DNA from: Sinomicrobium weinanense
GTDB lineage: Bacteria > Bacteroidota > Bacteroidia > Flavobacteriales > Flavobacteriaceae
Assembly (NCBI RefSeq): GCF_018863395.1
Contig: NZ_JAHKRR010000001.1
Location: forward strand, 1-64,000
Direction of reading: 5' to 3'
DNA length: 64,000 nt
The first letter of the stretch is position 1. Each line of letters opens with the position of its first letter. A model generated the notes under the pieces. That model saw only the letters and a program-made list of their open reading frames with translations, had not been told where the DNA came from and searched no databases. Shown in pieces: positions 1-64,000 of this stretch. The position numbers were made by a program, and so were the translations under genes.

Positions 1-77
1 TCTGTAACAGACTGTCCGGCTTCCTGAGACTTTAAGATCTTGATGATCTGTGTTTCGGTGTGTCGTGTTTTTTTCAT
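1..77 (-). CDS. IS3-family transposase OrfA, N-terminal fragment (runs off left edge)
   Basis: Reading leftwards from an ATG at 77, the first 25 codons give MKKTRHTETQIIKILK followed by SQEAGQSVT. This is the typical start of the IS3/IS911-type OrfA helix-turn-helix protein, which binds the element ends and is joined to OrfB by frameshifting. Only the N-terminus is inside the window, so whether the element is intact cannot be judged. The outer end of the IS should lie somewhere in 80-230, but I could not define a terminal repeat without the other end. Family assignment rests on this short stretch. Confidence 0.7.
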   Translation of the reverse strand, partial: MKKTRHTETQIIKILKSQEAGQSVT

Positions 78-230
78 TACCCTAAATTTAAACGTTTTTC
101 TAATTAAGAACGCTTTGTTTTTTAGGGGAGCCTTACAATTCTTCTTTTCTTTGATCAGGTTATTTGTATTCTCAATTTATTCGAAGTAACTGTTTGTGTT
201 TTGACGTGAGAACCCCTGCTATAAAAAACA

Positions 231-273
231 TGATCAATATCATATTATTTTTATAAACCATTTAGCATCTTCG
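231..273 (+). promoter_or_regulatory. Crp/Fnr-type box TGATCAATATCA (231-242) with weak -7 octamer
   Basis: The 12-bp dyad fits TGAY-N4-RTCA and is symmetric over 14 bp (230-243). The octamer at the usual spacing is CATCTTCG (266-273), a poor match to TAnnTTTG. It lies upstream of the Crp/Fnr gene at 324, which suggests autoregulation. Confidence 0.6.
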
Positions 274-323
274 CATTTTATAATTACGCAGCATACTTTC
301 AGCCGGGGAAACAAAAGGCAATT

Positions 324-920
324 ATGATCACTACAGATTTATTACTGGATTTCGGGGCAAAATTGGTGTCATACGATAAAGGAGACCGGATATTCCTTGA
401 AAAACAAAGTGCACGGAACTACTACCAGGTACATTCCGGGGGTGTAAAAATGAACAATTTTAACGAGGAAGGAAAAGAATTCATACAGGGAATATTTCAG
501 GAAAGCGAGAGCTTTGGAGAACCCCCGTTGTTTATCGATGTGACCTACCCGGCCAATGCGGAAGCACTTTCAGATACATATATTTATGTACTCCCCAAAC
601 CCTTTTTTTTCGATCTGTTGAATACACATCCCGAAGAACATCTGAAAATTACGGATACCCTGGCCCGGAGGTTATACTATAAAGCCATCATGGCCAGCGA
701 ATTGTCCAGTCAGGAACCGGAACACCGTATATTACGTATCCTGGATTACCTTAAAAAACATGTATACGGATTGGAAGCACCTTTTTCCTTTAAAGTAAAC
801 CTCACCCGCCAGCAGATCGCAGACCTTACGGGCCTTCGTGTGGAAACCGTGATCCGTGCCAGCAAATGCCTGGAAAAGAAAGGGGCGGTAAAGATCTTAA
901 AGCGTAAACTCTACAGGTAG
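324..920 (+). CDS. Crp/Fnr family transcriptional regulator
   Basis: A 198-aa protein of usual Crp/Fnr length. Residues about 10-100 form the cyclic-nucleotide-binding-type beta roll, followed by the dimerisation helix and a C-terminal winged helix (about 150-198). The recognition helix reads VETVIR, with E174 and R178 in the positions that contact TGA half sites in Crp and Fnr. This fits the TGAY-N4-RTCA boxes across the window. It has a single cysteine (in SKCLE), so it cannot hold an Fnr-type 4Fe-4S cluster. It is therefore more like the Dnr/NnrR or cluster-free regulators, whose signal may be NO or redox. A box at 231 suggests autocontrol. It sits next to the nos operon, but specific targets are inferred. 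Confidence 0.9.
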   Translation: MITTDLLLDFGAKLVSYDKGDRIFLEKQSARNYYQVHSGGVKMNNFNEEGKEFIQGIFQESESFGEPPLFIDVTYPANAEALSDTYIYVLPKPFFFDLLNTHPEEHLKITDTLARRLYYKAIMASELSSQEPEHRILRILDYLKKHVYGLEAPFSFKVNLTRQQIADLTGLRVETVIRASKCLEKKGAVKILKRKLYR

Positions 921-928
921 CGTCATTA

Positions 929-971
929 TGACTTAGATCATATGCTGCCATAAAAACGGGCTGTACTTTTA
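929..971 (+). promoter_or_regulatory. Crp/Fnr-type box TGACTTAGATCA (929-940) with -7 TACTTTTA
   Basis: The dyad starts nine bases after the stop codon of the upstream regulator. The -7 octamer at 964-971 is centred 33 bp downstream. It would drive the 94-aa membrane protein at 995 with a short leader. Confidence 0.75.
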
Positions 972-994
972 TATCAAACATAAAAATACGGCTT

Positions 995-1279
995 ATGCAA
1001 CTCTATCAAACACTTTTTCTGAAATTCCGGGAGATGTATTACGCTTCCATTACCATAGGGATCATAGCGTCCAGTTGTATCGGCTCCATTGCGGCCATGC
1101 TTATTCTTATGAATGGTTACGGGATCTGGCAGATGTTACAGTTATTTCTCGTTGTAGCCGTGGCCATGGCGTATAATGCCACGGTCCTTGCCCAGTTGAG
1201 ACCGAAGTTCATTTTCAACGCATTGTTGATTAGCTTGTCCACCAGTATGATGGTCATTACCGGTTACTTGTTGTTTTAG
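995..1279 (+). CDS. Small three-helix membrane protein, unknown function
   Basis: A 94-aa protein with no signal peptide and three predicted membrane spans at about residues 18-38, 44-66 and 72-93. I recognise no catalytic motif and no heme-binding signature. It has its own Crp/Fnr box and -7 element just upstream, so it is probably induced with the respiratory genes nearby. The context suggests a role in low-oxygen or nitrogen-oxide respiration, but that is inference only. It could equally be a small accessory subunit or an assembly factor. Confidence 0.7.
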   Translation: MQLYQTLFLKFREMYYASITIGIIASSCIGSIAAMLILMNGYGIWQMLQLFLVVAVAMAYNATVLAQLRPKFIFNALLISLSTSMMVITGYLLF

Positions 1280-1353
1280 AAGGCTTCGGGCAACGCGGGG
1301 GACAGGACAAAAGAGTAGGGGGCGTTTTTATTGTACCTACGGATGCCGGTGAC

Positions 1354-2571
1354 TCAATTACCGTTAAATGTCTTCAGGTTTTGAAAAAACAATATTCCCG
1401 TTGCAACGGGAAAAAGAATACTTCCGGAAAACAACAACAGGTAATAATGTTCAGGCAGGGGCCATTGCAGCCACAGTGCCACCCCCTTGTAAAAGATCAG
1501 GAACTCCGTAATAAAAAAACCGGCCAGGTAGATCCCGATAGCCCGGCGGGAAAGCGTCCATAACCTGAAATATGAAAAGAAAGCAAACAGGGCGAGGGAG
1601 ATCACCCCCAGGAATGTCCAGTGCAGGTAGCCTATGATAAACCCGGGAGTGTGGTAAGCTATCTTTGCTATTTCGGGAACAGCAGAAAAACATTGTAACA
1701 GTAACTTCACAGCAAGGAGTGTGCCGCTTAATTTTAAAAGAAAAACAACACTCTTTGACAATCCCGTTTTTCCGCCGGAAAAGATCCGGGACGACCGGAC
1801 TATATTAAAGAATACGGTATATGCCCATAACTGGATCACAGCCCCCAACAAACCGAGGACGTAAAAGATATGATGAGGTTCTGTCCATAACACGGACAAG
1901 AAAAAGCTGAGGATTATCCCCGTGTTCAGCATCCGGTAAAACAGGCGGGACCGTCCGGGGTTTACAGGCGCTTTTCGGGATTCGAGTATAAAAAACAGAA
2001 AGCCGCACAGCGCCATAAGGAACCAGCCGTTGTACTGGAAGTGCAGGTAGAAATAAATGGCAGTTTTGTACCATACCGACGTGCTTCCCAGGGTATTCAT
2101 AATAAGCCCCAGGGCCCAGGGTCCCAGGCTGGAGACGACCATATAGTAAAGCCCCGCCTTTACACATTTAAATGAATATCTTTTGCGGTATCGTTGCGGG
2201 GTTTGACGGATAAAGAACCATGTAAAGGCGTAACTTACCAGGATAAACAGGGTGGAAAAGAAAATGGAGTAGGGGTGATAACCCCATAAGGGAAAAGTGG
2301 CCAGCATTCCGACAAGGGCCACCAGGGTTGCCCGGAAGATATTCCGGTATGTTTTGAATTGTTTGGTCTCCCGGAGAAACAGCCGGTAAATAACAGCGGT
2401 AAGCCCGATATACACCCATCCCAGAAGGGCAATATGGGAATGTGCGTGTACCATGTAGCGATAGTTGAAAGAGAAGTCCGCCAGGGGGTAAGCCCGTAGC
2501 AGGACACCCAGCAGGGCGGTCAGGAAGAAAAAGAAAAGAGCGATACGGGTATGGTTCTTTACGAGGTTCAT
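1354..2571 (-). CDS. Multi-pass membrane protein resembling heme-copper oxidase subunit I
   Basis: A 405-aa protein with about 11-12 hydrophobic spans. The N-terminal stretch VHAHSHIALLGWVYIG resembles the helix of CcoN/NorB that carries a low-spin heme histidine, and further histidines sit in YLHFQYNGWF and in IIGYLHWTF. It is about 70 residues shorter than true catalytic subunits and I cannot assign the full Cu-B ligand set, so catalytic activity is doubtful. Its ATG overlaps the nadB stop by four bases (ATGA), making it the last gene of the nos-nad operon. A heme-binding quinol-side partner or NO-related protein is possible; a NnrS-like sensor is an alternative. Confidence 0.6.
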   Translation of the reverse strand: MNLVKNHTRIALFFFFLTALLGVLLRAYPLADFSFNYRYMVHAHSHIALLGWVYIGLTAVIYRLFLRETKQFKTYRNIFRATLVALVGMLATFPLWGYHPYSIFFSTLFILVSYAFTWFFIRQTPQRYRKRYSFKCVKAGLYYMVVSSLGPWALGLIMNTLGSTSVWYKTAIYFYLHFQYNGWFLMALCGFLFFILESRKAPVNPGRSRLFYRMLNTGIILSFFLSVLWTEPHHIFYVLGLLGAVIQLWAYTVFFNIVRSSRIFSGGKTGLSKSVVFLLKLSGTLLAVKLLLQCFSAVPEIAKIAYHTPGFIIGYLHWTFLGVISLALFAFFSYFRLWTLSRRAIGIYLAGFFITEFLIFYKGVALWLQWPLPEHYYLLLFSGSILFPVATGILFFQNLKTFNGN

Positions 2572-4049
2572 AACATCAATCGGGCAATAGTTATCATGTT
2601 TTCCAGTTCGCAGAGTTCCCTGGAAAGACTGCCTGCACGCTTTGGAAGGTCTCCTTTCCGGGAAACGAGTTCCCGGATTTTCACGACCTCTTTTTCAGTA
2701 CGGCTTCCGGCAGTTTTTCCGGTATAGTAATTATACATGAGTTCCTGTAATTGTCTTTTAATACGCTTAACTTCATCCGGCATGATCTTCCGGCCGGTAC
2801 CGCGACCGGGATTTCCGGGGATTTCCGGGAAAACGGGGAATGCAATATAGTCAATAATCGATGAGATCTCCACGGCGGCTTTGTGTGCAATGACCACGGC
2901 TTCCAGAAGGGAATTCGAAGCGAGCCTGTTGGCACCGTGCAGGCCGCTGCAGGCACACTCACCGTTGGCATAGAGGTTTTTAACAGAGGTCTTACCCTGA
3001 AGGCTAATGGCAATACCACCACATTGATAATGGGCGGCCGGCATAACGGGAACAGGGGTTTTAAACAGGTCGAATCCCGTTTTCCGGCACCGGTCGGCTA
3101 TGCCCGGAAAATGCCTGTGGAATTTTGTTTTGTCAAGATGACGGCAGTCCAGGTACACGCGGTTCATTTTGTTTTTCCCGTATTCCGAGAAAATGGCATG
3201 GCTCACGATGTCACGGGTAGCCAGTTCTCCCCTGGGGTGATAACGGAACAGAAACCGTTCTCCTTCCGCATTGATGATATATGCCCCGAAACCCCGTACG
3301 GCTTCCGAGATCAGAAAGGCAGGATTACTTTGCCCGGCGGCGAGCGCTGTGGGGTGGAACTGGTAAAAAGCCATATTCCCGATCTCTACCCCGGCCCGGG
3401 CGGCCATGGCAACCCCGTCCCCGGTAGCGATTTTCGGGTTGGTGGTGATCCTGAATACCTGTCCGCTTCCGCCAGTGGCCAGGAAGGTGATTTTTGCATA
3501 ACTGCTTTTTATTTCCCCGTTGCCCGTATCCATATACCGGATACCGTAGCATTGGTTGTTCCGGACCAACAGGTCTACGGCAAACAGCCCGGGATAAAAC
3601 GTAATGTTTTTATAGCTCCCGGCCCGGCGCAACAAGGCTTGAACGATGTCAAAACCGGTCCGGTCCCTGCAATGGAGGATGCGCGGCCGGGAATGTCCGC
3701 CTTCCAGGCCGAGGTCCCATTTCCCTTTTGTGTTCCGGTCAAAAGGTACTCCCCATTGCGCCAGTTCGGCGATGCGCTCCGGGGCGGCTTCTATAATAGC
3801 CCTGACAGCATTTTTGTTGCAGTGTCCCCGACCTGCTGTAAAGGTGTCCCTTATATGTTGCTCAAAAGAATCTGCCGTAAAATCCGTTACAGCGGCGATC
3901 CCGCCTTGTGCATAACGGGTATTGGTTTCCAGGGTATCGGCTTTGGAACAGACCCGGATGGAAACTCCGGGCCGGCGTTCGGCCAGTTGTATGGCAAATG
4001 ACAGCCCGGCAATACCGGAACCGAGGATGAGTATATCGACAGGTTTCAT
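2568..4049 (-). CDS. nadB: L-aspartate oxidase
   Basis: NadB oxidises L-aspartate to iminoaspartate, the first step of de novo NAD synthesis, and can use fumarate as electron acceptor without oxygen. At 493 aa it has the expected length for the short form. Seen: the FAD-binding start ILGSGIAGLSFA (about 7-18), NTRYAQGGIAA, the active-site region LEGGHSRPRILH, and the FAD-contacting C-terminal YANGECACSGLHGANRLAS, then the helical C-terminal domain. It overlaps nadA by four bases (ATGA) and the following membrane gene in the same way, so the three genes are translationally coupled. Confidence 0.95.
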   Translation of the reverse strand: MKPVDILILGSGIAGLSFAIQLAERRPGVSIRVCSKADTLETNTRYAQGGIAAVTDFTADSFEQHIRDTFTAGRGHCNKNAVRAIIEAAPERIAELAQWGVPFDRNTKGKWDLGLEGGHSRPRILHCRDRTGFDIVQALLRRAGSYKNITFYPGLFAVDLLVRNNQCYGIRYMDTGNGEIKSSYAKITFLATGGSGQVFRITTNPKIATGDGVAMAARAGVEIGNMAFYQFHPTALAAGQSNPAFLISEAVRGFGAYIINAEGERFLFRYHPRGELATRDIVSHAIFSEYGKNKMNRVYLDCRHLDKTKFHRHFPGIADRCRKTGFDLFKTPVPVMPAAHYQCGGIAISLQGKTSVKNLYANGECACSGLHGANRLASNSLLEAVVIAHKAAVEISSIIDYIAFPVFPEIPGNPGRGTGRKIMPDEVKRIKRQLQELMYNYYTGKTAGSRTEKEVVKIRELVSRKGDLPKRAGSLSRELCELENMITIARLML

Positions 4050-4984
4050 CTGGACAGGCTTAGCATTTTCCGGATGGGGAGGAGCGCTTTTTCGAGCAGT
4101 GTTTCATCCACAAATATCTCGGGTGTCTCGTCCCGCAGGCAACGGTATAGCTTTTCTACGGTATTCACTTTCATAAAGGCACATTCGCTACAGGCGCAAC
4201 TGTTGTCTTCGTGTGACGGAAGAGGGATGAATTGCTTGCCGGGGGATTCTTTTTCCAGTTGGTGTATGATACCTGCCTCCGTTCCTATAATGAAGGAAGT
4301 TGAATTGCTGTTCCGGATATATTCCCGTATTTGTGAGGTCGAACCTATGAAATGTGCGATCTGTAATACGGGTGCTTCGGATTCGGGGTGTACCACGATC
4401 TTTGCTTCCGGGTTTTTGCGATATAATTGTATGAGCTTTTCCTTCGAAAAAGCCTCGTGTACGATACAGGAGCCTTCCCACAATATCATATGGCGTCCTG
4501 TGATCTTATTGAGATAATTTCCGAGGTTTTTATCCGGTGCAAAAATAAGGGGCTGGTCTTCGGGTATGGAACGAATGATGTCTTCGGCGTTGGAGGAAGT
4601 ACATACGTAATCGCTCATGGCCTTTATCCCGGCACCGGTGTTGATATAGCTTACCGTCTGGTGCCCGGGATACCTGGCACGGAAACGGGCAAACTCTTCG
4701 GGCCGGCAATGGTCGGCAAGCGAGCAGCCTGCGGAAAGGTCGGGAAGGAGCACTTTTTTATCCGGGTTCAGGATCTTTGCAGTTTCCGCCATAAAATATA
4801 CCCCGGCAAAAACAATGACAGCGGCTTCTGTCCGGACAGCTTTACGGGCGAGGTCCAGGCTATCCCCTACAAAGTCGGCAAGGTCCTGTATGGCCTTGTC
4901 CTGGTAGCAATGGGCGAGGAGAAGCGCATTTTTGTCCTCCAGAAGCCTTTTGATCTCTTTATAATAAAAATTGTTATCCCGCAT
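4046..4984 (-). CDS. nadA: Quinolinate synthase A
   Basis: NadA condenses iminoaspartate with dihydroxyacetone phosphate to quinolinate using a 4Fe-4S cluster. I take the ATG at 4984 (MRDNNFYYKEI), giving 312 aa, rather than a TTG at 5035 whose extra residues look non-native. Typical motifs are AHCYQ, GDSLDLAR, AGCSLADHC, YVCTSSNAE, the strand carrying GSCIVHEAF, and the C-terminal CACSECAFMKVNT; three of these cysteines should ligate the cluster. It is oxygen-labile, which fits its place behind nosY in an operon with an anaerobic-type promoter. Confidence 0.93.
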   Translation of the reverse strand: MRDNNFYYKEIKRLLEDKNALLLAHCYQDKAIQDLADFVGDSLDLARKAVRTEAAVIVFAGVYFMAETAKILNPDKKVLLPDLSAGCSLADHCRPEEFARFRARYPGHQTVSYINTGAGIKAMSDYVCTSSNAEDIIRSIPEDQPLIFAPDKNLGNYLNKITGRHMILWEGSCIVHEAFSKEKLIQLYRKNPEAKIVVHPESEAPVLQIAHFIGSTSQIREYIRNSNSTSFIIGTEAGIIHQLEKESPGKQFIPLPSHEDNSCACSECAFMKVNTVEKLYRCLRDETPEIFVDETLLEKALLPIRKMLSLSR

Positions 4985-5054
4985 GGGTTGATTATTTTTG
5001 GTCTGGTTCAGAGGAGGATGGGGCCTTCTGTGCAATTCCGGCCCTGCATCACAC

Positions 5055-5837
5055 TTAAAAATCTTTTCTCTCCGCTGTTTTTCTCATTCTCCACAGGGGC
5101 AACACTATCCACAGCAACAACATCAGGGAGGAAAGGATACTTCCCGTTGAAGTGCCGAAAAATTGTTTGAAAACAGCACCTGTATATCCGAGCAATGCGG
5201 ATATATCGAGCTTCAGGAGGATGAGTATGCGCGACAGGTCTATGGGGTTGAGCACCGTAGCGGCCAGGGAAAATTTTTCCAGCGGGTATTCCTGGAAGCT
5301 GGCCAGCAGCAGCAAAAAAATACCGTCGTACACTACGGCCAGCAGCAACCATAACAATATGGCATAACCGAAGCCCTTGATCCTGTTTTCGTTAGATAGC
5401 GCAATATTAAATGCCAGAGAAGTAAAAATAAAGGTCAGGGCCACACCTGTGATCATTAATATGGCAAAATTCCAGATCATTGTCGAGCGGAAAAGACCGT
5501 ATGCGGCAAACGGAATACCGAGCCCGAGAACGAGGCTCAGGGAAAGTGAGCCGGCGATGCCCAGGTACTGCCCGGTAAAAATGGCACTCCGCTTTAAGGG
5601 CTGGGCGAGAAGGAGGTTGGTAAATTCCCTGGAATTGTAGTGATACATCACCCCGAAAACGGTAGCGATAAGCGGTACCAGGATAATATTGACGTTCATA
5701 AGCGTTATAATGGCCCCGGAAAGATTGTTGTTGAGAAACAGCAACACCGCAGCCAGGAGCAGGTAGAACAGGAAATAAGCATAGCTCCACCTGCTGCGTA
5801 CCAGGTCGAAAAAACTGTATTTGATGATTTTTAGCAT
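5055..5837 (-). CDS. nosY: NosY-type ABC permease for nitrous oxide reductase maturation
   Basis: A 260-aa integral membrane protein from the ATG at 5837 (MLKIIKYSFFDL); an in-frame TTG at 5861 is less likely. It shows about six hydrophobic spans and no ATPase motif, and belongs to the ABC-2 type permeases. With NosF and NosD it forms the NosDFY complex needed to build the Cu-Z centre of NosZ, by delivering copper or sulfur across the membrane. Its gene follows nosF by 27 bp. Assignment rests on order (nosL-D-F-Y) and topology. Confidence 0.88.
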   Translation of the reverse strand: MLKIIKYSFFDLVRSRWSYAYFLFYLLLAAVLLFLNNNLSGAIITLMNVNIILVPLIATVFGVMYHYNSREFTNLLLAQPLKRSAIFTGQYLGIAGSLSLSLVLGLGIPFAAYGLFRSTMIWNFAILMITGVALTFIFTSLAFNIALSNENRIKGFGYAILLWLLLAVVYDGIFLLLLASFQEYPLEKFSLAATVLNPIDLSRILILLKLDISALLGYTGAVFKQFFGTSTGSILSSLMLLLWIVLPLWRMRKTAERKDF

Positions 5838-5864
5838 GACGTTGCCGGGTTTAAGGTTCAATGT

Positions 5865-6629
5865 TCAAAGTTTAAGATTGGGAGCCGGGCAAGATCGAAG
5901 GGGAGGTTTGCCCCGGTCCCTGAGCGGAGTCGAAGGGAGCAACAGGCTTGCAATGGCATGTTCGAGGTCTTCCTGGCCTGTTTTTGTCCTTAATTGGGAG
6001 AGGGAGCCGTTGAAATAGATCTTCCCGTCGAGCAGGAATGCTATATTTTCGGCGATTTCCTCTACGAAACTCATAATGTGGGAGGTAACGAGTATGATCT
6101 TGCCTTGTGCCTTTTCCATGTTTATCCATTCCTTCAGGCGGATCAGGGATACGGGATCGAGCCCGGAAGAAGGTTCATCCAGGATCATTAAGGGGCTGTC
6201 GAACATAAAGGCCAGTATGAGGTTGACCTTCTGGCGGGTACCGCCGGACAGGGTGTTGAGTTTTTTATCCAGGAAAGGTTCCAGCCCGAAAAACCGGATC
6301 AGGGTCTCATCCCGTGCGGGTTTGTTCCGCAGGTCCTTGATCATTTTTATGAGTTCTTTTACTTTCAGGTTATCGGGAAAATCGGCGATCTGCGGCAGGT
6401 AATCGAGGTTTTCCCGGTACAGCACGTCCTTTTTAATATCCCTGCCGTTTATGGTTATGGTCCCCTTGTCGGGAATGGTCATTCCCAGTATGCTTTTTAT
6501 CAGGGTCGTTTTCCCGGAGCCGTTGGGCCCCAGTATGGCGGTAACCCCCTTTTGATTTATTTGCAGGGAGAGGTTGTCCAGTACCTGGTTGCGACCGAAA
6601 GCCTTATTTAGATTTTGAATACTTACCAT
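5865..6629 (-). CDS. nosF: NosF-type ABC ATPase for nitrous oxide reductase maturation
   Basis: A 254-aa ATP-binding subunit. Visible are Walker A GPNGSGKT (about 35-42), the Q-loop region, the signature LSGGTRQKV, Walker B LMILDEPSSGLDP and the switch histidine in VTSHIMSF. It powers NosY/NosD. It overlaps the nosD stop by 7 bp. The C-terminus is odd: after ...LEHAIASLL the last 20 or so residues (rich in P, R and S) are encoded by a dispersed intergenic repeat (about 5915-5938 and surroundings), so the natural end has apparently been replaced. Confidence 0.93.
   Translation of the reverse strand: MVSIQNLNKAFGRNQVLDNLSLQINQKGVTAILGPNGSGKTTLIKSILGMTIPDKGTITINGRDIKKDVLYRENLDYLPQIADFPDNLKVKELIKMIKDLRNKPARDETLIRFFGLEPFLDKKLNTLSGGTRQKVNLILAFMFDSPLMILDEPSSGLDPVSLIRLKEWINMEKAQGKIILVTSHIMSFVEEIAENIAFLLDGKIYFNGSLSQLRTKTGQEDLEHAIASLLLPSTPLRDRGKPPLRSCPAPNLKL
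5870..5945. repeat. Dispersed flavobacterial repeat fused to the 3' end of nosF
   Basis: The core at 5916-5937 reads GTCCCTGAGCGGAGTCGAAG with a short extension, a sequence type widespread between genes in flavobacteria. A related piece (TTCGACAAGCTCAGTAAC) lies at 23901-23918. Here it is read as the C-terminal tail of NosF. Confidence 0.55.
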
Positions 6630-7864
6630 ATAATTTTTTTCATTTCCGGAGCATTGTCCATCAGTCCGGGTGGTGTAAATACGGGGGTTACTTTTTCCGA
6701 AAAATCGAGCAGCCCGGTGAAAGTGCTGCGCAGCAATACAATAGCCTCGGGAATCCGGTTGGTCATATGAGAAAAGAGCTTTACCGGGCGGTAAGGCACA
6801 TCGCCCGTACCGTCCCTGTTGAGATCATAGCCGTAATAATCACTCCAGTAGTTGTGGTCAAAGTTGTTTTCATTTATACGCCCGGAATACGAAAGGTCAA
6901 AAGTATTGTACAGGAAGTTGTTGCGGGAAAATGTATTGCTATAACAGGCTCCCTGGATTTTGACCGCATAACCGTTGTTTGCAAAATCGTTTTCTGTAAA
7001 GGTCATTCGCGACACTCCTTCTGCACGAACGCCCTGGGTGTTACTTTCGAAAGTGTTCCGGGTCAGTTCCGAATCCGTAATTTCTTTGAGGAGCAGGCCA
7101 TAGGACGAAGGCCCCCAGTTTTTCCTGAAGGTGTTATCCCGCATTTTTATAAATTTTGAAAACATGACCGCAACTCCGGCACCGTTATTTTCAAAAAGGT
7201 TTTCTGTATAGGTATCGTGATTTGAAAACATAAAGTGCAGGCCGTACCGCAGGTTGTCAATGCTTTTGTTGTTCCGGATCTCTATGTTGTCTGAAAATTC
7301 CAGATAGATCCCGTCGCGTACGTTTTGTACGGTATTCCCGCTTACTTCCACATTGTTGGAATACCACAGCTGAATACCATTACCCGAGTTGTATTCATTC
7401 ACGGCATCGCCCTTAATGGTGTTGTTCAGTACTTTTCCCTGCCTGGCCTTTTCGAGGTAAATGCCAAAGAAAAGCCGTTCCAGCGTATTGTTACGGATAT
7501 TGAAATCCTTGCTTTTCACGACCCGTATTGCGGCATAATCGGTAGTGTAGCTGGTACCCACATTGACGAGGGTAAAACCGGCAAGGGTCACATTATCGCT
7601 CCGGATGGTAATAATTTCGCCTTTGTGCTCTCCATCGATAACAGGGTTGCCTTCTCCTGTAATGGTGAGGGGTTTGGTAATACCGATATTGTATTCCTTA
7701 TATGTACCCGCCCGGACCTCAATGGTGTCAAACGGCTTTGCTTTTTCCACGGCCCGGGCGATGGTGGAGATCTCACAGGTTTTACAGACCTCCGTTTTTT
7801 GTGCAGACAGTACGGATGTCATAAGGAAAAACACCATCGTGATATGTGAAAACAGTTTGATCAT
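6623..7864 (-). CDS. nosD: NosD, periplasmic copper-site maturation protein
   Basis: A 413-aa protein with an N-terminal signal peptide (cleavage expected after LSA near residue 21). It then shows a long run of parallel beta-helix (CASH-type) repeats rich in N-N-x-I/V patterns (about 60-330), such as IRNNTLERL and VSGNTVQNV. NosD binds NosFY from the periplasmic side and is required for Cu-Z assembly in NosZ. Gene order nosL-nosD-nosF-nosY and the short overlap with nosF support co-translation. Length and fold match the family. Confidence 0.93.
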   Translation of the reverse strand: MIKLFSHITMVFFLMTSVLSAQKTEVCKTCEISTIARAVEKAKPFDTIEVRAGTYKEYNIGITKPLTITGEGNPVIDGEHKGEIITIRSDNVTLAGFTLVNVGTSYTTDYAAIRVVKSKDFNIRNNTLERLFFGIYLEKARQGKVLNNTIKGDAVNEYNSGNGIQLWYSNNVEVSGNTVQNVRDGIYLEFSDNIEIRNNKSIDNLRYGLHFMFSNHDTYTENLFENNGAGVAVMFSKFIKMRDNTFRKNWGPSSYGLLLKEITDSELTRNTFESNTQGVRAEGVSRMTFTENDFANNGYAVKIQGACYSNTFSRNNFLYNTFDLSYSGRINENNFDHNYWSDYYGYDLNRDGTGDVPYRPVKLFSHMTNRIPEAIVLLRSTFTGLLDFSEKVTPVFTPPGLMDNAPEMKKIIW

Positions 7865-7877
7865 TTGCGATGAAATT

Positions 7878-8357
7878 TTAATGGTCCCGTTTTTCTTCTT
7901 TTTTAAAGTGTGTCACCAGCTGTTCCCAATCGTAGAGTGTTCCGTCATGATTGGCCTGTGTTTCCCGGGCCTCCTGTTTTGAATGAAACCCGGAAAGGTT
8001 GGCCCCCATAGGGCTTGATATTTCCGGACTTATCAAATAGGTGGCGTTTGTGGCATCTATAAGTTCGCCGGGGTTTTTAAAGTCATTGACCAGGTATATC
8101 GACACGGGGCGGGCCGTGTTTTCCCGGGTGTAATTGAGCATACACTCAATGGCGTCGAATTTATATACACGGCCCTTATCGGTTACGATCTGCGCGGCGT
8201 GTTGTTTGTCTACGATGGTCATATTGCAGTATTGGCAATTATCGCTTCCGTAATTGATAGGTTTGGGCTTTATCTCGCAGGAGGTAAACCACATTAAAAT
8301 TAATATTGAAAGTATGGGTTTCACGGTGTTGATCTTTAATGAAATTGAAAAGTGCAT
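7878..8357 (-). CDS. nosL: NosL copper-binding lipoprotein
   Basis: A 159-aa lipoprotein: hydrophobic signal followed by the lipobox WFTSC with C27 as the lipid-bearing cysteine. NosL delivers Cu(I) to apo-NosZ through NosDFY. The family signature is CQYCNMTIVD (a C-x2-C-N-M copper site), followed by DAIECMLNY, and later SPMGANLSGF. In many NosL the second cysteine and the methionine bind copper. It lies 13 bp before nosD. Confidence 0.93.
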   Translation of the reverse strand: MHFSISLKINTVKPILSILILMWFTSCEIKPKPINYGSDNCQYCNMTIVDKQHAAQIVTDKGRVYKFDAIECMLNYTRENTARPVSIYLVNDFKNPGELIDATNATYLISPEISSPMGANLSGFHSKQEARETQANHDGTLYDWEQLVTHFKKEEKRDH

Positions 8358-8361
8358 TTTG

Positions 8362-8976
8362 TTACGATGCTATGTTTTTACTCTTTTTCCCTATGAAAAA
8401 GGCCACAAGGGTCAATGTCATTCCTGCGAACATGAGGTAGCCCCCGGTGTGCGGCCAGGAATCCACATCGAAATTCAGCATTTTCTGATGTCCGAAAAGG
8501 GGTGGTTTGTAGGTCATGGGTCTACCATTGGGACGGGTCATTTTCATGATGGCATTCGGGTCTAAGTTGGTTCCGTAATCGTTGAGCCATAGGTTAAAAT
8601 CGTACATGCCCAGAATACCGAGAACAGCCATAAGGCCGAACCATCCCAAAAACCACCAATGGTTTACTTTGCCGAAGAACCCCAGCAACCCTATTACAAC
8701 ACCCAGTGCCGCCATAGTGCCGATAACCAGGGGAAAGACCCGGAATTCCCACATTTCCCGTGGTTTCGGAATGGTCTGCATTCCTATATAGTGATTGAGA
8801 CCATCGATATTTTGAATGTCAAATTCGCTTACCCCCTTAATGCCGTTTATATAAATATTCATCCCGAGAGGTTCCGGGTATTGCGGTGCGCCCAGCATAA
8901 TATTCCAGAGGGGAAATTCGAAAAGCCCCAGGAGGAGGAGTGACCCCAGGATCATTAATATTCCAGCTTTTTTCAT
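8362..8976 (-). CDS. Membrane protein of the nos cluster, unknown function
   Basis: A 204-aa protein with an N-terminal membrane segment, a periplasmic loop of about 55 residues, and three more spans near 80-100, 108-128 and 175-195. The loop between spans 3 and 4 includes KPPLFGHQKMLNFDVDSWPH, with His and Met residues that could bind copper. I know such proteins as frequent neighbours of nosZ and nosL in Bacteroidota but not by an assigned function. It starts about 100 bp after nosZ and ends four bases before nosL, so it is clearly part of the operon. Copper handling is a guess. Confidence 0.75.
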   Translation of the reverse strand: MKKAGILMILGSLLLLGLFEFPLWNIMLGAPQYPEPLGMNIYINGIKGVSEFDIQNIDGLNHYIGMQTIPKPREMWEFRVFPLVIGTMAALGVVIGLLGFFGKVNHWWFLGWFGLMAVLGILGMYDFNLWLNDYGTNLDPNAIMKMTRPNGRPMTYKPPLFGHQKMLNFDVDSWPHTGGYLMFAGMTLTLVAFFIGKKSKNIAS

Positions 8977-9077
8977 GTCTTGTCTTTTGTGAAAAAGCGG
9001 GAGCAGATTGGTTTTGCTCCCGCCTTTTCAGGAAACAGTAGCAATCATATCCTTATTCCTATCACCAGGTATGAGCA

Positions 9078-11039
9078 TTATTCTCCGAGAGACCAGCTTA
9101 GTTTAATATCGGAATTTGCCGGTGAAACCCGCACATATCCCTGCATTTCCTGGTGTAGCGCAGAACAGAAATCGGTACAATAAAATGGCCATACCCCTAC
9201 TTGCCCAGGTTCCCAGACCAGGGTCCTGGTTTGTCCCGGCATAATGAGCAATTCGGCATTATTGGCACCGATCATGGCGAAACCGTGAGGTACATCAAAG
9301 TCCTGCTCGTGGTTGGTGATGTGAAAGTATACTTTATCGCCAACCCTGATCCCTTCTATATTGTCCGGGGTAAAGTGGCTGCGTATCATTGACATATAAA
9401 CATGAACTTCATTTCCATGACGTTCTACGCGGGTTTCGTCGCCGCCAAGCGCGGCAAATTCGTGCTTGTTGTCTTCCAGCCTGTATATTTTTTGTGACTC
9501 CGGGGCCAGTATTTCTGCGGGTATCCCGGCGGCATAATGGGGCTCTCCGTGCGTTGGAAAGTCCAGCAAGAGTTCCATTTTCTCTCCCGAGATGTCAAAC
9601 AGCTGGGCCGAGTGCTCCAGTTCCGGGCCTGTAGGCAGGTACCTGTCTTTCGTGATCTTGTTCATGGCAACAGCGTATTTGCCGAAAGGTGCTGCCGAGT
9701 TTCCGCCGGGTATCATAACGTGGCCTACGGAATAATAGTTAGGTTGCCGGTCTATGACTTCGCGGGTTTCCACATTCCATTTTACCAGTTCCGAAGAGAT
9801 AAAAAATGTGGTATAGGCATTTCCTTTCCCGTCAAATTCGGTATGCAGGGGGCCGAGCCCGCCGCTTTTTACCTGGCCGGCCAGAACGTCTTCGAATTTC
9901 AGGATGGGAATTCCGTAAGCGTCTCCGTCAAATTTCTCCGCTTCAATGGCTGCGATCATTTTGCCAAAGGAGTGGATGGTCAGGTCTGCCGAAAGTTTTC
10001 CGTTTCCTATAATGTATTTTCCTGTCGGGTCCACATCACACCCGTGGGGCGATTTTGGTGTGGGGAGAAGGAAAACGGCACCGGGCACTTTAGTGGGATC
10101 TACCATTAAAACCTCTTTTTTTATAGTGCTTTTGGCGCTGTGGGTACTATGGTCATACACATTATGGGCATATTCGGCGGGCATTTTTGTGCCCCCTCCG
10201 TTGTTTATGTATTCCTCGATCTTTTTCCAGTTTACGGCCGCGATGAAATCTTTGTCGTTTTGTGAAGCATTAACCTCCAGAAGTGTGTTGGCTTCTTCGG
10301 TATTATAGGTGGTAAAGAAAAACCAGCCGTGTGATTTCCCGCGCCCGGGATGTGACAGGTCATAATCAAATCCCGGCATCATGATCTGGAATTTCAGGTT
10401 CATCCTGCCGGTTTCCGGTGCTACTTCAATAAAGGACAAGGCGCCTTTAAAATTTCCCCTGTATTCTTTTATGGAAATATCCTTTTGAGGCACAGGTACA
10501 GAAAAACGGGTGCCGGCCACTACGTATTCGGTGTTTTCAGTGACAAAAGACGAGCTGTGGTTCCCTGCGCTGTTGGGCACTTCGATTATTTCATCGGTTT
10601 CGAAGGTCTTAAGGTCAATCCTTGCAATACGCGGGGTATTGTTCCCGTTTACAAAGATCCACCTTCCGTCGAGTTTTCCATCGGTCTGTGAAATATCAGG
10701 ATGGTGCAGATCGTCCCAGGGAATAAATCCGTGAGAGGTGTTTAACATGGGTTTGGTTTCTTCCGAATACCCGTACCCGTTGGTGGGGAATTGTGAAAAC
10801 ACGGGAATTTCCTTAAACATTCTGCCCGACGGTAATCCGTATACGGTGAGGTTTCCGCTGTATCCTCCGGAAAAGAAGGCGTAAAACTCGTCGTGTTCCC
10901 CGGGCGGAACGTATACTTTTTCTGCGGCAGTAGAGGCCAAAGCCCCGCGATTGCCGTTGGGTGACTTGCTGTTATTGCAACCGCTAAACATAACGGCCAT
11001 TAGCGCGAATATGGGTAAACTTTTGATTGTTAGTTTCAT
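9078..11039 (-). CDS. nosZ: Nitrous-oxide reductase, clade II type
   Basis: Reduces N2O to N2 in the periplasm. The 653-aa protein starts with a Sec-type lipoprotein signal (FSGC, C21), not a Tat signal; this is the mark of the atypical clade II enzymes common in Bacteroidota. The beta-propeller holds histidines for the Cu-Z cluster, including the HH pair H112-H113 in DLHHPDISQTDG and later His in DHSTHS, SPHGCD and LHTEF. The C-terminal cupredoxin domain carries the full Cu-A set: H585, C621, C625, H629 and M632 (CTDFCSALHQEM). The second gene of the operon, 24 bp after the cytochrome c gene. Confidence 0.98.
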   Translation of the reverse strand: MKLTIKSLPIFALMAVMFSGCNNSKSPNGNRGALASTAAEKVYVPPGEHDEFYAFFSGGYSGNLTVYGLPSGRMFKEIPVFSQFPTNGYGYSEETKPMLNTSHGFIPWDDLHHPDISQTDGKLDGRWIFVNGNNTPRIARIDLKTFETDEIIEVPNSAGNHSSSFVTENTEYVVAGTRFSVPVPQKDISIKEYRGNFKGALSFIEVAPETGRMNLKFQIMMPGFDYDLSHPGRGKSHGWFFFTTYNTEEANTLLEVNASQNDKDFIAAVNWKKIEEYINNGGGTKMPAEYAHNVYDHSTHSAKSTIKKEVLMVDPTKVPGAVFLLPTPKSPHGCDVDPTGKYIIGNGKLSADLTIHSFGKMIAAIEAEKFDGDAYGIPILKFEDVLAGQVKSGGLGPLHTEFDGKGNAYTTFFISSELVKWNVETREVIDRQPNYYSVGHVMIPGGNSAAPFGKYAVAMNKITKDRYLPTGPELEHSAQLFDISGEKMELLLDFPTHGEPHYAAGIPAEILAPESQKIYRLEDNKHEFAALGGDETRVERHGNEVHVYMSMIRSHFTPDNIEGIRVGDKVYFHITNHEQDFDVPHGFAMIGANNAELLIMPGQTRTLVWEPGQVGVWPFYCTDFCSALHQEMQGYVRVSPANSDIKLSWSLGE

Positions 11040-11062
11040 TGTTTTTAGATTTTCGATGATTT

Positions 11063-11566
11063 TTAAAGTGTTCTGAAATACTCCAAGATCTTTCTCGCCT
11101 CTTCTTCCGTAAGTCCCTGGTTGGCCATTGGCGATCCGTTATAGTCCATGAGCAATTGCTTTGCAATGGGATCTTCCTTGACCATGACTTCCGGGTTTAA
11201 GATCATATTCATAACCCATTCCGGGGAGCGGCGGTCCAGTACCCCCTGAGGTGCAGGGCCTATGAATTTCCTATCCGGTTTATGGCACAACATACATTTG
11301 CTTTTAAACAGTTCCTTTCCTGCCCGGGCCATAGCCTGATCTATTTCGGCGCCTAATGTTACGTTTTTAACCGGGCCTATACCTTTATTGTCCAGGCTCG
11401 TTATATCAGCGGCGGCCTTATTTTTGGCAACCTGATCTTCGGCTTTGACCTTTTTTTCAGTTTTTGTTCTTTCATACGTAAACTTTTCCTTTTTTTCCGG
11501 GGTGCCGCCACATGCCGTGAGCAGAATCCCGAAGAGCAGTAACATTGTTTTTTCAATAGTACTCAT
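11063..11566 (-). CDS. Lipoprotein monoheme cytochrome c of the nos operon
   Basis: A 167-aa protein with a lipobox (LLTAC, C19), a charged linker of about 60 residues and one cytochrome c domain. The heme site is C91-M-L-C94-H95, and M147 in NGSPMANQG is the likely sixth ligand. It is the first gene of the nos operon, right before nosZ, so it is the likely electron donor to the Cu-A site of NosZ, as proposed for clade II clusters. A Crp/Fnr box and -7 element lie directly upstream. Confidence 0.88.
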   Translation of the reverse strand: MSTIEKTMLLLFGILLTACGGTPEKKEKFTYERTKTEKKVKAEDQVAKNKAAADITSLDNKGIGPVKNVTLGAEIDQAMARAGKELFKSKCMLCHKPDRKFIGPAPQGVLDRRSPEWVMNMILNPEVMVKEDPIAKQLLMDYNGSPMANQGLTEEEARKILEYFRTL

Positions 11567-11596
11567 GTTCCGTGTTTTTGTTTGTGTAAATCGGTG

Positions 11597-11639
11597 TAAA
11601 GGTAGGAGGCGGGTTAGCGGGAAAATATGATTTCTGTCA
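11597..11639 (-). promoter_or_regulatory. Crp/Fnr-type box TGATTTCTGTCA (11628-11639) for the nos operon
   Basis: On the minus strand the -7 octamer is TACCTTTA (11604-11597), centred 33 bp from the box centre. It would start transcription about 25 bases before the cytochrome c ATG and thus drive the ten-gene nos-nad operon. Confidence 0.8.
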
Positions 11640-11756
11640 TATTCCCGTACTTAGAACATATTTTTGTAATCCTTATCATTTAAAACGGGTGTACCACAGA
11701 CAAACCTTCAGACCCGTTGCCGGGTATTCACAGAAAAACCGTTTTTATTCCCGGGA

Positions 11757-11799
11757 TGACTTAAGTCATGTTTTCCGCTTTGAGCGTCTTCTATATTTG
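11757..11799 (+). promoter_or_regulatory. Crp/Fnr-type box TGACTTAAGTCA (11757-11768) with -7 TATATTTG
   Basis: The box is a perfect palindrome over 14 bp (11756-11769). The -7 octamer TATATTTG at 11792-11799 is at the standard distance. The nearest plus-strand gene is the thioredoxin-like protein at 12031, which leaves a leader of about 225 nt. Confidence 0.8.
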
Positions 11800-12030
11800 C
11801 CGGATGTAGAACACGGCAGTTTTATTTGTCGCTATCCTTTTACTTGGCGGTTTTTATGTTGCGTTCAATGATCTGAACAGCGGTATACCGGGGCCGGTAT
11901 GGAAATATATTTGACAGGTAGTATTCGACTTATACCGACTGGAACAATATCCCGGTCCGGGGACGAAATCTGTGTTTTCGGTTGAGTTATCCCGAAAACA
12001 ATTTTAAAAAATTAATTGAGACCAAGAGAC

Positions 12031-12651
12031 ATGAAAAACAACATCATCAGAAACAGTATACAAAAATCACTTTCCTATAAAGCCTATACCGAACTGGTAA
12101 AACAACTGGCTTCCGGGAGAAAGACCACAGGACCGGAACAAACGGAGGTACGTATAAATTTTACAAAACTGAATGCCAGCAGAATGCGCCGGATCGACAA
12201 AACCCTGGTTATTCCGGAAAAGGCGATGAGGAGTTTTAAAAACATAGATAAAAAACAGACCTGGCTCGTCATCATGGAAAGCTGGTGTGCCGACGGGGCG
12301 CAGACGATTCCTGTTTTAAATAAGATCTGTGAAGTAGTTCCCGGTATTGATCTCCGCATCGTCATGCGGGACGAAAACCCGGAGCTGATGGACCTGTTTT
12401 TAACAGACGGCACACGTTCCATACCCAAACTTATCATACTGGATAATGAACTTAATGTGGTCCATACCTGGGGGCCAAGATCGCGAACAGCGGCGAATAT
12501 GGTGGCTGCCTACAAAGGTCAGAACGGAAAAATCGACGACGCTTTTAAGGAATCCCTACAGGTATGGTACAATAAAGATAAGGGAACAGCCATCATTGAA
12601 GATCTGGTGGAATTGGCAGAAAGCAGGATGGCTTCGGAAAATAAGGAATAA
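12031..12651 (+). CDS. Thioredoxin-fold family protein with a single active-site cysteine
   Basis: A 206-aa cytoplasmic protein. The ATG at 12031 is preferred over an in-frame TTG at 12016. After an N-terminal helical part of about 75 residues comes a thioredoxin-like fold: WLVIMESWCADGAQTIP (about 78-94) and the cis-proline segment SIPKLIILD (about 135-143). The usual CxxC is WCADGAQ, so only C86 remains and classical disulfide exchange is not possible. Such proteins occur in many Bacteroidota with unproven function. It lies behind a Crp/Fnr-type promoter at 11757. A monothiol redox, peroxide or NO-related role is conceivable. Confidence 0.8.
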   Translation: MKNNIIRNSIQKSLSYKAYTELVKQLASGRKTTGPEQTEVRINFTKLNASRMRRIDKTLVIPEKAMRSFKNIDKKQTWLVIMESWCADGAQTIPVLNKICEVVPGIDLRIVMRDENPELMDLFLTDGTRSIPKLIILDNELNVVHTWGPRSRTAANMVAAYKGQNGKIDDAFKESLQVWYNKDKGTAIIEDLVELAESRMASENKE

Positions 12652-12699
12652 ACGGATTAAGATAGTACAGCGTATAAAAAAGCCCTGCTTTTCTGTACA

Positions 12700-12742
12700 T
12701 GATATTTATCATCTCCCGGGAACATATCAGTGCTGATATTTG
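12700..12742 (+). promoter_or_regulatory. Crp/Fnr-type box TGATATTTATCA (12700-12711) for the 595-aa protein
   Basis: The octamer at the fixed spacing is GATATTTG (12735-12742), one base off consensus. The ATG at 12772 follows about 30 bases later. Confidence 0.75.
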
Positions 12743-12771
12743 CACCTTTTCCTCTGAATAAACCCTAAAAG

Positions 12772-14559
12772 ATGATACACAACTTTCATATTCCCGTAAT
12801 GGGACTGGCCTATACGATCGATACCCCGCTGCGGGTGGCTTCTTATGGAATAGATTCGGTAATTTCTATTGTAGATGACGAACTTGCGGAAAAAATGAGG
12901 GCGTTTTTCTGTAAAAAATACAGTCTGCCCTACACCCCGATCCCGACAAAAATACAGGATTACCGGGCCCGGCGAATTACGGGCTATCTCGACCTGATGG
13001 ATAAACTGGTAAAGGAAAAGTTTAAAAAATTTTCCGAAGAGCTTTCCACGAACAGGCACGAACTTGAAAAATTTGTCACCATGCTTCCGAAAACATCGGT
13101 GATAAAGAAAAAACTGGAAAATCTTTCTTCCGACAGGTTTTTCGGCAGGGCCGGAAAGGTCATCAGGGACTACCTGTCTCCGGGAGCCATAGATGTGAAC
13201 ATTATGACGAAGGTCGATAAAACGAATTACCGGGGTAAAACAGCCCTGCCTTCCCTGTATAATGATGCCCATGCGGCTTTACGGGGATTTGCCAATAGCA
13301 CGCTTAATTCATCTTTAGTGCTCTCCGCCGGGATGAACCCTTCACTTTACAGCTATGTGGGCACTTTCAAAGATTTCTTTCCCGACCGGGAAGGTGTGCT
13401 GAAAAAGAAAATAGTGCTGAAGGTAAGCGATTTTCGTTCTGCCATGATACAGGGGCGCTTTCTGGCCAAAAAAGGGATCTGGGTCTCCGAATACCGTGTT
13501 GAATCGGGACTCAACTGCGGGGGCCATGCCTTCGCCACAGACGGGTTGCTTTTGGGACCGATCATGGAAGAATTTGCAGAACGACGGCAGGAACTCGCAA
13601 AAACAGCCCACGAATTACTGGTAAAAGCACTGGAAGATAAAGGCATCCGTGCCCCCGAATCGCCTATGGACATCCGTATCACCGTGCAAGGGGGAGTAGG
13701 GACTTTCGAAGAGCACGAGTTCCTGTTGCAACACTATAAAGCGGATTCCGTAGGCTGGGGGTCGCCCTTTTTGCTGGTTCCCGAAGCGACCTCCACAGAT
13801 AGGGCAACACGCAAACTGCTGGCCGGGGCCGGAGAGGACGACCTCTACAGGAGCAATATATCGCCGCTGGGCGTCCCCTTCAATACCGTAACCGGAACTA
13901 CGAACGATTATTTTAAGGCACAACGGATAAAAGCCAACAGGGCAGGGAGTTCATGCCCCAAAAAACTCCTGGCGCTCAATCCGGAGTTTGGTAAGGAAGG
14001 AATCTGTACGGCGTCGAGAAAATATCAGCAGGCCAAGTTAAAGGAAACAGAACCGGAACAGGGTGGGATCAGCCAGGAAATACTGAAACGCCGCAGGGAG
14101 ATAACCGCCAAATCCTGTTTATGCGTAGGCCTGGCTAATCCTGCCTATCTCGAAAAAAATATGGAGATCAGGGGAGAGCAACAGGGGGTGGTTATATGCC
14201 CGGGCCCTAATATCGCTTATTTTCATAAGGAGGTCTCGCTCCGGGAGATGGTCCGTCACATCTATGGTTACACTTCCGTACTGAAAAAAGAAAGCCACAG
14301 GCCCCACATGTTCATTAAAGAAATACAATTGTACATCGATTACCTGACCAAGGAGATCGAAGAAGAGACCGGCACCACAACAAGGGCCGGGCTTAAACGA
14401 TGGCATGCATTTAAGAACAACCTGTTATTGGGAATAGCGTATTATGAAGACCTGTTTACACGGACCTCCTTTTTCGGCAGTGACCGGGAAAGTATAAAAG
14501 CCCGGCTGGCCGGTCTTAAAGCCGGCGTAAGGGGAATTAAAATTCCCGAACCGGTTTAA
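12772..14559 (+). CDS. Unrecognised 595-aa protein with possible TIM-barrel flavoprotein features
   Basis: I do not recognise this family by name. It has no signal peptide or membrane span. The N-terminus IPVMGLAYTIDTPLRVASYG resembles the first strand and loop of barrel enzymes. ESGLNCGGHAFATDGLLLGP and ITVQGGVGT, then YKADSVGWGSPFLLVPEA, recall the nitronate monooxygenase pattern of glycine-rich strands that hold a flavin phosphate. The C-terminal part has several cysteines (SSCPKK, GICTAS, KSCLCVG, VICPGP) that could bind a metal or cluster. It has its own Crp/Fnr box and sits between a thioredoxin-like protein and RIC, so a role in nitrosative or low-oxygen metabolism is plausible but unproven. 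Confidence 0.8.
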   Translation: MIHNFHIPVMGLAYTIDTPLRVASYGIDSVISIVDDELAEKMRAFFCKKYSLPYTPIPTKIQDYRARRITGYLDLMDKLVKEKFKKFSEELSTNRHELEKFVTMLPKTSVIKKKLENLSSDRFFGRAGKVIRDYLSPGAIDVNIMTKVDKTNYRGKTALPSLYNDAHAALRGFANSTLNSSLVLSAGMNPSLYSYVGTFKDFFPDREGVLKKKIVLKVSDFRSAMIQGRFLAKKGIWVSEYRVESGLNCGGHAFATDGLLLGPIMEEFAERRQELAKTAHELLVKALEDKGIRAPESPMDIRITVQGGVGTFEEHEFLLQHYKADSVGWGSPFLLVPEATSTDRATRKLLAGAGEDDLYRSNISPLGVPFNTVTGTTNDYFKAQRIKANRAGSSCPKKLLALNPEFGKEGICTASRKYQQAKLKETEPEQGGISQEILKRRREITAKSCLCVGLANPAYLEKNMEIRGEQQGVVICPGPNIAYFHKEVSLREMVRHIYGYTSVLKKESHRPHMFIKEIQLYIDYLTKEIEEETGTTTRAGLKRWHAFKNNLLLGIAYYEDLFTRTSFFGSDRESIKARLAGLKAGVRGIKIPEPV

Positions 14560-14644
14560 TCCGGAAGTTTCAATAACGGAAATTCAAGTTACTTTAAGTT
14601 TATGATCTCCCCGGGTGACCATGGTATCGCCACTTTTTCGAACA

Positions 14645-14687
14645 TGACCTCTATCATAAAATAAGATACTTATAAAGGACAAATTTG
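14645..14687 (+). promoter_or_regulatory. Crp/Fnr-type box TGACCTCTATCA (14645-14656) with -7 CAAATTTG
   Basis: The octamer at 14680-14687 is at the fixed 33-bp distance. The likely target is the RIC gene at 14829, leaving a leader of about 135 nt. Confidence 0.65.
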
Positions 14688-14828
14688 TACGGTGAAAATT
14701 CGGGACCGTCCTAAGGCCCGGGAAAATTTTGTTCGAGCAGGATGAATTTATCCGATCTGATTTCGGTATCGTAACCACCTGCTGGTTTGTATTTCAACTG
14801 ACATTAAAAAACAAAAAACAACGAGAAA

Positions 14829-15551
14829 ATGGAAGCATTAATGAACAAACAGATCGGTGAATTCGTAGCTGAAGATTACAGGACAGCTGCCGTTTTCACG
14901 AAATACGGCATTGACTTTTGCTGTAAAGGCGATCGCACCATAGATGAAGTGTGTACCAAAAAGGGGATTGACAAAACCGTTTTGCTGGACAGCCTGAGTA
15001 CGGTACTGAACACGCAACCCGACCAGGCTATCGATTACAGGTCATGGCCTCTGGACCTTTTGACGGATTATATCGAGAAAAAGCACCATCGCTATGTAGA
15101 AGATACCATTCCCGTACTCCTGCAGTTCCTGGATAAACTGAGAAGGGTGCACGGGGAACGTCATCCGGAACTGTTCAAGGTGTATGAACTGTTTACCGAA
15201 ACGGCCGGGGCGTTAAGCCGGCATATGAAAAAGGAAGAACTTGTACTGTTCCCGTATATCAGGAAAATGTTTAAAGCGAAACTCAACGATAATACTGTTG
15301 AAGCGTCACATTTCGGCCGGGTGGAAAACCCCATTGCGGTGATGAAACACGAACACGACGAAGAAGGAGAGCGTTTCAGGGAGATTGCCCGGACAACCGG
15401 TAATTACACCCCTCCGCAGGATGCGTGTAATACCTACAGGGTGGCGTTTGCGATGCTGGACGAGTTTGAGAAAGACCTGCACCTCCACATTCATCTCGAG
15501 AACAATATCCTTTTCCCCGGAGCCGTAAAACTTCAGGACACCGTGGTATAG
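14829..15551 (+). CDS. RIC/ScdA/YtfE di-iron protein, iron-sulfur cluster repair
   Basis: A 240-aa protein that repairs iron-sulfur clusters damaged by NO or oxidants. The N-terminal ScdA-type domain (about 1-60) holds the paired cysteines C31-C32 in DFCCKGDRT. The hemerythrin-like four-helix domain (about 75-235) supplies the di-iron ligands: KKHHRYVEDT, RVHGERHPEL, SRHMKKEELVLFPYI, MKHEHDEEGE and LHLHIHLENNILFP. The length and two-domain build match the family. It follows the 595-aa gene by 270 bp with its own box, and precedes the cbb3 assembly genes, which fits a response to NO made during denitrification. Confidence 0.95.
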   Translation: MEALMNKQIGEFVAEDYRTAAVFTKYGIDFCCKGDRTIDEVCTKKGIDKTVLLDSLSTVLNTQPDQAIDYRSWPLDLLTDYIEKKHHRYVEDTIPVLLQFLDKLRRVHGERHPELFKVYELFTETAGALSRHMKKEELVLFPYIRKMFKAKLNDNTVEASHFGRVENPIAVMKHEHDEEGERFREIARTTGNYTPPQDACNTYRVAFAMLDEFEKDLHLHIHLENNILFPGAVKLQDTVV

Positions 15552-15678
15552 AAATGGCCCCCGGAACCCGGGGAGGAGAGTCCGGCTTTTGTTTCCGCGG
15601 GAGTAGGGGTTTTGGCAGTATAGAGATAACACTGCTCGCATCTGTCCATATCCGTAGATGAAATTACGAAATATAAGC

Positions 15679-15721
15679 TGATAAATGTCATGTTATTTCC
15701 TGCTGCTGTTTGGCACCTTTG
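15679..15721 (+). promoter_or_regulatory. Crp/Fnr-type box TGATAAATGTCA (15679-15690) with -7 CACCTTTG
   Basis: The octamer at 15714-15721 is at the fixed distance. An in-frame TTG at 15710 would lie upstream of the transcription start, which supports the ATG at 15740 for ccoI. Confidence 0.7.
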
Positions 15722-15739
15722 CTGCAAAATCATTGCATT

Positions 15740-18127
15740 ATGGAGAATACGGACCGGGTTTGTTTTCATTGCGGCGCTTCCTGTACCGGTACACCGATAG
15801 TCCGTGAGAACAGGGATTTTTGCTGTTCCGGCTGCAGGACGGTGTATGACATTCTTTCGGAGAATGGCCTGGAGGGCTATTACAGCATGGATAGAACCCC
15901 CGGAGCCCGTCCGGGGGAGGTTTCCGGCAAATACGATTTTCTGGACAATGAGGCCATTGCGGAAAAATTGCTGGAATTTTACGAAGACAACATACAGGTT
16001 GTGAACCTCCGCATTCCGGGAATACATTGCAGCTCCTGTATATGGGTGCTGGAAAATTTAAAAAGACTCAACAAGGGGATAAGGTATTCCCAGGTAGACT
16101 TTCCCGGAAAAGAACTGAGGATATCCTATGACAGCAGGCATGTTTCACTGAAGGAAGTAGTATGGCTACTCGGTTCCATAGGGTATGAACCTCGTATAAG
16201 TCTTGAAAATTACGAAGACAAGCCCGTTGCGGAAAACAGGGCACTCCTGTATAAACTGGGGATCGCCGGATTTGCTTTCGGCAATGTGATGTTGTTGTCC
16301 TTCCCCGAGTATTTCGAAATGGGGGAATTCTGGCTGGAGCAGTACAAGCCGTTCTTCCGCTGGCTGATGTTTGCACTTTCCCTGCCCGCCGTTTTTTATG
16401 TGGCCGGCGATTATTTTGTGTCCTCCTACCGTAGTCTCCGTTCCGGATTGCTTAATATCGATGTTCCCATAGCCCTGGGGATCGCGGTGATGTTCCTGCG
16501 GAGTACGGCAGATATTGTTTTCGGGTATGGCCCCGGTTTTTTTGACAGTCTCACGGGGCTGATCTTTTTTATGACTATCGGGAAATACCTTCAGCAAAGG
16601 ACTTACGCCTCTCTTTCCTTCGAACGGGATTACAAATCGTATTTTCCCATCGCGGTAACGCGGATCTCTGGGGAAAGGGAAGAGGCCGTACAGCTATACG
16701 ATATAAAAAAGGGGGACAGGCTCCTTATACGCAATGAAGAACTCATCCCCGTGGATTGCAGGCTGATAAAAGGCAATGCCCTGATCGATTACAGTTTTGT
16801 CACGGGAGAGGCCCGTCCCGTATCCAGATCTCCCGGGGCTAAATTGTTTGCCGGGGGCAGGCAGGTTTCGGGACTGGTGGAGGTGGAGGCCGTGCGTTCC
16901 GTATCACAAAGCTATCTCACGAAACTGTGGTCCAGCAATACTTTTAAAGAAAAGAAAGAAGAGCGTTATACAAACATCACCAACACCGTAAGCAGGTATT
17001 TTACCCCTGTGGTACTGACTGTGGCATTGCTGTCATTGAGCTATTGGCTGTGGCTCGGAAAAACGGATACGGCCTTCAATGCTTTTACCGCAGTCCTTAT
17101 CATCGCCTGCCCCTGTGCCCTGGCCCTGTCGGCCCCGTTTGCCCTCGGCAACCTGCTTCGTATTTTCGGCAGGAGGAAATTCTACCTTAAGAACGCTTCG
17201 GTCATAGAACGGCTGGCAACGATAGATACCGTCATTTTCGATAAGACCGGGACCATTACGTCCGCCAGGGAGGGGAGCATAACCTACGAGGGAGAACCAT
17301 TGAACCGGACGGAGGAAGACATGCTTAAAAGTACGCTCCGGAATTCTGCCCATCCTCTCAGCAGGCAACTCTACACCATATTGAAAAGCAATAACATTCT
17401 CACTCCCGACGAGTATGAGGAATGCATAGGAAAAGGAATAGAAGCGACTTACCGGGAACAGCATATTCGCATAGGTTCCGGGGCGTTTGCCGGAAATGAG
17501 GACCGGGAATCCTCTCCGAAAACAAGTGTCCATATCAATACGAACAACAGGTACAGGGGAAAGTTCATTTTCGGAAACAGGTACAGGCAAGGACTTTCTT
17601 CCCTGTTCCGGAAATTGTCCGGTAAATATCGTCTGGTTATCCTCAGTGGTGATAATGAAAGCGAGCGCAAGACCCTGGAAAAAATGTTGCCGCCCGGTGT
17701 ACAGATGTGCTTTAACCGGAAACCGGAACACAAGTTGAACTATGTAAGACAATGTCAGCAAAACGGGGCCCGGGTGATGATGGTCGGCGACGGGCTCAAT
17801 GATGCCGGGGCCCTGCAACAAAGTAATGCCGGGGTGGTTATTGCCGAAGATACCAACGCCTTTTCCCCGGCTTGTGACGCCATTCTCGATGCTTCGCGAT
17901 TTCGGGAGATCCATGAGTTTCTCAGGATATCCAAAAAGGGAATGCAGGTGGTAAAAATAAGTTTTGCACTGTCCTTTCTCTACAATATCGCGGGGCTGTC
18001 CTTTGCGGTGACCGGGAAATTATCCCCGGTGATCGCAGCGATCCTGATGCCGCTGAGCTCCGTGACCATCGTGATATTCGTGACCCTGCTGACCAATTTC
18101 ATCGGCAGAGAACCAAATAATCCATGA
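15740..18127 (+). CDS. ccoI: Copper-translocating P1B-type ATPase for cbb3 oxidase assembly
   Basis: A 795-aa CcoI/FixI-type pump that moves copper for assembly of the cbb3 Cu-B centre. Order of parts: N-terminal metal-binding CFHCGASC...CCSGC module (about 8-35), HMA domain with GIHCSSC (about 100-106), eight membrane spans, TGEA actuator loop, transmembrane C457-P-C459, phosphorylated D501 in DKTGTIT, and the hinge VGDGLNDAGAL. The P-domain region is shorter than in CopA exporters, as usual for FixI. The ATG at 15740 is chosen over a TTG at 15710. It heads the cco block. Confidence 0.94.
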   Translation: MENTDRVCFHCGASCTGTPIVRENRDFCCSGCRTVYDILSENGLEGYYSMDRTPGARPGEVSGKYDFLDNEAIAEKLLEFYEDNIQVVNLRIPGIHCSSCIWVLENLKRLNKGIRYSQVDFPGKELRISYDSRHVSLKEVVWLLGSIGYEPRISLENYEDKPVAENRALLYKLGIAGFAFGNVMLLSFPEYFEMGEFWLEQYKPFFRWLMFALSLPAVFYVAGDYFVSSYRSLRSGLLNIDVPIALGIAVMFLRSTADIVFGYGPGFFDSLTGLIFFMTIGKYLQQRTYASLSFERDYKSYFPIAVTRISGEREEAVQLYDIKKGDRLLIRNEELIPVDCRLIKGNALIDYSFVTGEARPVSRSPGAKLFAGGRQVSGLVEVEAVRSVSQSYLTKLWSSNTFKEKKEERYTNITNTVSRYFTPVVLTVALLSLSYWLWLGKTDTAFNAFTAVLIIACPCALALSAPFALGNLLRIFGRRKFYLKNASVIERLATIDTVIFDKTGTITSAREGSITYEGEPLNRTEEDMLKSTLRNSAHPLSRQLYTILKSNNILTPDEYEECIGKGIEATYREQHIRIGSGAFAGNEDRESSPKTSVHINTNNRYRGKFIFGNRYRQGLSSLFRKLSGKYRLVILSGDNESERKTLEKMLPPGVQMCFNRKPEHKLNYVRQCQQNGARVMMVGDGLNDAGALQQSNAGVVIAEDTNAFSPACDAILDASRFREIHEFLRISKKGMQVVKISFALSFLYNIAGLSFAVTGKLSPVIAAILMPLSSVTIVIFVTLLTNFIGREPNNP

Positions 18128-18151
18128 ACCGGCAATCAAAAAAACCAAACA

Positions 18152-18194
18152 TGATTTTAATCATGTTTTGCCCGGAAGACTACAGGTAATTTTG
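18152..18194 (+). promoter_or_regulatory. Crp/Fnr-type box TGATTTTAATCA (18152-18163) with -7 TAATTTTG
   Basis: The box is symmetric over 14 bp (18151-18164), and the octamer at 18187-18194 matches consensus. It gives ccoS-ccoNO-ccoQ-ccoP a promoter separate from ccoI. The transcript start would fall about 12 bases before the ccoS ATG. Confidence 0.85.
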
Positions 18195-18212
18195 TTTCGG
18201 AAAACAATTGAT

Positions 18213-18401
18213 ATGAGTGTTATCTACATACTAATAACCGTAAGTATTATCGTAGCTGCCGTATTTCTCATCGCTTTTATCACTGCGGTGAGGAGCGGGC
18301 AGTATCGCGACAGTTACACCCCGTCGGTACGCATGCTTTTCGAAGACGAACTGGTTGAAGACGACCAATCCTGCAATACGGAGAATAAACAATCATCATA
18401 A
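18213..18401 (+). CDS. ccoS: cbb3-type cytochrome oxidase assembly protein CcoS
   Basis: A 62-aa single-span membrane protein starting MSVIYILITVSIIVAAVFLI, with an acidic C-terminal tail. CcoS is needed to insert heme b and copper into CcoN. The ATG at 18213 is chosen because the upstream in-frame codons overlap the promoter. The stop is two bases before the ccoN start, so translation is probably coupled. Confidence 0.9.
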   Translation: MSVIYILITVSIIVAAVFLIAFITAVRSGQYRDSYTPSVRMLFEDELVEDDQSCNTENKQSS

Positions 18402-18403
18402 AT

Positions 18404-20602
18404 ATGGAAATAGAGCAGTTTTACTACGATAACAAAATTGTGCGGAAATTTTTGCTGGCCACCATGTTCTGGGGCATCATCGGGATGACGGTAGGCCTGT
18501 TGCTCGCCTTTTTGTTTTTGTTCCCCAACCTCACCGGGGGGATCCCCTGGCTTAGCTTCGGACGTTTGCGGCCGCTACATACCAACGCGGTGATCTTTGC
18601 CTTTGTGGGCAATGCCATTTTTGCCGGGGTTTATTATTCGCTGCAACGCCTGCTGAAAGCGAGGATGTACAGTGATTTTCTGAGCAATTTCAACTTCTGG
18701 GGATGGCAGCTTATTATCCTTTCCGCTGCGATTACACTTCCCCTCGGTTACACGACTTCCAAGGAGTACGCCGAACTCGAATGGCCCATAGACATAGCCA
18801 TAGCCGTGGTGTGGGTGGCCTTCGGGGTCAATATGATCGGTACCGTATTAAAACGGCGGCAAAGGCATTTGTATGTGGCGATCTGGTTTTACCTGGCCAC
18901 TTTTGTCACCGTGGCCGTACTGCATATATTCAACAGCCTGGAAGTTCCGGTCAGCGGTCTTAAGAGTTATTCCGTTTACGCGGGAGTACAGGATGCCCTG
19001 GTACAGTGGTGGTACGGGCACAATGCCGTGGCTTTCTTTCTCACCACGCCTTTCCTGGGGCTAATGTACTATTTTGTACCGAAAGCGGCCAACAGGCCCA
19101 TATATTCTTATAAATTATCTATTGTTCACTTCTGGTCGCTCATATTTATCTATATCTGGGCCGGGCCGCACCATTTGTTGTATTCTTCCCTTCCGGACTG
19201 GGCACAGAACCTCGGGGTGGTCTTTTCCATTATGCTTATCGCCCCTTCCTGGGGAGGGATGATCAATGGCTTGCTTACGCTTCGCGGGGCCTGGGACAAG
19301 GTGCGTACGGACCCGGTATTGAAATTCATGGTCGTAGCCATCACCGGGTATGGGATGGCCACTTTTGAAGGACCGATGCTCTCCCTGAAGAATGTCAATG
19401 CCATAGCCCACTTTACCGACTGGGTTATCGCTCACGTACATGTGGGGGCACTGGCGTGGAATGGTTTCCTCACCTTCGGGATGATATACTGGCTGGTCCC
19501 CAGAATGTTCAAAACAAGGTTGTATTCCACGGGGCTTGCCAATTTCCACTTCTGGATAGGAACACTCGGGATCGTATTGTATACCCTGCCCATGTATGTG
19601 GCCGGATTTGTGCAGGCCTCCATGTGGAAACAGTTCAACCCGGACGGGACACTTGTCTATGGAAACTTTCTGGAAACCGTGACCCAGATCATCCCGATGT
19701 ACTGGATGCGTGCCATAGGCGGTTCGCTCTATATCGTCGGAGCCCTGATTGGTTGCTATAATATTATAGTAACCATACGAAAAGGAAAAAAAGTCAATGA
19801 CGAACTGGCCGAAGCTCCCGCCCTGCAACGGGTGAAGAAAGGAAAACTGATAGGAGAAGGCTTCCATACCTGGCTGGAGCGAAGGCCGGTTCAGCTTACT
19901 GTCCTGGCTACCATTGCCATCCTCATCGGGGGCATCGTGGAAATTGTACCTACGCTTATGGTAAAATCCAATATCCCCACGATCACCAGTGTAAAACCCT
20001 ATACACCCCTGGAACTGGAAGGCCGGGACATTTATATCCGTGAAGGGTGTGTAGGCTGTCATTCACAAATGGTACGTCCGTTCCGGAGCGAGGTGGAACG
20101 GTACGGGGAGTATTCCAAATCGGGCGAATACGTCTACGACCACCCCTTCCTCTGGGGAAGCAAACGGACCGGGCCGGACCTGTTGCGCGTGGGCGGGAAA
20201 TATTCGGACAACTGGCACTTTAACCATATGTGGGACCCGCAGAGCACATCGTCGGGGTCTATTATGCCCGGTTATAAGTGGCTTATCAGGAATAAGCACG
20301 ATCGCGATAATATAGAAGGCAAGATGAAAGCCATGGTCTCCCTGGGCGTACCCTATACCGACGAGGATATTGCACGTGCCCGGGAAAATATGGACAAACA
20401 GGCCGCGATGATAGAAAAAAGCCTGCACAACGACCCGGATTTTGTCAGGGCTTATGAAGAAGACAAACAGGCCGCCCTGGAAAACGGGGAGGAATTTACG
20501 GAAATGAAGGACCGGGAGATCGTAGCGCTCATCGCTTACCTGCAACGATTGGGCACCGATATCAAAATAAAGGACGAAAGTATCACCGATAAAAATCAAT
20601 AG
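18404..20602 (+). CDS. ccoNO: cbb3-type cytochrome c oxidase, fused subunits I and II
   Basis: A 732-aa natural fusion of CcoN and CcoO, common in Bacteroidota. Residues about 1-475 are the 12-helix catalytic subunit. Heme and Cu-B histidines are visible in PLHTNAVIFAFVGN (H59), WYGHNAVAFF, WAGPHHLLYSS and AHVHVGALAWNGF. A linker with one membrane span (about 495-520) leads to the CcoO domain with one heme c at C549-VG-C552-H553 and the following QMVRPF. The enzyme reduces oxygen at very low concentration and pumps protons. It is followed directly by ccoQ. Confidence 0.97.
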   Translation: MEIEQFYYDNKIVRKFLLATMFWGIIGMTVGLLLAFLFLFPNLTGGIPWLSFGRLRPLHTNAVIFAFVGNAIFAGVYYSLQRLLKARMYSDFLSNFNFWGWQLIILSAAITLPLGYTTSKEYAELEWPIDIAIAVVWVAFGVNMIGTVLKRRQRHLYVAIWFYLATFVTVAVLHIFNSLEVPVSGLKSYSVYAGVQDALVQWWYGHNAVAFFLTTPFLGLMYYFVPKAANRPIYSYKLSIVHFWSLIFIYIWAGPHHLLYSSLPDWAQNLGVVFSIMLIAPSWGGMINGLLTLRGAWDKVRTDPVLKFMVVAITGYGMATFEGPMLSLKNVNAIAHFTDWVIAHVHVGALAWNGFLTFGMIYWLVPRMFKTRLYSTGLANFHFWIGTLGIVLYTLPMYVAGFVQASMWKQFNPDGTLVYGNFLETVTQIIPMYWMRAIGGSLYIVGALIGCYNIIVTIRKGKKVNDELAEAPALQRVKKGKLIGEGFHTWLERRPVQLTVLATIAILIGGIVEIVPTLMVKSNIPTITSVKPYTPLELEGRDIYIREGCVGCHSQMVRPFRSEVERYGEYSKSGEYVYDHPFLWGSKRTGPDLLRVGGKYSDNWHFNHMWDPQSTSSGSIMPGYKWLIRNKHDRDNIEGKMKAMVSLGVPYTDEDIARARENMDKQAAMIEKSLHNDPDFVRAYEEDKQAALENGEEFTEMKDREIVALIAYLQRLGTDIKIKDESITDKNQ

Positions 20603-20604
20603 CC

Positions 20605-20790
20605 ATGTTAACATATATCAAGGACCATATGGCGAGTATCGCCGGGATTGAGATCTATCCCATCATCTCGCTGTCCATCTTTTTTCTCTTTTTCGCGGGC
20701 CTGTTCTTGTGGGTCTTTACCGCGAGGAAGGAATATATAGAAAATGTAAAGCAAATTCCGTTGGAACCGGAGGAAAACGAGCAATTATGA
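20605..20790 (+). CDS. ccoQ: CcoQ-like small subunit of cbb3 oxidase
   Basis: A 61-aa protein with one membrane span (about 20-40) and a short charged C-terminus, lying between ccoNO and ccoP. CcoQ stabilises the complex. The stop codon overlaps the ccoP start (ATGA at 20787-20790). Identification is by position, size and topology. Confidence 0.85.
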   Translation: MLTYIKDHMASIAGIEIYPIISLSIFFLFFAGLFLWVFTARKEYIENVKQIPLEPEENEQL

Positions 20791-21647
20791 GAACATTTTC
20801 ATCTTATCTCAGGGTCATAGCCATAGTAGCCGTAGTATTCGGGGCTGCGGAATATTTTATCGATTCCGGGGACAAGCCCGCCTTTATCGAATACCCGGAA
20901 GTGTTGCTCTTTATGCTGGTATTTACCATCCTTCTCGTGGCCGTGGAAGCCGTATTGGCTGCACTGCGGCGCCTTACCGAGGTGATGATGACGGAAGAAC
21001 AACGGGAAGCAAAGGCCGAAAAAGAAGTGTGGTACCGGAAATGGTACAAAAAGCTGACCAGGTCCAGACCGATGGAAGAGGAAGGCGAAATTTTACTGGA
21101 CCACAATTACGACGGTATCCGGGAACTCGACAACTCCCTGCCGCCCTGGTGGCTGTACGGGTTTTACCTGTCTATCGTCTTTGCCGTGGTTTACCTGGTG
21201 CGGTTTCACGTTTTTGACGGAGCAGACCAGACCGAAGAATTCCGAAATGAAATAGCCAGGGCAGAAGAAGCGATCGCGAGGTATAAGGAAACGGCAAAAG
21301 ACCTGGTCGATGCCAATACGGTAACCCTGCTTACGGAAGCCGACGATCTCGAAGCCGGGAAAAGCGCATTCCAGGCCAATTGTGTGGCCTGTCATATGGC
21401 AGACGGAGGAGGAGGAATAGGCCCGAACCTGACCGATACCCACTGGATATTGGGAGGGGGGATTAAAAATGTATTCCACACCATTTCCGAAGGCGGCCGT
21501 TCCGGGAAAGGGATGATCGCCTGGAAACAGACACTCAGACCGCGTGAGATACAGCAGGTGGCCAGTTATGTACTCGCCCTGCAGGGGACGACCCCGGCAA
21601 ATCCCAAGGAGCCGGAAGGCGAAGTGTGGAAAGCGGAACAGGAATAA
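20787..21647 (+). CDS. ccoP: cbb3-type cytochrome c oxidase subunit III
   Basis: A 286-aa subunit with two N-terminal spans (about 8-25 and 40-60), a basic cytoplasmic loop, a third span (about 120-140) and a single cytochrome c domain with heme at C199-VA-C202-H203. The likely axial methionine is in GKGMIAW. Proteobacterial CcoP usually has two hemes; the one-heme form fits Bacteroidota. The ATG at 20787 overlaps the ccoQ stop by four bases, which decides the start over upstream in-frame codons. Confidence 0.95.
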   Translation: MRTFSSYLRVIAIVAVVFGAAEYFIDSGDKPAFIEYPEVLLFMLVFTILLVAVEAVLAALRRLTEVMMTEEQREAKAEKEVWYRKWYKKLTRSRPMEEEGEILLDHNYDGIRELDNSLPPWWLYGFYLSIVFAVVYLVRFHVFDGADQTEEFRNEIARAEEAIARYKETAKDLVDANTVTLLTEADDLEAGKSAFQANCVACHMADGGGGIGPNLTDTHWILGGGIKNVFHTISEGGRSGKGMIAWKQTLRPREIQQVASYVLALQGTTPANPKEPEGEVWKAEQE

Positions 21648-21649
21648 AA

Positions 21650-21731
21650 AAAGGGCTGCCCAAAGGGGTTTTGTTAGTTAAGGGTGTCGAACAACGTATG
21701 CCCGTTATTCACTATTACGGGGCAGCCCTTT
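21650..21731 (+). terminator. Perfect 12-bp inverted repeat with long loop after ccoP
   Basis: AAAGGGCTGCCC at 21650-21661 pairs perfectly with GGGCAGCCCTTT at 21720-21731, and the right arm is followed by ATTC. The loop is 58 nt, long for an intrinsic terminator. It may attenuate or process the cco transcript between ccoP and ccoG. Confidence 0.55.
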
Positions 21732-21778
21732 ATTCATAGCATAAGCCTTGTATAAAGGCAAATCCGAAAAATGTACGG

Positions 21779-23197
21779 ATGATACAGGAAAATGACAATT
21801 TCAGGGATTCGTTAGGAACCGTAAATAAAGAAGGAAAAAGGGCATGGGTCTTCCCTAAAAAGCCCTCCGGCAGGTATTACACCTGGCGGACATGGGTGAG
21901 CTATGCCTTGCTGGTCTTTTTGATCCTGGCCCCCTTTATCAAGATAAACGGCAACCAGTTCCTACTGTTTAACGTACTGGAAAGACGCTTCCACATATTC
22001 GGGTTTCCCTTCTGGCCGCAGGACTTTTACCTGTTTGTCCTGTCCATGATTATCGGTGTGGTTTTCCTGGCGCTGTTCACCGTAGCATTCGGAAGGATAT
22101 TCTGCGGATGGATCTGCCCGCAGACCATTTTTATGGAAATGGTCTTCAGGAAGATCGAATACCGGATCGAAGGCGACCGCGGGGCGCAAATGCGGCTGGA
22201 CAGGCAGCCCTGGAATGCCGAAAAGATCAGGAAGCGCCTGTTGAAATGGAGTGTTTTCGTGCTCATATCCTTTGGTATTGCCAATGTTTTCCTGGCGTAT
22301 CTCATAGGAGGGGATGTAGTGTTGGAATATATAAAGGAAAGCCCTGCCGGTCATCTGGGCACCTTTATTCCCCTGCTGATCTTTACGGGGGTGTTCTATT
22401 TCATCTTTGCCTGGTTCAGGGAACAGGTGTGTATCATCGCCTGTCCCTACGGAAGACTGCAGGGGGTATTACTGGACGAAAAATCCATAGTAGTGGCCTA
22501 TGACCACAAAAGGGGAGAAGGAAAAAACGGAAGAAAGAAGTTCAGGAAGACCGAAGACAGGAAGGCCCTGGAACATGGCGATTGTATTGACTGCCTGCAA
22601 TGTGTACAGGTATGCCCCACCGGGATAGACATCCGCAACGGCACCCAGCTGGAATGTGTGAACTGCACGGCCTGTATCGATGCCTGCGACCATATTATGG
22701 AAAAAGTAGGCTATCCGAAAGGGCTTATCCGGTATGCCAGCGAAGAAAATATCCGTACAAAAACCCCTTTCCGGGTTACGGCGAGAATGAAAGGTTATGC
22801 TGCCGTATTGTTCATACTGATGGGCCTGCTTACCGGATTGCTGTTTCTCAGGAATGAAGTGGAAGTGACCCTGCTTCGCGTACCCGGGCAACTGTTCGGC
22901 CGCGAAGGGGCAAACGTTATCAGCAATGTTTATACCTACAAGGCCGTAAACAAGACCACGGCAGAGATAGACAGTGTCACTTTCAGGCTGCTCTCCCACG
23001 AAGGAGAGGTAAAACCGGTGTCGGGAGCGCGTTTTCATATACCCGGGCAGGGCATGGCCGAAGGGACCCTGTTTATAAAGTTACCGCAATCGCAACTGGA
23101 AGGCGACAAAACAAGGCTTAAACTCGGGCTCTACCGGAAGGACAAACAAATAGAAACCGTAACAGTGAACTTTCAGGGGCCGGTGAGTTATAGATGA
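21779..23197 (+). CDS. ccoG: Cytochrome c oxidase accessory protein CcoG (4Fe-4S)
   Basis: A 472-aa membrane ferredoxin-like protein; CcoG reduces Cu(II) to Cu(I) for cbb3 assembly. It shows N-terminal membrane spans (about 35-55, 85-110, 155-180, 190-215), the conserved FCGWICPQ, and two 4Fe-4S motifs, C269/C272/C275/C279P and C293/C296/C299/C303. A last span near 340-360 is followed by a C-terminal immunoglobulin-like domain. Length fits the family. It lies 131 bp after ccoP, with a hairpin between. Confidence 0.96.
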   Translation: MIQENDNFRDSLGTVNKEGKRAWVFPKKPSGRYYTWRTWVSYALLVFLILAPFIKINGNQFLLFNVLERRFHIFGFPFWPQDFYLFVLSMIIGVVFLALFTVAFGRIFCGWICPQTIFMEMVFRKIEYRIEGDRGAQMRLDRQPWNAEKIRKRLLKWSVFVLISFGIANVFLAYLIGGDVVLEYIKESPAGHLGTFIPLLIFTGVFYFIFAWFREQVCIIACPYGRLQGVLLDEKSIVVAYDHKRGEGKNGRKKFRKTEDRKALEHGDCIDCLQCVQVCPTGIDIRNGTQLECVNCTACIDACDHIMEKVGYPKGLIRYASEENIRTKTPFRVTARMKGYAAVLFILMGLLTGLLFLRNEVEVTLLRVPGQLFGREGANVISNVYTYKAVNKTTAEIDSVTFRLLSHEGEVKPVSGARFHIPGQGMAEGTLFIKLPQSQLEGDKTRLKLGLYRKDKQIETVTVNFQGPVSYR

Positions 23198-23257
23198 TAC
23201 ATTTACGGAAACAAGTTTTTAGAAAAGAAATAGCGTTTGGTTTTTAGTTGGCAGTCG

Positions 23258-23324
23258 GGCTGTCGTCCCGTATCGGATAGGTTTATGGTCCGAAATGTTT
23301 AGTCTGTTTACAGGGACGGCAGCC
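23258..23324 (+). terminator. 12-bp stem with long loop after ccoG
   Basis: GGCTGTCGTCCC (23258-23269) pairs with GGGACGGCAGCC (23313-23324) with one G-U pair, followed by TTTTAA. The loop is 43 nt. The stem sequence resembles the one after ccoP. Confidence 0.5.
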
Positions 23325-23389
23325 TTTTAACATCCCCGACAGGCTGGGAAAATAATGAAAAGAGATAGTATCAAACAAAATCCATTGTG

Positions 23390-23845
23390 ATGAGACACTT
23401 AAAAATAAACTGGGGTACGGCTGTCGTACTGGCTTTTATAGGATTTATCGTATTCATTCTCTCCTTTGTGATCCGGATGAATACACAAAAGAAATACGAC
23501 CATCAGCTGGTAACAGAGGCCTATTATGCCAGGGAACTTTCTTTCCAGGAGGATATGGACCGCGAGCAAAAGACCCGCAGGGAGGGGATGGACCCCCGTA
23601 TTGAAAGAACGAAGAAGGGAATTCATATTGATTTTCCGGATCATCTGAAGCCTGAAGAAATTTCCGGAAGCATATCCTTATACAGACCTTCGGACAGTAA
23701 AGAAGATTTTGAGATCTCCGTGAAGCTTTCCGGAAGAAGACTGATAATTCCGGACGAAAAGTTACTCCCCGGAAGGTGGAATGTAGAGATAGACTGGCAG
23801 TACGGCGAAAACCACTACCTGACCCATAAAAAAATAATGTATTGA
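23390..23845 (+). CDS. ccoH: FixH/CcoH-like protein
   Basis: A 151-aa protein with one N-terminal membrane span (about 8-28) and a periplasmic domain carrying the FixH-type sequence KYDHQLVTEAYYARELSFQ. CcoH/FixH takes part in late assembly of cbb3 oxidase, probably with CcoI. The ATG at 23390 is preferred over the adjacent GTG at 23387. It lies between ccoG and a TauE/SafE-like gene, the usual place in Bacteroidota. Confidence 0.88.
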   Translation: MRHLKINWGTAVVLAFIGFIVFILSFVIRMNTQKKYDHQLVTEAYYARELSFQEDMDREQKTRREGMDPRIERTKKGIHIDFPDHLKPEEISGSISLYRPSDSKEDFEISVKLSGRRLIIPDEKLLPGRWNVEIDWQYGENHYLTHKKIMY

Positions 23846-23866
23846 TAATAAGCAGTTGATGAGTAT

Positions 23867-23918
23867 GGGAGTTGGTTAGTTTTACTTCCAAAACTCCTAC
23901 TTCGACAAGCTCAGTAAC
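23867..23918. repeat. Dispersed repeat pair after ccoH
   Basis: GGGAGTTGGTTAGTTTTACT at 23867-23886 closely matches sequence at 32898-32931 next to the 8-bp tandem array. The adjacent TTCGACAAGCTCAG (23901-23914) belongs to the same family as the repeat at the nosF end. Confidence 0.5.
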
Positions 23919-23965
23919 ATGTACTTCGGCAAATTCAATAATATCTAAACTCCAAAACTAAAAAA

Positions 23966-24667
23966 ATGCTGCTATCTGCAATTTTACTGGGTATGGCCGG
24001 AGGCTTTCACTGCGTAGGCATGTGTGGCCCCATAGCTTTTATGCTTCCGCTGGACCGGGGAAACCCGAAGAACAAGCTGTGGCAACTCGGGAGTTATCAT
24101 CTCGGAAGGATTGTATCGTATACGGCTATCGGGTTGTTGTTCGGTATGCTGGGACTGGGATTCCGGCTGTTCGGGATACAGCAGCAGCTGTCGATTGGTA
24201 TAGGGGTCGTAATGATCGTCCTGGTATGGCTTCCGCGTATAAAATTATCGCCCGGTTTTTTGGTGAAATGGTATTACCGGGCTGTTTCCGGGGTAAAGAA
24301 CCGCCTGGGAGCGGCACTGCGAAAGCAGGCCCCGGGAACATTTTTTCTGTCAGGTATTCTTAATGGTCTGCTCCCCTGCGGATTGGTCTATATGGCCGTA
24401 CTGGCGGCCATGACCACTGCCGGGATATGGGAAGGCGGATTGTATATGGCGCTTTTCGGGCTGGGTACCGTGCCGCTGATGACCGCCGTGGTATACCTGG
24501 GGAACGTACTCAAACAGAAAACAAGACAAAAAGTTCAGCGGTTGATCCCCGTATTTGTAGTGTTTATGGGGTGCCTGTTTATCCTTCGCGGGCTCGGACT
24601 GGGCATTCCGTATATATCCCCGGCGCCCGTGGTGGGGGAAGTGTCCTATAAGGTAAAATGTCATTAA
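23966..24667 (+). CDS. Sulfite exporter TauE/SafE-like membrane protein of the cco block
   Basis: A 233-aa protein with about six hydrophobic spans. The start GMAGGFHCVGMCGPIAFML carries the HCxGMCG motif seen in the TauE/SafE-like proteins that follow ccoGH. Some of these are thought to move copper or to help cbb3 assembly; CcoA-like import is another idea. The gene converges with hemN and the two stop codons overlap by four bases (24664-24667), so no room is left for a terminator between them. Confidence 0.85.
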   Translation: MLLSAILLGMAGGFHCVGMCGPIAFMLPLDRGNPKNKLWQLGSYHLGRIVSYTAIGLLFGMLGLGFRLFGIQQQLSIGIGVVMIVLVWLPRIKLSPGFLVKWYYRAVSGVKNRLGAALRKQAPGTFFLSGILNGLLPCGLVYMAVLAAMTTAGIWEGGLYMALFGLGTVPLMTAVVYLGNVLKQKTRQKVQRLIPVFVVFMGCLFILRGLGLGIPYISPAPVVGEVSYKVKCH

Positions 24668-26028
24668 ACGGTAGCGCTGAATATCCGGGTTTCCGGTTTA
24701 TTCCGTTGTAATTTCAGGTCAAAGGCCATACATACGTTACGAACAAACGGTTTTCCGGCAGGGGTGATCTCAATATGGTCTCCGGAAATCTCAACGATCT
24801 TGTCTTTCTCCATTTCTGCCAGCCGGGTAAGTACCCCGGGCAGATCGTGAAATTGCAGGTCAGGGGTTTCCCAGGAAGTCCGGAAGTTGCACATCAGGTT
24901 TAAAATATGCCGGCGTATGATAAGGTCCTCTTCGTTGGAAATGTGTCCCTTTTGTACAGGTAAAATACCGTTATTTACCAGGTCGTAGTATGCTTCCACA
25001 CTCTTGACATTCTGGGCGAAGCCATACCAGCTATCGCTTATGGCCGAGATTCCGAGGCCGATCAGGAGCCGGGTCTTTGACGTGGTATATCCCATGAAAT
25101 TCCGGTGAAGGGATCGGTTTTTCAGGGCTTGCCAGAGGCTATCGGAAGGCAGTGCAAAATGGTCCATACCGATTTCGGTATACCCGGCTTCCGCAAATAG
25201 TTTTTTCCCCGTTTCGTAGAAATTCCTTTTTTTCTGCCCCGAAGGCAGGTCACATTCCTGAAATCCCCTCTGGCCGTTTCCTTTGAGCCACGGGACATGA
25301 GCGTAACTGTAAAATGCAATTCTTTCCGGCATCAGCGCTTTGGTTTTGGCTATGGTGCCGGTGATGTCCCCGATGGTTTGAAAAGGAAGTCCGTAAACCA
25401 GGTCATGACTGATGGAAGTATACCCGGTTTCCCGTGCGGTTTTTGTGATCTTAAGTACATTTTCAAAAGGTTGTACCCTGTGGATGGCGCGTTGTACTTC
25501 CGGAGAATAATCCTGTACCCCGAAACTGACCCTTCTGAATCCCAGGTCGTACAGGGTACGGAGATGGGCTTCAGTGGTATTGTTAGGGTGTCCTTCAAAA
25601 CCGAATTCGTAGTCCGTGGCTTTCTCCGCATATTTAAAAACACCTTTGATGAGGGTTTTTAGATTTTCCGGGGAGAAAAAGGTGGGGGTTCCCCCGCCGA
25701 GGTGGAGTTCCTTTATTTTCGGGATGTTCCCCAGTGCCTCTACATACAATTTCCACTCTTTTAACAATGCCTTGATATAAGGCTCTTCTACCTCGTGCCT
25801 TCTGGTAATACGCTTATGGCAGGCACAGAAAGTGCACAGGCTTTCGCAGAACGGCAAATGGATATAAAGACTTATTTCCCGGGCGGTGTCTCCCGCTGCA
25901 AAAGACCTCTTTAATGACGAAAGCCAGCCTTTACAGGAAAAGCTCCCCTGATCCCAATAAGGAACAGTGGGATAACTGGTATACCTGGGGCCTGCAACGT
26001 TGTATTTCCGGATCAGATCGTCTTTCAT
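24664..26028 (-). CDS. hemN: Oxygen-independent coproporphyrinogen III dehydrogenase
   Basis: A 454-aa radical SAM enzyme that makes protoporphyrinogen without oxygen, for heme supply under micro-oxic growth. The cluster motif is C61-ESL-C65-TF-C68-A-C70, as in true HemN, followed by GGGTPTFF for SAM binding. The N-terminal YNVAGPRYTSYPT is diagnostic for HemN rather than HemW. The ATG at 26028 is chosen because an upstream TTG (26049) lies inside the -7 element. It is transcribed towards the cco block from its own Crp/Fnr box. Confidence 0.96.
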   Translation of the reverse strand: MKDDLIRKYNVAGPRYTSYPTVPYWDQGSFSCKGWLSSLKRSFAAGDTAREISLYIHLPFCESLCTFCACHKRITRRHEVEEPYIKALLKEWKLYVEALGNIPKIKELHLGGGTPTFFSPENLKTLIKGVFKYAEKATDYEFGFEGHPNNTTEAHLRTLYDLGFRRVSFGVQDYSPEVQRAIHRVQPFENVLKITKTARETGYTSISHDLVYGLPFQTIGDITGTIAKTKALMPERIAFYSYAHVPWLKGNGQRGFQECDLPSGQKKRNFYETGKKLFAEAGYTEIGMDHFALPSDSLWQALKNRSLHRNFMGYTTSKTRLLIGLGISAISDSWYGFAQNVKSVEAYYDLVNNGILPVQKGHISNEEDLIIRRHILNLMCNFRTSWETPDLQFHDLPGVLTRLAEMEKDKIVEISGDHIEITPAGKPFVRNVCMAFDLKLQRNKPETRIFSATV

Positions 26029-26046
26029 CTTCAATGGTTTTGAGCT

Positions 26047-26089
26047 CAAAAGTATAGATCAGGATTATTTCGGAATATGATATTTATCA
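26047..26089 (-). promoter_or_regulatory. Crp/Fnr-type box TGATATTTATCA (26078-26089) for hemN
   Basis: On the minus strand the -7 octamer is TACTTTTG (26054-26047), an exact consensus match at the fixed distance. It leaves a leader of roughly 12 nt before the hemN ATG. Confidence 0.85.
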
Positions 26090-26387
26090 GCAGATAATTT
26101 ATAAAGGTTTTATTGAGTACTGAACTATGGCTGCCAAATACGTGGCAAAAACTTCGAATATATTGCTTTCCGGATTCAGGACCTGAAGACATATGACGTA
26201 CGACTAATGCAATCCGGCTTTAATATTAAAGTCCTACGTCTTAAGTCCTGTAGTCTTAGATCCTTAATCAAGGCAGATTGTTTTTGAACTGTAGCTGTAT
26301 CGATAAGTATAACTGTCCGTATAATTCTTCCATAAATAATTCTTCACTCTTTCTCCGTAAAACGAGACCACGGATTTTATTTCCGCA

Positions 26388-26430
26388 TGACAAATATCAT
26401 GGTTCAGGAGGGGATTTCACTTCAATTTTG
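26388..26430 (+). promoter_or_regulatory. Crp/Fnr-type box TGACAAATATCA (26388-26399) with -7 CAATTTTG
   Basis: The octamer at 26423-26430 is at the fixed distance. It should drive the first YceI gene (26478) and perhaps the porin-like gene after it. The 26090-26387 stretch between this and the hemN promoter shows no gene. Confidence 0.75.
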
Positions 26431-26477
26431 CAGTGTAATAACATAAAGGATAAATCAATCCAATAAACATTTTAATC

Positions 26478-27065
26478 ATGAATACCATAAAACTGTCCGG
26501 GATGAAAACTATTGTAGCAATGCTGAGTATGGTGCTGTTTTTTCAGGTTGCCACAGCCCAGGAATCTAAGGTCATCCCTTCCGAAAGCAAGGTGGTTGTT
26601 TTGGGGACTTCCAATATACACGACTGGGAACTTATGGCAGAATCTTTCCGTGGCAATGCCTCCTTTACCACGGAAAACAATCGACTGAAATCCGCAGACA
26701 ACTTCTCTTTTACCGTGACTGTCGAAGGCCTCAAAAGCGGTAAGGGCGGGATGGACAAAAACACGTACAAGACCCTGAAAAGCCGGGAGTATGGGGAGAT
26801 CACCTTTCAGTCGGCAGGGGCTGCTGAAATAGGGGAGATCACCGCAGGAAAATACCGTGTCGAAGTTCAGGGAGAACTTACCATTGCAGGCGTGCGCAAA
26901 AAAGTGCCGCTGACATTCACTGCAGTACCCGGTGACGGCATACGCCTGTCCGGCAAGACCGTGATCCGGATGACCGACTATAACATAGAGCCGCCCACTG
27001 CACTTCTCGGCACCATAAAGACCGGGGAGACGGTGACGGTAGATCTCAATATCACCTATAAATAA
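26478..27065 (+). CDS. YceI family periplasmic lipocalin-like protein
   Basis: A 195-aa secreted protein with a signal peptide ending near ATAQ (about residue 29). YceI proteins are lipocalin-like beta barrels that bind polyprenoids or amphiphiles. Typical features are SSKVVVLGTSNIHDWE-like start, FTVTVEGLKSGKGGMDKN, and YNIEPPTALLGTIKTG with VTVDLNI at the end. It has a Crp/Fnr box and precedes a porin-like gene by 35 bp. A second YceI gene lies after the porin. The ligand here is unknown; quinone or isoprenoid traffic under low oxygen is a guess. Confidence 0.9.
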   Translation: MNTIKLSGMKTIVAMLSMVLFFQVATAQESKVIPSESKVVVLGTSNIHDWELMAESFRGNASFTTENNRLKSADNFSFTVTVEGLKSGKGGMDKNTYKTLKSREYGEITFQSAGAAEIGEITAGKYRVEVQGELTIAGVRKKVPLTFTAVPGDGIRLSGKTVIRMTDYNIEPPTALLGTIKTGETVTVDLNITYK

Positions 27066-27100
27066 CAAACCATTTTTTAATCTGACAAATAGCAATAATC

Positions 27101-28366
27101 ATGAAAAAAACGATAACCATAGTATTATTTGCCCTGTTGTGCACATTCAGCATATCCGTAAGGGCGCAACACAGGAACCCGGACAATTACAGGAGTCCGG
27201 ACAAGAACGGGATCAATGTTTTTGAAAGTCCCAAAGACACCGTATCCACTTTTGACGGTGTAAGAGTAAGGATAGGCGGGGCTTCCACACTTCAGTTCCA
27301 GGCACTGGACCACAGTAACAACGGAAATGTTGCTTTAAAGGAGATCGGGGACAATTTTAACCTGGCTACGGCCAACCTGGACCTCGATGTGGCCCTGTTC
27401 GACGGGGTGAGAATGCACCTGAGGACCTACCTTTCTTCCCGGCACCACCCGGAGCCCTATGTAAAAGGAGGGTATTTCCAGATAGACCGGCTGGATTTTA
27501 TTAATCCCGGCTTCCTGGAGGACGTGATGAAATACGTTACCGTAAAAATAGGGCACATGGAAAGTAACTACGGCGATGCCCATTTTCGAAGAAGCGATAA
27601 TGCCCAGGCCATTTACAACCCGTTCGTAGGCAACTATATCATGGATGCCTTTACCACCGAAGTGGGAGCCGAGATATATTACAGGAGAGCCGGATTTATC
27701 TCCATGCTGGGGGTGACCAACGGAAAGCTCAACCAGGCTGTGGACAACCCGGAAAAAACAAGCCCTTCCTTCCTGGCCAAACTCGGGTACGACAAACAGG
27801 TACAGGACGATCTGAGGCTGCGGCTTACAGGGTCCCTGTATCACACCGCCCATTCCTCAAGAACATACCTTTACGGCGGGGACCGGGCAGGATCCAGGTA
27901 CTATTTCGTCATGGAAAACGAGGAAGCTACCTCCAAGGGTAATTTTACCTCCGGGCGATACGATCCGGGGCTTAATTCCGAACTGACCGCCGTAATGATA
28001 AACCCTTTTGTGAAATACAACGGACTGGAGTTCTTCGGAATGTACGAGAGGTCTTCCGGAAAGGCCCAGGGAGAAGCCGATACCCGGGTATGGAACCAGT
28101 ACGGTGCCGAATTGCTGTACCGCTTTGGCGGAAGTGAAAAATTTTATATAGGCGGCAGGTATAACCTGGTCAGCGGGGAAGAGACCGTTACCTATAATGA
28201 TGTGGACATCACCCGCTACCAGTTGGGCGCAGGATGGTTTATGACCAAAAATATCCTGGCCAAACTGGAATACGTCAACCAGACTTACGACGGTTTTGAC
28301 ACGACCAGCATTCTGAACGACGGTAAGTTCAACGGGCTTATGGTGGAAGCAGTGATCAGTTTTTAA
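27101..28366 (+). CDS. Outer-membrane porin-like beta-barrel protein
   Basis: A 421-aa protein with a signal peptide (cleavage near VRAQ, about residue 24) and alternating hydrophobic strands. It ends in LMVEAVISF, with the C-terminal phenylalanine typical of outer-membrane barrels. It matches no named porin that I can recall, but resembles phosphate-porin-like proteins of Bacteroidota. It stands between two YceI genes and is probably co-transcribed with the first (35-bp gap). An imperfect terminator-like hairpin follows. Confidence 0.75.
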   Translation: MKKTITIVLFALLCTFSISVRAQHRNPDNYRSPDKNGINVFESPKDTVSTFDGVRVRIGGASTLQFQALDHSNNGNVALKEIGDNFNLATANLDLDVALFDGVRMHLRTYLSSRHHPEPYVKGGYFQIDRLDFINPGFLEDVMKYVTVKIGHMESNYGDAHFRRSDNAQAIYNPFVGNYIMDAFTTEVGAEIYYRRAGFISMLGVTNGKLNQAVDNPEKTSPSFLAKLGYDKQVQDDLRLRLTGSLYHTAHSSRTYLYGGDRAGSRYYFVMENEEATSKGNFTSGRYDPGLNSELTAVMINPFVKYNGLEFFGMYERSSGKAQGEADTRVWNQYGAELLYRFGGSEKFYIGGRYNLVSGEETVTYNDVDITRYQLGAGWFMTKNILAKLEYVNQTYDGFDTTSILNDGKFNGLMVEAVISF

Positions 28367-28383
28367 ACGAAAGTATTATACAG

Positions 28384-28412
28384 ATAAGGAGGAGGCAAAA
28401 ACTCCTCCTTAT
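28384..28412 (+). terminator. Hairpin between porin-like gene and second YceI gene
   Basis: ATAAGGAGGAG (28384-28394) pairs perfectly with CTCCTCCTTAT (28402-28412) around a 7-nt loop. The downstream tail is TAAAAATC, so termination may be partial. The hairpin ends 16 bp before the next ATG. Confidence 0.6.
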
Positions 28413-28427
28413 TAAAAATCAAAGATA

Positions 28428-29009
28428 ATGGAAATGGTTTTCCGGTTCTGGTTCCTGCTGATAACGGTGCTGTTCCGCACAGGACTCCCTTCTCTGGAAG
28501 AGGCATGTACCATAGAAATAGAGCAGGGAAGCGAACTGTACCTGAAAGGATATGCCAACATCCGGGATTTCAACTGTGCATATACCCCCCGGCTACTGGA
28601 GAGGTCCGTTCCGGTCACTTTCCGGAGCGAAGGACGGAGAACCGTGTTCGGGAATGCCGTTATCCGGCTGGATACCCGGGGATTTGACTGCGGGGGAAAA
28701 GGGATTAACAAGGATTTTTACGAACTGTTGCAAACAGGTACCTATCCGCATATACGGTTGGAACTGAAAGAAACTGTAAAGGAAGCAGGAGAAGTAAAGG
28801 CCCTCATATCCATGGCCATTGCCGGGGTAGAGCGGGAGTATACGATACCCGTGGACCTCACCGGAGGCAAATCCTTCAGATGTTCCGGGACGCTGCGTCT
28901 GAATATTAACGATTTCGGGCTGGAACCCCCGAAGAAAATGCTGGGGCTGATCGTGGTCCGGGAAGACATTGAAATCTATTTTGACCTGGACCTCTGTGTA
29001 CAGGATTGA
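28428..29009 (+). CDS. YceI-like protein, second copy
   Basis: A 193-aa exported protein: short hydrophobic N-terminus (about 1-20), then a YceI-type barrel with VTFRSEG, RLDTRGFDCGGKGINKDFYELLQTGTYP, and a C-terminal FGLEPPKKMLGLIVVREDIEIYFDL. The GLEPPKKMLGLI stretch parallels the YNIEPPTALLGTIKTG segment of the first copy. It contains cysteines that the first copy lacks (EEACT, FNCAY, FDCGG, FRCSG), so disulfides or a metal site are possible. It is separated from the porin-like gene by a hairpin. Confidence 0.8.
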   Translation: MEMVFRFWFLLITVLFRTGLPSLEEACTIEIEQGSELYLKGYANIRDFNCAYTPRLLERSVPVTFRSEGRRTVFGNAVIRLDTRGFDCGGKGINKDFYELLQTGTYPHIRLELKETVKEAGEVKALISMAIAGVEREYTIPVDLTGGKSFRCSGTLRLNINDFGLEPPKKMLGLIVVREDIEIYFDLDLCVQD

Positions 29010-29101
29010 ACGTGGAAAACGGATAACGAAAACAGAGAAACTTTGCTTTGTTTATATTTTGTAAAAAACAGACCTGACAACTTAAAGAAACAATATAGAA
29101 A

Positions 29102-30400
29102 ATGTTACACTACACGACTGCCGAAGAAGCTGTTGGCCTGGTATCTTCCGGGAACCGCGTGTTTTTCCAGGGAGCTGCCATGACGCCGAACCGTTTGATA
29201 ACGGCCCTGTGTGCACGTCACGGGGAGCTGGAGGATATAGAGATCGTCCAGATGCATACGGAGGGGAAGGCCCTGTATACCACCGAACCTTATTGCAATA
29301 CCTTCAGGGTAAACAGTTTTTTTGTAGGCGGCAACGTTCGCCGCGCCGTAAATTCACCTTATGGCGATTACATACCCGTATTCCTGAGTGAAATACACCT
29401 TTTTTTCCGGAGAAACCTCCTGCCGGTAGATGTGGCCTTCATACAGGTATCCCCGCCGGACAGGCACGGTTATTGTTCCCTGGGGACTTCGGTTGACATT
29501 ACCCTGGCAGCCGTAGGTGCCGCCCGGAAGGTAGTGGCCCAGGTCAATCCCAATGTGCCCAAGACCCACGGAGACGGAATTATCCATGTCAGGAACATCG
29601 ATGCAGCCATATATGTGGATGAGCCCATATACAGTACGGAACTTTCCGAACCCACGGTTGTGGAAAAGCAAATAGGCTATCACGTCGCCGGGCTGGTAGA
29701 GGACGGAGCCACGCTTCAGATGGGAATAGGGGGCATTCCCAACGGGGTGCTGGGCCAGCTGGGAGATCACAGACGACTGGGCGTACATACCGAAATGTTC
29801 TCCGACGGGATTTTGCCCCTGGTGGAAAAAGGAGTCATAACCGGGGAAGAAAAGAAGATAAAACGGGGGAAGCTGGTCACCTGTTTTGCCGTGGGTTCCC
29901 CGGAACTGTACCGTTTCCTGGACGATAATCCCATAGTACACTTCAAGGAAGCGTCGTATACCAATGACACGGCGATTATCCGCCGGAATCCCAGGGTAAC
30001 CGCCATAAACAGCGCTATTGAGATAGACCTTACCGGCCAGGTATGTGCAGACAGTATCGGGGCCAGGCAATATTCCGGCGTTGGAGGTCAAATGGATTTT
30101 ATACGGGGCGCTTCACTTTCGGAAGGAGGAAAGGCCATTATTGCCCTGCCGTCGGTTACGGTCAAGGGCATTTCCAAGATTGTCCCGTACCTGAAACAGG
30201 GCGCCGGGGTGACTACAACAAGGGCCCATGTACACTACGTAGCTACCGAAAACGGCGTGGTGGACCTCTTCGGGAAAAATCTGAAGGAAAGGGCCAAAGC
30301 CCTTATTTCCATAGCTCATCCCGACCATATAGAAGCCCTGGAACAGGCGGCTTATGAAAGGTTCGGAACCAATATGATAGCGATGTCGGGTAAAATATAG
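29102..30400 (+). CDS. Acetyl-CoA hydrolase/transferase family CoA-transferase
   Basis: A 432-aa protein of the CoA-transferase family I related to 4-hydroxybutyrate CoA-transferase and acetate:succinate CoA-transferase. Seen: ALCARHGELEDIEIVQMHTEG, VSPPDRHGYCSLGTSVD, QMGIGGIPNGVLGQLGDHRRLGVHTEMFSDG (active glutamate expected in the HTEM segment), and the C-terminal CoA-binding ...HVHYVATENGVVDLFGKNLKERA. It moves CoA between short acids, useful in fermentation. There is no Crp/Fnr box directly upstream. The exact substrate cannot be told from sequence alone. Confidence 0.88.
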   Translation: MLHYTTAEEAVGLVSSGNRVFFQGAAMTPNRLITALCARHGELEDIEIVQMHTEGKALYTTEPYCNTFRVNSFFVGGNVRRAVNSPYGDYIPVFLSEIHLFFRRNLLPVDVAFIQVSPPDRHGYCSLGTSVDITLAAVGAARKVVAQVNPNVPKTHGDGIIHVRNIDAAIYVDEPIYSTELSEPTVVEKQIGYHVAGLVEDGATLQMGIGGIPNGVLGQLGDHRRLGVHTEMFSDGILPLVEKGVITGEEKKIKRGKLVTCFAVGSPELYRFLDDNPIVHFKEASYTNDTAIIRRNPRVTAINSAIEIDLTGQVCADSIGARQYSGVGGQMDFIRGASLSEGGKAIIALPSVTVKGISKIVPYLKQGAGVTTTRAHVHYVATENGVVDLFGKNLKERAKALISIAHPDHIEALEQAAYERFGTNMIAMSGKI

Positions 30401-30507
30401 GCTTTACATGCGATATTTCTCCAAAACAGGAAAAACAGACCCGGGACAACCGTATGGTTGTTCGGGGCCATATGCTTAAAAGGCTTTCCGGGTAACAATT
30501 TTAATGC

Positions 30508-30515
30508 TATATTTG
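30508..30515 (+). promoter_or_regulatory. Possible constitutive -7 element TATATTTG
   Basis: An exact TAnnTTTG match 106 bp before the kinase ATG at 30621 with no Crp/Fnr box in the region, so the sensor may be made constitutively. Confidence 0.4.
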
Positions 30516-30620
30516 AAAACTACGGATAAAGGGATATTAAGGAAGGTAATACCGGTTGCGAATGCACGGATGCTCCGTAAACTATGGCATCCGGTCCGGA
30601 GCCGCCTAATCGTTTTTATC

Positions 30621-31859
30621 ATGAAGTTTTTCCAGCAGGAAGAAGATATTTTCGGGATCCTTCTCGAAACCATTTCAGAGGGTATCCTGGTGGTGGACGG
30701 GAAAAAGAAGATCGTAGCCACCAATTCCCCGCTGGAAAGCATGTTCGGTTATGAAAAAGACGAGTTACCGGGTAAAAATATGGATATACTCATACCCGGT
30801 CAGTACCACCACAATCACAACGATCATTTTAAAAATTATTACGCCAAATCCAGCAAGCGTAAAATGGCGGCCGGGAGGAAACTGTGGGGCATCAAAAAGG
30901 ACGGTACCGAGCTCCCGGTCGAAATAGGGCTTAACCCCTTTACCGTTTACGGCAGGAAATTCGTGGTGGCCCTGGTCATGGACGTTACCGTAAGCCGTGC
31001 CGCCGAAAACAAGATCAGGCAGCTCAATGAAGAACTGGAGGAAAAAGTAGAGATCAGGACACAGGAACTGAAAGACTCCGTCAACCAGTTGCAAAAAGAG
31101 GTGAAAAGAAGAATAGAAGCGGAGAACAAGATCAGGGACGCCCTGCAAAAAGAGAAGGAACTCAACGAATTAAAGACCAAGTTCCTCTCCATGGTCTCCC
31201 ACGAATTCAAAACTCCCCTGAGCAGTATCCTGGTCTCTGAAACGCTTATCCGAAAATACACGGAAGCCGATCAGCAGGAAAAACGGGAAAAACACCTGGA
31301 GACCATAAAGAACAAGGTGCGTTATCTCAACAATATCCTGAACGATTTCCTTTCGGTGGAACGCATAGATTCCGGGAAGGAAAAGTATAAATTCGCTCCC
31401 TTCAATATCAGCAAGGTCTTTAACGAGGTTATTTATGATGCCAACATGCTGCTGAAGACCGGGCAACGGATCAATTTTCCGGAAGACATAGACAACTACA
31501 TGTTGTGCCAGGATGAAAAGATCGTGGAACTGATCCTCTCCAATCTTGTGAGGAACGCCGTAAAATATTCCCCGGAACATACGATAATAGATATCGGGGT
31601 AGGACAGGAAGGAGCGATGTTCGTATTCCGGGTCAAAGATAGGGGGATAGGTATCCCGGAAGAAGACCAGAAGCATATTTTCAGCAGGTATTTCCGGGCC
31701 AGGAATGCCATTAACGACCAGGGGATGGGTATCGGGCTCAATATCGTGAAGAGCCACCTGGAAAACCTGGGCGGAGAGATCGATTTTGTCAGTGAAGAAG
31801 GAAAAGGAACCACTTTTACGGTAAAACTACCCAATCATGAAAAAGATTTTACTCATTGA
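30621..31859 (+). CDS. FixL-like PAS sensor histidine kinase, copy 1
   Basis: A 412-aa soluble kinase. The ATG at 30621 (MKFFQQEEDIF) is chosen because the paralogue at 47065 begins identically and upstream codons look non-coding. PAS domain about 8-120: aligned without gaps to FixL from memory, H66 matches the proximal heme histidine and R86 the conserved distal arginine, with the shared ...RKDG/KKDGT segment after it. A coiled coil (about 130-180) leads to the HisKA box SMVSHEFKTPL (H194), N-box LSNLVRNAVKYSP, G1 DRGIGIPEED and G2 GMGIGLNIVKSH. It overlaps the response regulator gene by 23 bp. Confidence 0.9.
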   Translation: MKFFQQEEDIFGILLETISEGILVVDGKKKIVATNSPLESMFGYEKDELPGKNMDILIPGQYHHNHNDHFKNYYAKSSKRKMAAGRKLWGIKKDGTELPVEIGLNPFTVYGRKFVVALVMDVTVSRAAENKIRQLNEELEEKVEIRTQELKDSVNQLQKEVKRRIEAENKIRDALQKEKELNELKTKFLSMVSHEFKTPLSSILVSETLIRKYTEADQQEKREKHLETIKNKVRYLNNILNDFLSVERIDSGKEKYKFAPFNISKVFNEVIYDANMLLKTGQRINFPEDIDNYMLCQDEKIVELILSNLVRNAVKYSPEHTIIDIGVGQEGAMFVFRVKDRGIGIPEEDQKHIFSRYFRARNAINDQGMGIGLNIVKSHLENLGGEIDFVSEEGKGTTFTVKLPNHEKDFTH

Positions 31860-32886
31860 AGACGATTCCGTATTGCGGGAAAGTACGTCGGAACTGCTGG
31901 AACTATCGGGTTACGGGGTTTTAACGGCACCCAACGAAAAAAAGGGCATGTCCCTGGCCCGTGAAGAAAAACCGGATATCATCGTTTGCGATATTATGAT
32001 GCCCGAACTCGACGGGTATGGTGTGCTGGAAGCGCTTTCCGCTGATAAAAACACCGGGAAGATACCGTTTATCTTTCTCTCGGCAAAGACCGAACGAAAG
32101 GAAGTGCGGAAAGGGATGGACCTCGGCGCAGACGATTACCTGACCAAGCCCTTTGAAGAAACCGAACTCATAAGTGCCATAGAGAGCAGGCTGGCTAAAG
32201 TATCCCTCCTCGGGGAAGCCACTGAAGAACAAAAATCCCCCGAACCGGAAGACGATGACATCCGGAATATTAACGAACTCAAGAATTTTTTCCTGGACGA
32301 AGGGGAATGTTTCGGTTTTGAGAAAGGAGACGTTATCTATTCCGAAGGAAACCACTCCAACTATATTTTCCTGGTGGAAAGCGGTATGGTAAAAACACAT
32401 CGTATAGAAGAATACGGCAAGGAACTGATAACAAGCATAAGCCGGGACGACGATTTCTTCGGCTATTATTCCTTTACACAGAATATTCCTTATAAAGAGT
32501 CGGCAACCGCCCTGAAGCAAACAACCCTTTACGGATTGCGGAAAGATGTTTTTGCGGAAATACTAAAAAACAACCACAAGCTAACCATAGAATTGGTAGA
32601 ATTCCTTGCCGAGGACCTGTCCGGTGTCAGGGAACAGCTATTACAGATGGCCTACGGGTCGGTACGGAAAAAAACCGCAAATACCATACTGCGTTTTGTG
32701 GAAAAGCTACAGCGGCACGCCCGGAATGAGATCAGGATCTCCCGCAGCGACCTGGCCGGTGTAGCAGGTATAGCTCCCGAGAGTTTTATCCGTACCCTTT
32801 CAGAACTCAGGAAAGCAGGGCTTATTGCCATTGAAGGGCGAAATATCAAAGTGCTGGATATTGAGGGTTTGCAAAATATCGGTTAA
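31837..32886 (+). CDS. Response regulator with receiver fused to a Crp-type DNA-binding module, copy 1
   Basis: A 349-aa protein. Residues 1-120 are a receiver with acidic pocket E8-D9-D10, phospho-acceptor D52 (VCDIMMPELDG) and TKPF loop. About 140-245 is a cyclic-nucleotide-binding-type beta roll (FEKGDVIYSEGNHSNYIFLVESGMV in part), then the dimer helix. A Crp-type winged helix sits at about 275-345 with recognition helix PESFIRTL (E315, R319), suited to TGA half sites. In function it looks like FixJ and FixK in one chain. The kinase gene overlaps it, so the pair is certain. It probably reads the TGAY-N4-RTCA boxes. Confidence 0.92.
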   Translation: MKKILLIEDDSVLRESTSELLELSGYGVLTAPNEKKGMSLAREEKPDIIVCDIMMPELDGYGVLEALSADKNTGKIPFIFLSAKTERKEVRKGMDLGADDYLTKPFEETELISAIESRLAKVSLLGEATEEQKSPEPEDDDIRNINELKNFFLDEGECFGFEKGDVIYSEGNHSNYIFLVESGMVKTHRIEEYGKELITSISRDDDFFGYYSFTQNIPYKESATALKQTTLYGLRKDVFAEILKNNHKLTIELVEFLAEDLSGVREQLLQMAYGSVRKKTANTILRFVEKLQRHARNEIRISRSDLAGVAGIAPESFIRTLSELRKAGLIAIEGRNIKVLDIEGLQNIG

Positions 32887-32893
32887 AGGGTGT

Positions 32894-33000
32894 AGTTGGG
32901 GAGTTGGTTAGTTCGGAGTTGATTAGTTTTACTCCCCAACTCCCCAACTCCCCAACTCCCCAACTCCCCAACTCCCCAACTCCCCAACTCCCCAACTCCC
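32894..33000. repeat. 8-bp tandem repeat array (unit CTCCCCAA)
   Basis: Nearly nine uninterrupted copies of an 8-bp unit occupy 32931-33000. AGTTGGGGAGT at 32894-32904 is complementary to ACTCCCCAACT at the start of the array, so the region can also form a hairpin just after the response regulator stop. The unit length is not a multiple of three and no gene crosses it. Copy number probably varies by slippage. Confidence 0.9.
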
Positions 33001-33078
33001 GTTCATCACCCCCACCCGTTATTTTTTCTTCCTGTATAATTTTTGTCTGGTTAAGGGATGTTATCTGATGTCCCGGGT

Positions 33079-33121
33079 TGATATTTATCATATTTTGTTT
33101 TCTTTGGCAGGCATACTTTTG
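33079..33121 (+). promoter_or_regulatory. Crp/Fnr-type box TGATATTTATCA (33079-33090) with -7 TACTTTTG
   Basis: The box and octamer (33114-33121) both match the strongest consensus. They drive the stress protein at 33244 with a leader of about 115 nt that contains an 11-bp inverted repeat. Confidence 0.85.
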
Positions 33122-33153
33122 TTCCCATAAGAAGGAAGCAAAATGAAACCGAC

Positions 33154-33200
33154 ATGACTAAAATGATCCTTAGGCACACGGCAATGATTATTTTAGTCAT
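33154..33200 (+). promoter_or_regulatory. 11-bp inverted repeat in the 5' leader of the stress protein gene
   Basis: ATGACTAAAAT (33154-33164) and ATTTTAGTCAT (33190-33200) are perfect complements with a 25-nt loop. It could form an RNA hairpin before translation starts, or be a widely spaced operator; the TGAC and GTCA ends echo the Crp/Fnr half site. Confidence 0.45.
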
Positions 33201-33243
33201 CAAAGGTTACATCTGACCGATGAAAAGCAATAAAAATAAACCG

Positions 33244-34086
33244 ATGAAAAATATCCTGATGCCTACGGATTTTTCGGAAAACTCGTGGAATGCCATTGAG
33301 TATGCGTTACTCTTGTTTAAAGAGTTTAAGTGCAGTTTTTATCTGCTTCATGTCACACAGCCCCATGTTTATGCTACAGCAGATGTACCTTTGGTCACTT
33401 TCCCCCGGGATATCGACCGGATACTTCAGACAGAAGCCCGGAAGGAACTGGAAAAAACACTGGCCAGGATCGAAGGGGAACACAGGAATCCCAATCACCG
33501 TTTTGAACTTTTGTCAGCGTACGATTTTTTTATCGATACCATGCGACAGGAGGTAGAAGATAAGAATATAGACCTGATAGTCATGGGAACCAAAGGAGCT
33601 TCCGGGCTAAAAGAGATGACAGTGGGGAGTAATACGGGCGATGTCATTACCAAAGTAAAGTGCCCGGTGCTGGCCGTTCCCGAAAATGTTGCTTTCCGTC
33701 CTCCCGAAGAGATCGCTTTTCCTACCGATTACACTTTGCAGTATTCCGCCAGGGTTTTGGATACTTTGACCTTTCTTGCCGAAATGTTCCAATTGGCAAT
33801 CCGGGTGCTTCACGTGATCAGAAATGAGGAAGAGGGGTTGAGTGACACACAAAAAAGGAACAAGGAATTGCTCCGGGACTATTTGAGCGATAAAAAACAC
33901 AGCTTTCACCAGTTGACCCATAAAAACCTGAACGAAGCGATACAATGCTTTACGGAAAGCCGGGACATTGACTGGATAGCCATGATGGCAAAAAAACTCA
34001 ATTTTTCCCAGCAAATACTTTTCAGGCCCACGGTAGCAAAAATGAGTTATCACACCAGGATACCGTTTTTGGTATTGCATGAATAA
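33244..34086 (+). CDS. Universal stress protein, two-domain, copy 1
   Basis: A 280-aa tandem UspA-type protein. The first domain starts MKNILMPTDFSENSW and has the ATP-binding pattern GTKGASGLKE...GSNTGDVI (about 125-145). The second domain (about 150-280) is degenerate and lacks the G-x2-G-x9-G motif. The ATG at 33244 is preferred to one at 33220 because the paralogue at 49499 starts there. It is a close relative of 49499-50341, and both follow a kinase/regulator pair, which marks a duplicated module. The role is survival of energy or oxygen limitation, inferred from the family. Confidence 0.9.
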   Translation: MKNILMPTDFSENSWNAIEYALLLFKEFKCSFYLLHVTQPHVYATADVPLVTFPRDIDRILQTEARKELEKTLARIEGEHRNPNHRFELLSAYDFFIDTMRQEVEDKNIDLIVMGTKGASGLKEMTVGSNTGDVITKVKCPVLAVPENVAFRPPEEIAFPTDYTLQYSARVLDTLTFLAEMFQLAIRVLHVIRNEEEGLSDTQKRNKELLRDYLSDKKHSFHQLTHKNLNEAIQCFTESRDIDWIAMMAKKLNFSQQILFRPTVAKMSYHTRIPFLVLHE

Positions 34087-34096
34087 AAGCCAAGAC

Positions 34097-34139
34097 TGAT
34101 TTTTATCATTTCAATTCACTTTTTCCAAAACTAAATTAG
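34097..34139 (+). promoter_or_regulatory. Crp/Fnr-type box TGATTTTTATCA (34097-34108) with -7 TAAATTAG
   Basis: The box starts ten bases after the stress protein stop; the octamer at 34132-34139 is at the fixed distance. Target: the Hsp20 gene at 34175. Confidence 0.75.
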
Positions 34140-34174
34140 TGTCATAAATTGTTTAACATCAAAAATTTACAGTT

Positions 34175-34615
34175 ATGTCACTTATCAAATTTAACAACAG
34201 GCTACCCTGGTCCGGTTCCGGCTTGTCCAGGTTTTTCGACATGGACGATTTTTTCAGGGATGGTTTCTTGGACAGGACCGTCCTGGAACAGCCGGCCTTA
34301 AACGTCAGGGAAAAGGAAGACGAATTCGAAATTGAACTGGCAGCCCCGGGCCTCTCCAAAAAGGATTTCCGGATTGCCGTAGAAAACGGCTACCTGAATA
34401 TCAGTGCCGAAAAAGAAGAGTCGAAAGAAGAAAAAGATGAGAATTATACCCGTAAGGAGTTTAATTACAATTCTTTTAAGCGTTCGCTGTTACTTCCGGA
34501 AAACGTAAAGGAGGAAGAAGTCAAGGCCAGGTATGAAAACGGAATACTCAAACTCAATCTGGCCAAAAAAAAAGAGGCCAAAGCATCCCCTTCCAGGGCG
34601 ATAGAGGTTCATTAA
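34175..34615 (+). CDS. Hsp20-family small heat shock protein
   Basis: A 146-aa chaperone holding unfolded proteins in a refoldable state. The alpha-crystallin domain spans about 42-138, with PALNVREKEDEFEIELAAPG near the start, the VENGYLNISAEKEE strand, and the family-typical YENGILKLNLAKK near the end. The N-terminal arm carries RFFDMDDFFRDGF. Length is normal. It has its own box and an intrinsic terminator, so it is a separate transcription unit in the low-oxygen regulon. Confidence 0.95.
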   Translation: MSLIKFNNRLPWSGSGLSRFFDMDDFFRDGFLDRTVLEQPALNVREKEDEFEIELAAPGLSKKDFRIAVENGYLNISAEKEESKEEKDENYTRKEFNYNSFKRSLLLPENVKEEEVKARYENGILKLNLAKKKEAKASPSRAIEVH

Positions 34616-34627
34616 AGAGATTTTTGG

Positions 34628-34657
34628 AAACGGGGAGTTATTTAAAACTCCCTGTTT
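34628..34657 (+). terminator. Intrinsic terminator after Hsp20
   Basis: AAACGGGGAGTT (34628-34639) pairs with AACTCCCTGTTT (34646-34657) with one G-U pair and a 6-nt loop, followed by TTTCTAACTTTT. It is 12 bases after the Hsp20 stop. Confidence 0.8.
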
Positions 34658-34682
34658 TTTCTAACTTTTAATAAAAGATAAA

Positions 34683-35138
34683 ATGGCCCTGTACACCAAC
34701 ATTAAATATATGGAATGGAAGAGTGCGGAGGAGATGCACGAAGATGCCAGGCAATGGCTTTCCGAACTGGAGTTTGCACATACCGAATCACATTTTCTCG
34801 ACGAATTGCTCGGCACCTATTTCATAAAATTGAGTACCGACCGGAACTATACACAAACCAAAGCACTTGTGGAAAGATTGTCCGCGTATAAAAAACAGAT
34901 CTCCGGGCACATAAAACAGGCCAGGGATCATCAAAACGAACTGGTTGTGCTGCTGGATGGTATCGATCAGCCTTATGAAGAAAGGGAAGTAAAGACCGCT
35001 CATAAAAAACTACAGCAAAAGGCAGAACAGTTGACCCGTGATTTCAGGGAACTGAAAAAAGAGATATTTCACACGGTTTACGATATTATGAGAGAAAACA
35101 ACCGGAAATACCTTATCGGGGGGAAGTACAGGAAATAA
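34683..35138 (+). CDS. Coiled-coil protein of unknown function
   Basis: A 151-aa soluble, almost fully helical protein with heptad-like regions at about 60-95 and 105-135. It starts with MALYTNIKYMEWKSAEEM and has WLSELEFAHTESHFLDELL. No domain is recognised. It has no obvious box of its own and follows the Hsp20 terminator by 26 bp, so read-through may express it. The general layout (aromatic motif W-L-x-E-L/I, then long helices) is shared with the 127-aa protein at 38798-39181, perhaps a distant paralogue. Confidence 0.7.
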   Translation: MALYTNIKYMEWKSAEEMHEDARQWLSELEFAHTESHFLDELLGTYFIKLSTDRNYTQTKALVERLSAYKKQISGHIKQARDHQNELVVLLDGIDQPYEEREVKTAHKKLQQKAEQLTRDFRELKKEIFHTVYDIMRENNRKYLIGGKYRK

Positions 35139-35185
35139 AGTTTCCGTAACGCCCCCTTTTTATAAAAATCAGAAATACCCGATTC

Positions 35186-36178
35186 ATGAAAATCCTGTTC
35201 TACAGTGTCAGGGCTTTTGAAAAGCCCTATCTGCAAAATGCCGGTAATCATCACGATATTCAGGTGGTTTTTACGGAAGAATCCCTGGACCCGGATACCG
35301 CGGTCCTGGCATTGAATTTCGATGCGGTCTCCCTTTTCACCGGGGATGATGCTTCCGCGACCGTCCTGGAAATACTGAAGGAGATGGGCGTTAAGTATAT
35401 AGCCCTGAGGTCTGCCGGGTATGATCATGTCAATTTAAGCGCCGCAGGACGTTTGGGACTGGAAGTAGCCAATGTACCCGACTATTCGCCCTATGCCATT
35501 GCAGAACACGCCGTTGCCCTTCTTCTTGCCCTGAACCGCAGGTTGACGGAATCGCATAAAAGGGTATCCGGTTTTAATTTCAACATCAACGGGCTGACCG
35601 GTTTTGATCTCCATGGAAAAACGGTGGGAATAATAGGCACGGGGCGTATAGGGAGCGTTATGACAAAGATCATGCACGGTTTCGGGTGTAAACTGCTGGG
35701 ATATGATATTCATGAAAATGACGAATTACAGCAAAAATACGGTCTGCGGTATGCCACTTTAAGACAATTGTGTGCCGGGGCCGATATGATCTCCGTTCAC
35801 GCACCTTTGAATAAAGACACATATCATCTGCTGGACAGGGAACTGTTCGGAATAATGCGAAAGGGAGTGACGATCATCAACACGGCAAGAGGGGCCATCA
35901 TAAAGACGGAAGACCTGCTGGAGGCCCTTGAGAACAGCACAATAGGCGCATTGGGGATGGATGTGTACGAGCGGGAAAAAGAGGTCTTTTTTAAAGACTG
36001 CTCAAAAACGGGGATTGAAGATATGGCCTTAAAGAAACTGATCGGTATGCCCAATGTTTTAATTACTTCCCATCACGCTTTTCTTACCGCAGAGGCATTG
36101 ACCAATATCGCGGATACGGTTTTTCAAAATGTACTTGACTGGCAACACGGAAAAAGTCCGGCAAGTAAAGTACCGTGA
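35186..36178 (+). CDS. ldhA: D-2-hydroxyacid dehydrogenase, probably D-lactate dehydrogenase
   Basis: A 330-aa NAD-dependent enzyme that reduces pyruvate to D-lactate in fermentation. The Rossmann motif is GIIGTGRIGSVM (about 148-159). Catalytic residues sit in NTARGAIIKTEDL (Arg), DVYEREKEVFFKD (Glu) and TSHHAFLTAEAL (His). The YDHVNLSAAGRLGLEVANVPDYSPYAIAEHA region is typical of the LdhA branch. It belongs to the anaerobic theme of the block. The symbol is by similarity; other 2-ketoacids cannot be excluded. Confidence 0.88.
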   Translation: MKILFYSVRAFEKPYLQNAGNHHDIQVVFTEESLDPDTAVLALNFDAVSLFTGDDASATVLEILKEMGVKYIALRSAGYDHVNLSAAGRLGLEVANVPDYSPYAIAEHAVALLLALNRRLTESHKRVSGFNFNINGLTGFDLHGKTVGIIGTGRIGSVMTKIMHGFGCKLLGYDIHENDELQQKYGLRYATLRQLCAGADMISVHAPLNKDTYHLLDRELFGIMRKGVTIINTARGAIIKTEDLLEALENSTIGALGMDVYEREKEVFFKDCSKTGIEDMALKKLIGMPNVLITSHHAFLTAEALTNIADTVFQNVLDWQHGKSPASKVP

Positions 36179-36258
36179 TATTTACAGGCCGGATGAGCAA
36201 TGTCATTTTATTTGTGTATACCCGGCATTAGCTTTAGCGGTGTATAAAAATAATCGCT

Positions 36259-36630
36259 GTGTTAAGACACTTACCTTTGTTTATTATACTTTCCCTGGTT
36301 GCGGAGGTCCTGGGTACCGTAGGAGAATCCGGGTCTTCCGTGTTTTTTGTCCCCATAGCCAATTACTTCCCGGATTTTCAATCCGTACTCGGTGTCACCG
36401 CCCTGTTTCACCTTGTCAGTAATGTTATCAAAACAGCTTTTTTCAGGAAAGGGATTGATAAGAAACTGGTCATAAACCTGGGGACCCCTGCCGTTATTTT
36501 TGTTACTGTCGGAGCCCATGAGAGCAAATTTATCGATACCGGGTTGCTTTCCCTGATCTTGGGAGCCTTTTTCATCGTGTTCAGTGCCTTGTTTTTGCTC
36601 ATTAAAAAATTACAAGTAACCCCGACGACT
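36259..36630 (+). pseudogene. Truncated TSUP (TauE/SafE) permease remnant
   Basis: About 124 codons from a GTG at 36259 match the N-terminal half of a Bacteroidota TSUP permease: SLVAEVLGTVGESGSSVFF, PIANYFPDFQSVLGVTALFH and NLGTPAVIFVTVGAHESKF. After LLIKKLQVT the homology stops and the frame runs on through a Crp/Fnr box into the dodecin gene. Normal members have about 240-260 residues, so the C-terminal half is missing. It is best read as a deletion remnant, not as a dodecin fusion. Confidence 0.7.
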
Positions 36631-36668
36631 AAAAATGCAATTGCCATATCTACATCCATCATGATGAC

Positions 36669-36711
36669 TGACAAATATCATTTTATGCAGGTCCGTTCAT
36701 ACTTAAATTGG
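36669..36711 (+). promoter_or_regulatory. Crp/Fnr-type box TGACAAATATCA (36669-36680) with -7 TAAATTGG
   Basis: The octamer at 36704-36711 is at the fixed distance. It lies inside the frame extending from the permease remnant, which shows that the dodecin ATG at 36742 is the true start. Confidence 0.7.
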
Positions 36712-36741
36712 TACGGATTATTAACCTTAAAATTTAAAATC

Positions 36742-36948
36742 ATGTCAGTCTTAAAAGTAGTAGAAATACTGGGAAATTCAGAAGAAAGCTGGGAAGATGC
36801 CGTTCAGCGGGTGGTAAATGAAGTGGCCAAAACCGTAAGGAATATCAGGTCGGTGTATATCCAGGATATGCAGGCCACTATCGAAGATAACCGCATTGCC
36901 GAGTACCGGGTTAATGCCAAGGTATGTTTTGAGGTTTTTGAAGAGTAA
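36742..36948 (+). CDS. Dodecin-family protein
   Basis: A 68-aa dodecin: MSVLKVVEILGNSEESWEDA, then VNEVAKTVRNIRSVYIQ and AEYRVNAKVCFEVFEE. Dodecins form dodecamers that store flavins or flavin-CoA. In well-studied members the residue after RNLR is the flavin-stacking tryptophan; here it is S37, so ligand stacking may differ or be lost. The ATG is fixed by the promoter just upstream. Regulation by the low-oxygen boxes is inferred. Confidence 0.88.
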   Translation: MSVLKVVEILGNSEESWEDAVQRVVNEVAKTVRNIRSVYIQDMQATIEDNRIAEYRVNAKVCFEVFEE

Positions 36949-37023
36949 ATGATCAAAAAAGACAAACTCGGAAAAGAACTTGTTAGTTAATATAAATAGG
37001 GTTTAGGTAATCTTTTCCCGTCA

Positions 37024-38004
37024 TCATTTTTGGGTTTGTCTTGTTTTTTCTTTCCCGGTTTCCGGATCTTGCCCTTTCCTGTAAATATCTTTTAGGGTTA
37101 TCCTTTCCCCGTTTTCATCCACAATATTTAAATCGTACCGAATGACAATACGGGTTCCGATGGGGGCGTGGTAATAGATATACCACATGTCGGCCTCCCT
37201 GGCACCTATACAGCCGTTGGAATAGGCTTTTTCCAGGGTTTCCGGATTGGTCGTAGGGTGGATCATCTGCCCGTTACGCACCCCGTTTATTTCGGTTTCT
37301 ATCCATGGTATTCGGGGCATTACCGTAGTTTTGCCGTCATCCCTTCTGGTCAGGTAGAACCGCTTTCCGTTAACCGGGTTATAAAATACGGGATCCCTTG
37401 CATGCCTTACTATGGTTCCTTTACCGCTTACCGTCTGCAGGTTGGTAATGCGATTTCCCATGGCGAGATATCTTTTGGTGTTTTGCCCCACCCGTACGGG
37501 AAATGCGTACAGCAATACGGAGTCCCGGTAAATCCGGAGCTTGTATTCGGGAATATTGATGTCGATACGTGTGTTCTCAAAGGTGTTTAACAGCCGGGTT
37601 ACGGTCGTGGAATCCGGGATCATGAGGGAATCACCGGCCCGTAGTACGATCATTTTCTTTTGGTCATACACAAAAGAGTCCCTGGCTATTTGACGGTAAT
37701 AGTCCGTATTGGCCAGGGTGTCCATGATCCATGGATTTGTACGTACCAGCAAGTGTTCGGTAAGCGGATAATCGATTTCCGGAGCATGCCGGGACACCAG
37801 GGAGTCCATAAAGTCAAAATAATCCCCGACGGGGACATCGCGGGAAATGCATATCCGTTTTTCTGTTGAATCCTTTTCAACCGAATTATTGGCCATAGGT
37901 GTAGTTTCCCGGGGAAAATACACAGGATATCCCTGGGAAAGGACCAATGCACAAAATAACCATATTGCAGTCATAGCTTTGTTTTTTAATAGTAAAGTGT
38001 TCAT
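37024..38004 (-). CDS. L,D-transpeptidase (YkuD domain)
   Basis: A 326-aa exported enzyme that cross-links peptidoglycan or anchors proteins to it. An N-terminal signal or anchor (about 8-26) is followed by a region of about 115 residues, then the YkuD domain (about 146-285) with INIPEYKLRIYRDS, the catalytic H249 (MIHPTTNP) and C265 in SNGCIGAREADMW. Last gene of a three-gene minus-strand unit (39181 to 37024) behind the box at 39232. Cell-wall remodelling under low oxygen would fit. Confidence 0.9.
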   Translation of the reverse strand: MNTLLLKNKAMTAIWLFCALVLSQGYPVYFPRETTPMANNSVEKDSTEKRICISRDVPVGDYFDFMDSLVSRHAPEIDYPLTEHLLVRTNPWIMDTLANTDYYRQIARDSFVYDQKKMIVLRAGDSLMIPDSTTVTRLLNTFENTRIDINIPEYKLRIYRDSVLLYAFPVRVGQNTKRYLAMGNRITNLQTVSGKGTIVRHARDPVFYNPVNGKRFYLTRRDDGKTTVMPRIPWIETEINGVRNGQMIHPTTNPETLEKAYSNGCIGAREADMWYIYYHAPIGTRIVIRYDLNIVDENGERITLKDIYRKGQDPETGKEKTRQTQK

Positions 38005-38017
38005 TGCCCTATCCTTT

Positions 38018-38785
38018 TTACCGGACGGCAGAGACGTGGTTCAGCCTTCTTCCGCCGGATTCCCCAAACCACCACTTGGTGTTATAGGCCTTCCTGACCA
38101 GGCCGAACTTCTGGATGGCCTGTGTGTTCAGGTGGTTGACCATATCTTCTACGGAATCCGTAATAAAAAGCAACTCCAGGTCTTCCGGATTAATGCTTTC
38201 GTTCCTGGCCATCAACTGAATGTGTTCGTAGAGTTCCTTGTGATAGGCTTTCCCGAACAAAACCACCGGGAAATGATTTATCATTTTGGTCTGGATCAGG
38301 GTAAGGGCCTCGAACAGTTCGTCCAGTGTTCCTATACCGCCGGGCATGACGATAAAGGCGTAGGAATATTTTATCAGCAAAAATTTCCGGACAAAGAAAT
38401 ACGGGATATCGATCCATTTGTGCAAATAGGGGTTTGCTCCCTGTTCGTGGGGCAGGATAATATTGCATCCCACAGAATATCCCCCGTTTTCATACGCACC
38501 CTTGTTCGCAGCTTCCATAATACCGGGGCCACCGCCTGTCATTACGGTAAACCCCATTTTTGCGAGGGCCTTTCCTATTTCTTCCGCTTGTTTATAGTAG
38601 CGATTCTCCGGTTCAAAACGGGCAGAGCCGAAAACAGTGACACAGGGGCCTATAAAGTGCATTTTCCGGAAGGCGCGTATAAAATTATACTGCACCTTAA
38701 TGGTGAAGAGCAACTCCTTTATACGATCTCTCGGGCCCTGCAGGAATGCTTTTTCTTCGCGGGTAAGGAAAGATTTTTGTGTCAT
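38018..38785 (-). CDS. LOG/TIGR00730 family Rossmann-fold protein
   Basis: A 255-aa protein with the family motifs GGGPGIMEAANKGAYENGG and PGGIGTLDELFEALTLIQT. Members hydrolyse nucleoside monophosphates (cytokinin-activating LOG phosphoribohydrolases) or related nucleotides. The N-terminus is about 60 residues longer than in minimal LOG proteins, like the larger bacterial type. It starts 12 bp after the 127-aa gene and ends 13 bp before the transpeptidase gene. The substrate here is not known. Confidence 0.88.
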   Translation of the reverse strand: MTQKSFLTREEKAFLQGPRDRIKELLFTIKVQYNFIRAFRKMHFIGPCVTVFGSARFEPENRYYKQAEEIGKALAKMGFTVMTGGGPGIMEAANKGAYENGGYSVGCNIILPHEQGANPYLHKWIDIPYFFVRKFLLIKYSYAFIVMPGGIGTLDELFEALTLIQTKMINHFPVVLFGKAYHKELYEHIQLMARNESINPEDLELLFITDSVEDMVNHLNTQAIQKFGLVRKAYNTKWWFGESGGRRLNHVSAVR

Positions 38786-38797
38786 TTTTGTTGTTCG

Positions 38798-39181
38798 TTA
38801 CATGTATTTGGACAAAAAAGAGAAAAACCGCTTTTTCAGACCGGTATACAGATTTCGTTGTGTTTCCATTCTATCTCTCATTTCCTGGTGATACTTCAGG
38901 GCCACCCGGTCTATGGCATCTTCACGGGCCATAAACTGGCCGGCTATGCGAATTTCATGCCGCTCTATTTCCTCTTTGAGTTCTTCCATTTTCCCCTGGT
39001 GAAGGATAAACTGGTTCTGAAATTGTCCCATTTCCACCAGGACACCGGGATGGGTCCATTTTCTTTGTATCTCCTCCAGTCTGTTCTGAAAGGAATGGAT
39101 CTCGTCCAGCCAGAAGAGGATTTCCTTTTCCCATAATTTGTGCTCAAAATGCAGGTCGGAATTATCGATGATCTGTTCCAT
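38798..39181 (-). CDS. Helical protein of unknown function
   Basis: A 127-aa soluble protein rich in charged helix, starting MEQIIDNSDLHFEHKLWEKE, then LFWLDEIHSFQNRLEEIQ and a basic C-terminus ending KKRFFSFLSKYM. No known domain is recognised. It is the first gene behind the Crp/Fnr box at 39232 and is followed at 12 bp by the LOG gene. It shares general build with the 151-aa protein at 34683. Confidence 0.75.
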   Translation of the reverse strand: MEQIIDNSDLHFEHKLWEKEILFWLDEIHSFQNRLEEIQRKWTHPGVLVEMGQFQNQFILHQGKMEELKEEIERHEIRIAGQFMAREDAIDRVALKYHQEMRDRMETQRNLYTGLKKRFFSFLSKYM

Positions 39182-39200
39182 GATTTAAGTATTAACGAAG

Positions 39201-39243
39201 CTAAAGTACCTGTATTCCGGGTGTTTCGGAATGATAAATATCA
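39201..39243 (-). promoter_or_regulatory. Crp/Fnr-type box TGATAAATATCA (39232-39243), leftward promoter
   Basis: On the minus strand the -7 octamer is TACTTTAG (39208-39201), at the fixed distance. It drives the 127-aa/LOG/transpeptidase unit. A second box for the opposite direction lies 13 bp away. Confidence 0.8.
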
Positions 39244-39255
39244 GTCGGCAGGGCA

Positions 39256-39298
39256 TGATATTAATCATTTATGCAGTGTGGAACAGCGCATACCTTTG
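39256..39298 (+). promoter_or_regulatory. Crp/Fnr-type box TGATATTAATCA (39256-39267) with -7 TACCTTTG
   Basis: The dyad is symmetric over 14 bp (39255-39268). The octamer at 39291-39298 matches consensus. It drives mlaE at 39318 with a leader near 15 nt. Confidence 0.85.
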
Positions 39299-39317
39299 GA
39301 TATATAATTGCTGATAT

Positions 39318-40100
39318 ATGCAAGGAATAAAAGGGATATCCGGAAAGGTAGCCGGTTTTTTCCGGTTAAGCGGGGAACTTTCCCATTTCGCAGGGCGTTA
39401 TTTTGCCGAGGTGTGGAAACCGCCTTTCGAGATCAGGGAGCTGTTACACCAGTGCTATAACGTGGGGAACCGGTCGTTTCCGCTGGTGGGGGTCACCGGT
39501 TTTATCATCGGGCTGGTACTGACGCTGCAAACCCGTCCAACCCTGCAGGAATTCGGGGCGGTTTCCTGGATGCCGGCCATGGTGGGGATCTCCATCGTAA
39601 GGGAGATCGGCCCGGTGGTCATAGCCCTTATCTGTGCGGGCCGGGTGGCATCCGGTATCGGTGCGGAACTGGGGTCCATGCGGGTTACCGAACAGATAGA
39701 CGCCATGGAAGTTTCAGGGACCAACCCGTTTAAATTCCTCGTGGCCACCAGGATTACCGCAACCACCCTGATGGTCCCCGTCCTGGTAATCTTCGGTGAT
39801 GTGCTGGCACTGTACGGTTCTTTCCTCATAGAACACCTGAAGGGGAATGTATCTTTTCAACTCTATTTTAACCAGGTTTTTGATTCCCTGGAGTTCAGCG
39901 ACCTTATCCCGGCTACGGTAAAAACCTTTTTTTTCGGGTTTGCCATAGGACTGGTAGGGTGTTTTAAAGGGTATTACTGCACCAGAGGTACGGTGGGGGT
40001 GGGGGCTGCGGCCAATACCGCCGTGGTGGCCGCTTCCATGCTTATTTTTATCCTGGATTTTATCGCGGTGCTGATCTCCGATATTTTCTATGAATTATGA
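39318..40100 (+). CDS. mlaE: MlaE-type ABC permease
   Basis: A 260-aa membrane permease of the MlaE/YrbE family for phospholipid transport between outer and inner membrane. Seen: VGVTGFIIGLVLTLQT, SIVREIGPVVIALICAGRV, GSMRVTEQIDAMEVSGTNPF and the C-terminal GVGAAANTAVVAASMLIF. These are all family hallmarks. It overlaps mlaF by four bases (ATGA). No mlaC or mlaB gene follows. The Crp/Fnr box just upstream suggests that lipid traffic is adjusted in low oxygen. Confidence 0.93.
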   Translation: MQGIKGISGKVAGFFRLSGELSHFAGRYFAEVWKPPFEIRELLHQCYNVGNRSFPLVGVTGFIIGLVLTLQTRPTLQEFGAVSWMPAMVGISIVREIGPVVIALICAGRVASGIGAELGSMRVTEQIDAMEVSGTNPFKFLVATRITATTLMVPVLVIFGDVLALYGSFLIEHLKGNVSFQLYFNQVFDSLEFSDLIPATVKTFFFGFAIGLVGCFKGYYCTRGTVGVGAAANTAVVAASMLIFILDFIAVLISDIFYEL

Positions 40101-40876
40101 ATAAAGAAAATACCATAACGCCTGTATTTCCGGCCGGGGAAGCTGATGAGGTAATCATCCGGATAAAGGACCTCAGAAAGCGTTTCGGGGACAATCGTGT
40201 GCTCAACGGTTTTAACATGGAACTTCACCAGGGGGAGAACCTGGTCGTCATGGGGAAGTCGGGCTCGGGGAAGACCGTGATGATTAAATGCCTGGTGGGA
40301 CTGATGCAGCCCGACAGCGGCAGTATAGAGGTCATGGGAAAGGATATAACAAAACTGGACAGGAAGGCGCTGGACCTGTTGCGGGCCGATATCGGTTTTC
40401 TCTTCCAGGGCAGTGCGCTTTACGATTCGATGACCGTCAGGGAAAACCTGGAATTTCCCCTGCGAAGGCATAAGGAAAGGTTTAAGGACCGGGCGGATAC
40501 CGAAACCCTGGTACTGGAAGCCCTGAAGAACGTAGGGCTTTCGCATACCACGGAACTGATGCCGGCCGAGCTTTCCGGGGGAATGAAACGCCGCGTAGCG
40601 CTGGCGAGGACTTTAATTATGAATCCCAGGATCATCCTGTATGACGAACCCACCAGCGGTCTCGATCCCATAACAGCCAAAGAAATTATTGAGCTGATGC
40701 GGATCATCCAGGCCAGGTACCGTACTTCTGCACTCATTATTACACACGATGTGGATTGTGCCCGGGTCATATCGGACCGCATGATACTCCTGGTAGACGG
40801 TATTAATTATGCGGAGGGGACCTATAGCGAATTACAGCGGTCTGCAGATCCTCAGGTAAAAGCCTTTTTTAAATAA
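40097..40876 (+). CDS. mlaF: MlaF-type ABC ATPase
   Basis: A 259-aa ATPase of the MlaFEDB-like complex. Walker A is GKSGSGKT, followed by the MlaF-typical FLFQGSALYDSMTVRENLEF, signature LSGGMKRRVALAR, and Walker B IILYDEPTSGLDP. The first 15 or so residues look unstructured. Overlaps mlaE by four bases and is followed by mlaD after 8 bp, so the three form one unit. Confidence 0.95.
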   Translation: MNKENTITPVFPAGEADEVIIRIKDLRKRFGDNRVLNGFNMELHQGENLVVMGKSGSGKTVMIKCLVGLMQPDSGSIEVMGKDITKLDRKALDLLRADIGFLFQGSALYDSMTVRENLEFPLRRHKERFKDRADTETLVLEALKNVGLSHTTELMPAELSGGMKRRVALARTLIMNPRIILYDEPTSGLDPITAKEIIELMRIIQARYRTSALIITHDVDCARVISDRMILLVDGINYAEGTYSELQRSADPQVKAFFK

Positions 40877-40884
40877 ACGGAATC

Positions 40885-41859
40885 ATGACAAAATCTTCGG
40901 AAAACATAAAACTGGGCATTTTTGTAATAGCAGGCATTCTTTTCCTGCTCATAGCTGCCTACCTGATCGGTAACAACCAGAACCTGTTTAGCAAAACCTT
41001 TACTGTTACTGCCGTTTTTTCCAATGTCAACGGCTTACAGAAGGGCAATAACGTACGCTTTTCCGGGATCGACGCAGGGACCGTAAAAGCCATTGAAATG
41101 GAGAACGATACCGCTATCCGAGTAGCCATGGCCATCGATGAAAAAATACAGGGGTACATTAAAAAAGATGCGGTGGCGACCATAGGTTCTGACGGACTTG
41201 TAGGCAATATGGTCGTTAACATTATCCCGGGGAAGAATGCGTCGGGGCATGTGAAGGACGGTGATGAAATACCGTCTTACAGCAGGATAGGAGCGGATGA
41301 TATACTGAATACACTGAGTGTCACCAACGAAAATGCGGCATTGCTTACCGCCGATCTTTTAAAGGTAACCCACGCGCTCACCCAGGGAAAGGGAACCCTG
41401 GGAAGATTGCTGAACGATACCGTGATGGCCGCCGACCTCCGGCAGACCATAGCCGGTTTGAAACACGCCGGGAAGCGTGCCAATAGCGTGGTGGGTAAAC
41501 TGGACCGTATACTGGAGGAAGTAAGTTTCGAAGAAAGTGTTGCGGGGGTACTGCTCAGCGATACCCTGGCCGCAGGAAGGATGAAAAACACCCTGGAACA
41601 CCTGGAAAGTTCGGCGATCACGATCAACCACACGGTTAAGGACCTGGATGCCCTGGTCGCGGAGATCAGGTATGGCGAGGGTGCACTGCATTACCTGGCT
41701 ACCGATACGGTTCTCGTCCGGCAACTGGAACAGACCATGCGGCATATAGAAGAAGGAACAGGCCGTTTTAACGAAAACATGGAAGCCCTGAAACACAATT
41801 TTTTGTTCCGGGGATATTTCCGGAAACTGGAAAGACAACGGGAAAAGAAGGGGGAATAA
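40885..41859 (+). CDS. mlaD: MlaD-type MCE-domain protein
   Basis: A 324-aa protein with one N-terminal membrane span (about 10-28) and an MCE domain (about 35-115; AVFSNVNGLQKGNNVRFSGIDAGTV, IGSDGLVGNMVVNI). A long helical tail (about 140-310) contains GKGTLGRLLND. MCE proteins form hexameric lipid conduits. The tail is longer than in E. coli MlaD and is like those of other Bacteroidota. It is the final gene of the mlaEFD unit. Confidence 0.92.
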   Translation: MTKSSENIKLGIFVIAGILFLLIAAYLIGNNQNLFSKTFTVTAVFSNVNGLQKGNNVRFSGIDAGTVKAIEMENDTAIRVAMAIDEKIQGYIKKDAVATIGSDGLVGNMVVNIIPGKNASGHVKDGDEIPSYSRIGADDILNTLSVTNENAALLTADLLKVTHALTQGKGTLGRLLNDTVMAADLRQTIAGLKHAGKRANSVVGKLDRILEEVSFEESVAGVLLSDTLAAGRMKNTLEHLESSAITINHTVKDLDALVAEIRYGEGALHYLATDTVLVRQLEQTMRHIEEGTGRFNENMEALKHNFLFRGYFRKLERQREKKGE

Positions 41860-41961
41860 TGCGACTTCGGTTTATATCAGACGGAAGAACCGCGGGTTAA
41901 CTTAACTCCGGTCGGGTCCAAGCGCGAAAGGGCTATCAATGACATGTTTTAGTCCGTGGTT

Positions 41962-42028
41962 CTCTGTGAATACTCAGTGTAACTTTGTGTAATCACTATT
42001 TCTCAGGATACACAAAGGGTCCACAGAG
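41962..42028. repeat. Nested inverted repeat after mlaD
   Basis: CTCTGTG (41962-41968) with CACAGAG (42022-42028), and CTTTGTGT (41983-41990) with ACACAAAG (42010-42017), form one two-part stem. It is a dyad of the type scattered between genes; no function is visible. Confidence 0.6.
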
Positions 42029-42093
42029 CTTCACAAAGATTTTATAGCCAGGATATTGGATCTTGTCTGAAATCGGACTCAGGTAGAAATAAG

Positions 42094-42129
42094 TTCTTCC
42101 GGACTCCGCCGGGGGCGGGTCCGGAAGAA
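42094..42129. terminator. Bidirectional terminator-like hairpin between mlaD and the glycosyltransferase
   Basis: TTCTTCCGGAC (42094-42104) pairs perfectly with GTCCGGAAGAA (42119-42129), loop 14 nt. It sits between two convergent units (mlaD and the gene ending at 42158) and could stop both. Confidence 0.65.
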
Positions 42130-42157
42130 TTTAGAGGAGTATAATACCGGAAATATT

Positions 42158-44470
42158 TTAATTGTTCCGGGCTATCAGGTCTCGCCGCTTGTCTGCAACA
42201 AACGGAATCCGTTTCAGGATGCGGGTCCTGGTCATCATGGGTATGAGTTTTGCCTCTTTTTCCCTTTTGTTGCTCTCCATGGTCAGCCTGGCCATAAGGT
42301 AACAGATGGTCGATTCCGCTCCCTGGTTTACATTGACACCATCTTTTTCAAGTCCGTCGTAACACCCCCCCGTAGCAGGGTTATACATGGTCTGGCTGAG
42401 GTGGTTTTTACCCAGGAACCAGTCAAATGCCCTGTTCATCATATCTTCATACTGGGCTATCCTGAAGGTCCTGTGAAAAATATCGAGTGTCTGTATGGTA
42501 TAGGATACATCAATGGGCTGTTCTCCGTAGGGGTGGGGAACCGTGTCTTTGACGAGCCACCCCTTGTTGGAGATGACCTTGAACTCGCCGTTTGCAAACA
42601 TTTTGGACAACAGGAAGTCGAGCGTTTCCACGGCGGTTCGTTTGCAGGCGAAGTCACCGGTGACCAGGTAGGTGTACAACAGGGCTTCGGGCAATATGCT
42701 GTTGGCATAGGTCATGTATTCTTCAAACCACTTCCAGTCTTTTACGGCGACCAGGTCGTAGCCGGAAATGAGGTTCCCGGCCAGTTTTTCTATTACGGGG
42801 ACAACATCATCGTCTCCCGAGGCCGAATAGTAGAGGAACAGGCCTTTGATCGTAAAACCGATAGCCCTGGGTGCCATGATATTTTTTATCCACCGCGTAC
42901 ATTTTAGCAGGCAGGTAGTCGCTTTGTTTACTACAACCTCGGGAAGGTATTCCTTATGAGAGATAACACTCCCCAGGGCCCATACGGCACGTGCATTGGA
43001 ATCCTCCAGGTTCACATAACTGTTCTTTATGTGTTCCCGGTTGTTTTCATCGATGTAATTTACGAAGGTCCCGCAGGGTTGCTGGCACCGTTCCACAAAG
43101 TCCAGGTACGTACGGATGTACCTGAGGTCGTCTTTATTACCATACAGCCTGAAGTGACTGCACAGGGCAATCAGGGCCCTCGCATTGTCATCGAGGGTGT
43201 AGCCCGAAGAAAGGTCGGGTTTATTCATTTTGGAAAACTGGATAATCCCGGTTGATGAGGTCATCCTTTTCAGGTGATCCAGTTTTACTTCGGGGTAATC
43301 AAAAGAGATCCTGCCGTGGTTATTGATATACCTGTTATAGGTGTTTACATGTTTTACGGCCACATTCTCCCAGGACGATTCCCTTGTTTTCAGGAACCCG
43401 GAAATCCCCATGGATATCCTTTTCGGGTAGTCTGCCAGCAACAGGTTGACCGCATCCGACAATTGTTCGGAATTTTCGATATCGATAAGAATACCGGCAT
43501 CGGGCGTGAGCACTTCCCGGGTATGTGGTATGGAGGTGGCCACTATGGGACAGGCACAGCTCATGGCATAGGAAAAAGTACCGCTGACCGCCTGGTTGGG
43601 GTCCCGGGAAGTAAACAGGTAAATATCGGTGGCCTTCAGGTATTCCAGCAGTTCGTCGATGGCCAGGTAGCGATCTATAAAAAGCACGTGGCGATACAGC
43701 TTCAGGTCTTCTACCATACTTTCCAGGTAATCGCGGTATCCGTCGGTATGGTTCCTGATGTTGTTGGGGTGTGTTTTCCCGATGATGAGGTAAAGTACGG
43801 AAGGATGGTGTTTAACGATCCCGGGCAGGGCCCTTAAAGCCGTTTCTATGCTCTTTCCCGGGCCCAGCAGGCCGAAAGTAGAAAGGATAATCCGGTTTTC
43901 CATACGGTATTTTTTCCGGGTCTCCTCCGGAAGAGCATATTCCACGATATGAGTGCCGTGGGGAACATATTCGATAGCGGTACCGGTTATACCGTAATCT
44001 TTCTCCAGTATTCTTGCCGACTGTGCGGTCATGACAAATATCACCGAGGCACGATGGCCCAGCGTCTTTACAAGCTGTTTCAGTTCCGGGCCCGGATCGG
44101 GAATAACACTGTGAAAGGTAAAGGCCACAGGTTTTTGCAGGACTTCGAGGAAATCGAGGAGGTAACTGCCGTAATTTCCCCGGAACAGCCCGAATTCGTG
44201 TTGTATGTGGACCAGTTCCACAAAGGGGTCCTCGTTGATTTTCCGGGCTACACGGCTGTAGTCTTCCCTGATCTCCGGGTTCAGGACGTAGGGAGTTTCC
44301 GGTGCCGGTTTTCGTTCGGCGGTGATATTGCATACCACGCATTCCACATTTTCCCCGAAAGAACGGTGAACGGAAGTGATAAGGTCGTTTGTATAAGTGG
44401 CAATGCCGCACTGGGTAGGCGGGAAGGTCGTTACGAATACTATCCTGGATTTTGACGTCAATGTCTTCAT
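42158..44470 (-). CDS. GT4-type glycosyltransferase with C-terminal helical (toroid-like) domain
   Basis: A 770-aa two-part protein. Residues about 8-385 are a GT-B fold glycosyltransferase group 1 domain: FPPTQCGIATYTNDL, HIQHEFGLFRGNYGSYLLD, STFGLLGPGKSIETALRAL, and SRDPNQAVSGTFSYAMSCACPIVAT as the donor-site region. Residues about 410-745 are a helical domain, with YTLDDNARALIALCSHFRLY and YVNLEDSNARAVWALG, resembling alpha/alpha-toroid glycosidase folds. The 3-bp gap to the GH130 gene implies joint work on one mannoside-type glycan. The product is unknown. Confidence 0.82.
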   Translation of the reverse strand: MKTLTSKSRIVFVTTFPPTQCGIATYTNDLITSVHRSFGENVECVVCNITAERKPAPETPYVLNPEIREDYSRVARKINEDPFVELVHIQHEFGLFRGNYGSYLLDFLEVLQKPVAFTFHSVIPDPGPELKQLVKTLGHRASVIFVMTAQSARILEKDYGITGTAIEYVPHGTHIVEYALPEETRKKYRMENRIILSTFGLLGPGKSIETALRALPGIVKHHPSVLYLIIGKTHPNNIRNHTDGYRDYLESMVEDLKLYRHVLFIDRYLAIDELLEYLKATDIYLFTSRDPNQAVSGTFSYAMSCACPIVATSIPHTREVLTPDAGILIDIENSEQLSDAVNLLLADYPKRISMGISGFLKTRESSWENVAVKHVNTYNRYINNHGRISFDYPEVKLDHLKRMTSSTGIIQFSKMNKPDLSSGYTLDDNARALIALCSHFRLYGNKDDLRYIRTYLDFVERCQQPCGTFVNYIDENNREHIKNSYVNLEDSNARAVWALGSVISHKEYLPEVVVNKATTCLLKCTRWIKNIMAPRAIGFTIKGLFLYYSASGDDDVVPVIEKLAGNLISGYDLVAVKDWKWFEEYMTYANSILPEALLYTYLVTGDFACKRTAVETLDFLLSKMFANGEFKVISNKGWLVKDTVPHPYGEQPIDVSYTIQTLDIFHRTFRIAQYEDMMNRAFDWFLGKNHLSQTMYNPATGGCYDGLEKDGVNVNQGAESTICYLMARLTMESNKREKEAKLIPMMTRTRILKRIPFVADKRRDLIARNN

Positions 44471-44473
44471 GGT

Positions 44474-45511
44474 TCATTTACTTTTAAGTTTTTGCAATAA
44501 GCTGTTAATGTCTACCGAAGCTGCGGCGACCCGGCAATCGGCAGCGCCGTAATAGATGTAGAGTTCGTCCCCGAAGCGCGCCGTTCCCGTGGGAAAGACC
44601 ACATTGTCAACCGTTCCTTTCTTTTCCCAGGGCAGGGTGGGCGAGAACAGGGGGGACCGCAGCCGCCCGATGACCTTTTTAGGGTTTTCCAGGTCCAGCA
44701 ATACGGCACAGGCGTGGTAGATATATCCCTCACGGACGAATTGTGCGGAATGATAAATAACAAGCCAGCCCTCTTCGGTCTCTACGGGTGGGCAGCCCGC
44801 CCCGATATGACCGTTTTCGTGTTTGTACCTGGGATATAGTATAATGTGCTTTTTCAGGTTGGAAATATACCGGGCCCAGAATTCGGAAGTAAGCTCCGAA
44901 GGATCTTCGAAATACAGCAACTGAATGGAAGGGTATAACCGGTGAAGTACAGTGAGCTTTCCGTTGATCCGTTTCGGAAAGAATACGATGTTCTTGTCCC
45001 ATACGTGAATGGTGCCCTTGACCAGGTTGGAGAGGTTATACCGCGTGAAAAAATTGTAAAACATCATGTGTGTGATATTTATTTTTCTGACGTTTTTTTT
45101 CATGAGGGCAGAACACTCTTCAAGAGTAAACCGGGGGGTGATGATCCCTTTCCTTTCGAAATGGCGAAGGTCCCGGGAGGTAGCATATGCCCCGAAGACA
45201 TTAATACCGTCATAAGCGGTATAGGCCAGGTAATACGTATCATCTATTTTGGTGATGCGCGGATCTTCGGTACCCTGGAACTCATAGCTTTTTTCCGGGA
45301 AAAAAACAGGTGCCGGAGAACGTTCCACGATATTTAGCGGGCCGTGGAGCTTACAATAGCCCAGGCTCGAAAAATTGCCTTTTCTCACGGCCCTGTAAAA
45401 CATGTGTACGGTATTGCCTTCCTTCACGATAGCCGGGTTAAAAACCCCTTCGTTCTCAAAACTGTTATCGGTTTTTTCCAGCAAGACCCCGTGTTTGGTT
45501 ACTAAAGTCAT
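44474..45511 (-). CDS. GH130 family beta-mannoside phosphorylase/hydrolase-like protein
   Basis: A 345-aa five-bladed propeller enzyme. The ATG at 45511 (MTLVTKHGVLLEK) is chosen since longer in-frame starts would include the promoter at 45543-45585 and give a non-native hydrophobic N-terminus. Motifs: GTEDPRITKIDDTYYLAYTAYD, which holds the catalytic Asp, and IGAGCPPVETEEGWLVIYHS near 260. GH130 enzymes make or break beta-mannosides by phosphorolysis. It is paired with the glycosyltransferase, probably for an intracellular storage or protective glycan. Confidence 0.88.
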   Translation of the reverse strand: MTLVTKHGVLLEKTDNSFENEGVFNPAIVKEGNTVHMFYRAVRKGNFSSLGYCKLHGPLNIVERSPAPVFFPEKSYEFQGTEDPRITKIDDTYYLAYTAYDGINVFGAYATSRDLRHFERKGIITPRFTLEECSALMKKNVRKINITHMMFYNFFTRYNLSNLVKGTIHVWDKNIVFFPKRINGKLTVLHRLYPSIQLLYFEDPSELTSEFWARYISNLKKHIILYPRYKHENGHIGAGCPPVETEEGWLVIYHSAQFVREGYIYHACAVLLDLENPKKVIGRLRSPLFSPTLPWEKKGTVDNVVFPTGTARFGDELYIYYGAADCRVAAASVDINSLLQKLKSK

Positions 45512-45542
45512 TTTTTTGTCTACTATATTGTTAATTTTCAAG

Positions 45543-45585
45543 CCAAAATAGGATGTGCCAACGAGGTATAAAATGATTAAAATCA
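45543..45585 (-). promoter_or_regulatory. Crp/Fnr-type box TGATTAAAATCA (45574-45585), leftward promoter
   Basis: On the minus strand the octamer is TATTTTGG (45550-45543), at the fixed distance. It drives the GH130-glycosyltransferase pair. Confidence 0.75.
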
Positions 45586-45605
45586 TCAGCAGGGCAGGAG
45601 GCGGT

Positions 45606-45648
45606 TGATATTTATCATGGAAATCGGGGACAACAGTAACTAACTTTC
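45606..45648 (+). promoter_or_regulatory. Crp/Fnr-type box TGATATTTATCA (45606-45617) with -7 TAACTTTC
   Basis: Faces right, 20 bp from the leftward box, with its octamer at 45641-45648. It drives the stress protein at 45683. Confidence 0.75.
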
Positions 45649-45682
45649 GGAAATTCAGAAACAATACAAATTCAACAGACCC

Positions 45683-46519
45683 ATGAAGAAAATTATCGTC
45701 CCTACGGATTTTTCGGAATGTTCCGAATACGCATTAAGGGCCGCGGCGGATATCGCCCGGGAAAAAGGGGCGGGGATCGTCCTGTTCCATATGGTAGGGG
45801 TGTCCGCAGCCGTCCTGGCCAAGGATGAATCGCAGGAATACGCGGAAGCCATGTACTATATGAAGCTGGCCCGGAAAAAATTTGACGGGTTGCTGTCCGA
45901 AGACTATTTAAAAGGGATAAGCACAGAGGAAGTGGTGCAGAACTACAAGGATTTTTCGGAAATAAACCAGGTAGCCAAGGAAAAAGGGGCAGATCTCATT
46001 GTCATGGGATCTCACGGTACCGGGGCAATATCAGGCCTGTTTGTAGGGTCCAACACGGAAAAGGTAGTGCGGAACTCGGACACCCCGGTACTGGTGCTTA
46101 AAAAACCGGTGAAAAAGTTTAAAATGGAAAAAGTGGTCTTTGCCTGCGATTTTGAACTGGAAAGCATTCATGTATACAGGAAGGCCATGCGTTTTTTTGA
46201 TACTTTTCAAAGTGAGGTCAGCCTGGTTTATGTGAATCTCCCCGGAGAAGGGTTCAGGGATTCCGTGGAATTCGACGAAAAGGTCGAGGATTTTTTATAC
46301 CATGCCGAGGGAAGTTTAAAGCACCGGGAAAAAGTACACTTCCGGAATGCCTATGCCAAAGAGGAAGGGATTTACGCTTTTGCCGAAAAGATCGGGGCCG
46401 ACCTTATTGCCATCCCTACCCACGGAAGAAAAGGATTGTCGCATTTTTTCAGGGGCAGCCTGGCCGAAGATATGGCCAACCGCGCCCGGTTTCCCGTAAT
46501 GACGTTTAAAATATACTGA
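45683..46519 (+). CDS. Universal stress protein, two-domain, both motifs intact
   Basis: A 278-aa tandem UspA protein beginning MKKIIVPTDFSECSEYALRA. The first domain has GSHGTGAISGLFVGSNTEKV (about 111-130). The second keeps a G-x2-G-type motif, THGRKGLSHFFRGSLAED, near the end. This makes it more complete than the copies at 33244, 49499 and 52455, whose second halves are degenerate. It shares a divergent intergenic region, with one box per direction, with the GH130 gene. Confidence 0.93.
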   Translation: MKKIIVPTDFSECSEYALRAAADIAREKGAGIVLFHMVGVSAAVLAKDESQEYAEAMYYMKLARKKFDGLLSEDYLKGISTEEVVQNYKDFSEINQVAKEKGADLIVMGSHGTGAISGLFVGSNTEKVVRNSDTPVLVLKKPVKKFKMEKVVFACDFELESIHVYRKAMRFFDTFQSEVSLVYVNLPGEGFRDSVEFDEKVEDFLYHAEGSLKHREKVHFRNAYAKEEGIYAFAEKIGADLIAIPTHGRKGLSHFFRGSLAEDMANRARFPVMTFKIY

Positions 46520-46605
46520 TTGTTTCGGGTGAAGAATAACCAGGGGAGATTTTATGGTGTCTGTAACCCTTTACCTTAAAAAATACGGGGTGACCAAAAT
46601 AATGC

Positions 46606-46902
46606 TCAGGCGTTGAGAATGCGGGTCAGTAAATCATTTTTTTGTAAAATCCCCGAATGTCTCCACAACAGCTTTCCCCGTTTAAACAATATCAGCGTTG
46701 GTACCCCTCTTACATCATACCGGGCAGATAACGGCCGGTTTTTATCCACATTGACCTTAACGATCTGTACATGGTCTCCCACAAGATCTTTGACCTCCTT
46801 TAATACGGGGGCAAACACCTTACAGGGATTGCACCAATCCGCATAAAAATCCACAAGGACCGGCTTCTCCGAATTTATGAGGGTGTTAAAGTTGGCTTTC
46901 AT
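46606..46902 (-). CDS. trxA: Thioredoxin
   Basis: A 98-aa thioredoxin with active site W-C24-N-P-C27-K; note NP instead of the usual GP. It retains FYADWCNPCK, the cis-proline GVPTLILFK and a normal fold length. The ATG at 46902 is chosen because longer in-frame starts would extend towards the promoter at 46943-46985. It reduces protein disulfides in the cytoplasm. The symbol is by family; several paralogues are likely in the genome. Confidence 0.9.
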   Translation of the reverse strand: MKANFNTLINSEKPVLVDFYADWCNPCKVFAPVLKEVKDLVGDHVQIVKVNVDKNRPLSARYDVRGVPTLILFKRGKLLWRHSGILQKNDLLTRILNA

Positions 46903-46942
46903 AGGTTTTGTTATATTTTGTATATTTGTTTGTAATAGAATG

Positions 46943-46985
46943 TAAAAATATAGCAAGATATCGGTTATCTATATGACTTATGTCA
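46943..46985 (-). promoter_or_regulatory. Crp/Fnr-type box TGACTTATGTCA (46974-46985), leftward promoter for thioredoxin
   Basis: On the minus strand the octamer is TATTTTTA (46950-46943), at the fixed distance. The plus-strand octamer position is a poor match, so the box probably serves thioredoxin rather than the kinase gene. Confidence 0.65.
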
Positions 46986-47064
46986 GTGTTGAGGGTACTC
47001 TTCGTCCGTTAACTGAATTTAATATACTGTCCCGGGAATAAAAACTGTCTAATTTCAGGAAACC

Positions 47065-48303
47065 ATGAAATTTTTCCAGCAGGAAGAAGATATATTCAGT
47101 ATTCTTTTGGAAACCATTTCCGAAGGGATCCTGGTAGTGGACGGCAAAAAGAACATTGTGGCTATCAATTCCCCCCTGGAGGGCATGTTCGGGTATAAAG
47201 AGGACGAATTGCTGGGGAAAAGCATCGACATACTGATCCCCGATCACTACAAGCACAGCCACAACGAACATTTCAGGAACTATTATGCCAGGTCCAGCAA
47301 AAGGAAAATGGCTGCGGGACGGAACCTATGGGGTATACGGAAAGACGGGACCCAGCTGCCCGTGGAAATCGGTCTCAACCCGTTTACCATTTACGGTAAG
47401 AAGTTTATCATTGCCCTGGTGATGGACGTTAGCCTGAGCCGGGAGGCCGAAAACAAGATACGCCACCTCAATGAAGAGCTGGAAGAAAAGGTAAAGCTGC
47501 GTACCGGGGAGCTCCGGGAATCCGTAAAACAGCTCGAAAAGGAAATAAAACGGCGGAAAGATGCCGAAAACAAGATCAAGAATGCCTTGCAGAGGGAAAA
47601 GGAGCTCAATGACCTGAAGACCAAATTCCTGTCGCTGGTCTCCCACGAGTTTAAAACCCCCCTGAGCAATGTCCTGGTCTCTGCTACCCTGATCGGGAAA
47701 TACACCGAGGCCGAACAACAGGAAAAAAGGGAAAAACACCTGGAGACCATAAAGAACAAGGTGCGTTACCTGAACAATATTTTAAATGATTTTCTGTCGG
47801 TAGAACGGATAGACTCGGGCAAGGTACAGTATAAATACGCCCCCTTTAACATCAGCCGCGTATTTAACGAGGTGATCTACGATGCCAATATGCTGCTAAA
47901 GACCGGGCAGAAGATCAATTTTCCGAAGGATGTGGATGATTATATCCTCTTCCAGGATGAAAAAATACTCGAGCTTATCCTGTCCAACCTGGTGCGGAAC
48001 TCCATAAAGTATTCGCCCGAGCATGCAGTTATCGACATTGAAGTAAGACCAGGCCGGGAAATGTTTGTTTTTAGTGTCAGGGACCAGGGGATAGGCATCC
48101 CCGAAGAAGACCAGAAATATATTTTTACGCGCTACTTCCGGGCAAAAAACGCCCTGATAGACCAAGGTACCGGTATAGGGCTTAACATAGTAAAGAGTCA
48201 CCTGGAAAACCTGGACGGGGAGATCAGTTTTGTCAGCGAAGAAGGAAAAGGAACAACATTTACAGTCAAACTACCTAACCATGAAAACGATTTTGCTCAT
48301 TGA
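47065..48303 (+). CDS. FixL-like PAS sensor histidine kinase, copy 2
   Basis: A 412-aa paralogue of 30621-31859, aligned end to end without gaps as far as I checked by eye. The PAS domain again keeps H66 (KHSHNEHF) and R86 (MAAGRNLWG), the positions that match the FixL proximal heme histidine and the conserved arginine. HisKA: SLVSHEFKTPL with H194; ATPase boxes LSNLVRNSIKYSP, DQGIGIPEED and GTGIGLNIVKSH. It overlaps its response regulator gene by 23 bp, exactly as copy 1 does. Divergence is spread along the protein, so the duplication is not recent. Confidence 0.9.
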   Translation: MKFFQQEEDIFSILLETISEGILVVDGKKNIVAINSPLEGMFGYKEDELLGKSIDILIPDHYKHSHNEHFRNYYARSSKRKMAAGRNLWGIRKDGTQLPVEIGLNPFTIYGKKFIIALVMDVSLSREAENKIRHLNEELEEKVKLRTGELRESVKQLEKEIKRRKDAENKIKNALQREKELNDLKTKFLSLVSHEFKTPLSNVLVSATLIGKYTEAEQQEKREKHLETIKNKVRYLNNILNDFLSVERIDSGKVQYKYAPFNISRVFNEVIYDANMLLKTGQKINFPKDVDDYILFQDEKILELILSNLVRNSIKYSPEHAVIDIEVRPGREMFVFSVRDQGIGIPEEDQKYIFTRYFRAKNALIDQGTGIGLNIVKSHLENLDGEISFVSEEGKGTTFTVKLPNHENDFAH

Positions 48304-49330
48304 AGACGACCCCGTATTAAGGGAAAGCACGGCAGAATTGCTGGAGCTTTCGGGTTACAAGGTAATAACAGCACCCCATGGCAGAAAAGGAGTGACCCTG
48401 GCCAAAGAAAAACTCCCCGATATTATTGTGTGTGACATCATGATGCCCGAACTGGACGGGTATGGCGTGCTGGATGAATTGTCGGGCGATAAAAATACCC
48501 GGCAGATCCCCTTTATTTTCCTGTCGGCCAAGACCGAGCGCAGGGAGGTGCGTAAAGGGATGGACCTCGGGGCAGATGATTACCTGACCAAACCCTTTGA
48601 GGAAGCCGAACTTACCAGTGCCATAGAAAGCAGGCTGGCCAAAGTATCCATTCTGAAAGAAGTGGTTTCGGAGAACAACGCTTCCCGGGAACCCGAAGAC
48701 GATATCCTGAATATCAACGAACTCAAGAATTTCTTTTTCGACGAGGGGGAATATCTTACTTTCGAAGAAGGCGATCTAATTTATTCGGAAGGCAATCACT
48801 CCAATTATATTTTCCTGATCGAAGAAGGAATGGTAAAGACCCACAGGATCGAGGAATACGGCAAGGAGCTGATTACCAGTATCAGTAAAGACGACGACTT
48901 TTTCGGTTATTATTCCTTTATCCAGAATACCCCCTATAAAGAATCGGCCACGGCATTGAAGAAGACAAACCTGTACGGGGTGCGGAAAGATACTTTTGCC
49001 GAAATACTCCGGAGCAACCATAAACTGGCCATAGAACTGGTGGAATTTCTTGCAGAAGACCTGGCAGGAGTTAAAGAACAATTGCTGCAAATGGCCTATG
49101 GCTCGGTACGAAAGAAGACGGCAAATACCATACACCGTTTTGTGGAGAAATTACAAAGGCGTACGGACGAAGGTATTAGGATCTCCCGTAACGACCTGGC
49201 CAGCGTGGCCGGGATCGCCCCGGAGAGCTTTATCCGAACCCTTTCCGAATTCAAAAAGGAGGGCCTTATAGCCATAGAAGGCCGGAACATTAAGGTGCTC
49301 AATATCGAAGGCCTGCAGAACATGAGCTGA
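48281..49330 (+). CDS. Response regulator with receiver fused to a Crp-type DNA-binding module, copy 2
   Basis: A 349-aa protein, the same length as copy 1. Receiver with D9-D10 and D52 (VCDIMMPELDG), Crp-type beta roll (FEEGDLIYSEGNHSNYIFLI in part), and winged helix with the same PESFIRTL recognition helix, so both copies should read the same DNA. The ATG at 48281 matches copy 1. Sequence changes are mostly in the linker (about 120-140) and in the C-terminal wing. It may differ from copy 1 in signal threshold rather than targets. Confidence 0.92.
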   Translation: MKTILLIEDDPVLRESTAELLELSGYKVITAPHGRKGVTLAKEKLPDIIVCDIMMPELDGYGVLDELSGDKNTRQIPFIFLSAKTERREVRKGMDLGADDYLTKPFEEAELTSAIESRLAKVSILKEVVSENNASREPEDDILNINELKNFFFDEGEYLTFEEGDLIYSEGNHSNYIFLIEEGMVKTHRIEEYGKELITSISKDDDFFGYYSFIQNTPYKESATALKKTNLYGVRKDTFAEILRSNHKLAIELVEFLAEDLAGVKEQLLQMAYGSVRKKTANTIHRFVEKLQRRTDEGIRISRNDLASVAGIAPESFIRTLSEFKKEGLIAIEGRNIKVLNIEGLQNMS

Positions 49331-49434
49331 TTGATCTTAAAGTTAGGGGGAATGAGGTATTAAGTTATCGGGTTTATTCGTAAACCTGACGAACGGAATA
49401 ACCGGATAATCGGGGAGGGATTGTGTCTAAAATT

Positions 49435-49477
49435 GATATTTATCATGTTTTCTTTTTACACGGCGGTATACTTTTGC
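49435..49477 (+). promoter_or_regulatory. Crp/Fnr-type box TGATATTTATCA (49435-49446) with -7 TACTTTTG
   Basis: Identical box and octamer (49470-49477) to those before the paralogous stress gene at 33244, but with a leader of only about 15 nt. Confidence 0.85.
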
Positions 49478-49498
49478 CGTAGTAAGATGTAAATTATG

Positions 49499-50341
49499 AT
49501 GAAAAACATTCTGATCCCCACGGACTTTTCGGAAAATTCGTGGAATGCCGTTAAATATGCCCTGCTCTTGTTCAAAGAGTTCAGGTGCAGTTTTTACCTG
49601 CTTCATGTGACGAATCCCCATGTCTATGCCACGAGCGATGTTCCCCTGGTCACTTTCCCGCAGGACCTGGACGAAGTGCTCCGTACGGAAGCCAGGAAGG
49701 AATTACAGAAGGTATTGGCCCGGATTGAAGAGGAATACCCCAATCCCGGTCATCATTTTACACTGTTGTCGGAATACGATTTCCTGATCGATACCGTACG
49801 AAAGCAGGTCGAGGAAAAGAAAGTCGACCTTATCGTGATGGGGACCAAAGGGGCGTCGGGACTGAAGGAAGTGATCCTGGGAAGCAACACCGGGGCGGTT
49901 ATTACCAAGGTAAAATGCCCCGTACTGGCCGTGCCCGAAAAGGTAACCTTCCACCCCCCGAGAGAAATTGCTTTCCCCACCGACTATACCATTACCTATT
50001 CTGCAAAGGTGCTGGATACGCTGATTTCCCTTGCAGGGATCTTTCAATCTGCCGTGAGTGTCCTCCACGTTGTAAAAAAAGAGGAAGAAACCCTGACCGG
50101 AGTACAGCAGGAGAACAAGGAGTTTCTCCGGGAGTATTTGCAGGATACCCCCCACAGTTTTCACAGGCTCACCAATAAAAACCTGGGAGAGGCCATACAG
50201 TGCTTTACCGAAAGCAGGGATATCGACTGGATTGCCATGATGGCCAAAAAACTCCACCTTACCCAGCAGATACTGTTCAGGCCGAGGGTGGCAAAAATAA
50301 GTTATCATACTAAAATTCCCTTCCTGGTGCTTCACGAATAA
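49499..50341 (+). CDS. Universal stress protein, two-domain, copy 2
   Basis: A 280-aa paralogue of 33244-34086 (MKNILIPTDFSENSWNAV, GTKGASGLKEVILGSNTGAV, and a C-terminal half with ESRDIDWIAMMAKKL). The second domain lacks the ATP motif. Two ATG codons are adjacent (49496 and 49499); the second matches copy 1. It lies behind kinase/regulator pair 2 just as copy 1 follows pair 1. The leader hairpin of copy 1 is absent here. Confidence 0.9.
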   Translation: MKNILIPTDFSENSWNAVKYALLLFKEFRCSFYLLHVTNPHVYATSDVPLVTFPQDLDEVLRTEARKELQKVLARIEEEYPNPGHHFTLLSEYDFLIDTVRKQVEEKKVDLIVMGTKGASGLKEVILGSNTGAVITKVKCPVLAVPEKVTFHPPREIAFPTDYTITYSAKVLDTLISLAGIFQSAVSVLHVVKKEEETLTGVQQENKEFLREYLQDTPHSFHRLTNKNLGEAIQCFTESRDIDWIAMMAKKLHLTQQILFRPRVAKISYHTKIPFLVLHE

Positions 50342-50353
50342 AATAACGGAAAC

Positions 50354-50396
50354 TGACAAATATCATTTTTCCGGTGCGTGTAGTCGTGTACTTTAG
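50354..50396 (+). promoter_or_regulatory. Crp/Fnr-type box TGACAAATATCA (50354-50365) with -7 TACTTTAG
   Basis: The octamer at 50389-50396 is at the fixed distance. No protein gene follows for more than 1 kb on this strand; a hairpin terminator lies at 50536-50569. Confidence 0.75.
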
Positions 50397-50401
50397 TATC
50401 G

Positions 50402-50575
50402 TAAATAAGGCAAAGTTCTTTGATACCTGTTTTTCATTGACAGCACCATATCGGAGGAGGCCGGAAACATAAAGAATAAGGAGCGCATCTGGTTTTGGCA
50501 ATAAACTTTTGGCAACCCGTACCGGCCCTTCCGAAAGAAAAAGGCTGTTGAACAAAACGGCCTTTTTCTATCTTT
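50402..50575 (+). ncRNA. Candidate low-oxygen-induced small RNA
   Basis: The stretch between the promoter at 50354-50396 and the terminator at 50536-50569 would give a transcript of about 170 nt. I see no ATG-started reading frame of useful length in it. The start is inferred from the -7 octamer and the end from the hairpin; no family is recognised. It could instead be a decayed gene with a surviving promoter. Confidence 0.4.
50536..50569 (+). terminator. Intrinsic terminator
   Basis: AGAAAAAGGC (50536-50545) pairs perfectly with GCCTTTTTCT (50560-50569), loop 14 nt, followed by ATCTTTTTTC. The A-rich left side could also let it act leftwards. Confidence 0.75.
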
Positions 50576-50606
50576 TTTCAAAGGAATGAAAAAATAAGCG
50601 GAAAAC

Positions 50607-50649
50607 TGATAAAAATCATTTTTTCCAGGAGATAAAAGCTATTCCTTTG
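50607..50649 (+). promoter_or_regulatory. Crp/Fnr-type box TGATAAAAATCA (50607-50618) with -7 TTCCTTTG
   Basis: The octamer at 50642-50649 is at the fixed distance. Downstream are only hairpins: a palindrome AACCGTTAACGGTT at 50691-50704 followed by TTT, and stems at 50942-50967 and 51126-51151. A second structured RNA is possible. Confidence 0.6.
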
Positions 50650-50834
50650 GTACTGTAAAACTGATGTTCTTTACATTCTGAGCACCGATGAACCGTTAAC
50701 GGTTTTTAAGAAAAATGAGGTTTCGGAAGCAGTGACGTATGGCCCCGGTTTTCCTTAAACGGAAAATAACAAGGGCATTTTATCCGGGGTTCCGGGTAAA
50801 AAGGTAAAACCGGTACTCACTGACTTTTGAAGCC

Positions 50835-50990
50835 TCATCCCAAAGGGTTTTTCAGTTTCTTAAAAGTCATAAAGTCCATATTATACGGATAATCTCCGGG
50901 TAACAGCACGGACTGCTTTTTGAATTGAAGATCCCCTGGAGACAGGTCTGCCGAAGTGCAGGCCTGTTTCTTCACTACATTTTTCATCAT
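50835..50990 (-). CDS. Possible 51-aa protein, unknown
   Basis: A short frame starting MMKNVVKKQACTSADL and ending MTFKKLKNPLG. It has a protein-like composition but no known domain and no clear ribosome binding site or promoter. It overlaps a stem (50942-50951 with 50958-50967, one G-U pair) on the other strand. May be chance. Confidence 0.25.
   Translation of the reverse strand: MMKNVVKKQACTSADLSPGDLQFKKQSVLLPGDYPYNMDFMTFKKLKNPLG
50942..50967 (+). terminator. Hairpin with pyrimidine tail
   Basis: ACAGGTCTGC (50942-50951) pairs with GCAGGCCTGT (50958-50967), one G-U pair, 6-nt loop, followed by TTCTTCAC. A possible end for a transcript from the promoter at 50607. Confidence 0.4.
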
Positions 50991-51125
50991 AATAAATTGT
51001 CCCCGTTTATGCGGAGACAATAATCGGGGAAATCCGGTCGTGCATTCCGGAACATATAAATGAACCGGGATCCCTCGAAGAGGGCCGGCATTTAAGGTTT
51101 TGGGAATACGAAGATTTCCACGGAG

Positions 51126-51151
51126 AGAACAGGGACGCAAGTCCCTGTTCT
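51126..51151 (+). terminator. Strong hairpin with GCAA tetraloop
   Basis: AGAACAGGGAC (51126-51136) pairs perfectly with GTCCCTGTTCT (51141-51151) around GCAA, then TATTTTAAG. It resembles a rightward intrinsic terminator although no protein gene precedes it on this strand. Confidence 0.6.
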
Positions 51152-51170
51152 TATTTTAAGAAACTGTTTA

Positions 51171-51412
51171 AGAGTCTGTCCAAGTTTTATCCTTCGGTTC
51201 TTTTTGCGCCTTTTTCTGCCATGCTTCGGCTGCGTTCAGCAACCGTACTTCAGCTATTTTGAGCCACGTAGCTTAGGCTATGTGCCTCTTGCCCTCGCGG
51301 CATCCTGGCTCCTTCGCTAAAAAAGTCTACCAGACTTTTTTTATACGCCCGGCCCTGTCTGACAAAAAAATGCACTATAAAATATTCCAAAAACAAAATT
51401 TAGACAGACTCT
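51171..51412. mobile_element. MITE-like element with terminal inverted repeats
   Basis: AGAGTCTGTC at 51171-51180 is inverted as GACAGACTCT at 51403-51412; beyond these ten bases the ends share further imperfect symmetry. The 242-bp inside has no protein frame of note and contains an inner AAAAAGTCTACCAGACTTTTTT hairpin region (written here in part: AAAAAGTCT at 51319-51327, AGACTTTTTT at 51332-51341). Non-autonomous element status is inferred; a target duplication is not clear. Confidence 0.5.
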
Positions 51413-51485
51413 AAGTAATACAGGAAAAAAATGAATACAATAACCTCACTACTTACAATTGCCAATATTTCAATGGTTTTACGGC

Positions 51486-51528
51486 TGATATTTATCATGG
51501 TTTTTGTTTCGGGGTACGATTACTTTTG
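51486..51528 (+). promoter_or_regulatory. Crp/Fnr-type box TGATATTTATCA (51486-51497) with -7 TACTTTTG
   Basis: Consensus octamer at 51521-51528. It drives the DUF302 gene at 51639 with a leader of about 100 nt. Confidence 0.85.
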
Positions 51529-51638
51529 GTAGCGTTTAATGGTTATAAGATAAAACAAGATTGTCACTAACAGACTTTTCAGACAATGCATGGAAATTAT
51601 TGTCTATGCCTTGAAAAAGTTTAAAAAAGTTCGCTGTC

Positions 51639-52028
51639 ATGAAATATTATTATGGAAGAATACTGGAAGATATTTCTTTTGACGAAGCCGTCAAAAAGGT
51701 AATTGTAAAACTGTCGGAAGAGGGTTTTGGAGTGCTTACGACAATTGATGTTAAAGAAATATTCCGAAAAAAACTGGAGGTGGATTTCAGGAACTATAAG
51801 ATATTAGGTGCCTGTAACCCGGCCTTTGCTTATAAAGCCTTACAGGAAGAAGATAAGATCGGCGTAATGTTGCCGTGTAATGTAGTGGTACAGGAAAAAA
51901 CACCCGGAGTGGTGGAAATAGCTGTGGTTGATCCGGTCGTTTCCATGCAGGGGATTGAAAATGTTTCGCTTAGCGTTATAGCAGGCGAAGTGAGAAGTAA
52001 ATTACGAAAAGTTGTAGACAAGCTGTAA
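51639..52028 (+). CDS. DUF302 family protein
   Basis: A 129-aa protein with the DUF302 fold: SFDEAVKKVIVKLSEEGFGVLTTIDVKE-type start (seen from residue 12), then NPAFAYKALQEEDKIGVMLPCNVVV and a C-terminal helix. DUF302 proteins are small soluble beta-alpha proteins of unknown biochemical role, common beside stress and sulfur genes. The strong promoter suggests high expression in low oxygen. Confidence 0.9.
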   Translation: MKYYYGRILEDISFDEAVKKVIVKLSEEGFGVLTTIDVKEIFRKKLEVDFRNYKILGACNPAFAYKALQEEDKIGVMLPCNVVVQEKTPGVVEIAVVDPVVSMQGIENVSLSVIAGEVRSKLRKVVDKL

Positions 52029-52334
52029 TAATAATGGAAATTGCTTTTTCGGAAAGCAGGACTTCCCATGTTGTTAATATTTCCGAGGATTTCAGTGCAT
52101 CTTTATCCACACTCATACTTGTTTTTTACATTCGTAATCGGAGTTACGGAAACTTCGTTTTTTATGATACCTACCCTACCATTCTTTTTTCCTTTTAACA
52201 GGTTTTCAACGGCCGAAACTCCGAGTCAGCCTCAGCATCCCGTCAAAAACCGTAGGCCTGAAATGACGGTTGTTTACTTTTAATCAAAAAAAGTAAAAAA
52301 TGATTTTCGGGTCAGGCTAAATTTAATTTTTAAT
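52029..52334. other. Intergenic stretch without a recognisable gene
   Basis: Between the DUF302 gene and the next box there is no supported coding region. The only longer frame has the composition of chance sequence, and no repeat or strong hairpin was seen. Confidence 0.5.
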
Positions 52335-52377
52335 TGATAAATATCATTTTTAACAGATGGAATGTGTGGTACTTTAA
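52335..52377 (+). promoter_or_regulatory. Crp/Fnr-type box TGATAAATATCA (52335-52346) with -7 TACTTTAA
   Basis: The octamer at 52370-52377 is at the fixed distance. It drives the stress protein at 52455. Confidence 0.8.
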
Positions 52378-52454
52378 GTGCATGAGATTCTTTCTGGGAA
52401 AACAATACAATTTGAGGTGAGTTCCGGGTGTTTAACCTTATAAAAAACAGATCG

Positions 52455-53291
52455 ATGAAAAATATAATTCTTCCTACCGATTTTTCCGCTAATGCAAAAA
52501 ATGCCGCCAATTATGCCATGGCACTTTTCAGGGAAGAGAAATGTAAATTTATTGTACTCAATGCTTTCGGGACAGATAGCGCTACCAATTCCATGTTGTT
52601 ACAGGCCGCGCATCCGGCTTATGAGGCTGCCCGTGCCAATTCCCAAAACAGCTTAAAGGAATTTGTGGAAGGCCTGTCCTCTTCAAATACCGGAGAATAT
52701 CATTCCTTTGAAACGGTATCTAAATATAATTATTTGGCCAGGGCGGTCAATGAGTTGATTAAGGCACACGATATTTATATGGTTGTTATGGGAACACAGG
52801 GAGCTACCGGGGCTAAAGAAAGATGGTTTGGCAGTAATACGGTGACGGTTATGGAAAGCGGGTTTAAATGCCCGGTACTGGTGATCCCGGAATCTGCCGG
52901 AATTAAAATGCCGCAGGAGATCGTATTTACCACGTCCCTGAAACGCCCCTACCGGATACGGGATATCGCCCCGTTAACAGAACTGGCAAAAAAACACAAG
53001 AGTATTGTACGTATTCTGCATACGCAGGATAAAGAACCGGATAAAGAACAACAACACAACAAAACTGTTCTTACGGAACGGTTAAGCGGGGTGGAAATTT
53101 TCTATCATACACTGACGAATATGAATACGGAAATGGCTGTACAGTGTTTTGTTGAAAGCCGGGGAGATATAGATATGATAGCCATGGTAAACCGGAAACA
53201 CAGCTTGTTCAACAGTATGATAAGAAGACCGGTGGCAAGGAGTCTGGGCTATCATACCAGGATCCCCCTGCTTGTTATGAACCGTTTATAA
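52455..53291 (+). CDS. Universal stress protein, two-domain, divergent copy
   Basis: A 278-aa tandem UspA-type protein starting MKNIILPTDFSANAKNAANY, with GTQGATGAKERWFGSNTVTV (about 118-137) in domain one and a degenerate domain two that ends RIPLLVMNRL. The ATG at 52455 is preferred to an in-frame GTG at 52428 because the other copies start at the same point. It is more distant from 33244 and 49499 than those are from each other. Confidence 0.9.
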   Translation: MKNIILPTDFSANAKNAANYAMALFREEKCKFIVLNAFGTDSATNSMLLQAAHPAYEAARANSQNSLKEFVEGLSSSNTGEYHSFETVSKYNYLARAVNELIKAHDIYMVVMGTQGATGAKERWFGSNTVTVMESGFKCPVLVIPESAGIKMPQEIVFTTSLKRPYRIRDIAPLTELAKKHKSIVRILHTQDKEPDKEQQHNKTVLTERLSGVEIFYHTLTNMNTEMAVQCFVESRGDIDMIAMVNRKHSLFNSMIRRPVARSLGYHTRIPLLVMNRL

Positions 53292-53369
53292 GCGTCTCCT
53301 TACAGGGTGCTGTACGGTTAAATTTTAACGCAATGTATTTTTAAGACTGATCGACAGAATTTTTTAATT

Positions 53370-53609
53370 ATGAATAAACTACCTCACCATGTATTTACCT
53401 ATATCCGGAAACACTTCAGGGAAGGGTACTTCAGAAATATTGGGTCTGTACGGGACAAAGACGGTCATTTGCTGTTCCGGGCAAAAATATATGAGAACGA
53501 AATCATCCATCATCTTGAATTCAATGCACAGGGCAGATTGTTAAAACACGAAACCGAACCTGTGTTTGAAGAGGATTATTATGAGGGAAGATTTTACGGG
53601 GAGGAATGA
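53370..53609 (+). CDS. Small conserved-looking protein, unknown
   Basis: A 79-aa protein starting MNKLPHHVFTYIRKHF, followed by RDKDGHLLFRAKIYENEIIHHLEFNAQGRLL and an acidic end. The beta-strand-rich layout and the ExxxxxLxFNAxGxLL pattern recall PepSY-like or beta-lactamase-inhibitor-like small proteins of Bacteroidota, but it lacks a signal peptide. It lies 78 bp after the stress protein and has no box of its own, so co-transcription is possible. Confidence 0.65.
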   Translation: MNKLPHHVFTYIRKHFREGYFRNIGSVRDKDGHLLFRAKIYENEIIHHLEFNAQGRLLKHETEPVFEEDYYEGRFYGEE

Positions 53610-53765
53610 TCGTTAATGGCGGAGCCATCCACCCGATTGGCTGTTGGCTTTTCTTTTCAAACAGTTATAAGTTAATATTATTATTTAGCGATATTTTTCG
53701 AGTGAAATTTCTTTTAAAGGATTTCCGTGTGGCTTAAACTAAACTATCTATAACGTTCTTTTCTT

Positions 53766-54113
53766 TTAACCAAAATACTGAAAAACAACCACATTATCCA
53801 ATACCCCCTTTTCCCCCGCATAATCCACGGCACTGCTGTAAACATAATCTTCCGGCCGAAATACGAAGCCTGCATCTACCGGATTGTTGTGTATGTAGTT
53901 TATCTTTTGCTGTATAACTTTATGGCTCCAAAGTTCAATAGGTTTGTTATCGTGTCGCCAAAACTGATACCCGGTAACGTTGGACGACTTTCCCGCCGCT
54001 TTTTTAAACCTTTCGAGCAAAAACTCTTTTCTGCTTTCTCCCGGATTATCCCGTATTTCCTTTACTATGGCCTTACTTATATACCGCTTAAAATCTCTAG
54101 CGCTCGTTTGCAA
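53766..54113 (-). pseudogene. RAYT (REP-associated Y1 transposase), N-terminally truncated
   Basis: A 115-residue frame matching the C-terminal half of RAYT/IS200-like transposases: RDFKRYISKAI, YQFWRHDNKPIELWSHKVIQQKINYIHNNPVDAGFV and PEDYVYSSAVDYAG. The HUH domain with its two catalytic histidines, which normally precedes this, is absent. Homology begins at the REP-like palindrome at 54100-54120. The enzyme should therefore be inactive. Confidence 0.8.
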
Positions 54114-54120
54114 CGAGTGC
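54100..54120 (+). repeat. REP-like palindrome, family 1
   Basis: GCGCTCGTT-TGC-AACGAGTGC is a stem of 9 bp with one G-U pair. The 21-bp sequence recurs as an exact reverse complement at 54250-54270. Confidence 0.75.
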
Positions 54121-54249
54121 CTATTGTATCCCGCATTTGCAATGCTTTTTTACTACAATACTTTGAGTTAACTATTTTTCTGATATTATACTTTACTACT
54201 ACTATGCTATAAACAGACACCAGGAGTATGTGATGGGGCTAAAAGGGGG

Positions 54250-54270
54250 GCACTCGTTGCAAACGAGCGC
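54250..54270 (-). repeat. REP-like palindrome, family 1, inverted copy
   Basis: Exact reverse complement of 54100-54120. The pair brackets 129 bp and resembles a BIME-like arrangement beside a RAYT gene. A half copy (AACGAGCGCTAG) follows at 54401-54412. Confidence 0.75.
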
Positions 54271-54334
54271 CAAGGGCGTTTTTCATTTCCGGAAAAATAG
54301 GGGCATGAGTAAAGTTCAGGGAATTAAAGATACC

Positions 54335-54351
54335 GCACGATACAATCGTGC
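54335..54351. repeat. REP-like palindrome, family 2
   Basis: GCACGAT-ACA-ATCGTGC, followed by AGCAACGGGGG. A second member with compensated stem bases lies at 57903-57917. Confidence 0.55.
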
Positions 54352-54512
54352 AGCAACGGGGGATTTTATTTAATTATTCTCCTCGTTTCCGTTGCGCTTA
54401 AACGAGCGCTAGGAAAAGTAGGGACTTTATGGCTTGGCCAGCTATTGACGTGTAACAGGCCGCGAAGTCGGAGACGTTCGCCTGCAACACTTCGTAGAGT
54501 GGGGAGTGGGCA

Positions 54513-55049
54513 TTATTTTCTCTTTCGTTTGTAATGCAGTTGCATTAGTCCCGTGTCAAACCTTTTTGAATTTACAAGTTCAAGATATTGTTCAGGTCTG
54601 CCGTCTTTGAAAAGTCTTGTCCCATTACCAATCAAAATAGGTACAATTGAAATAATAAATTCGTCAATCAGGTCGCTTTTCAAAAGTTCATTCACTATTT
54701 CTGCCCCACCGTCACAATAAATATTTTTCCCGTTCTCGGATTTTAGTCGTCGTACTAATTCGGCCAGGTTTCCCGTATAAAAAGTTGTTTTACCAATACT
54801 TGGTTTTTCAGTTCTTGTTATGACAAATACATTTCTTTTTCCATTGTCATAATGAGATGAACCGATTTCATTAAGTACATAATCATAGGTCTTTCTACCA
54901 ATAATTAAGGTGTCTATGGTGTGTATAAAATTCTCATAACCATAATCTTCTCCTTCTTTTTCTACTAATTTCAAGAAGCTAAGGTCATCATTAGGTTTTG
55001 CAATATAACCGTCCAAACTTGTCGCAATAAAAAGTGATAATTTTCGCAT
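54513..55049 (-). CDS. Dihydrofolate reductase/RibD C-terminal domain protein
   Basis: A 178-aa cytoplasmic reductase-fold protein: MRKLSLFIATSLDGYIAKPN, then TLIIGRKTYDYVLNEIG, NIYCDGGAEIVNELLKSDLIDEFIISIVPILIGNGTRLF in pieces. These are the standard RibD-C (DUF-type YyaP/YwjB) motifs. Substrate is unknown. Base composition is visibly more AT-rich than the respiratory genes, as for the whole 54.5-57.7 kb patch, which suggests acquisition. Confidence 0.9.
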   Translation of the reverse strand: MRKLSLFIATSLDGYIAKPNDDLSFLKLVEKEGEDYGYENFIHTIDTLIIGRKTYDYVLNEIGSSHYDNGKRNVFVITRTEKPSIGKTTFYTGNLAELVRRLKSENGKNIYCDGGAEIVNELLKSDLIDEFIISIVPILIGNGTRLFKDGRPEQYLELVNSKRFDTGLMQLHYKRKRK

Positions 55050-55121
55050 TTGTTTAATATTTTAAAGTTTCTGCAAAATTAGTATTAGACTATGATTAGT
55101 ACTTTGGAAAAAAACGACAAA

Positions 55122-55856
55122 TTAAAGTTCAGACGGCGAAAGTCCTGTATTTCGTTTGATTTCGTTGGTAAGATGTGAATGGTCATAAAAGCCACATTCA
55201 AAAGCAATGTCCGAAAAACTTCGATTTTCGCTTGAGTTTTTAATTATACTCAAAGCATTCTGAAAACGAATAATGTTTGAATATTCTTTTGGAGAAATCC
55301 CTATGTACATTTTAAAATTTCGTTCTAACTGCCGCACAGTTGTGTAATTCCGTTTAGAAAGTTCATAAATACTTAATTGTCCTTTTGAAGAATGTATATC
55401 ATTGATTACTGATTGCAGTAGGTTCTTTTTGCTTTTAATTCTGTCTGTAAAAAATTGATTGAAATGATTAAGAGAGTCTTTTAAGATTTTTTCAACATCA
55501 AATGAATTGGACTTTTCAAGCTCAACGGTGTTGTCGGTCAGTTCATTTTGAGGCATGTAGTCATAGAAATTGGCAAAAGCTGCAGGTTTGAAGCAAACTC
55601 CTAATAAATGTGTGTTGCTGTCAATAAAACTGTCCTTGAAAGAAGTCATTGCACCAACTGCATAAGTTTTTCCAAACTCCATAGAAACCAAACCATTGTC
55701 CGTGATGCAAGTGTCACCCAAATTCATTACTAGGCCTGCACACCCATCAGGAAAATTCCGTTCCCATTGCCTGTCAGGTTCGTTCCCTTTCAATTCCCAG
55801 TAAGAATGAATGAAGGGATTTAATTCTATATAAGGCTTTATTTCTTTGTATTCCAT
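55122..55856 (-). CDS. AraC family transcriptional regulator
   Basis: A 244-aa regulator from the ATG at 55856 (MEYKEIKPYIELNPFIHSYW); an in-frame ATG at 55934 is possible. The N-terminal sensing domain (about 1-130) is of the type with FKPAAFANFYDYMPQNELTD. The C-terminal AraC module (about 155-240) has two helix-turn-helices: LSIYELSKRNYTTVRQLERNFKMYIGISPKEY in part, and FSDIAFECGFYDHSHLTNEIKRNTG in part. It lies 72 bp upstream of the RibD-like gene on the same strand and may control it. Confidence 0.88.
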   Translation of the reverse strand: MEYKEIKPYIELNPFIHSYWELKGNEPDRQWERNFPDGCAGLVMNLGDTCITDNGLVSMEFGKTYAVGAMTSFKDSFIDSNTHLLGVCFKPAAFANFYDYMPQNELTDNTVELEKSNSFDVEKILKDSLNHFNQFFTDRIKSKKNLLQSVINDIHSSKGQLSIYELSKRNYTTVRQLERNFKMYIGISPKEYSNIIRFQNALSIIKNSSENRSFSDIAFECGFYDHSHLTNEIKRNTGLSPSEL

Positions 55857-56020
55857 CAGTTTTGTGATGTTGTTATATAATGACCACCAGCCCATAAATA
55901 TACTCAATCCCTCTTTTCCGTGCCAAGCATTCATTTATATGCACGTAAGATAGTATTGATGAAATATTTATATATTTAAGTATGTTTCTTTCAAAAGCCT
56001 ATAACTTAAAATAATTATCC

Positions 56021-57034
56021 ATGAAAAATGCCGATATGATCCCTAACTATTATGGATATACACTAAAGGTTAATGGAAACGATTTATCCCCTGAACAGAG
56101 GAACCACTTTTTCAATTGTATCAATAAGGTTTACCGGAATAATGATAAGTTCATATATAGAGGGGATAAAAAAGAAAAGCTTTATTCTATCTATGGATTA
56201 GAAAAAGACAGCCTTGACGAACAATTTCGGGATACGTTATTCATTTTGGGGGCAAAAGCGAATATGTTTCTTACAAAATTACCTGGTATAAATGAAATAA
56301 ATATTGATACAGCAGGCAATAATGTGTTCAATCTTATTTTCAAAATGCTTTCGAACTTGCTTAAAAGAGAATTTCCTTTCGGGCCGATCCACGGGTTTGT
56401 TGTTGGTTTCAGGAAAAGGGAAACAGGGATCATTGATTTTTTCTGTAATCGAGGCAATGAACAAGTATTCATTGATATTATAGGTGAACTTAATCCACAA
56501 CAGCAGATTGTTGTCCGGGATTACTACCTAGGGCTTTTACACCATATAAGCAAAAGTGAATATTATGCTTCTTCTTTTCTGTTAAGCACAAGTACTGATT
56601 TTTCACAAGCTTATAAATTTGCATGGAGGGGAGAAGAAAAAAATAGTGAAAACCCGCTCATTCTTTTTGGGTGGGTCCCATATAAATATGAGGGTGTTTT
56701 AAGCGTTCCTGATTCACGGGCCCTAACGAAGAAGATTAATATGGAAACTATTGGTTTGCCTGTTTATGAAAAAAGCTTTTTTCCTTATCAAAAGGAAGTT
56801 ACTTTAAAAGGAGGTTTATTACCTCACTATCTATTGGGTTATTTGCGCAAAAGTCAAGAAGATATGGTATTCGAAATTAATCCTGCATTATTTGAAACTG
56901 GCAATACATGGAATGGAATTGAACTTCCGGTGGATCAAAGTGCATTTCACCAACGCATACAAAATACCTTGTTTGGTCGTTACTTTACGCTTTGTGGTGA
57001 AAACAATCAATTTCGACAACATGAAAAAATGTAA
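56021..57034 (+). CDS. Unrecognised 337-aa protein with ADP-ribosyltransferase-like motifs
   Basis: I do not recognise a named family. No signal peptide or membrane span is seen. Three spaced motifs follow the R-S-E order of C3/ExoS-type ADP-ribosyltransferases: KFIYRGDKKE (R47), SSFLLSTSTDFSQAYKFA (S189-T190-S191) and FFPYQKEVTLKGG (Q257-x-E259). The last would be a Q-x-E pair as in C3-type enzymes. N-terminal residues about 60-165 may be helical insert. It is AT-rich, lies in an accessory patch, and has no partner gene that looks like an immunity protein. The enzyme call is inference from motifs only. Confidence 0.7.
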   Translation: MKNADMIPNYYGYTLKVNGNDLSPEQRNHFFNCINKVYRNNDKFIYRGDKKEKLYSIYGLEKDSLDEQFRDTLFILGAKANMFLTKLPGINEINIDTAGNNVFNLIFKMLSNLLKREFPFGPIHGFVVGFRKRETGIIDFFCNRGNEQVFIDIIGELNPQQQIVVRDYYLGLLHHISKSEYYASSFLLSTSTDFSQAYKFAWRGEEKNSENPLILFGWVPYKYEGVLSVPDSRALTKKINMETIGLPVYEKSFFPYQKEVTLKGGLLPHYLLGYLRKSQEDMVFEINPALFETGNTWNGIELPVDQSAFHQRIQNTLFGRYFTLCGENNQFRQHEKM

Positions 57035-57103
57035 ACGGAATTAATATCTTTCTAGTAGGTATTTCTATATAATATGCTATTTCCAATAATTATGCAGGTG
57101 CTC

Positions 57104-57119
57104 CTCTAGCGCTCGTTTG
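57104..57119 (+). repeat. Half of REP family 1, split by an IS
   Basis: CTCTAGCGCTCGTTTG equals the left part of the repeat at 54095-54110. The complementary half (CAAACGAGCGCC) is at 57801-57812, with the IS1380-like element between. Confidence 0.7.
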
Positions 57120-57120
57120 T

Positions 57121-57799
57121 ACCTTAAATCCGTAGGTTCATGTTAAAAACAACCGCAAAGATTTGATAACAAATACTTTGCGGTTTTTGTGTTTTCACCT
57201 AAATTGGTGATGCTCAAATACACCAATATGAAAGTAATAAAATCTAAAAACATTTCCGCCTTTGGAGGAATAAATTTAGTTTTTAACCAACTAAACCTAC
57301 TTGGGCTTCCTGATCTGTTAAAAGAGAATTTGCCAGAATTACCAGCTTATAATAAACGAGATGAAATAGAAAGGGAATTTGACGTTTTAAAAAACGATTT
57401 TGGTTGGAACAAACTCCCTTGTTCGTATTTGAATCAAAATACGGTATATCTACCTTTTACCTCCATGTGCAAAAATATCTATCACTATTTGATCCATCTT
57501 TTTTCTCAGAAGCATCAATACTTACAACCTCATTACAGGTTAAAAAAGTTTATCTTTCGTTTTATTTGTGTCCCTGCAAAATGGATATACAGGTCAAGAC
57601 AATGGCATTTGAAACTCTTTGGAAATCATAAGTTTGTTACTTAACTCAGCGACAGAACTCCAACCTGCTTATCCTTAAAAAATGTTCTTTAAAATAAACA
57701 CTTGATCAACTTTGATGGGAGAGGTATGTCCTTTTGTGATTTACAATTCACAAATTGCTTTACAAATAAAGGTAAACTACTGACATGCGGATTTAAGGT
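57121..57799 (+). mobile_element. Internally deleted IS1380-like element
   Basis: ACCTTAAATCCG at 57121-57132 is inverted as CGGATTTAAGGT at 57788-57799; the similarity extends imperfectly for several bases. At 679 bp it is less than half the size of full IS1380 elements (about 1.6-1.7 kb). It holds one decayed transposase frame and an inner hairpin at 57151-57185 (AACCGCAAAG/CTTTGCGGTT). Confidence 0.75.
57189..57644 (+). pseudogene. IS1380-family transposase remnant with internal deletion
   Basis: The N-terminal part (KSKNISAFGGINLVFNQLNLLGLPDLL) is joined in frame to the C-terminal end (DEIEREFDVLKNDFGWNKLPCSYLNQNTVYL in pieces, then KWIYRSRQWHLKLFGN). The junction falls near residue 55, after LPAYNKR, so the DDE core in between is lost. 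In the C-terminal part two frames share similarity near 57500-57540, suggesting a further frameshift. Not functional. Confidence 0.75.
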
Positions 57800-57800
57800 G

Positions 57801-57817
57801 CAAACGAGCGCCAGGGG
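57801..57817 (-). repeat. Other half of the split REP family 1 repeat
   Basis: CAAACGAGCGCCAGGGG matches the right side of the copy at 54260-54276 (CAAACGAGCGCCAAGGG) with one difference. Confidence 0.7.
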
Positions 57818-57856
57818 CTTATGGAACTTATAGTTTCTGCTCATAGGTTAAAGCTA

Positions 57857-58219
57857 CTAAATTTTGTGTACGGTTGCGGAACTGGCGAGAGGGGAGAGAG
57901 AACGCGATACAATCGCGCACCAGCGGGGGCCATCGACCAGGAAACCGGTTCTCAAAAGGCTCTTAAACAGGTGTTTCGGGTTTTTAAGGGACTCCAGTTG
58001 GTGTATACTTTTTTCCAGTGCTTTTTTACCGGTTTTCAAAGCTGCCTCAAAGGCGGGATTTTCCATTTGGGGCGCCATAACGCTCACGGCCTGATATGAA
58101 ACAGAAACCATATGGAGTACGTAAAAAGTACATACTTTGTGCTTATACAGGTCTGTTGCATATTGCATGACCCTGTGCGCATTTTCAGAAAAATCGGTGG
58201 GTAATAAAATCCGTTTCAA
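57857..58219 (-). pseudogene. Truncated universal stress protein
   Basis: Starts as a normal UspA domain (MKRILLPTDFSENAHRVMQYATDLY, then FYVLHMVSVSYQAVSV) but homology ends near residue 96 (LLRTGFLVDG), at the REP family 2 repeat (57903-57917). The following residues are repeat-derived. The ATP-binding G-x2-G motif and the second domain are missing. It lies 33 bp after the 96-aa membrane gene, in the same orientation. Confidence 0.75.
57903..57917. repeat. REP-like palindrome, family 2, second copy
   Basis: CGCGAT-ACA-ATCGCG followed by CACCAGCGGGGG. Compared with 54335-54351 the stem bases changed in pairs (CACGAT/ATCGTG to CGCGAT/ATCGCG), keeping the hairpin. Confidence 0.55.
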
Positions 58220-58252
58220 TGTACTGCTTTTTTAATTTGGTAAGGTATAATA

Positions 58253-58543
58253 TCAGTTATCCGGGGATGAGCTCTTTTTTATAGAAATATTATAGAATAT
58301 AGCTATACACGCACCGGTTAGCCAGCCGAGTACAAAGGTTTCAATAAGCCCGATGCCCGCTTCCCAGAGCGAAATATCCATCCGGATAATGGCCGAGACA
58401 TCGATTCCATGCAGAAGACTGTTGATAAATCCAACCGTACCCTCATACCCTGTGGTGACCATGAGAAACGTACATCCTGTATAGAATAGTGTTCCGGTAA
58501 ACCCGCAGGCAAATCCGAATTTTTTAACATTGATCCGATCCAT
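58253..58543 (-). CDS. DUF5676-like small membrane protein
   Basis: A 96-aa protein with two membrane spans (about 10-30 and 62-86), containing GFACGFTGTLFYTGCTFLM, then WEAGIGLIETFVLGWLTGACIAIFYN. It fits a family of small two-span proteins, often near metal-efflux or stress genes, with no known biochemical role. It lies in a minus-strand series behind the SHOCT-type gene and the box at 58946. Confidence 0.75.
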   Translation of the reverse strand: MDRINVKKFGFACGFTGTLFYTGCTFLMVTTGYEGTVGFINSLLHGIDVSAIIRMDISLWEAGIGLIETFVLGWLTGACIAIFYNISIKKSSSPDN

Positions 58544-58662
58544 CTTTTTACTAAGTTTTTGACACGGTCAGGGACTGCCTTTTACGGCCCGGATTATAGT
58601 ACACGCATGCCAGGTTCCAAGCAACTTTTTCACTATCCTGCCTCATTGCAGATGAGAAGGGT

Positions 58663-58881
58663 TCAGGATAATGTTTTTTTAGTCTCTTCATACTCTTCTT
58701 TGCTGATCTCTCCTTTTGCATAGCGTTTTTTAAGGATCTCCAGGGGAGAATCTTTACTCCCACCGGTATTATTTCCGGTACTTTTGAGGTAGATCAGCCA
58801 TGCTGCTCCGACGATCAGGATTACCCAGAAGATCCACCACAGTCCGTGTATTCCCCATATATGCCAGGTCCAGTTATTCAT
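58663..58881 (-). CDS. Small membrane protein with SHOCT domain
   Basis: A 72-aa protein: one membrane span (about 12-32, GLWWIFWVILIVGAAWLIYL) and a C-terminal SHOCT motif LEILKKRYAKGEISKEEYEETKK. SHOCT is a short oligomerisation or binding motif found at the ends of many small proteins. It is first behind the Crp/Fnr box at 58946, so it probably belongs to the low-oxygen regulon. Confidence 0.85.
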   Translation of the reverse strand: MNNWTWHIWGIHGLWWIFWVILIVGAAWLIYLKSTGNNTGGSKDSPLEILKKRYAKGEISKEEYEETKKTLS

Positions 58882-59679
58882 TTTTTTTAGAGTTTTAGGA
58901 GATATATAACTGTGTAAGTTTATAAATAATAGGAGGCTGAAACAATGATTTATATCAGTTTATGATCCGGTCCGTGCGGTTCGCAAAGAAGACAATAACC
59001 TATCCGTGATAAGTTTACCATAGACACCCTTTTACACCAGGGCATACTTCAACTACTTTTTAAAGTGCAGCATTTATCCGAAAAAGGTATGGCCGGAGGT
59101 ACAGACTTCCGGCTTACGCTTTGGCAGGCTATAGCAAAATCCATGTCGATTAGCACCGTCTCTCAGAAGTATTGGCGGGAACAGTAACAGCAGTTGATTT
59201 GTCCCGGAGTACCCGGGAAAATATGTGGAGCTTATCTTTTCTCCGGGTGGGGAAGAAGTATTAATAGGTTTTCGGTACAGGTTTTAAGAGAATATATGGG
59301 TTTGAAGGTTTAAAATCCCATGCATGGAACGGCCCGGGAATTATCATCATTTCCGGGATGTCTCGACCAACAAATCACGTTGTTTGATACCACGGATTTT
59401 ATGTTGTATCTTGGGATAAACCCATCGTAAAGCAGGAGTGAGGTGTTGGGAATGAATGGTCGTGAAGGAACATGTTCAACAAAGAAAGAGATGGCTTTGA
59501 AAAACTGGAAAAGAGAAGTTTCTCTATGGTTGTTGCTCTTCCTGGTCAAAGTGGGTAATATTGTATTTTTCTTGTTGGCTCTTTTAAAGCTATGAACGCA
59601 GGGGCCTTCTTAAAAACCTTCCATAGGTCCGGTTTCAATCAAAAGATTTGGTATTTTTAAATTTTAAGCGTAATCATTT
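58882..59679. other. Long intergenic region with one promoter and possible gene remnants
   Basis: About 800 bp. Left end: the leader and promoter of the SHOCT gene. The stretch 59010-59188 on the plus strand reads as about 60 open codons (including TLWQAIAKSMSISTVSQKYW) with no suitable start, perhaps the tail of a lost gene. From 59190 to 59679 I see no convincing gene, hairpin or repeat. Confidence 0.45.
58915..58957 (-). promoter_or_regulatory. Crp/Fnr-type box TGATTTATATCA (58946-58957), leftward promoter
   Basis: On the minus strand the octamer is TAAACTTA (58922-58915), at the fixed distance. It drives the SHOCT-domain gene at 58881. Confidence 0.65.
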
Positions 59680-62190
59680 ATGTTCCACAATATTCCTGCT
59701 GACCTGAAAGGTCTTAACGATCATGAGGTAGCCGCTTCGAGAAAGGCGTACGGGCACAACCGGATAGATGCCACCGGTAAAAGCACCTGGCTGAAGTTAC
59801 TTATTGATATCTTGAAAGAGCCGATGCTTATTCTGCTCTTTGCCATTTCAGCCATTTATTTTATCATAGGCGATTACGGGGAAGCGACGTTTATGATCCT
59901 GGCCATCGTTGCGGTTTCGGCCATTTCATTTTACCAGGATAACCGAAGTAAAAAGGCATTGGAAGCCTTGGAGAAGTTGAACGAACCTTTGAGTACAGTT
60001 ATCCGTAATGCGAAAGTGATCGAGATCCCCACAAACGAGATTGTAGTGGGCGATCTCAGCATTACCGAGGAAGGAAAAATGATTAATGCCGATGGGAAAA
60101 TTGTCCATAGCAATGATTTTTCGGTTAATGAAGCAGCTTTAACAGGGGAGAGTTTATCGGTATTCAAAAACAGTAAAAGTGAAGATAACAAGGTATATAG
60201 CGGAACACTTTCAGTGTCGGGGCTGGCCGTTTTTGAAGTAGAAAAAATCGGCAAAGAAACACGACTCGGTAAAATCGGGGCTTCCTTATCCGATATAAAA
60301 GAGGAAGTTTCTCCCTTGCAACTTCAGATCGGACGGTTTGTAAAAACAATGGCCATTATAGGTGTTGTGGTGTTCCTTATGGTTTGTTTGGTCAGTTACT
60401 ATCATACCCGGAACCTTCTCGAAAGCCTGCTCAACGGACTTACGCTGGCCATGTCTGTTTTACCCGAAGAGATCCCGGTAGCATTTACCACTTTTATGGC
60501 ATTGGGCGCCTGGAAGCTGATGCGCGATGGGATTATTATCAAGCGGAGCAGTATTGTGGAGACCTTAGGCAGTACAACAGTGATCTGTACCGATAAAACC
60601 GGAACCATTACCGAAAATACAATGCACCTGAAATATCTGTATGATTATAATTCCGATAAAACTTTTGAGGAACCGGATTTTAGTGCTGCCGTACTTTCCG
60701 ATTTGATTGGTTATGCCATGTGGAGTAGTGAGCCTGTGCCCTTTGACCCGATGGAGAAAACCCTGCACCAGGTATATGGGCAGACACAAAAAGAGGACCT
60801 GAGAAAATCATACACGCTGTTTCACGAGTATCCTTTGGACGGTAAGCCGCCGATGATGACACATCTCTTTGAGAATGCGGAAAAGCACCGGATTATTGCC
60901 GCCAAAGGAGCACCGGAAGCAATACTTAACGTATCCACGCTTTCCGAAAGCGAGAAAAATAAAGTTCGCGGCCTTATCAAAGGTTTCGGGCAGCAGGGGT
61001 TTCGCATCCTGGGGGTAGCAAAGTCAGGTTTCCGGGGCGATGAGTTTCCCGGTAAACAACAAGATTTTAAATTTGAATTTTTGGGGTTGGCCGTGTTTTA
61101 TGATCCGCCTAAAAAAGGTATCCGGGAAGTGTTCCGGCATATTTACAATGCCGGAATCAAGGTAAAAGTAATCACAGGCGATAATACCGATACTACAAAG
61201 AGCATCGCGGCACAGGCAGGCATTGTGAATTTGACCGATGCCGTAGAAGGACCTACAATTATGGAATATCCGGAGGAGCGGTTAATGCAGGTCGTCGAAG
61301 AAAAGGTATTATTAACCAGAATGTTTCCCGATGCCAAACTGAGGGTGGTAAATGCCCTGAAAAAGAAGGGAGAAGTGGTAGCCATGCTGGGTGATGGCGT
61401 GAACGATGCCCCGGCCTTGAAATCTGCTCACATTGGTGTGGCCATGGGGCATAAGGGAACTGAAATAGCAAAGGCAGCAGCTTCATTGGTGATTGCCAAT
61501 GACGATTTGGGAAAACTGATTATAGGGATTGCCGCCGGGCGAAGGATTTATACGAACATTAAAAAGGCGATCCGGTATATTATTTCCATCCATATTCCTA
61601 TTATCCTTACCGTGACCCTACCTTTGTTTTTGGGGTGGGCATATCCACAGCTATTTACCCCCGTACACGTTATTTTTTTGGAATTGATCATGGGGCCCAC
61701 CTGTTCGATTGTGTATGAAAACGAACCGATGGAGAAGAACACCATGGTACAAAAACCGAGAAAAATGACCGAAACATTCCTGAACCGGAAAGAACTTGGT
61801 ATCAGTATTGTTCAGGGATTGATGATTACTATGGGGGTATTGTCTGCTTATCAACACACCGTACTTAGCGGGGAGAATGAAGAAAAAACAAGGGCCATGG
61901 TTTTCACCACCCTGATTTTTGCCAATATTTGGCTAAGCCTTACAAACCGTTCGTTCTATTACAGTATGTTTGAAAGTTTCAGGAACCGGAACATTTTGTT
62001 TGTCATGGTCACCGGGATAACAGTACTGCTCCTTTTCGGCATCCTGTATTTTCCCCCGTTTTCCGGTTTTTTTAAAGTATCCGGTTTGAATATGGCAGAA
62101 TTAGGGACAGCCGGGCTTATTGCCGCTGTATCGGTGCTTTGGTTTGAGGTGTTTAAGTGGGTAAAAAGAAAGAAGTATAAGAATGAATAA
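59680..62190 (+). CDS. Cation-transporting P-type ATPase (P2-type, calcium-pump-like)
   Basis: An 836-aa pump. Order: N-terminal cation ATPase domain (FHNIPADLKGLNDHEVAASR), spans M1-M2, actuator loop with ALTGESLSVFKN, M4 motif VLPEEIPVAF, phosphorylated D305 in CTDKTGTITENT, nucleotide-binding domain with KGAPEAIL, hinge GDGVNDAPALKSAHIGVAMG, and C-terminal spans M5-M10 with ELIMGPTCSIVYENEP. It resembles bacterial P2A pumps for Ca2+ or Mn2+, though PEEIP replaces PEGLP of SERCA. No box is seen upstream. The ion cannot be fixed from sequence. Confidence 0.92.
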   Translation: MFHNIPADLKGLNDHEVAASRKAYGHNRIDATGKSTWLKLLIDILKEPMLILLFAISAIYFIIGDYGEATFMILAIVAVSAISFYQDNRSKKALEALEKLNEPLSTVIRNAKVIEIPTNEIVVGDLSITEEGKMINADGKIVHSNDFSVNEAALTGESLSVFKNSKSEDNKVYSGTLSVSGLAVFEVEKIGKETRLGKIGASLSDIKEEVSPLQLQIGRFVKTMAIIGVVVFLMVCLVSYYHTRNLLESLLNGLTLAMSVLPEEIPVAFTTFMALGAWKLMRDGIIIKRSSIVETLGSTTVICTDKTGTITENTMHLKYLYDYNSDKTFEEPDFSAAVLSDLIGYAMWSSEPVPFDPMEKTLHQVYGQTQKEDLRKSYTLFHEYPLDGKPPMMTHLFENAEKHRIIAAKGAPEAILNVSTLSESEKNKVRGLIKGFGQQGFRILGVAKSGFRGDEFPGKQQDFKFEFLGLAVFYDPPKKGIREVFRHIYNAGIKVKVITGDNTDTTKSIAAQAGIVNLTDAVEGPTIMEYPEERLMQVVEEKVLLTRMFPDAKLRVVNALKKKGEVVAMLGDGVNDAPALKSAHIGVAMGHKGTEIAKAAASLVIANDDLGKLIIGIAAGRRIYTNIKKAIRYIISIHIPIILTVTLPLFLGWAYPQLFTPVHVIFLELIMGPTCSIVYENEPMEKNTMVQKPRKMTETFLNRKELGISIVQGLMITMGVLSAYQHTVLSGENEEKTRAMVFTTLIFANIWLSLTNRSFYYSMFESFRNRNILFVMVTGITVLLLFGILYFPPFSGFFKVSGLNMAELGTAGLIAAVSVLWFEVFKWVKRKKYKNE

Positions 62191-62352
62191 TGTGCCGGAT
62201 TCAAAGCATGAACTCCCTTACCCCGTGTGCTTAATAGCTATATGGTATTGCATGAAGCCATACCATTTAGCCTCAGGGATATTACAGATTTACGGTTGTT
62301 CCCTACCTGTCAAAAGCCGGTTTATATATTACGGGTTTACCAGTGTTTAGTT

Positions 62353-63027
62353 TCAGTTGACGACCCGGCCATCTTCCAGCTGAATGATACGGTCCGTACG
62401 TTCGGCAAAATCGATATCGTGGGTCACTACCAGCAGGGAGAGCCCCTGTTCTTCCTTGAGCTGTTTAAAGATATTAAAGACATTTTCGGAGTTGTAGCTG
62501 TCCAGGTTCCCCGTGGGCTCGTCTCCCATCAGGATAGAAGGATTGTTGATGAGTGCACGCGCTATGGCCACCCGCTGTTTTTCCCCGCCCGAGATCTGTG
62601 AAGCCCGCTTTTTTGCCAGGTGATCTATATGAAGCATCTTAAGTTTTTCTATGGCGTCATATTCAATTTCCCGATAGGATTTTTCGCCCAGTTTCTTGGC
62701 GGGGAGCATTACGTTTTCCAATACGCTGAATTCGGAAAGCAGGTAATGGAACTGGAAGACAAAACCGATATGCCTGTTCCTGATCCCGGAGAGTTTTTCA
62801 TGTGATTGTCCCGTAACCAGTTCGTTATTAAAGTAGAGCGCGCCCGTATAATCCGTATCCATGGTAGATAGGATATACAGGAGGGTGGATTTGCCCGAGC
62901 CCGACTTTCCCATGATACTGGCAAACTCCCCTCTTTTTATATCAAAACATATGTCTTTCAGGACGTGAAATGCCACCGGTTTCTTAAAATACTTATCGAT
63001 ATGATCTGCTTTTAGTACGACAGCCAT
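62353..63027 (-). CDS. ABC transporter ATP-binding protein, LolD/MacB type
   Basis: A 224-aa ATPase: Walker A MGKSGSGKSTLLY, Q-loop GFVFQFHYLLSEFSVLENVMLPA, signature ISGGEKQRVAIARAL, Walker B ILMGDEPTGNLD and switch His VVTHDIDFA. It is of the LolD/MacB class, which pairs with FtsX-type permeases. The partner permease gene lies 10 bp upstream. The cargo (lipoprotein, peptide or drug) is not known. Confidence 0.93.
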   Translation of the reverse strand: MAVVLKADHIDKYFKKPVAFHVLKDICFDIKRGEFASIMGKSGSGKSTLLYILSTMDTDYTGALYFNNELVTGQSHEKLSGIRNRHIGFVFQFHYLLSEFSVLENVMLPAKKLGEKSYREIEYDAIEKLKMLHIDHLAKKRASQISGGEKQRVAIARALINNPSILMGDEPTGNLDSYNSENVFNIFKQLKEEQGLSLLVVTHDIDFAERTDRIIQLEDGRVVN

Positions 63028-63037
63028 GGTACGGGAT

Positions 63038-64000
63038 TCAGGAACCTCTTATGATCTTTACAGGGTCTATTTTTCTCGCTTTGTCTGCCGGAAGGTAGCC
63101 GGCTATAAAAGTGGAAAGCAGCGCAAAAGACAGACCGATAATGTAAAACCACGGGTTATAGTTAATAGGATAGGTAGTTATAGTGGGAAGGGCCTCGGTT
63201 TCAAAGGCTATGCCATCAATTAAGCGGGAGAGCATAAAACCGACGAGCAGGCCCAGGATACCACCGGCCACGCCGATGATAATGGCCTGGCTTATAAAAA
63301 TGAACTGCACATCACCACCGGAAAACCCGGTAGCTTTGAGAATGGCAATATCTTTCATTTTTTCGTAGATAAGCATATTGAGTATGTTGTAGATGCCGAA
63401 TCCGGCTACGATCAAAAGAGTTACGGAAACGGAATAGGTAATGAGGTTGCGGATATCGGACCCTGTTTCAAACTGCGCATTGGCCTCGTTGATGTCCGTA
63501 GCCTTTACTCCGAACAGTCGTTTTAATTGCCGGGCCATCGCAGGGGCTTTATCTATATCGAGGAGCTTTATGTTAATGTCGGTAATGTAATTCCGGGGCT
63601 CTCCCAAAATACGCTGCACGGTTTTCAGGCCGGCAAAACCCTGAACATTGTCTATATCGGCAATACCGCTTTGATACAGCCCAACTATTTTCAGCGGAAA
63701 AACAGCTCCTTTTACCGTGCTTACCTGTATGCGGTCGCCTGTGGAAAGCGACATTTTCCGGGCCAGCCCGGCACCCAGCAGTATACCACTTTCACTATTG
63801 TCCAGGGCTTCGGGAGTTCCTTCTATAATATAATCCCGAATGTTGGAAAGGCAGACTTCTTCCATGATGTCGATCCCGGTGAGGTTTCCTCCCAGTTCTA
63901 TGGAGCCGGAAAGGTAAAATATCTGGGCCCGGAGCTGGGGAGTAGCTCCTTTTACAGCAGGATCTTCTTTCAGATACTGTAAAATGGGGTAGGCATTGTG
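63038..64000 (-). CDS. FtsX-like ABC permease, MacB/LolC type (runs off right edge)
   Basis: The frame is open to the window end, so 320 C-terminal residues are seen and the N-terminus is outside. The visible part includes a periplasmic MacB-type domain (GILLGAGLARKMSLSTGDRI, then GIADIDNVQGFAGLKTVQRIL). It is followed by three spans: TYSVSVTLLIVAGFGIYNILN, IIGVAGGILGLLVGFML and a last one near WFYIIGLSFALLSTFIAGYLP. It ends in PADKARKIDPVKIIRG, the standard FtsX-family C-terminus. It forms the exporter with the ATPase at 62353. Confidence 0.93.
   Translation of the reverse strand, partial: HNAYPILQYLKEDPAVKGATPQLRAQIFYLSGSIELGGNLTGIDIMEEVCLSNIRDYIIEGTPEALDNSESGILLGAGLARKMSLSTGDRIQVSTVKGAVFPLKIVGLYQSGIADIDNVQGFAGLKTVQRILGEPRNYITDINIKLLDIDKAPAMARQLKRLFGVKATDINEANAQFETGSDIRNLITYSVSVTLLIVAGFGIYNILNMLIYEKMKDIAILKATGFSGGDVQFIFISQAIIIGVAGGILGLLVGFMLSRLIDGIAFETEALPTITTYPINYNPWFYIIGLSFALLSTFIAGYLPADKARKIDPVKIIRGS

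Follow-up and report, generated by a model that had tools for sequence, protein, structure and literature searches.

Do the many Crp/Fnr-type boxes in this DNA of Sinomicrobium weinanense belong to one regulon, and which protein would then read them? In the window, by which we mean the whole stretch of 64,000 nucleotides analysed, TGAYN4RTCA occurs at 29 exact sites, against 3.34 expected from shuffled sequence (largest count 9 in 100 shuffles). A preliminary description had listed 24 copies, and this count proved exact: 24 of the 29 sites touch intergenic DNA, and the other five lie wholly in coding sequence (at 19680, 35661, 35868, 40695 and 44032). For five genes (15764, 26028, 36745, 45520 and 46930) the start was chosen manually; under longest-ORF starts, three boxes (36669, 45574 and 45606) would fall within open frames. 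The 24 intergenic boxes and their candidate -7 octamers are the following.

231..273, forward strand: box and weak octamer CATCTTCG (4/6), upstream of CRP1
929..971, forward strand: box and octamer TACTTTTA, upstream of an ORF of 94 aa without a known family
11597..11639, reverse strand: box and octamer TACCTTTA, upstream of a cytochrome c / nosZ gene run
11757..11799, forward strand: box and octamer TATATTTG, upstream of a thioredoxin-family gene
12700..12742, forward strand: box and octamer GATATTTG, upstream of a protein of 595 aa, family unknown
14645..14687, forward strand: box and octamer CAAATTTG, upstream of a ScdA_N/hemerythrin (RIC-type) gene
15679..15721, forward strand: box and octamer CACCTTTG, upstream of a heavy-metal P-type ATPase (CcoI-like)
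18152..18194, forward strand: box and octamer TAATTTTG, upstream of ccoNO-ccoP-ccoG-ccoH-ccoS (cbb3 oxidase)
26047..26089, reverse strand: box and octamer TACTTTTG, upstream of hemN
26388..26430, forward strand: box and octamer CAATTTTG, upstream of yceI, with HK_A and REC-CRP_A further on in the same direction
33079..33121, forward strand: box and octamer TACTTTTG, upstream of a universal stress protein
34097..34139, forward strand: box and octamer TAAATTAG, upstream of Hsp20
36669..36711, forward strand: box and octamer TAAATTGG, upstream of dodecin
39201..39243, reverse strand: box and octamer TACTTTAG, upstream of a 127-aa protein
39256..39298, forward strand: box and octamer TACCTTTG, upstream of mlaE
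45543..45585, reverse strand: box and octamer TATTTTGG, upstream of a GH130 gene (hand-set start)
45606..45648, forward strand: box and octamer TAACTTTC, upstream of a universal stress protein
46943..46985, reverse strand: box and octamer TATTTTTA, upstream of thioredoxin
49434..49476, forward strand: box and octamer TACTTTTG, upstream of a universal stress protein
50354..50396, forward strand: box and octamer TACTTTAG, without an ORF of 60 aa below
50607..50649, forward strand: box and octamer TTCCTTTG, without an ORF of 60 aa below
51486..51528, forward strand: box and octamer TACTTTTG, upstream of DUF302
52335..52377, forward strand: box and octamer TACTTTAA (4/6), upstream of a universal stress protein
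58915..58957, reverse strand: box and octamer TAAACTTA (4/6), next start 371 bp off; doubtful

As had been proposed, the centre of each of the 24 boxes lies exactly 33 bp from that of an octamer with at least 4/6 of the fixed TAnnTTTG bases. At least 5/6 bases are present in 21 of them and 6/6 in seven; the octamer at 266 that had been called weak, CATCTTCG, has 4/6. The earlier scoring was done by eye and a few octamers are weak, which would favour over-fitted octamers and a spacing due to chance, a worry raised in the preliminary description itself. Against this, in the comparison with shuffled intergenic sequence suggested there, box-plus-octamer matches of at least 4/6 at distance 33 averaged 0.12 and never exceeded 2 (500 dinucleotide shuffles of the window's intergenic DNA with 50-bp margins), compared with 24 of 24 observed, and the geometry stands. 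The five coding boxes scored no higher than 2 at this distance. Moreover, over-fitting is excluded because, among 58 oriented boxes, octamers of at least 5/6 number 21 at distance 33 and 0-4 at each other distance from 12 to 79. Since the same distance is also prominent in other genomes, chance spacing is refuted computationally, and we give it practically no weight.

The rule extends beyond the window. Of 24 oriented boxes in the DNA that follows (64-105 kb), 9 have an octamer of at least 5/6 at distance 33, compared with 0 or 1 at other distances from 26 to 40; boxed promoters continue to 92.6 kb, and none with an octamer of at least 5/6 was found from there to 364 kb. Across 40 genomes, this one included, we counted 250 exact-spaced matches versus 8 in a reversed control. 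At 80 named loci encoding a receiver-CRP fusion (REC-CRP), the best 80 of 539 found, there were 274 matches at distance 33 versus 3 to 19 at other distances; each locus has one or more boxed promoters in the flanks fetched, and at all 80 a boxed promoter precedes a universal stress gene. With the window, the adjoining DNA, the 40 genomes and the 80 loci in agreement, the proposed regulon, defined by a binding motif and a fixed promoter position rule, is strongly supported. About thirty promoters, mostly of low-oxygen and stress genes, appear to be under one strictly spaced putative DNA switch.

The box consensus is (A/C)TGAT-N4-ATCAT, with A or C as the outer base before it (T in 4-16%) and T after it (97-98%). 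It differs from the FNR/FixK box of rhizobia and E. coli, TTGAT-N4-ATCAA, and the core TGAY-N4-RTCA is shared by definition of the search. Flavobacterial start-site mapping, in the accessible part of the source, places the TAnnTTTG octamer at -12 to -5 (PMC9723704), and the 33-bp distance then puts the box centre at -41.5. This position, taken from the published map, and the fixed register with the core promoter are those of class II Crp/Fnr promoters, in line with the class II fit (box near -41) suggested before, with activation itself as a prediction. By the same map, transcription would start about 5 bp after the octamer, instead of the 7 bp first assumed (PMC9723704).

The earlier statement that almost all targets are respiratory, heme, redox or stress genes was too strong: it clearly applies to 12 of the 24, and to at most 15 when CRP1, YceI and dodecin are counted. 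The other targets are unknown proteins (94, 595, 127 and 96 aa, and DUF302), MlaE, GH130 and the two boxes without an ORF. In NCBIfam, the 595-, 421-, 94-, 127- and 151-aa proteins had no match above cut-off, and the NosZ of the cytochrome c / nosZ run is of the Sec-dependent type. Below the first box without an ORF (50354..50396) we note one further feature.

about 50401-50570, forward strand: candidate small RNA

Rfam at gathering score gave no known RNA family at boxed promoters without an ORF in the window and seven loci. A candidate RNA tail model, R1, had 22 matches up to E 0.1 in the window and 80 loci, none of them in the window, so the R1 family is ruled out as the element at 50401-50570.

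As to the reader, five genes in the window come into consideration.

324..920, forward strand: CRP1, a single-domain Crp-family protein
30504..31859, forward strand: HK_A, a PAS histidine kinase with a predicted FixL/DosP-type heme PAS (His105, Arg125)
31837..32886, forward strand: REC-CRP_A, with receiver, cNMP-binding fold and Crp helix-turn-helix (Pfam)
47065..48303, forward strand: HK_B, paralogue of HK_A
48281..49330, forward strand: REC-CRP_B, paralogue of REC-CRP_A (82% identical)

The window thus has two pairs of a PAS histidine kinase and a REC-CRP; no forward box lies directly upstream of HK_B/REC-CRP_B. The 13 best of 17 PDB matches to the kinase PAS are FixL or DosP/YddU entries, and the order seen here, first a PAS carrying the heme His and the distal Arg and then HisKA/HATPase, is the layout of a FixL kinase, heme binding being predicted. 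A kinase homologue is present at 91 of 95 REC-CRP loci, the heme His is kept in 93 of 93 aligned kinases and the Arg in 86 of 93, counts in which both kinases of the window and four further loci are entered twice. At three divergent REC-CRP loci (L056, L060 and L061), no kinase was found at E 1e-60 in 1.5-kb flanks. The receiver motif DIMMP occurs in all 72 REC-CRP frames recovered out of 80, recovery having required DxxMP. Receiver and Crp modules form one protein here, an unusual fusion, not a FixJ-FixK cascade in which a separate response regulator activates fixK, and REC-CRP scored 58 bits against the FixK model NF050806 (cut-off 300). Among the best 60 of 332 PDB matches of REC-CRP, the sole Crp-family chain is 2GAU, with only the Crp part matched.

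Most relatives also have a single-domain FNR, whose four conserved cysteines follow the pattern C-x2-C-x45-C-x52-C in 25 of 26; the pattern is present in 0 of 15 REC-CRPs, two of which have Cys at the central column. The Crp tree took the best, not all, of the Pfam HTH_Crp_2 matches among those listed in relatives, and it is compatible with one origin of REC-CRP or with several. The CxxC and central Cys of the single-domain FNR align to solved FNR (5cvr/8qto family), whereas the canonical third N-terminal cysteine is Asn in the aligned relative's FNR and a different third Cys is conserved instead, so that neither this FNR nor REC-CRP has the four canonical cluster cysteines of E. coli-type FNR. 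Likewise, the FNR of the relative G003 falls below the curated NCBIfam Fnr model (best PRK11161, 82 bits, cut-off 228). The best PDB match of the FNR query is again 2GAU (a 232-residue single chain), which we take to be a Crp/Fnr-family protein of Porphyromonas. Judging from its cysteines, the single-domain FNR is probably an Fe-S sensor. The cNMP-binding fold and Crp helix-turn-helix with ExxxR were found by Pfam in REC-CRP and CRP1 and by helix listing in the FNR clade and REC-CRP, the last two having the common recognition helix form A[TP]E[ST]xIR.

In Sinomicrobium weinanense itself, FNR has been deleted.

15629..15649, reverse strand: FNR gene remnant, first 7 codons (MDRCEQC), at the deletion edge

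The remnant match (tblastn, 100% over 7 residues, E 0.86) is meaningful only with the synteny break relative to G003, where the equivalent of box 15679..15721 sits between FNR and the P-type ATPase gene; here the box is retained beside the remnant. The blocks flanking the deletion are 94.9 and 97.5% identical to G003, and the loss looks recent; the intact boxes of this genome alone therefore prove nothing about REC-CRP. The preliminary description had missed this deletion, as well as the regulators and the boxed promoters up to 92.6 kb. The boxes might indeed be read by single-domain FNR only, being relics here of a recent deletion at a fresh-looking junction, with REC-CRP controlling something else. 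In favour of this, most FNR genes are themselves boxed (22 of 26 in the FNR clade, 126-181 bp before the conserved domain; within 900 bp, a box precedes 3 of 41 other Crp paralogues and 1 of 15 REC-CRPs, as well as 8 of the 10 CRP1 genes; all counted by hand), and the code is present in FNR-only genomes.

A survey of 149 family genomes, with counts uncorrected for relatedness, bears on this. The exact pattern had a median of 12 in genomes with both FNR and REC-CRP (n=46, zero in none), 5 in FNR-only genomes (n=53, zero in none) and 9 in REC-CRP-only genomes (n=31, range 2 to 24, zero in none), in contrast to 0 in those with neither regulator (n=19, zero in 11); in genomes of at least 3 Mb the contrast was kept (medians 9 and 0.5, n=29 and 8). 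'REC-CRP only' means no FNR at E 1e-40, and in 29 of these 31 genomes a divergent FNR might have escaped the search, G000 and G012 alone having been checked to E 1e-10; in G012, the FNR search to that value matches only two REC-CRPs and CRP1, yet the genome has 10 exact sites. Conversely, the REC-CRP search scored the 14 best first-look candidates per genome, so some FNR-only genomes might hold a REC-CRP. One genome with neither regulator (G136) still has 5 exact sites, and common ecology or genome size could account for the joint occurrence of FNR, REC-CRP and boxes. Nevertheless, with sites in every REC-CRP-only genome and a boxed promoter at each of the 80 loci, reading by FNR only seems improbable to us.

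CRP1, or another Crp paralogue, might instead be the main reader in this genome. The CRP1 gene lies at the edge of the region, its recognition helix retains ExxxR, CRP1 genes are mostly boxed, and both G000 and G012, without FNR, have CRP1. However, CRP1 proper (E 1e-39 or better) is found in 10 of 40 genomes and the exact pattern in 32 of 40; at E 1e-12 the search reaches 15 of 40, the extra ones being other paralogues. Furthermore, G005 has CRP1 without FNR and REC-CRP, and 0 exact sites. CRP1 is thus disfavoured as a general reader and is probably a target; a role as main reader here is quite doubtful.

We consider it likely that the boxes mark class II promoters that belong to a single regulon for low oxygen and stress, with a FixL-to-FixK pathway shortened to two proteins and a code common to FNR. 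A Crp/Fnr-family dimer on (A/C)TGAT-N4-ATCAT, centred at -41.5, would recruit RNA polymerase with the main Bacteroidota sigma factor to the TAnnTTTG element 33 bp away. Two related regulators would read this code, the four-cysteine FNR and REC-CRP, which has a receiver domain but not the FNR cysteine set and would probably receive its phosphate from the neighbouring kinase. Given the FixL-like heme His and Arg, O2 binding at the predicted heme PAS would set the phosphate level of REC-CRP, and the FixL-FixJ-FixK chain would be cut down to two proteins. In the present genome, the two REC-CRP/kinase pairs would be the most likely readers.

The wiring might be the same and the signal nitric oxide or redox state, or unphosphorylated REC-CRP might be the active form. 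Heme PAS domains are able to bind NO and CO, the targets include the RIC-type gene and Nos genes, and the direction of kinase control is unreadable from sequence. On the other hand, hemN and the cbb3 oxidase, together with the genes for its maturation, are typically under low-oxygen control, and most kinases retain the FixL Arg. In addition, oxygen limitation raises cbb3 oxidase and heme genes in F. psychrophilum, according to the accessible part of PMC9723704. We regard these variants as rather unlikely.

More broadly, we lean towards a scheme in which a two-protein O2 switch, with receiver phosphorylation gating a Crp/Fnr module, and an FNR with non-canonical cysteines would be interchangeable readers of one rigid class II code in Flavobacteriaceae, so that lineages could lose either without rewiring dozens of promoters; small RNAs by regulator genes would also be driven in some lineages. 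A large environmental family would thereby gain a predictable promoter code (box, exact distance and -7 element) with its likely regulators named, and a natural experiment in which the sensor is lost or exchanged and the target promoters stay unchanged. Direct tests of class II activation in combination with the divergent sigma factor of Bacteroidota also become possible.

In the literature searched, which covered few subscription journals, we found neither the REC-CRP architecture nor such a regulon described, and nothing on point about a Bacteroidota FNR or FixL. E. coli FNR class II promoters have the same TGA-N6-TCA half-site spacing and box centre at -41.5, but the outer T/A of their box is missing here. 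Mycobacterial DosR-DosS/DosT likewise combines a heme-based kinase (here predicted) and a receiver regulator with Usp and Hsp20 targets; DosR output is LuxR-type, whereas Sinomicrobium has a Crp-type output, another box and another promoter type. For the Crp/Fnr homologues in a MAG of Flavobacteriales, a Bacteroides MalR matrix has been used (PMC8510549), and the motif in the accessible part of that source differs from our box. The rhizobial FixL-FixJ-FixK and hFixL-FxkR-FixK systems with FnrN, as presented in the accessible part of PMC7888657, are alike in their heme PAS kinase, receiver, Crp-family and cysteine-cluster regulators, and FixK and the cysteine-cluster FnrN converge there on one box driving cbb3 oxidase. 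In Sinomicrobium, by contrast, receiver and Crp module are fused, which would make a separate FixJ/FxkR step unnecessary, the box ends are (A/C)TGAT...ATCAT with a Bacteroidota -7 element, and no target is as constant in the loci seen as the universal stress genes.

TGAYN4RTCA occurs at 29 exact sites in the window, where 3.34 were expected, and at 358 sites genome-wide, compared to 135 for the reversed pattern; the 29 lie within 1.2% of the genome. According to our own gene calls, in which five hand-set gene starts affect three boxes, 24 of the 29 touch intergenic DNA, the number given in the preliminary description, and 5 are wholly coding. All 24 intergenic boxes have, at a centre-to-centre distance of 33 bp, an octamer with at least four of the six fixed bases of the -7 element TAnnTTTG (at least five in 21, all six in 7), so that the fixed spacing proposed there holds. 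When the intergenic DNA was shuffled 500 times, the maxima were 2, 1 and 0 for at least four, at least five and six bases, respectively, and no octamer at this distance from the five coding boxes scored above 2. Oriented window boxes with an octamer of at least five bases numbered 21 at 33 bp and at most 4 at any other distance from 12 to 79. A start codon follows within about 220 bp after the octamer for 21 of the 24 boxes, the others being 50354, 50607 and 58946. We regard this promoter rule (box, 33 bp, octamer) as near certain.

The targets had been described as almost all respiratory, heme, redox or stress genes. This clearly applies to 12 of the 24 boxes and, on our own reading of the annotations, to 15 if YceI, dodecin and CRP1 are included, but not to the remainder. 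CRP1 is encoded here:

324-920: CRP1, a single-domain Crp-family protein

A 595-aa target without a family match above cut-off (12772-14559) lies directly behind a boxed promoter. At 36259-36948, a single open frame joins a TauE-like piece to dodecin, with a boxed promoter in between; it is probably either artificial or a dodecin gene preceded by the remnant of a TauE gene. A perfect box, TGACAAATATCA, lies inside a glycosyltransferase gene at 44032 with no octamer at 33 bp, and the same 12 bases do have one at 26388, 36669 and 50354.

Class II Crp/Fnr promoters carry their box at -41.5. Excerpts of PMC9723704 place the sigma-A octamer TAnnTTTG of Flavobacterium psychrophilum at -12 to -5, therefore a point 33 bp upstream of its centre falls at -41.5; this published position fits the earlier suggestion of class II activation (box near -41). 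In the main text of that paper neither Crp nor Fnr was found, but cbb3 oxidase and heme genes are reported to go up under oxygen limitation. Two sets of motif sites were analysed: 38 oriented sites from the first 124 kb, and 274 sites from 80 named loci of REC-CRP, a receiver, cNMP-binding and Crp helix-turn-helix protein. T immediately follows the box in 97% and 98% of them, respectively, with a T-rich stretch coming next, and A or C immediately precedes the box in 84% and 95%. Both sets were selected by box and octamer, so that only the flanks carry independent information. The rhizobial anaerobox is given as TTGAT-N4-ATCAA in PMC7888657.

The arrangement is conserved in relatives. Across 40 genomes, our own included, the exact pattern occurred 250 times, versus 8 for the reversed control, and was present in 32. 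Among 150 free-spacing matches listed (more exist), 53 had the exact gap, whereas other gaps averaged 3.2 with a maximum of 8; the reversed control also matches under free spacing (in genome G035, for example, 14 versus 3), therefore it is the exact gap that carries the signal. The 80 named loci, the best 80 of 539 (855 kb, 340 boxes), overlap this set, some coming from the Sinomicrobium genomes G001, G002 and G004 themselves. They held 274 octamers of at least five bases at 33 bp versus 3 to 19 elsewhere in 14-59; distance 34 shows a slight surplus (14 perfect octamers). In 80/80 loci at least one boxed promoter had a universal stress protein as the longest frame to begin within 350 bp of it, and such proteins were the targets of 122 of the 256 sites with a frame (274 in total). 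Other targets were a CcoI-type ATPase (10), a 94-aa-ORF-like protein (10), a WG-repeat protein (8) and cbb3 oxidase (7), while 87 sites led to proteins unmatched among the window's protein set. Among full-length loci, the 500-bp bin directly behind REC-CRP contained 67 forward sites, so that the arrangement reads kinase, REC-CRP, box, next gene.

Twice in the window, a PAS histidine kinase gene overlaps one for a Response_reg, cNMP_binding and HTH_Crp_2 protein (REC-CRP); three of the genome's eight HTH_Crp_2 matches are in the window. The best 13 of 17 PDB matches of the kinase PAS were FixL or DosP/YddU entries, and the alignment to FixL is gap-free across the heme histidine and arginine. 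Of 95 REC-CRP loci, 91 have a kinase homologue at E 1e-60; the exceptions are L056, L060, L061 and L237, the last of which is cut short. The histidine is kept in 93/93 aligned kinases and the arginine in 86/93, some sequences being counted twice. REC-CRP matched the FixK model NF050806 at E 9e-16 and 58 bits, below its cut-off of 300.

Many relatives also encode FNR, a single-domain Crp-family protein with four conserved cysteines. We surveyed 149 genomes from 148 genera of the family at E 1e-50 for REC-CRP, scoring 14 candidates in each genome, and at 1e-40 for FNR, so that absences of both are approximate. Median exact sites were 12 with both regulators (n=46, range 3 to 26), 9 with REC-CRP only (n=31, 2 to 24), 5 with FNR only (n=53, 1 to 15) and 0 with neither (n=19, 0 to 5, zero in 11). 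REC-CRP-only and FNR-only genomes each differed from the last group (Mann-Whitney 7e-9 and 3e-9, ignoring relatedness). Genomes with neither are often small; at 3 Mb or more, their median was 0.5 (n=8), compared to 9 for REC-CRP only (n=29). Genome G012, with two REC-CRPs, CRP1 and no FNR to E 1e-10, has 10 exact sites. Against these regulators as readers counts G136, with 5 sites and neither of them. We consider REC-CRP and FNR the likely readers of the boxes.

By our own count, a box lies 126 to 181 bp before the conserved-domain start in 22 of 26 FNR genes, and any box within 900 bp in 8/10 CRP1 genes, 3/41 other paralogues and 1/15 REC-CRPs. The boxes upstream of CRP1 slightly raised our estimate that CRP1 itself reads them in this genome, which we still consider improbable: the telling case is G005, where CRP1 is present, FNR and REC-CRP are absent, and exact sites number zero. 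Turning back to FNR, its recognition helix is TATESxIR or close to it, and C-x2-C-x45-C-x52-C occurs in 25/26 FNR-clade proteins versus 0/15 REC-CRPs. The CxxC and central cysteine align with solved FNR, while the third N-terminal cysteine does not; the FNR of G003, from the same genus, had the Fnr model as its best NCBIfam match (82 bits, far under the cut-off of 228). A 91-row tree required one label change each for the FNR clade and CRP1 and two for REC-CRP, which may be a single one.

Beyond domain identification, we infer the mechanism. At low oxygen, the heme PAS would release O2 and the kinase would phosphorylate REC-CRP, whose dimer would then occupy the -41.5 position and assist RNA polymerase. 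In genomes with FNR, that protein would act likewise via its own cluster. Judging from the sequence, the kinase probably senses oxygen through heme, and we consider the whole explanation a probable reading. The system is of the FNR/FixK kind, not a separate one. In rhizobia, according to sections of PMC7888657, separate FixL, FixJ or FxkR, FixK and FnrN converge on one box, whereas here the receiver and a FixK-like module form one chain.

Four other Sinomicrobium genomes (G001 to G004) have an FNR gene, and homology search found none in S. weinanense. Synteny with G003 breaks at 15554/15629, where 6,160 bp (G003 3263742-3269901), carrying a copper nitrite reductase gene (TIGR02376) and the FNR gene, give way to 74 bp. 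Of FNR, the start codon and the next six codons survive at 15649-15629, adjoining box 15679, which is unchanged in G003, between FNR and a P-type ATPase. We read this difference as a loss here, not a gain in G003, because of the FNR genes in G001, G002 and G004 and the cut gene start. That nosZ is retained and nirK is gone from this site points to a possible move away from denitrification steps. Two further G003 pieces (~3.0 and ~6.2 kb) are absent between 11872 and 14763.

Farther along the contig, 9 of 24 oriented boxes at 64-105 kb had an octamer of at least five bases at 33 bp, compared to 0 of 34 at 105-364 kb; up to 364 kb such boxes total 30, the last at 92,556. Beyond this point the genome was covered with strict patterns. 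The strict -7 consensus, with the gap allowed to vary from 8 to 38, gave 17 matches genome-wide versus 4 for the reversed control; ten had the exact gap, nine of them on contig 1 within its first 81 kb. As good sites stop at 92,556 and strict exact-gap matches cluster early on the contig, the regulon in this genome is largely confined to one island of some 93 kb. Among the genes in the 40 kb next to the window are universal stress genes, a PPDK-type gene, P-type ATPases and a ribonucleotide reductase. Among relatives, exact sites are clustered in G003 and G016 and scattered in G022 and G024.

Some boxed promoters have no long ORF. At 50354-50570 (+), a boxed promoter, no ORF of 60 aa and an intrinsic-terminator-like site (50536-50569) suggest a candidate small RNA of about 170 nt. 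Sinomicrobium pectinilyticum (L167 and L058, one genome) keeps box, octamer and terminator; folding of 50401-50550 alone was unremarkable (z -1.1). The candidate recalls FnrS, the FNR-driven small RNA of E. coli. Another region lacking a long ORF and bearing two boxed promoters (contig 76850-77890, L001 12850-13890) partly matches 50923-51157 (69%). Eight loci (L183, L184, L209, L213, L216, L229, L237, L239) have, ~1.35-1.5 kb behind REC-CRP, a boxed promoter that lacks a long ORF. Next comes a conserved element, an ATTAA-containing stretch plus terminator hairpin, in one, two or three copies; both sides of the hairpin stem change in 6/11 pairs. At gathering score, Rfam had no match to this element. 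With a model made from 12 copies in the eight loci, no others of the 80 loci reached E <=1e-4, and L227 and L178 gave weaker matches.
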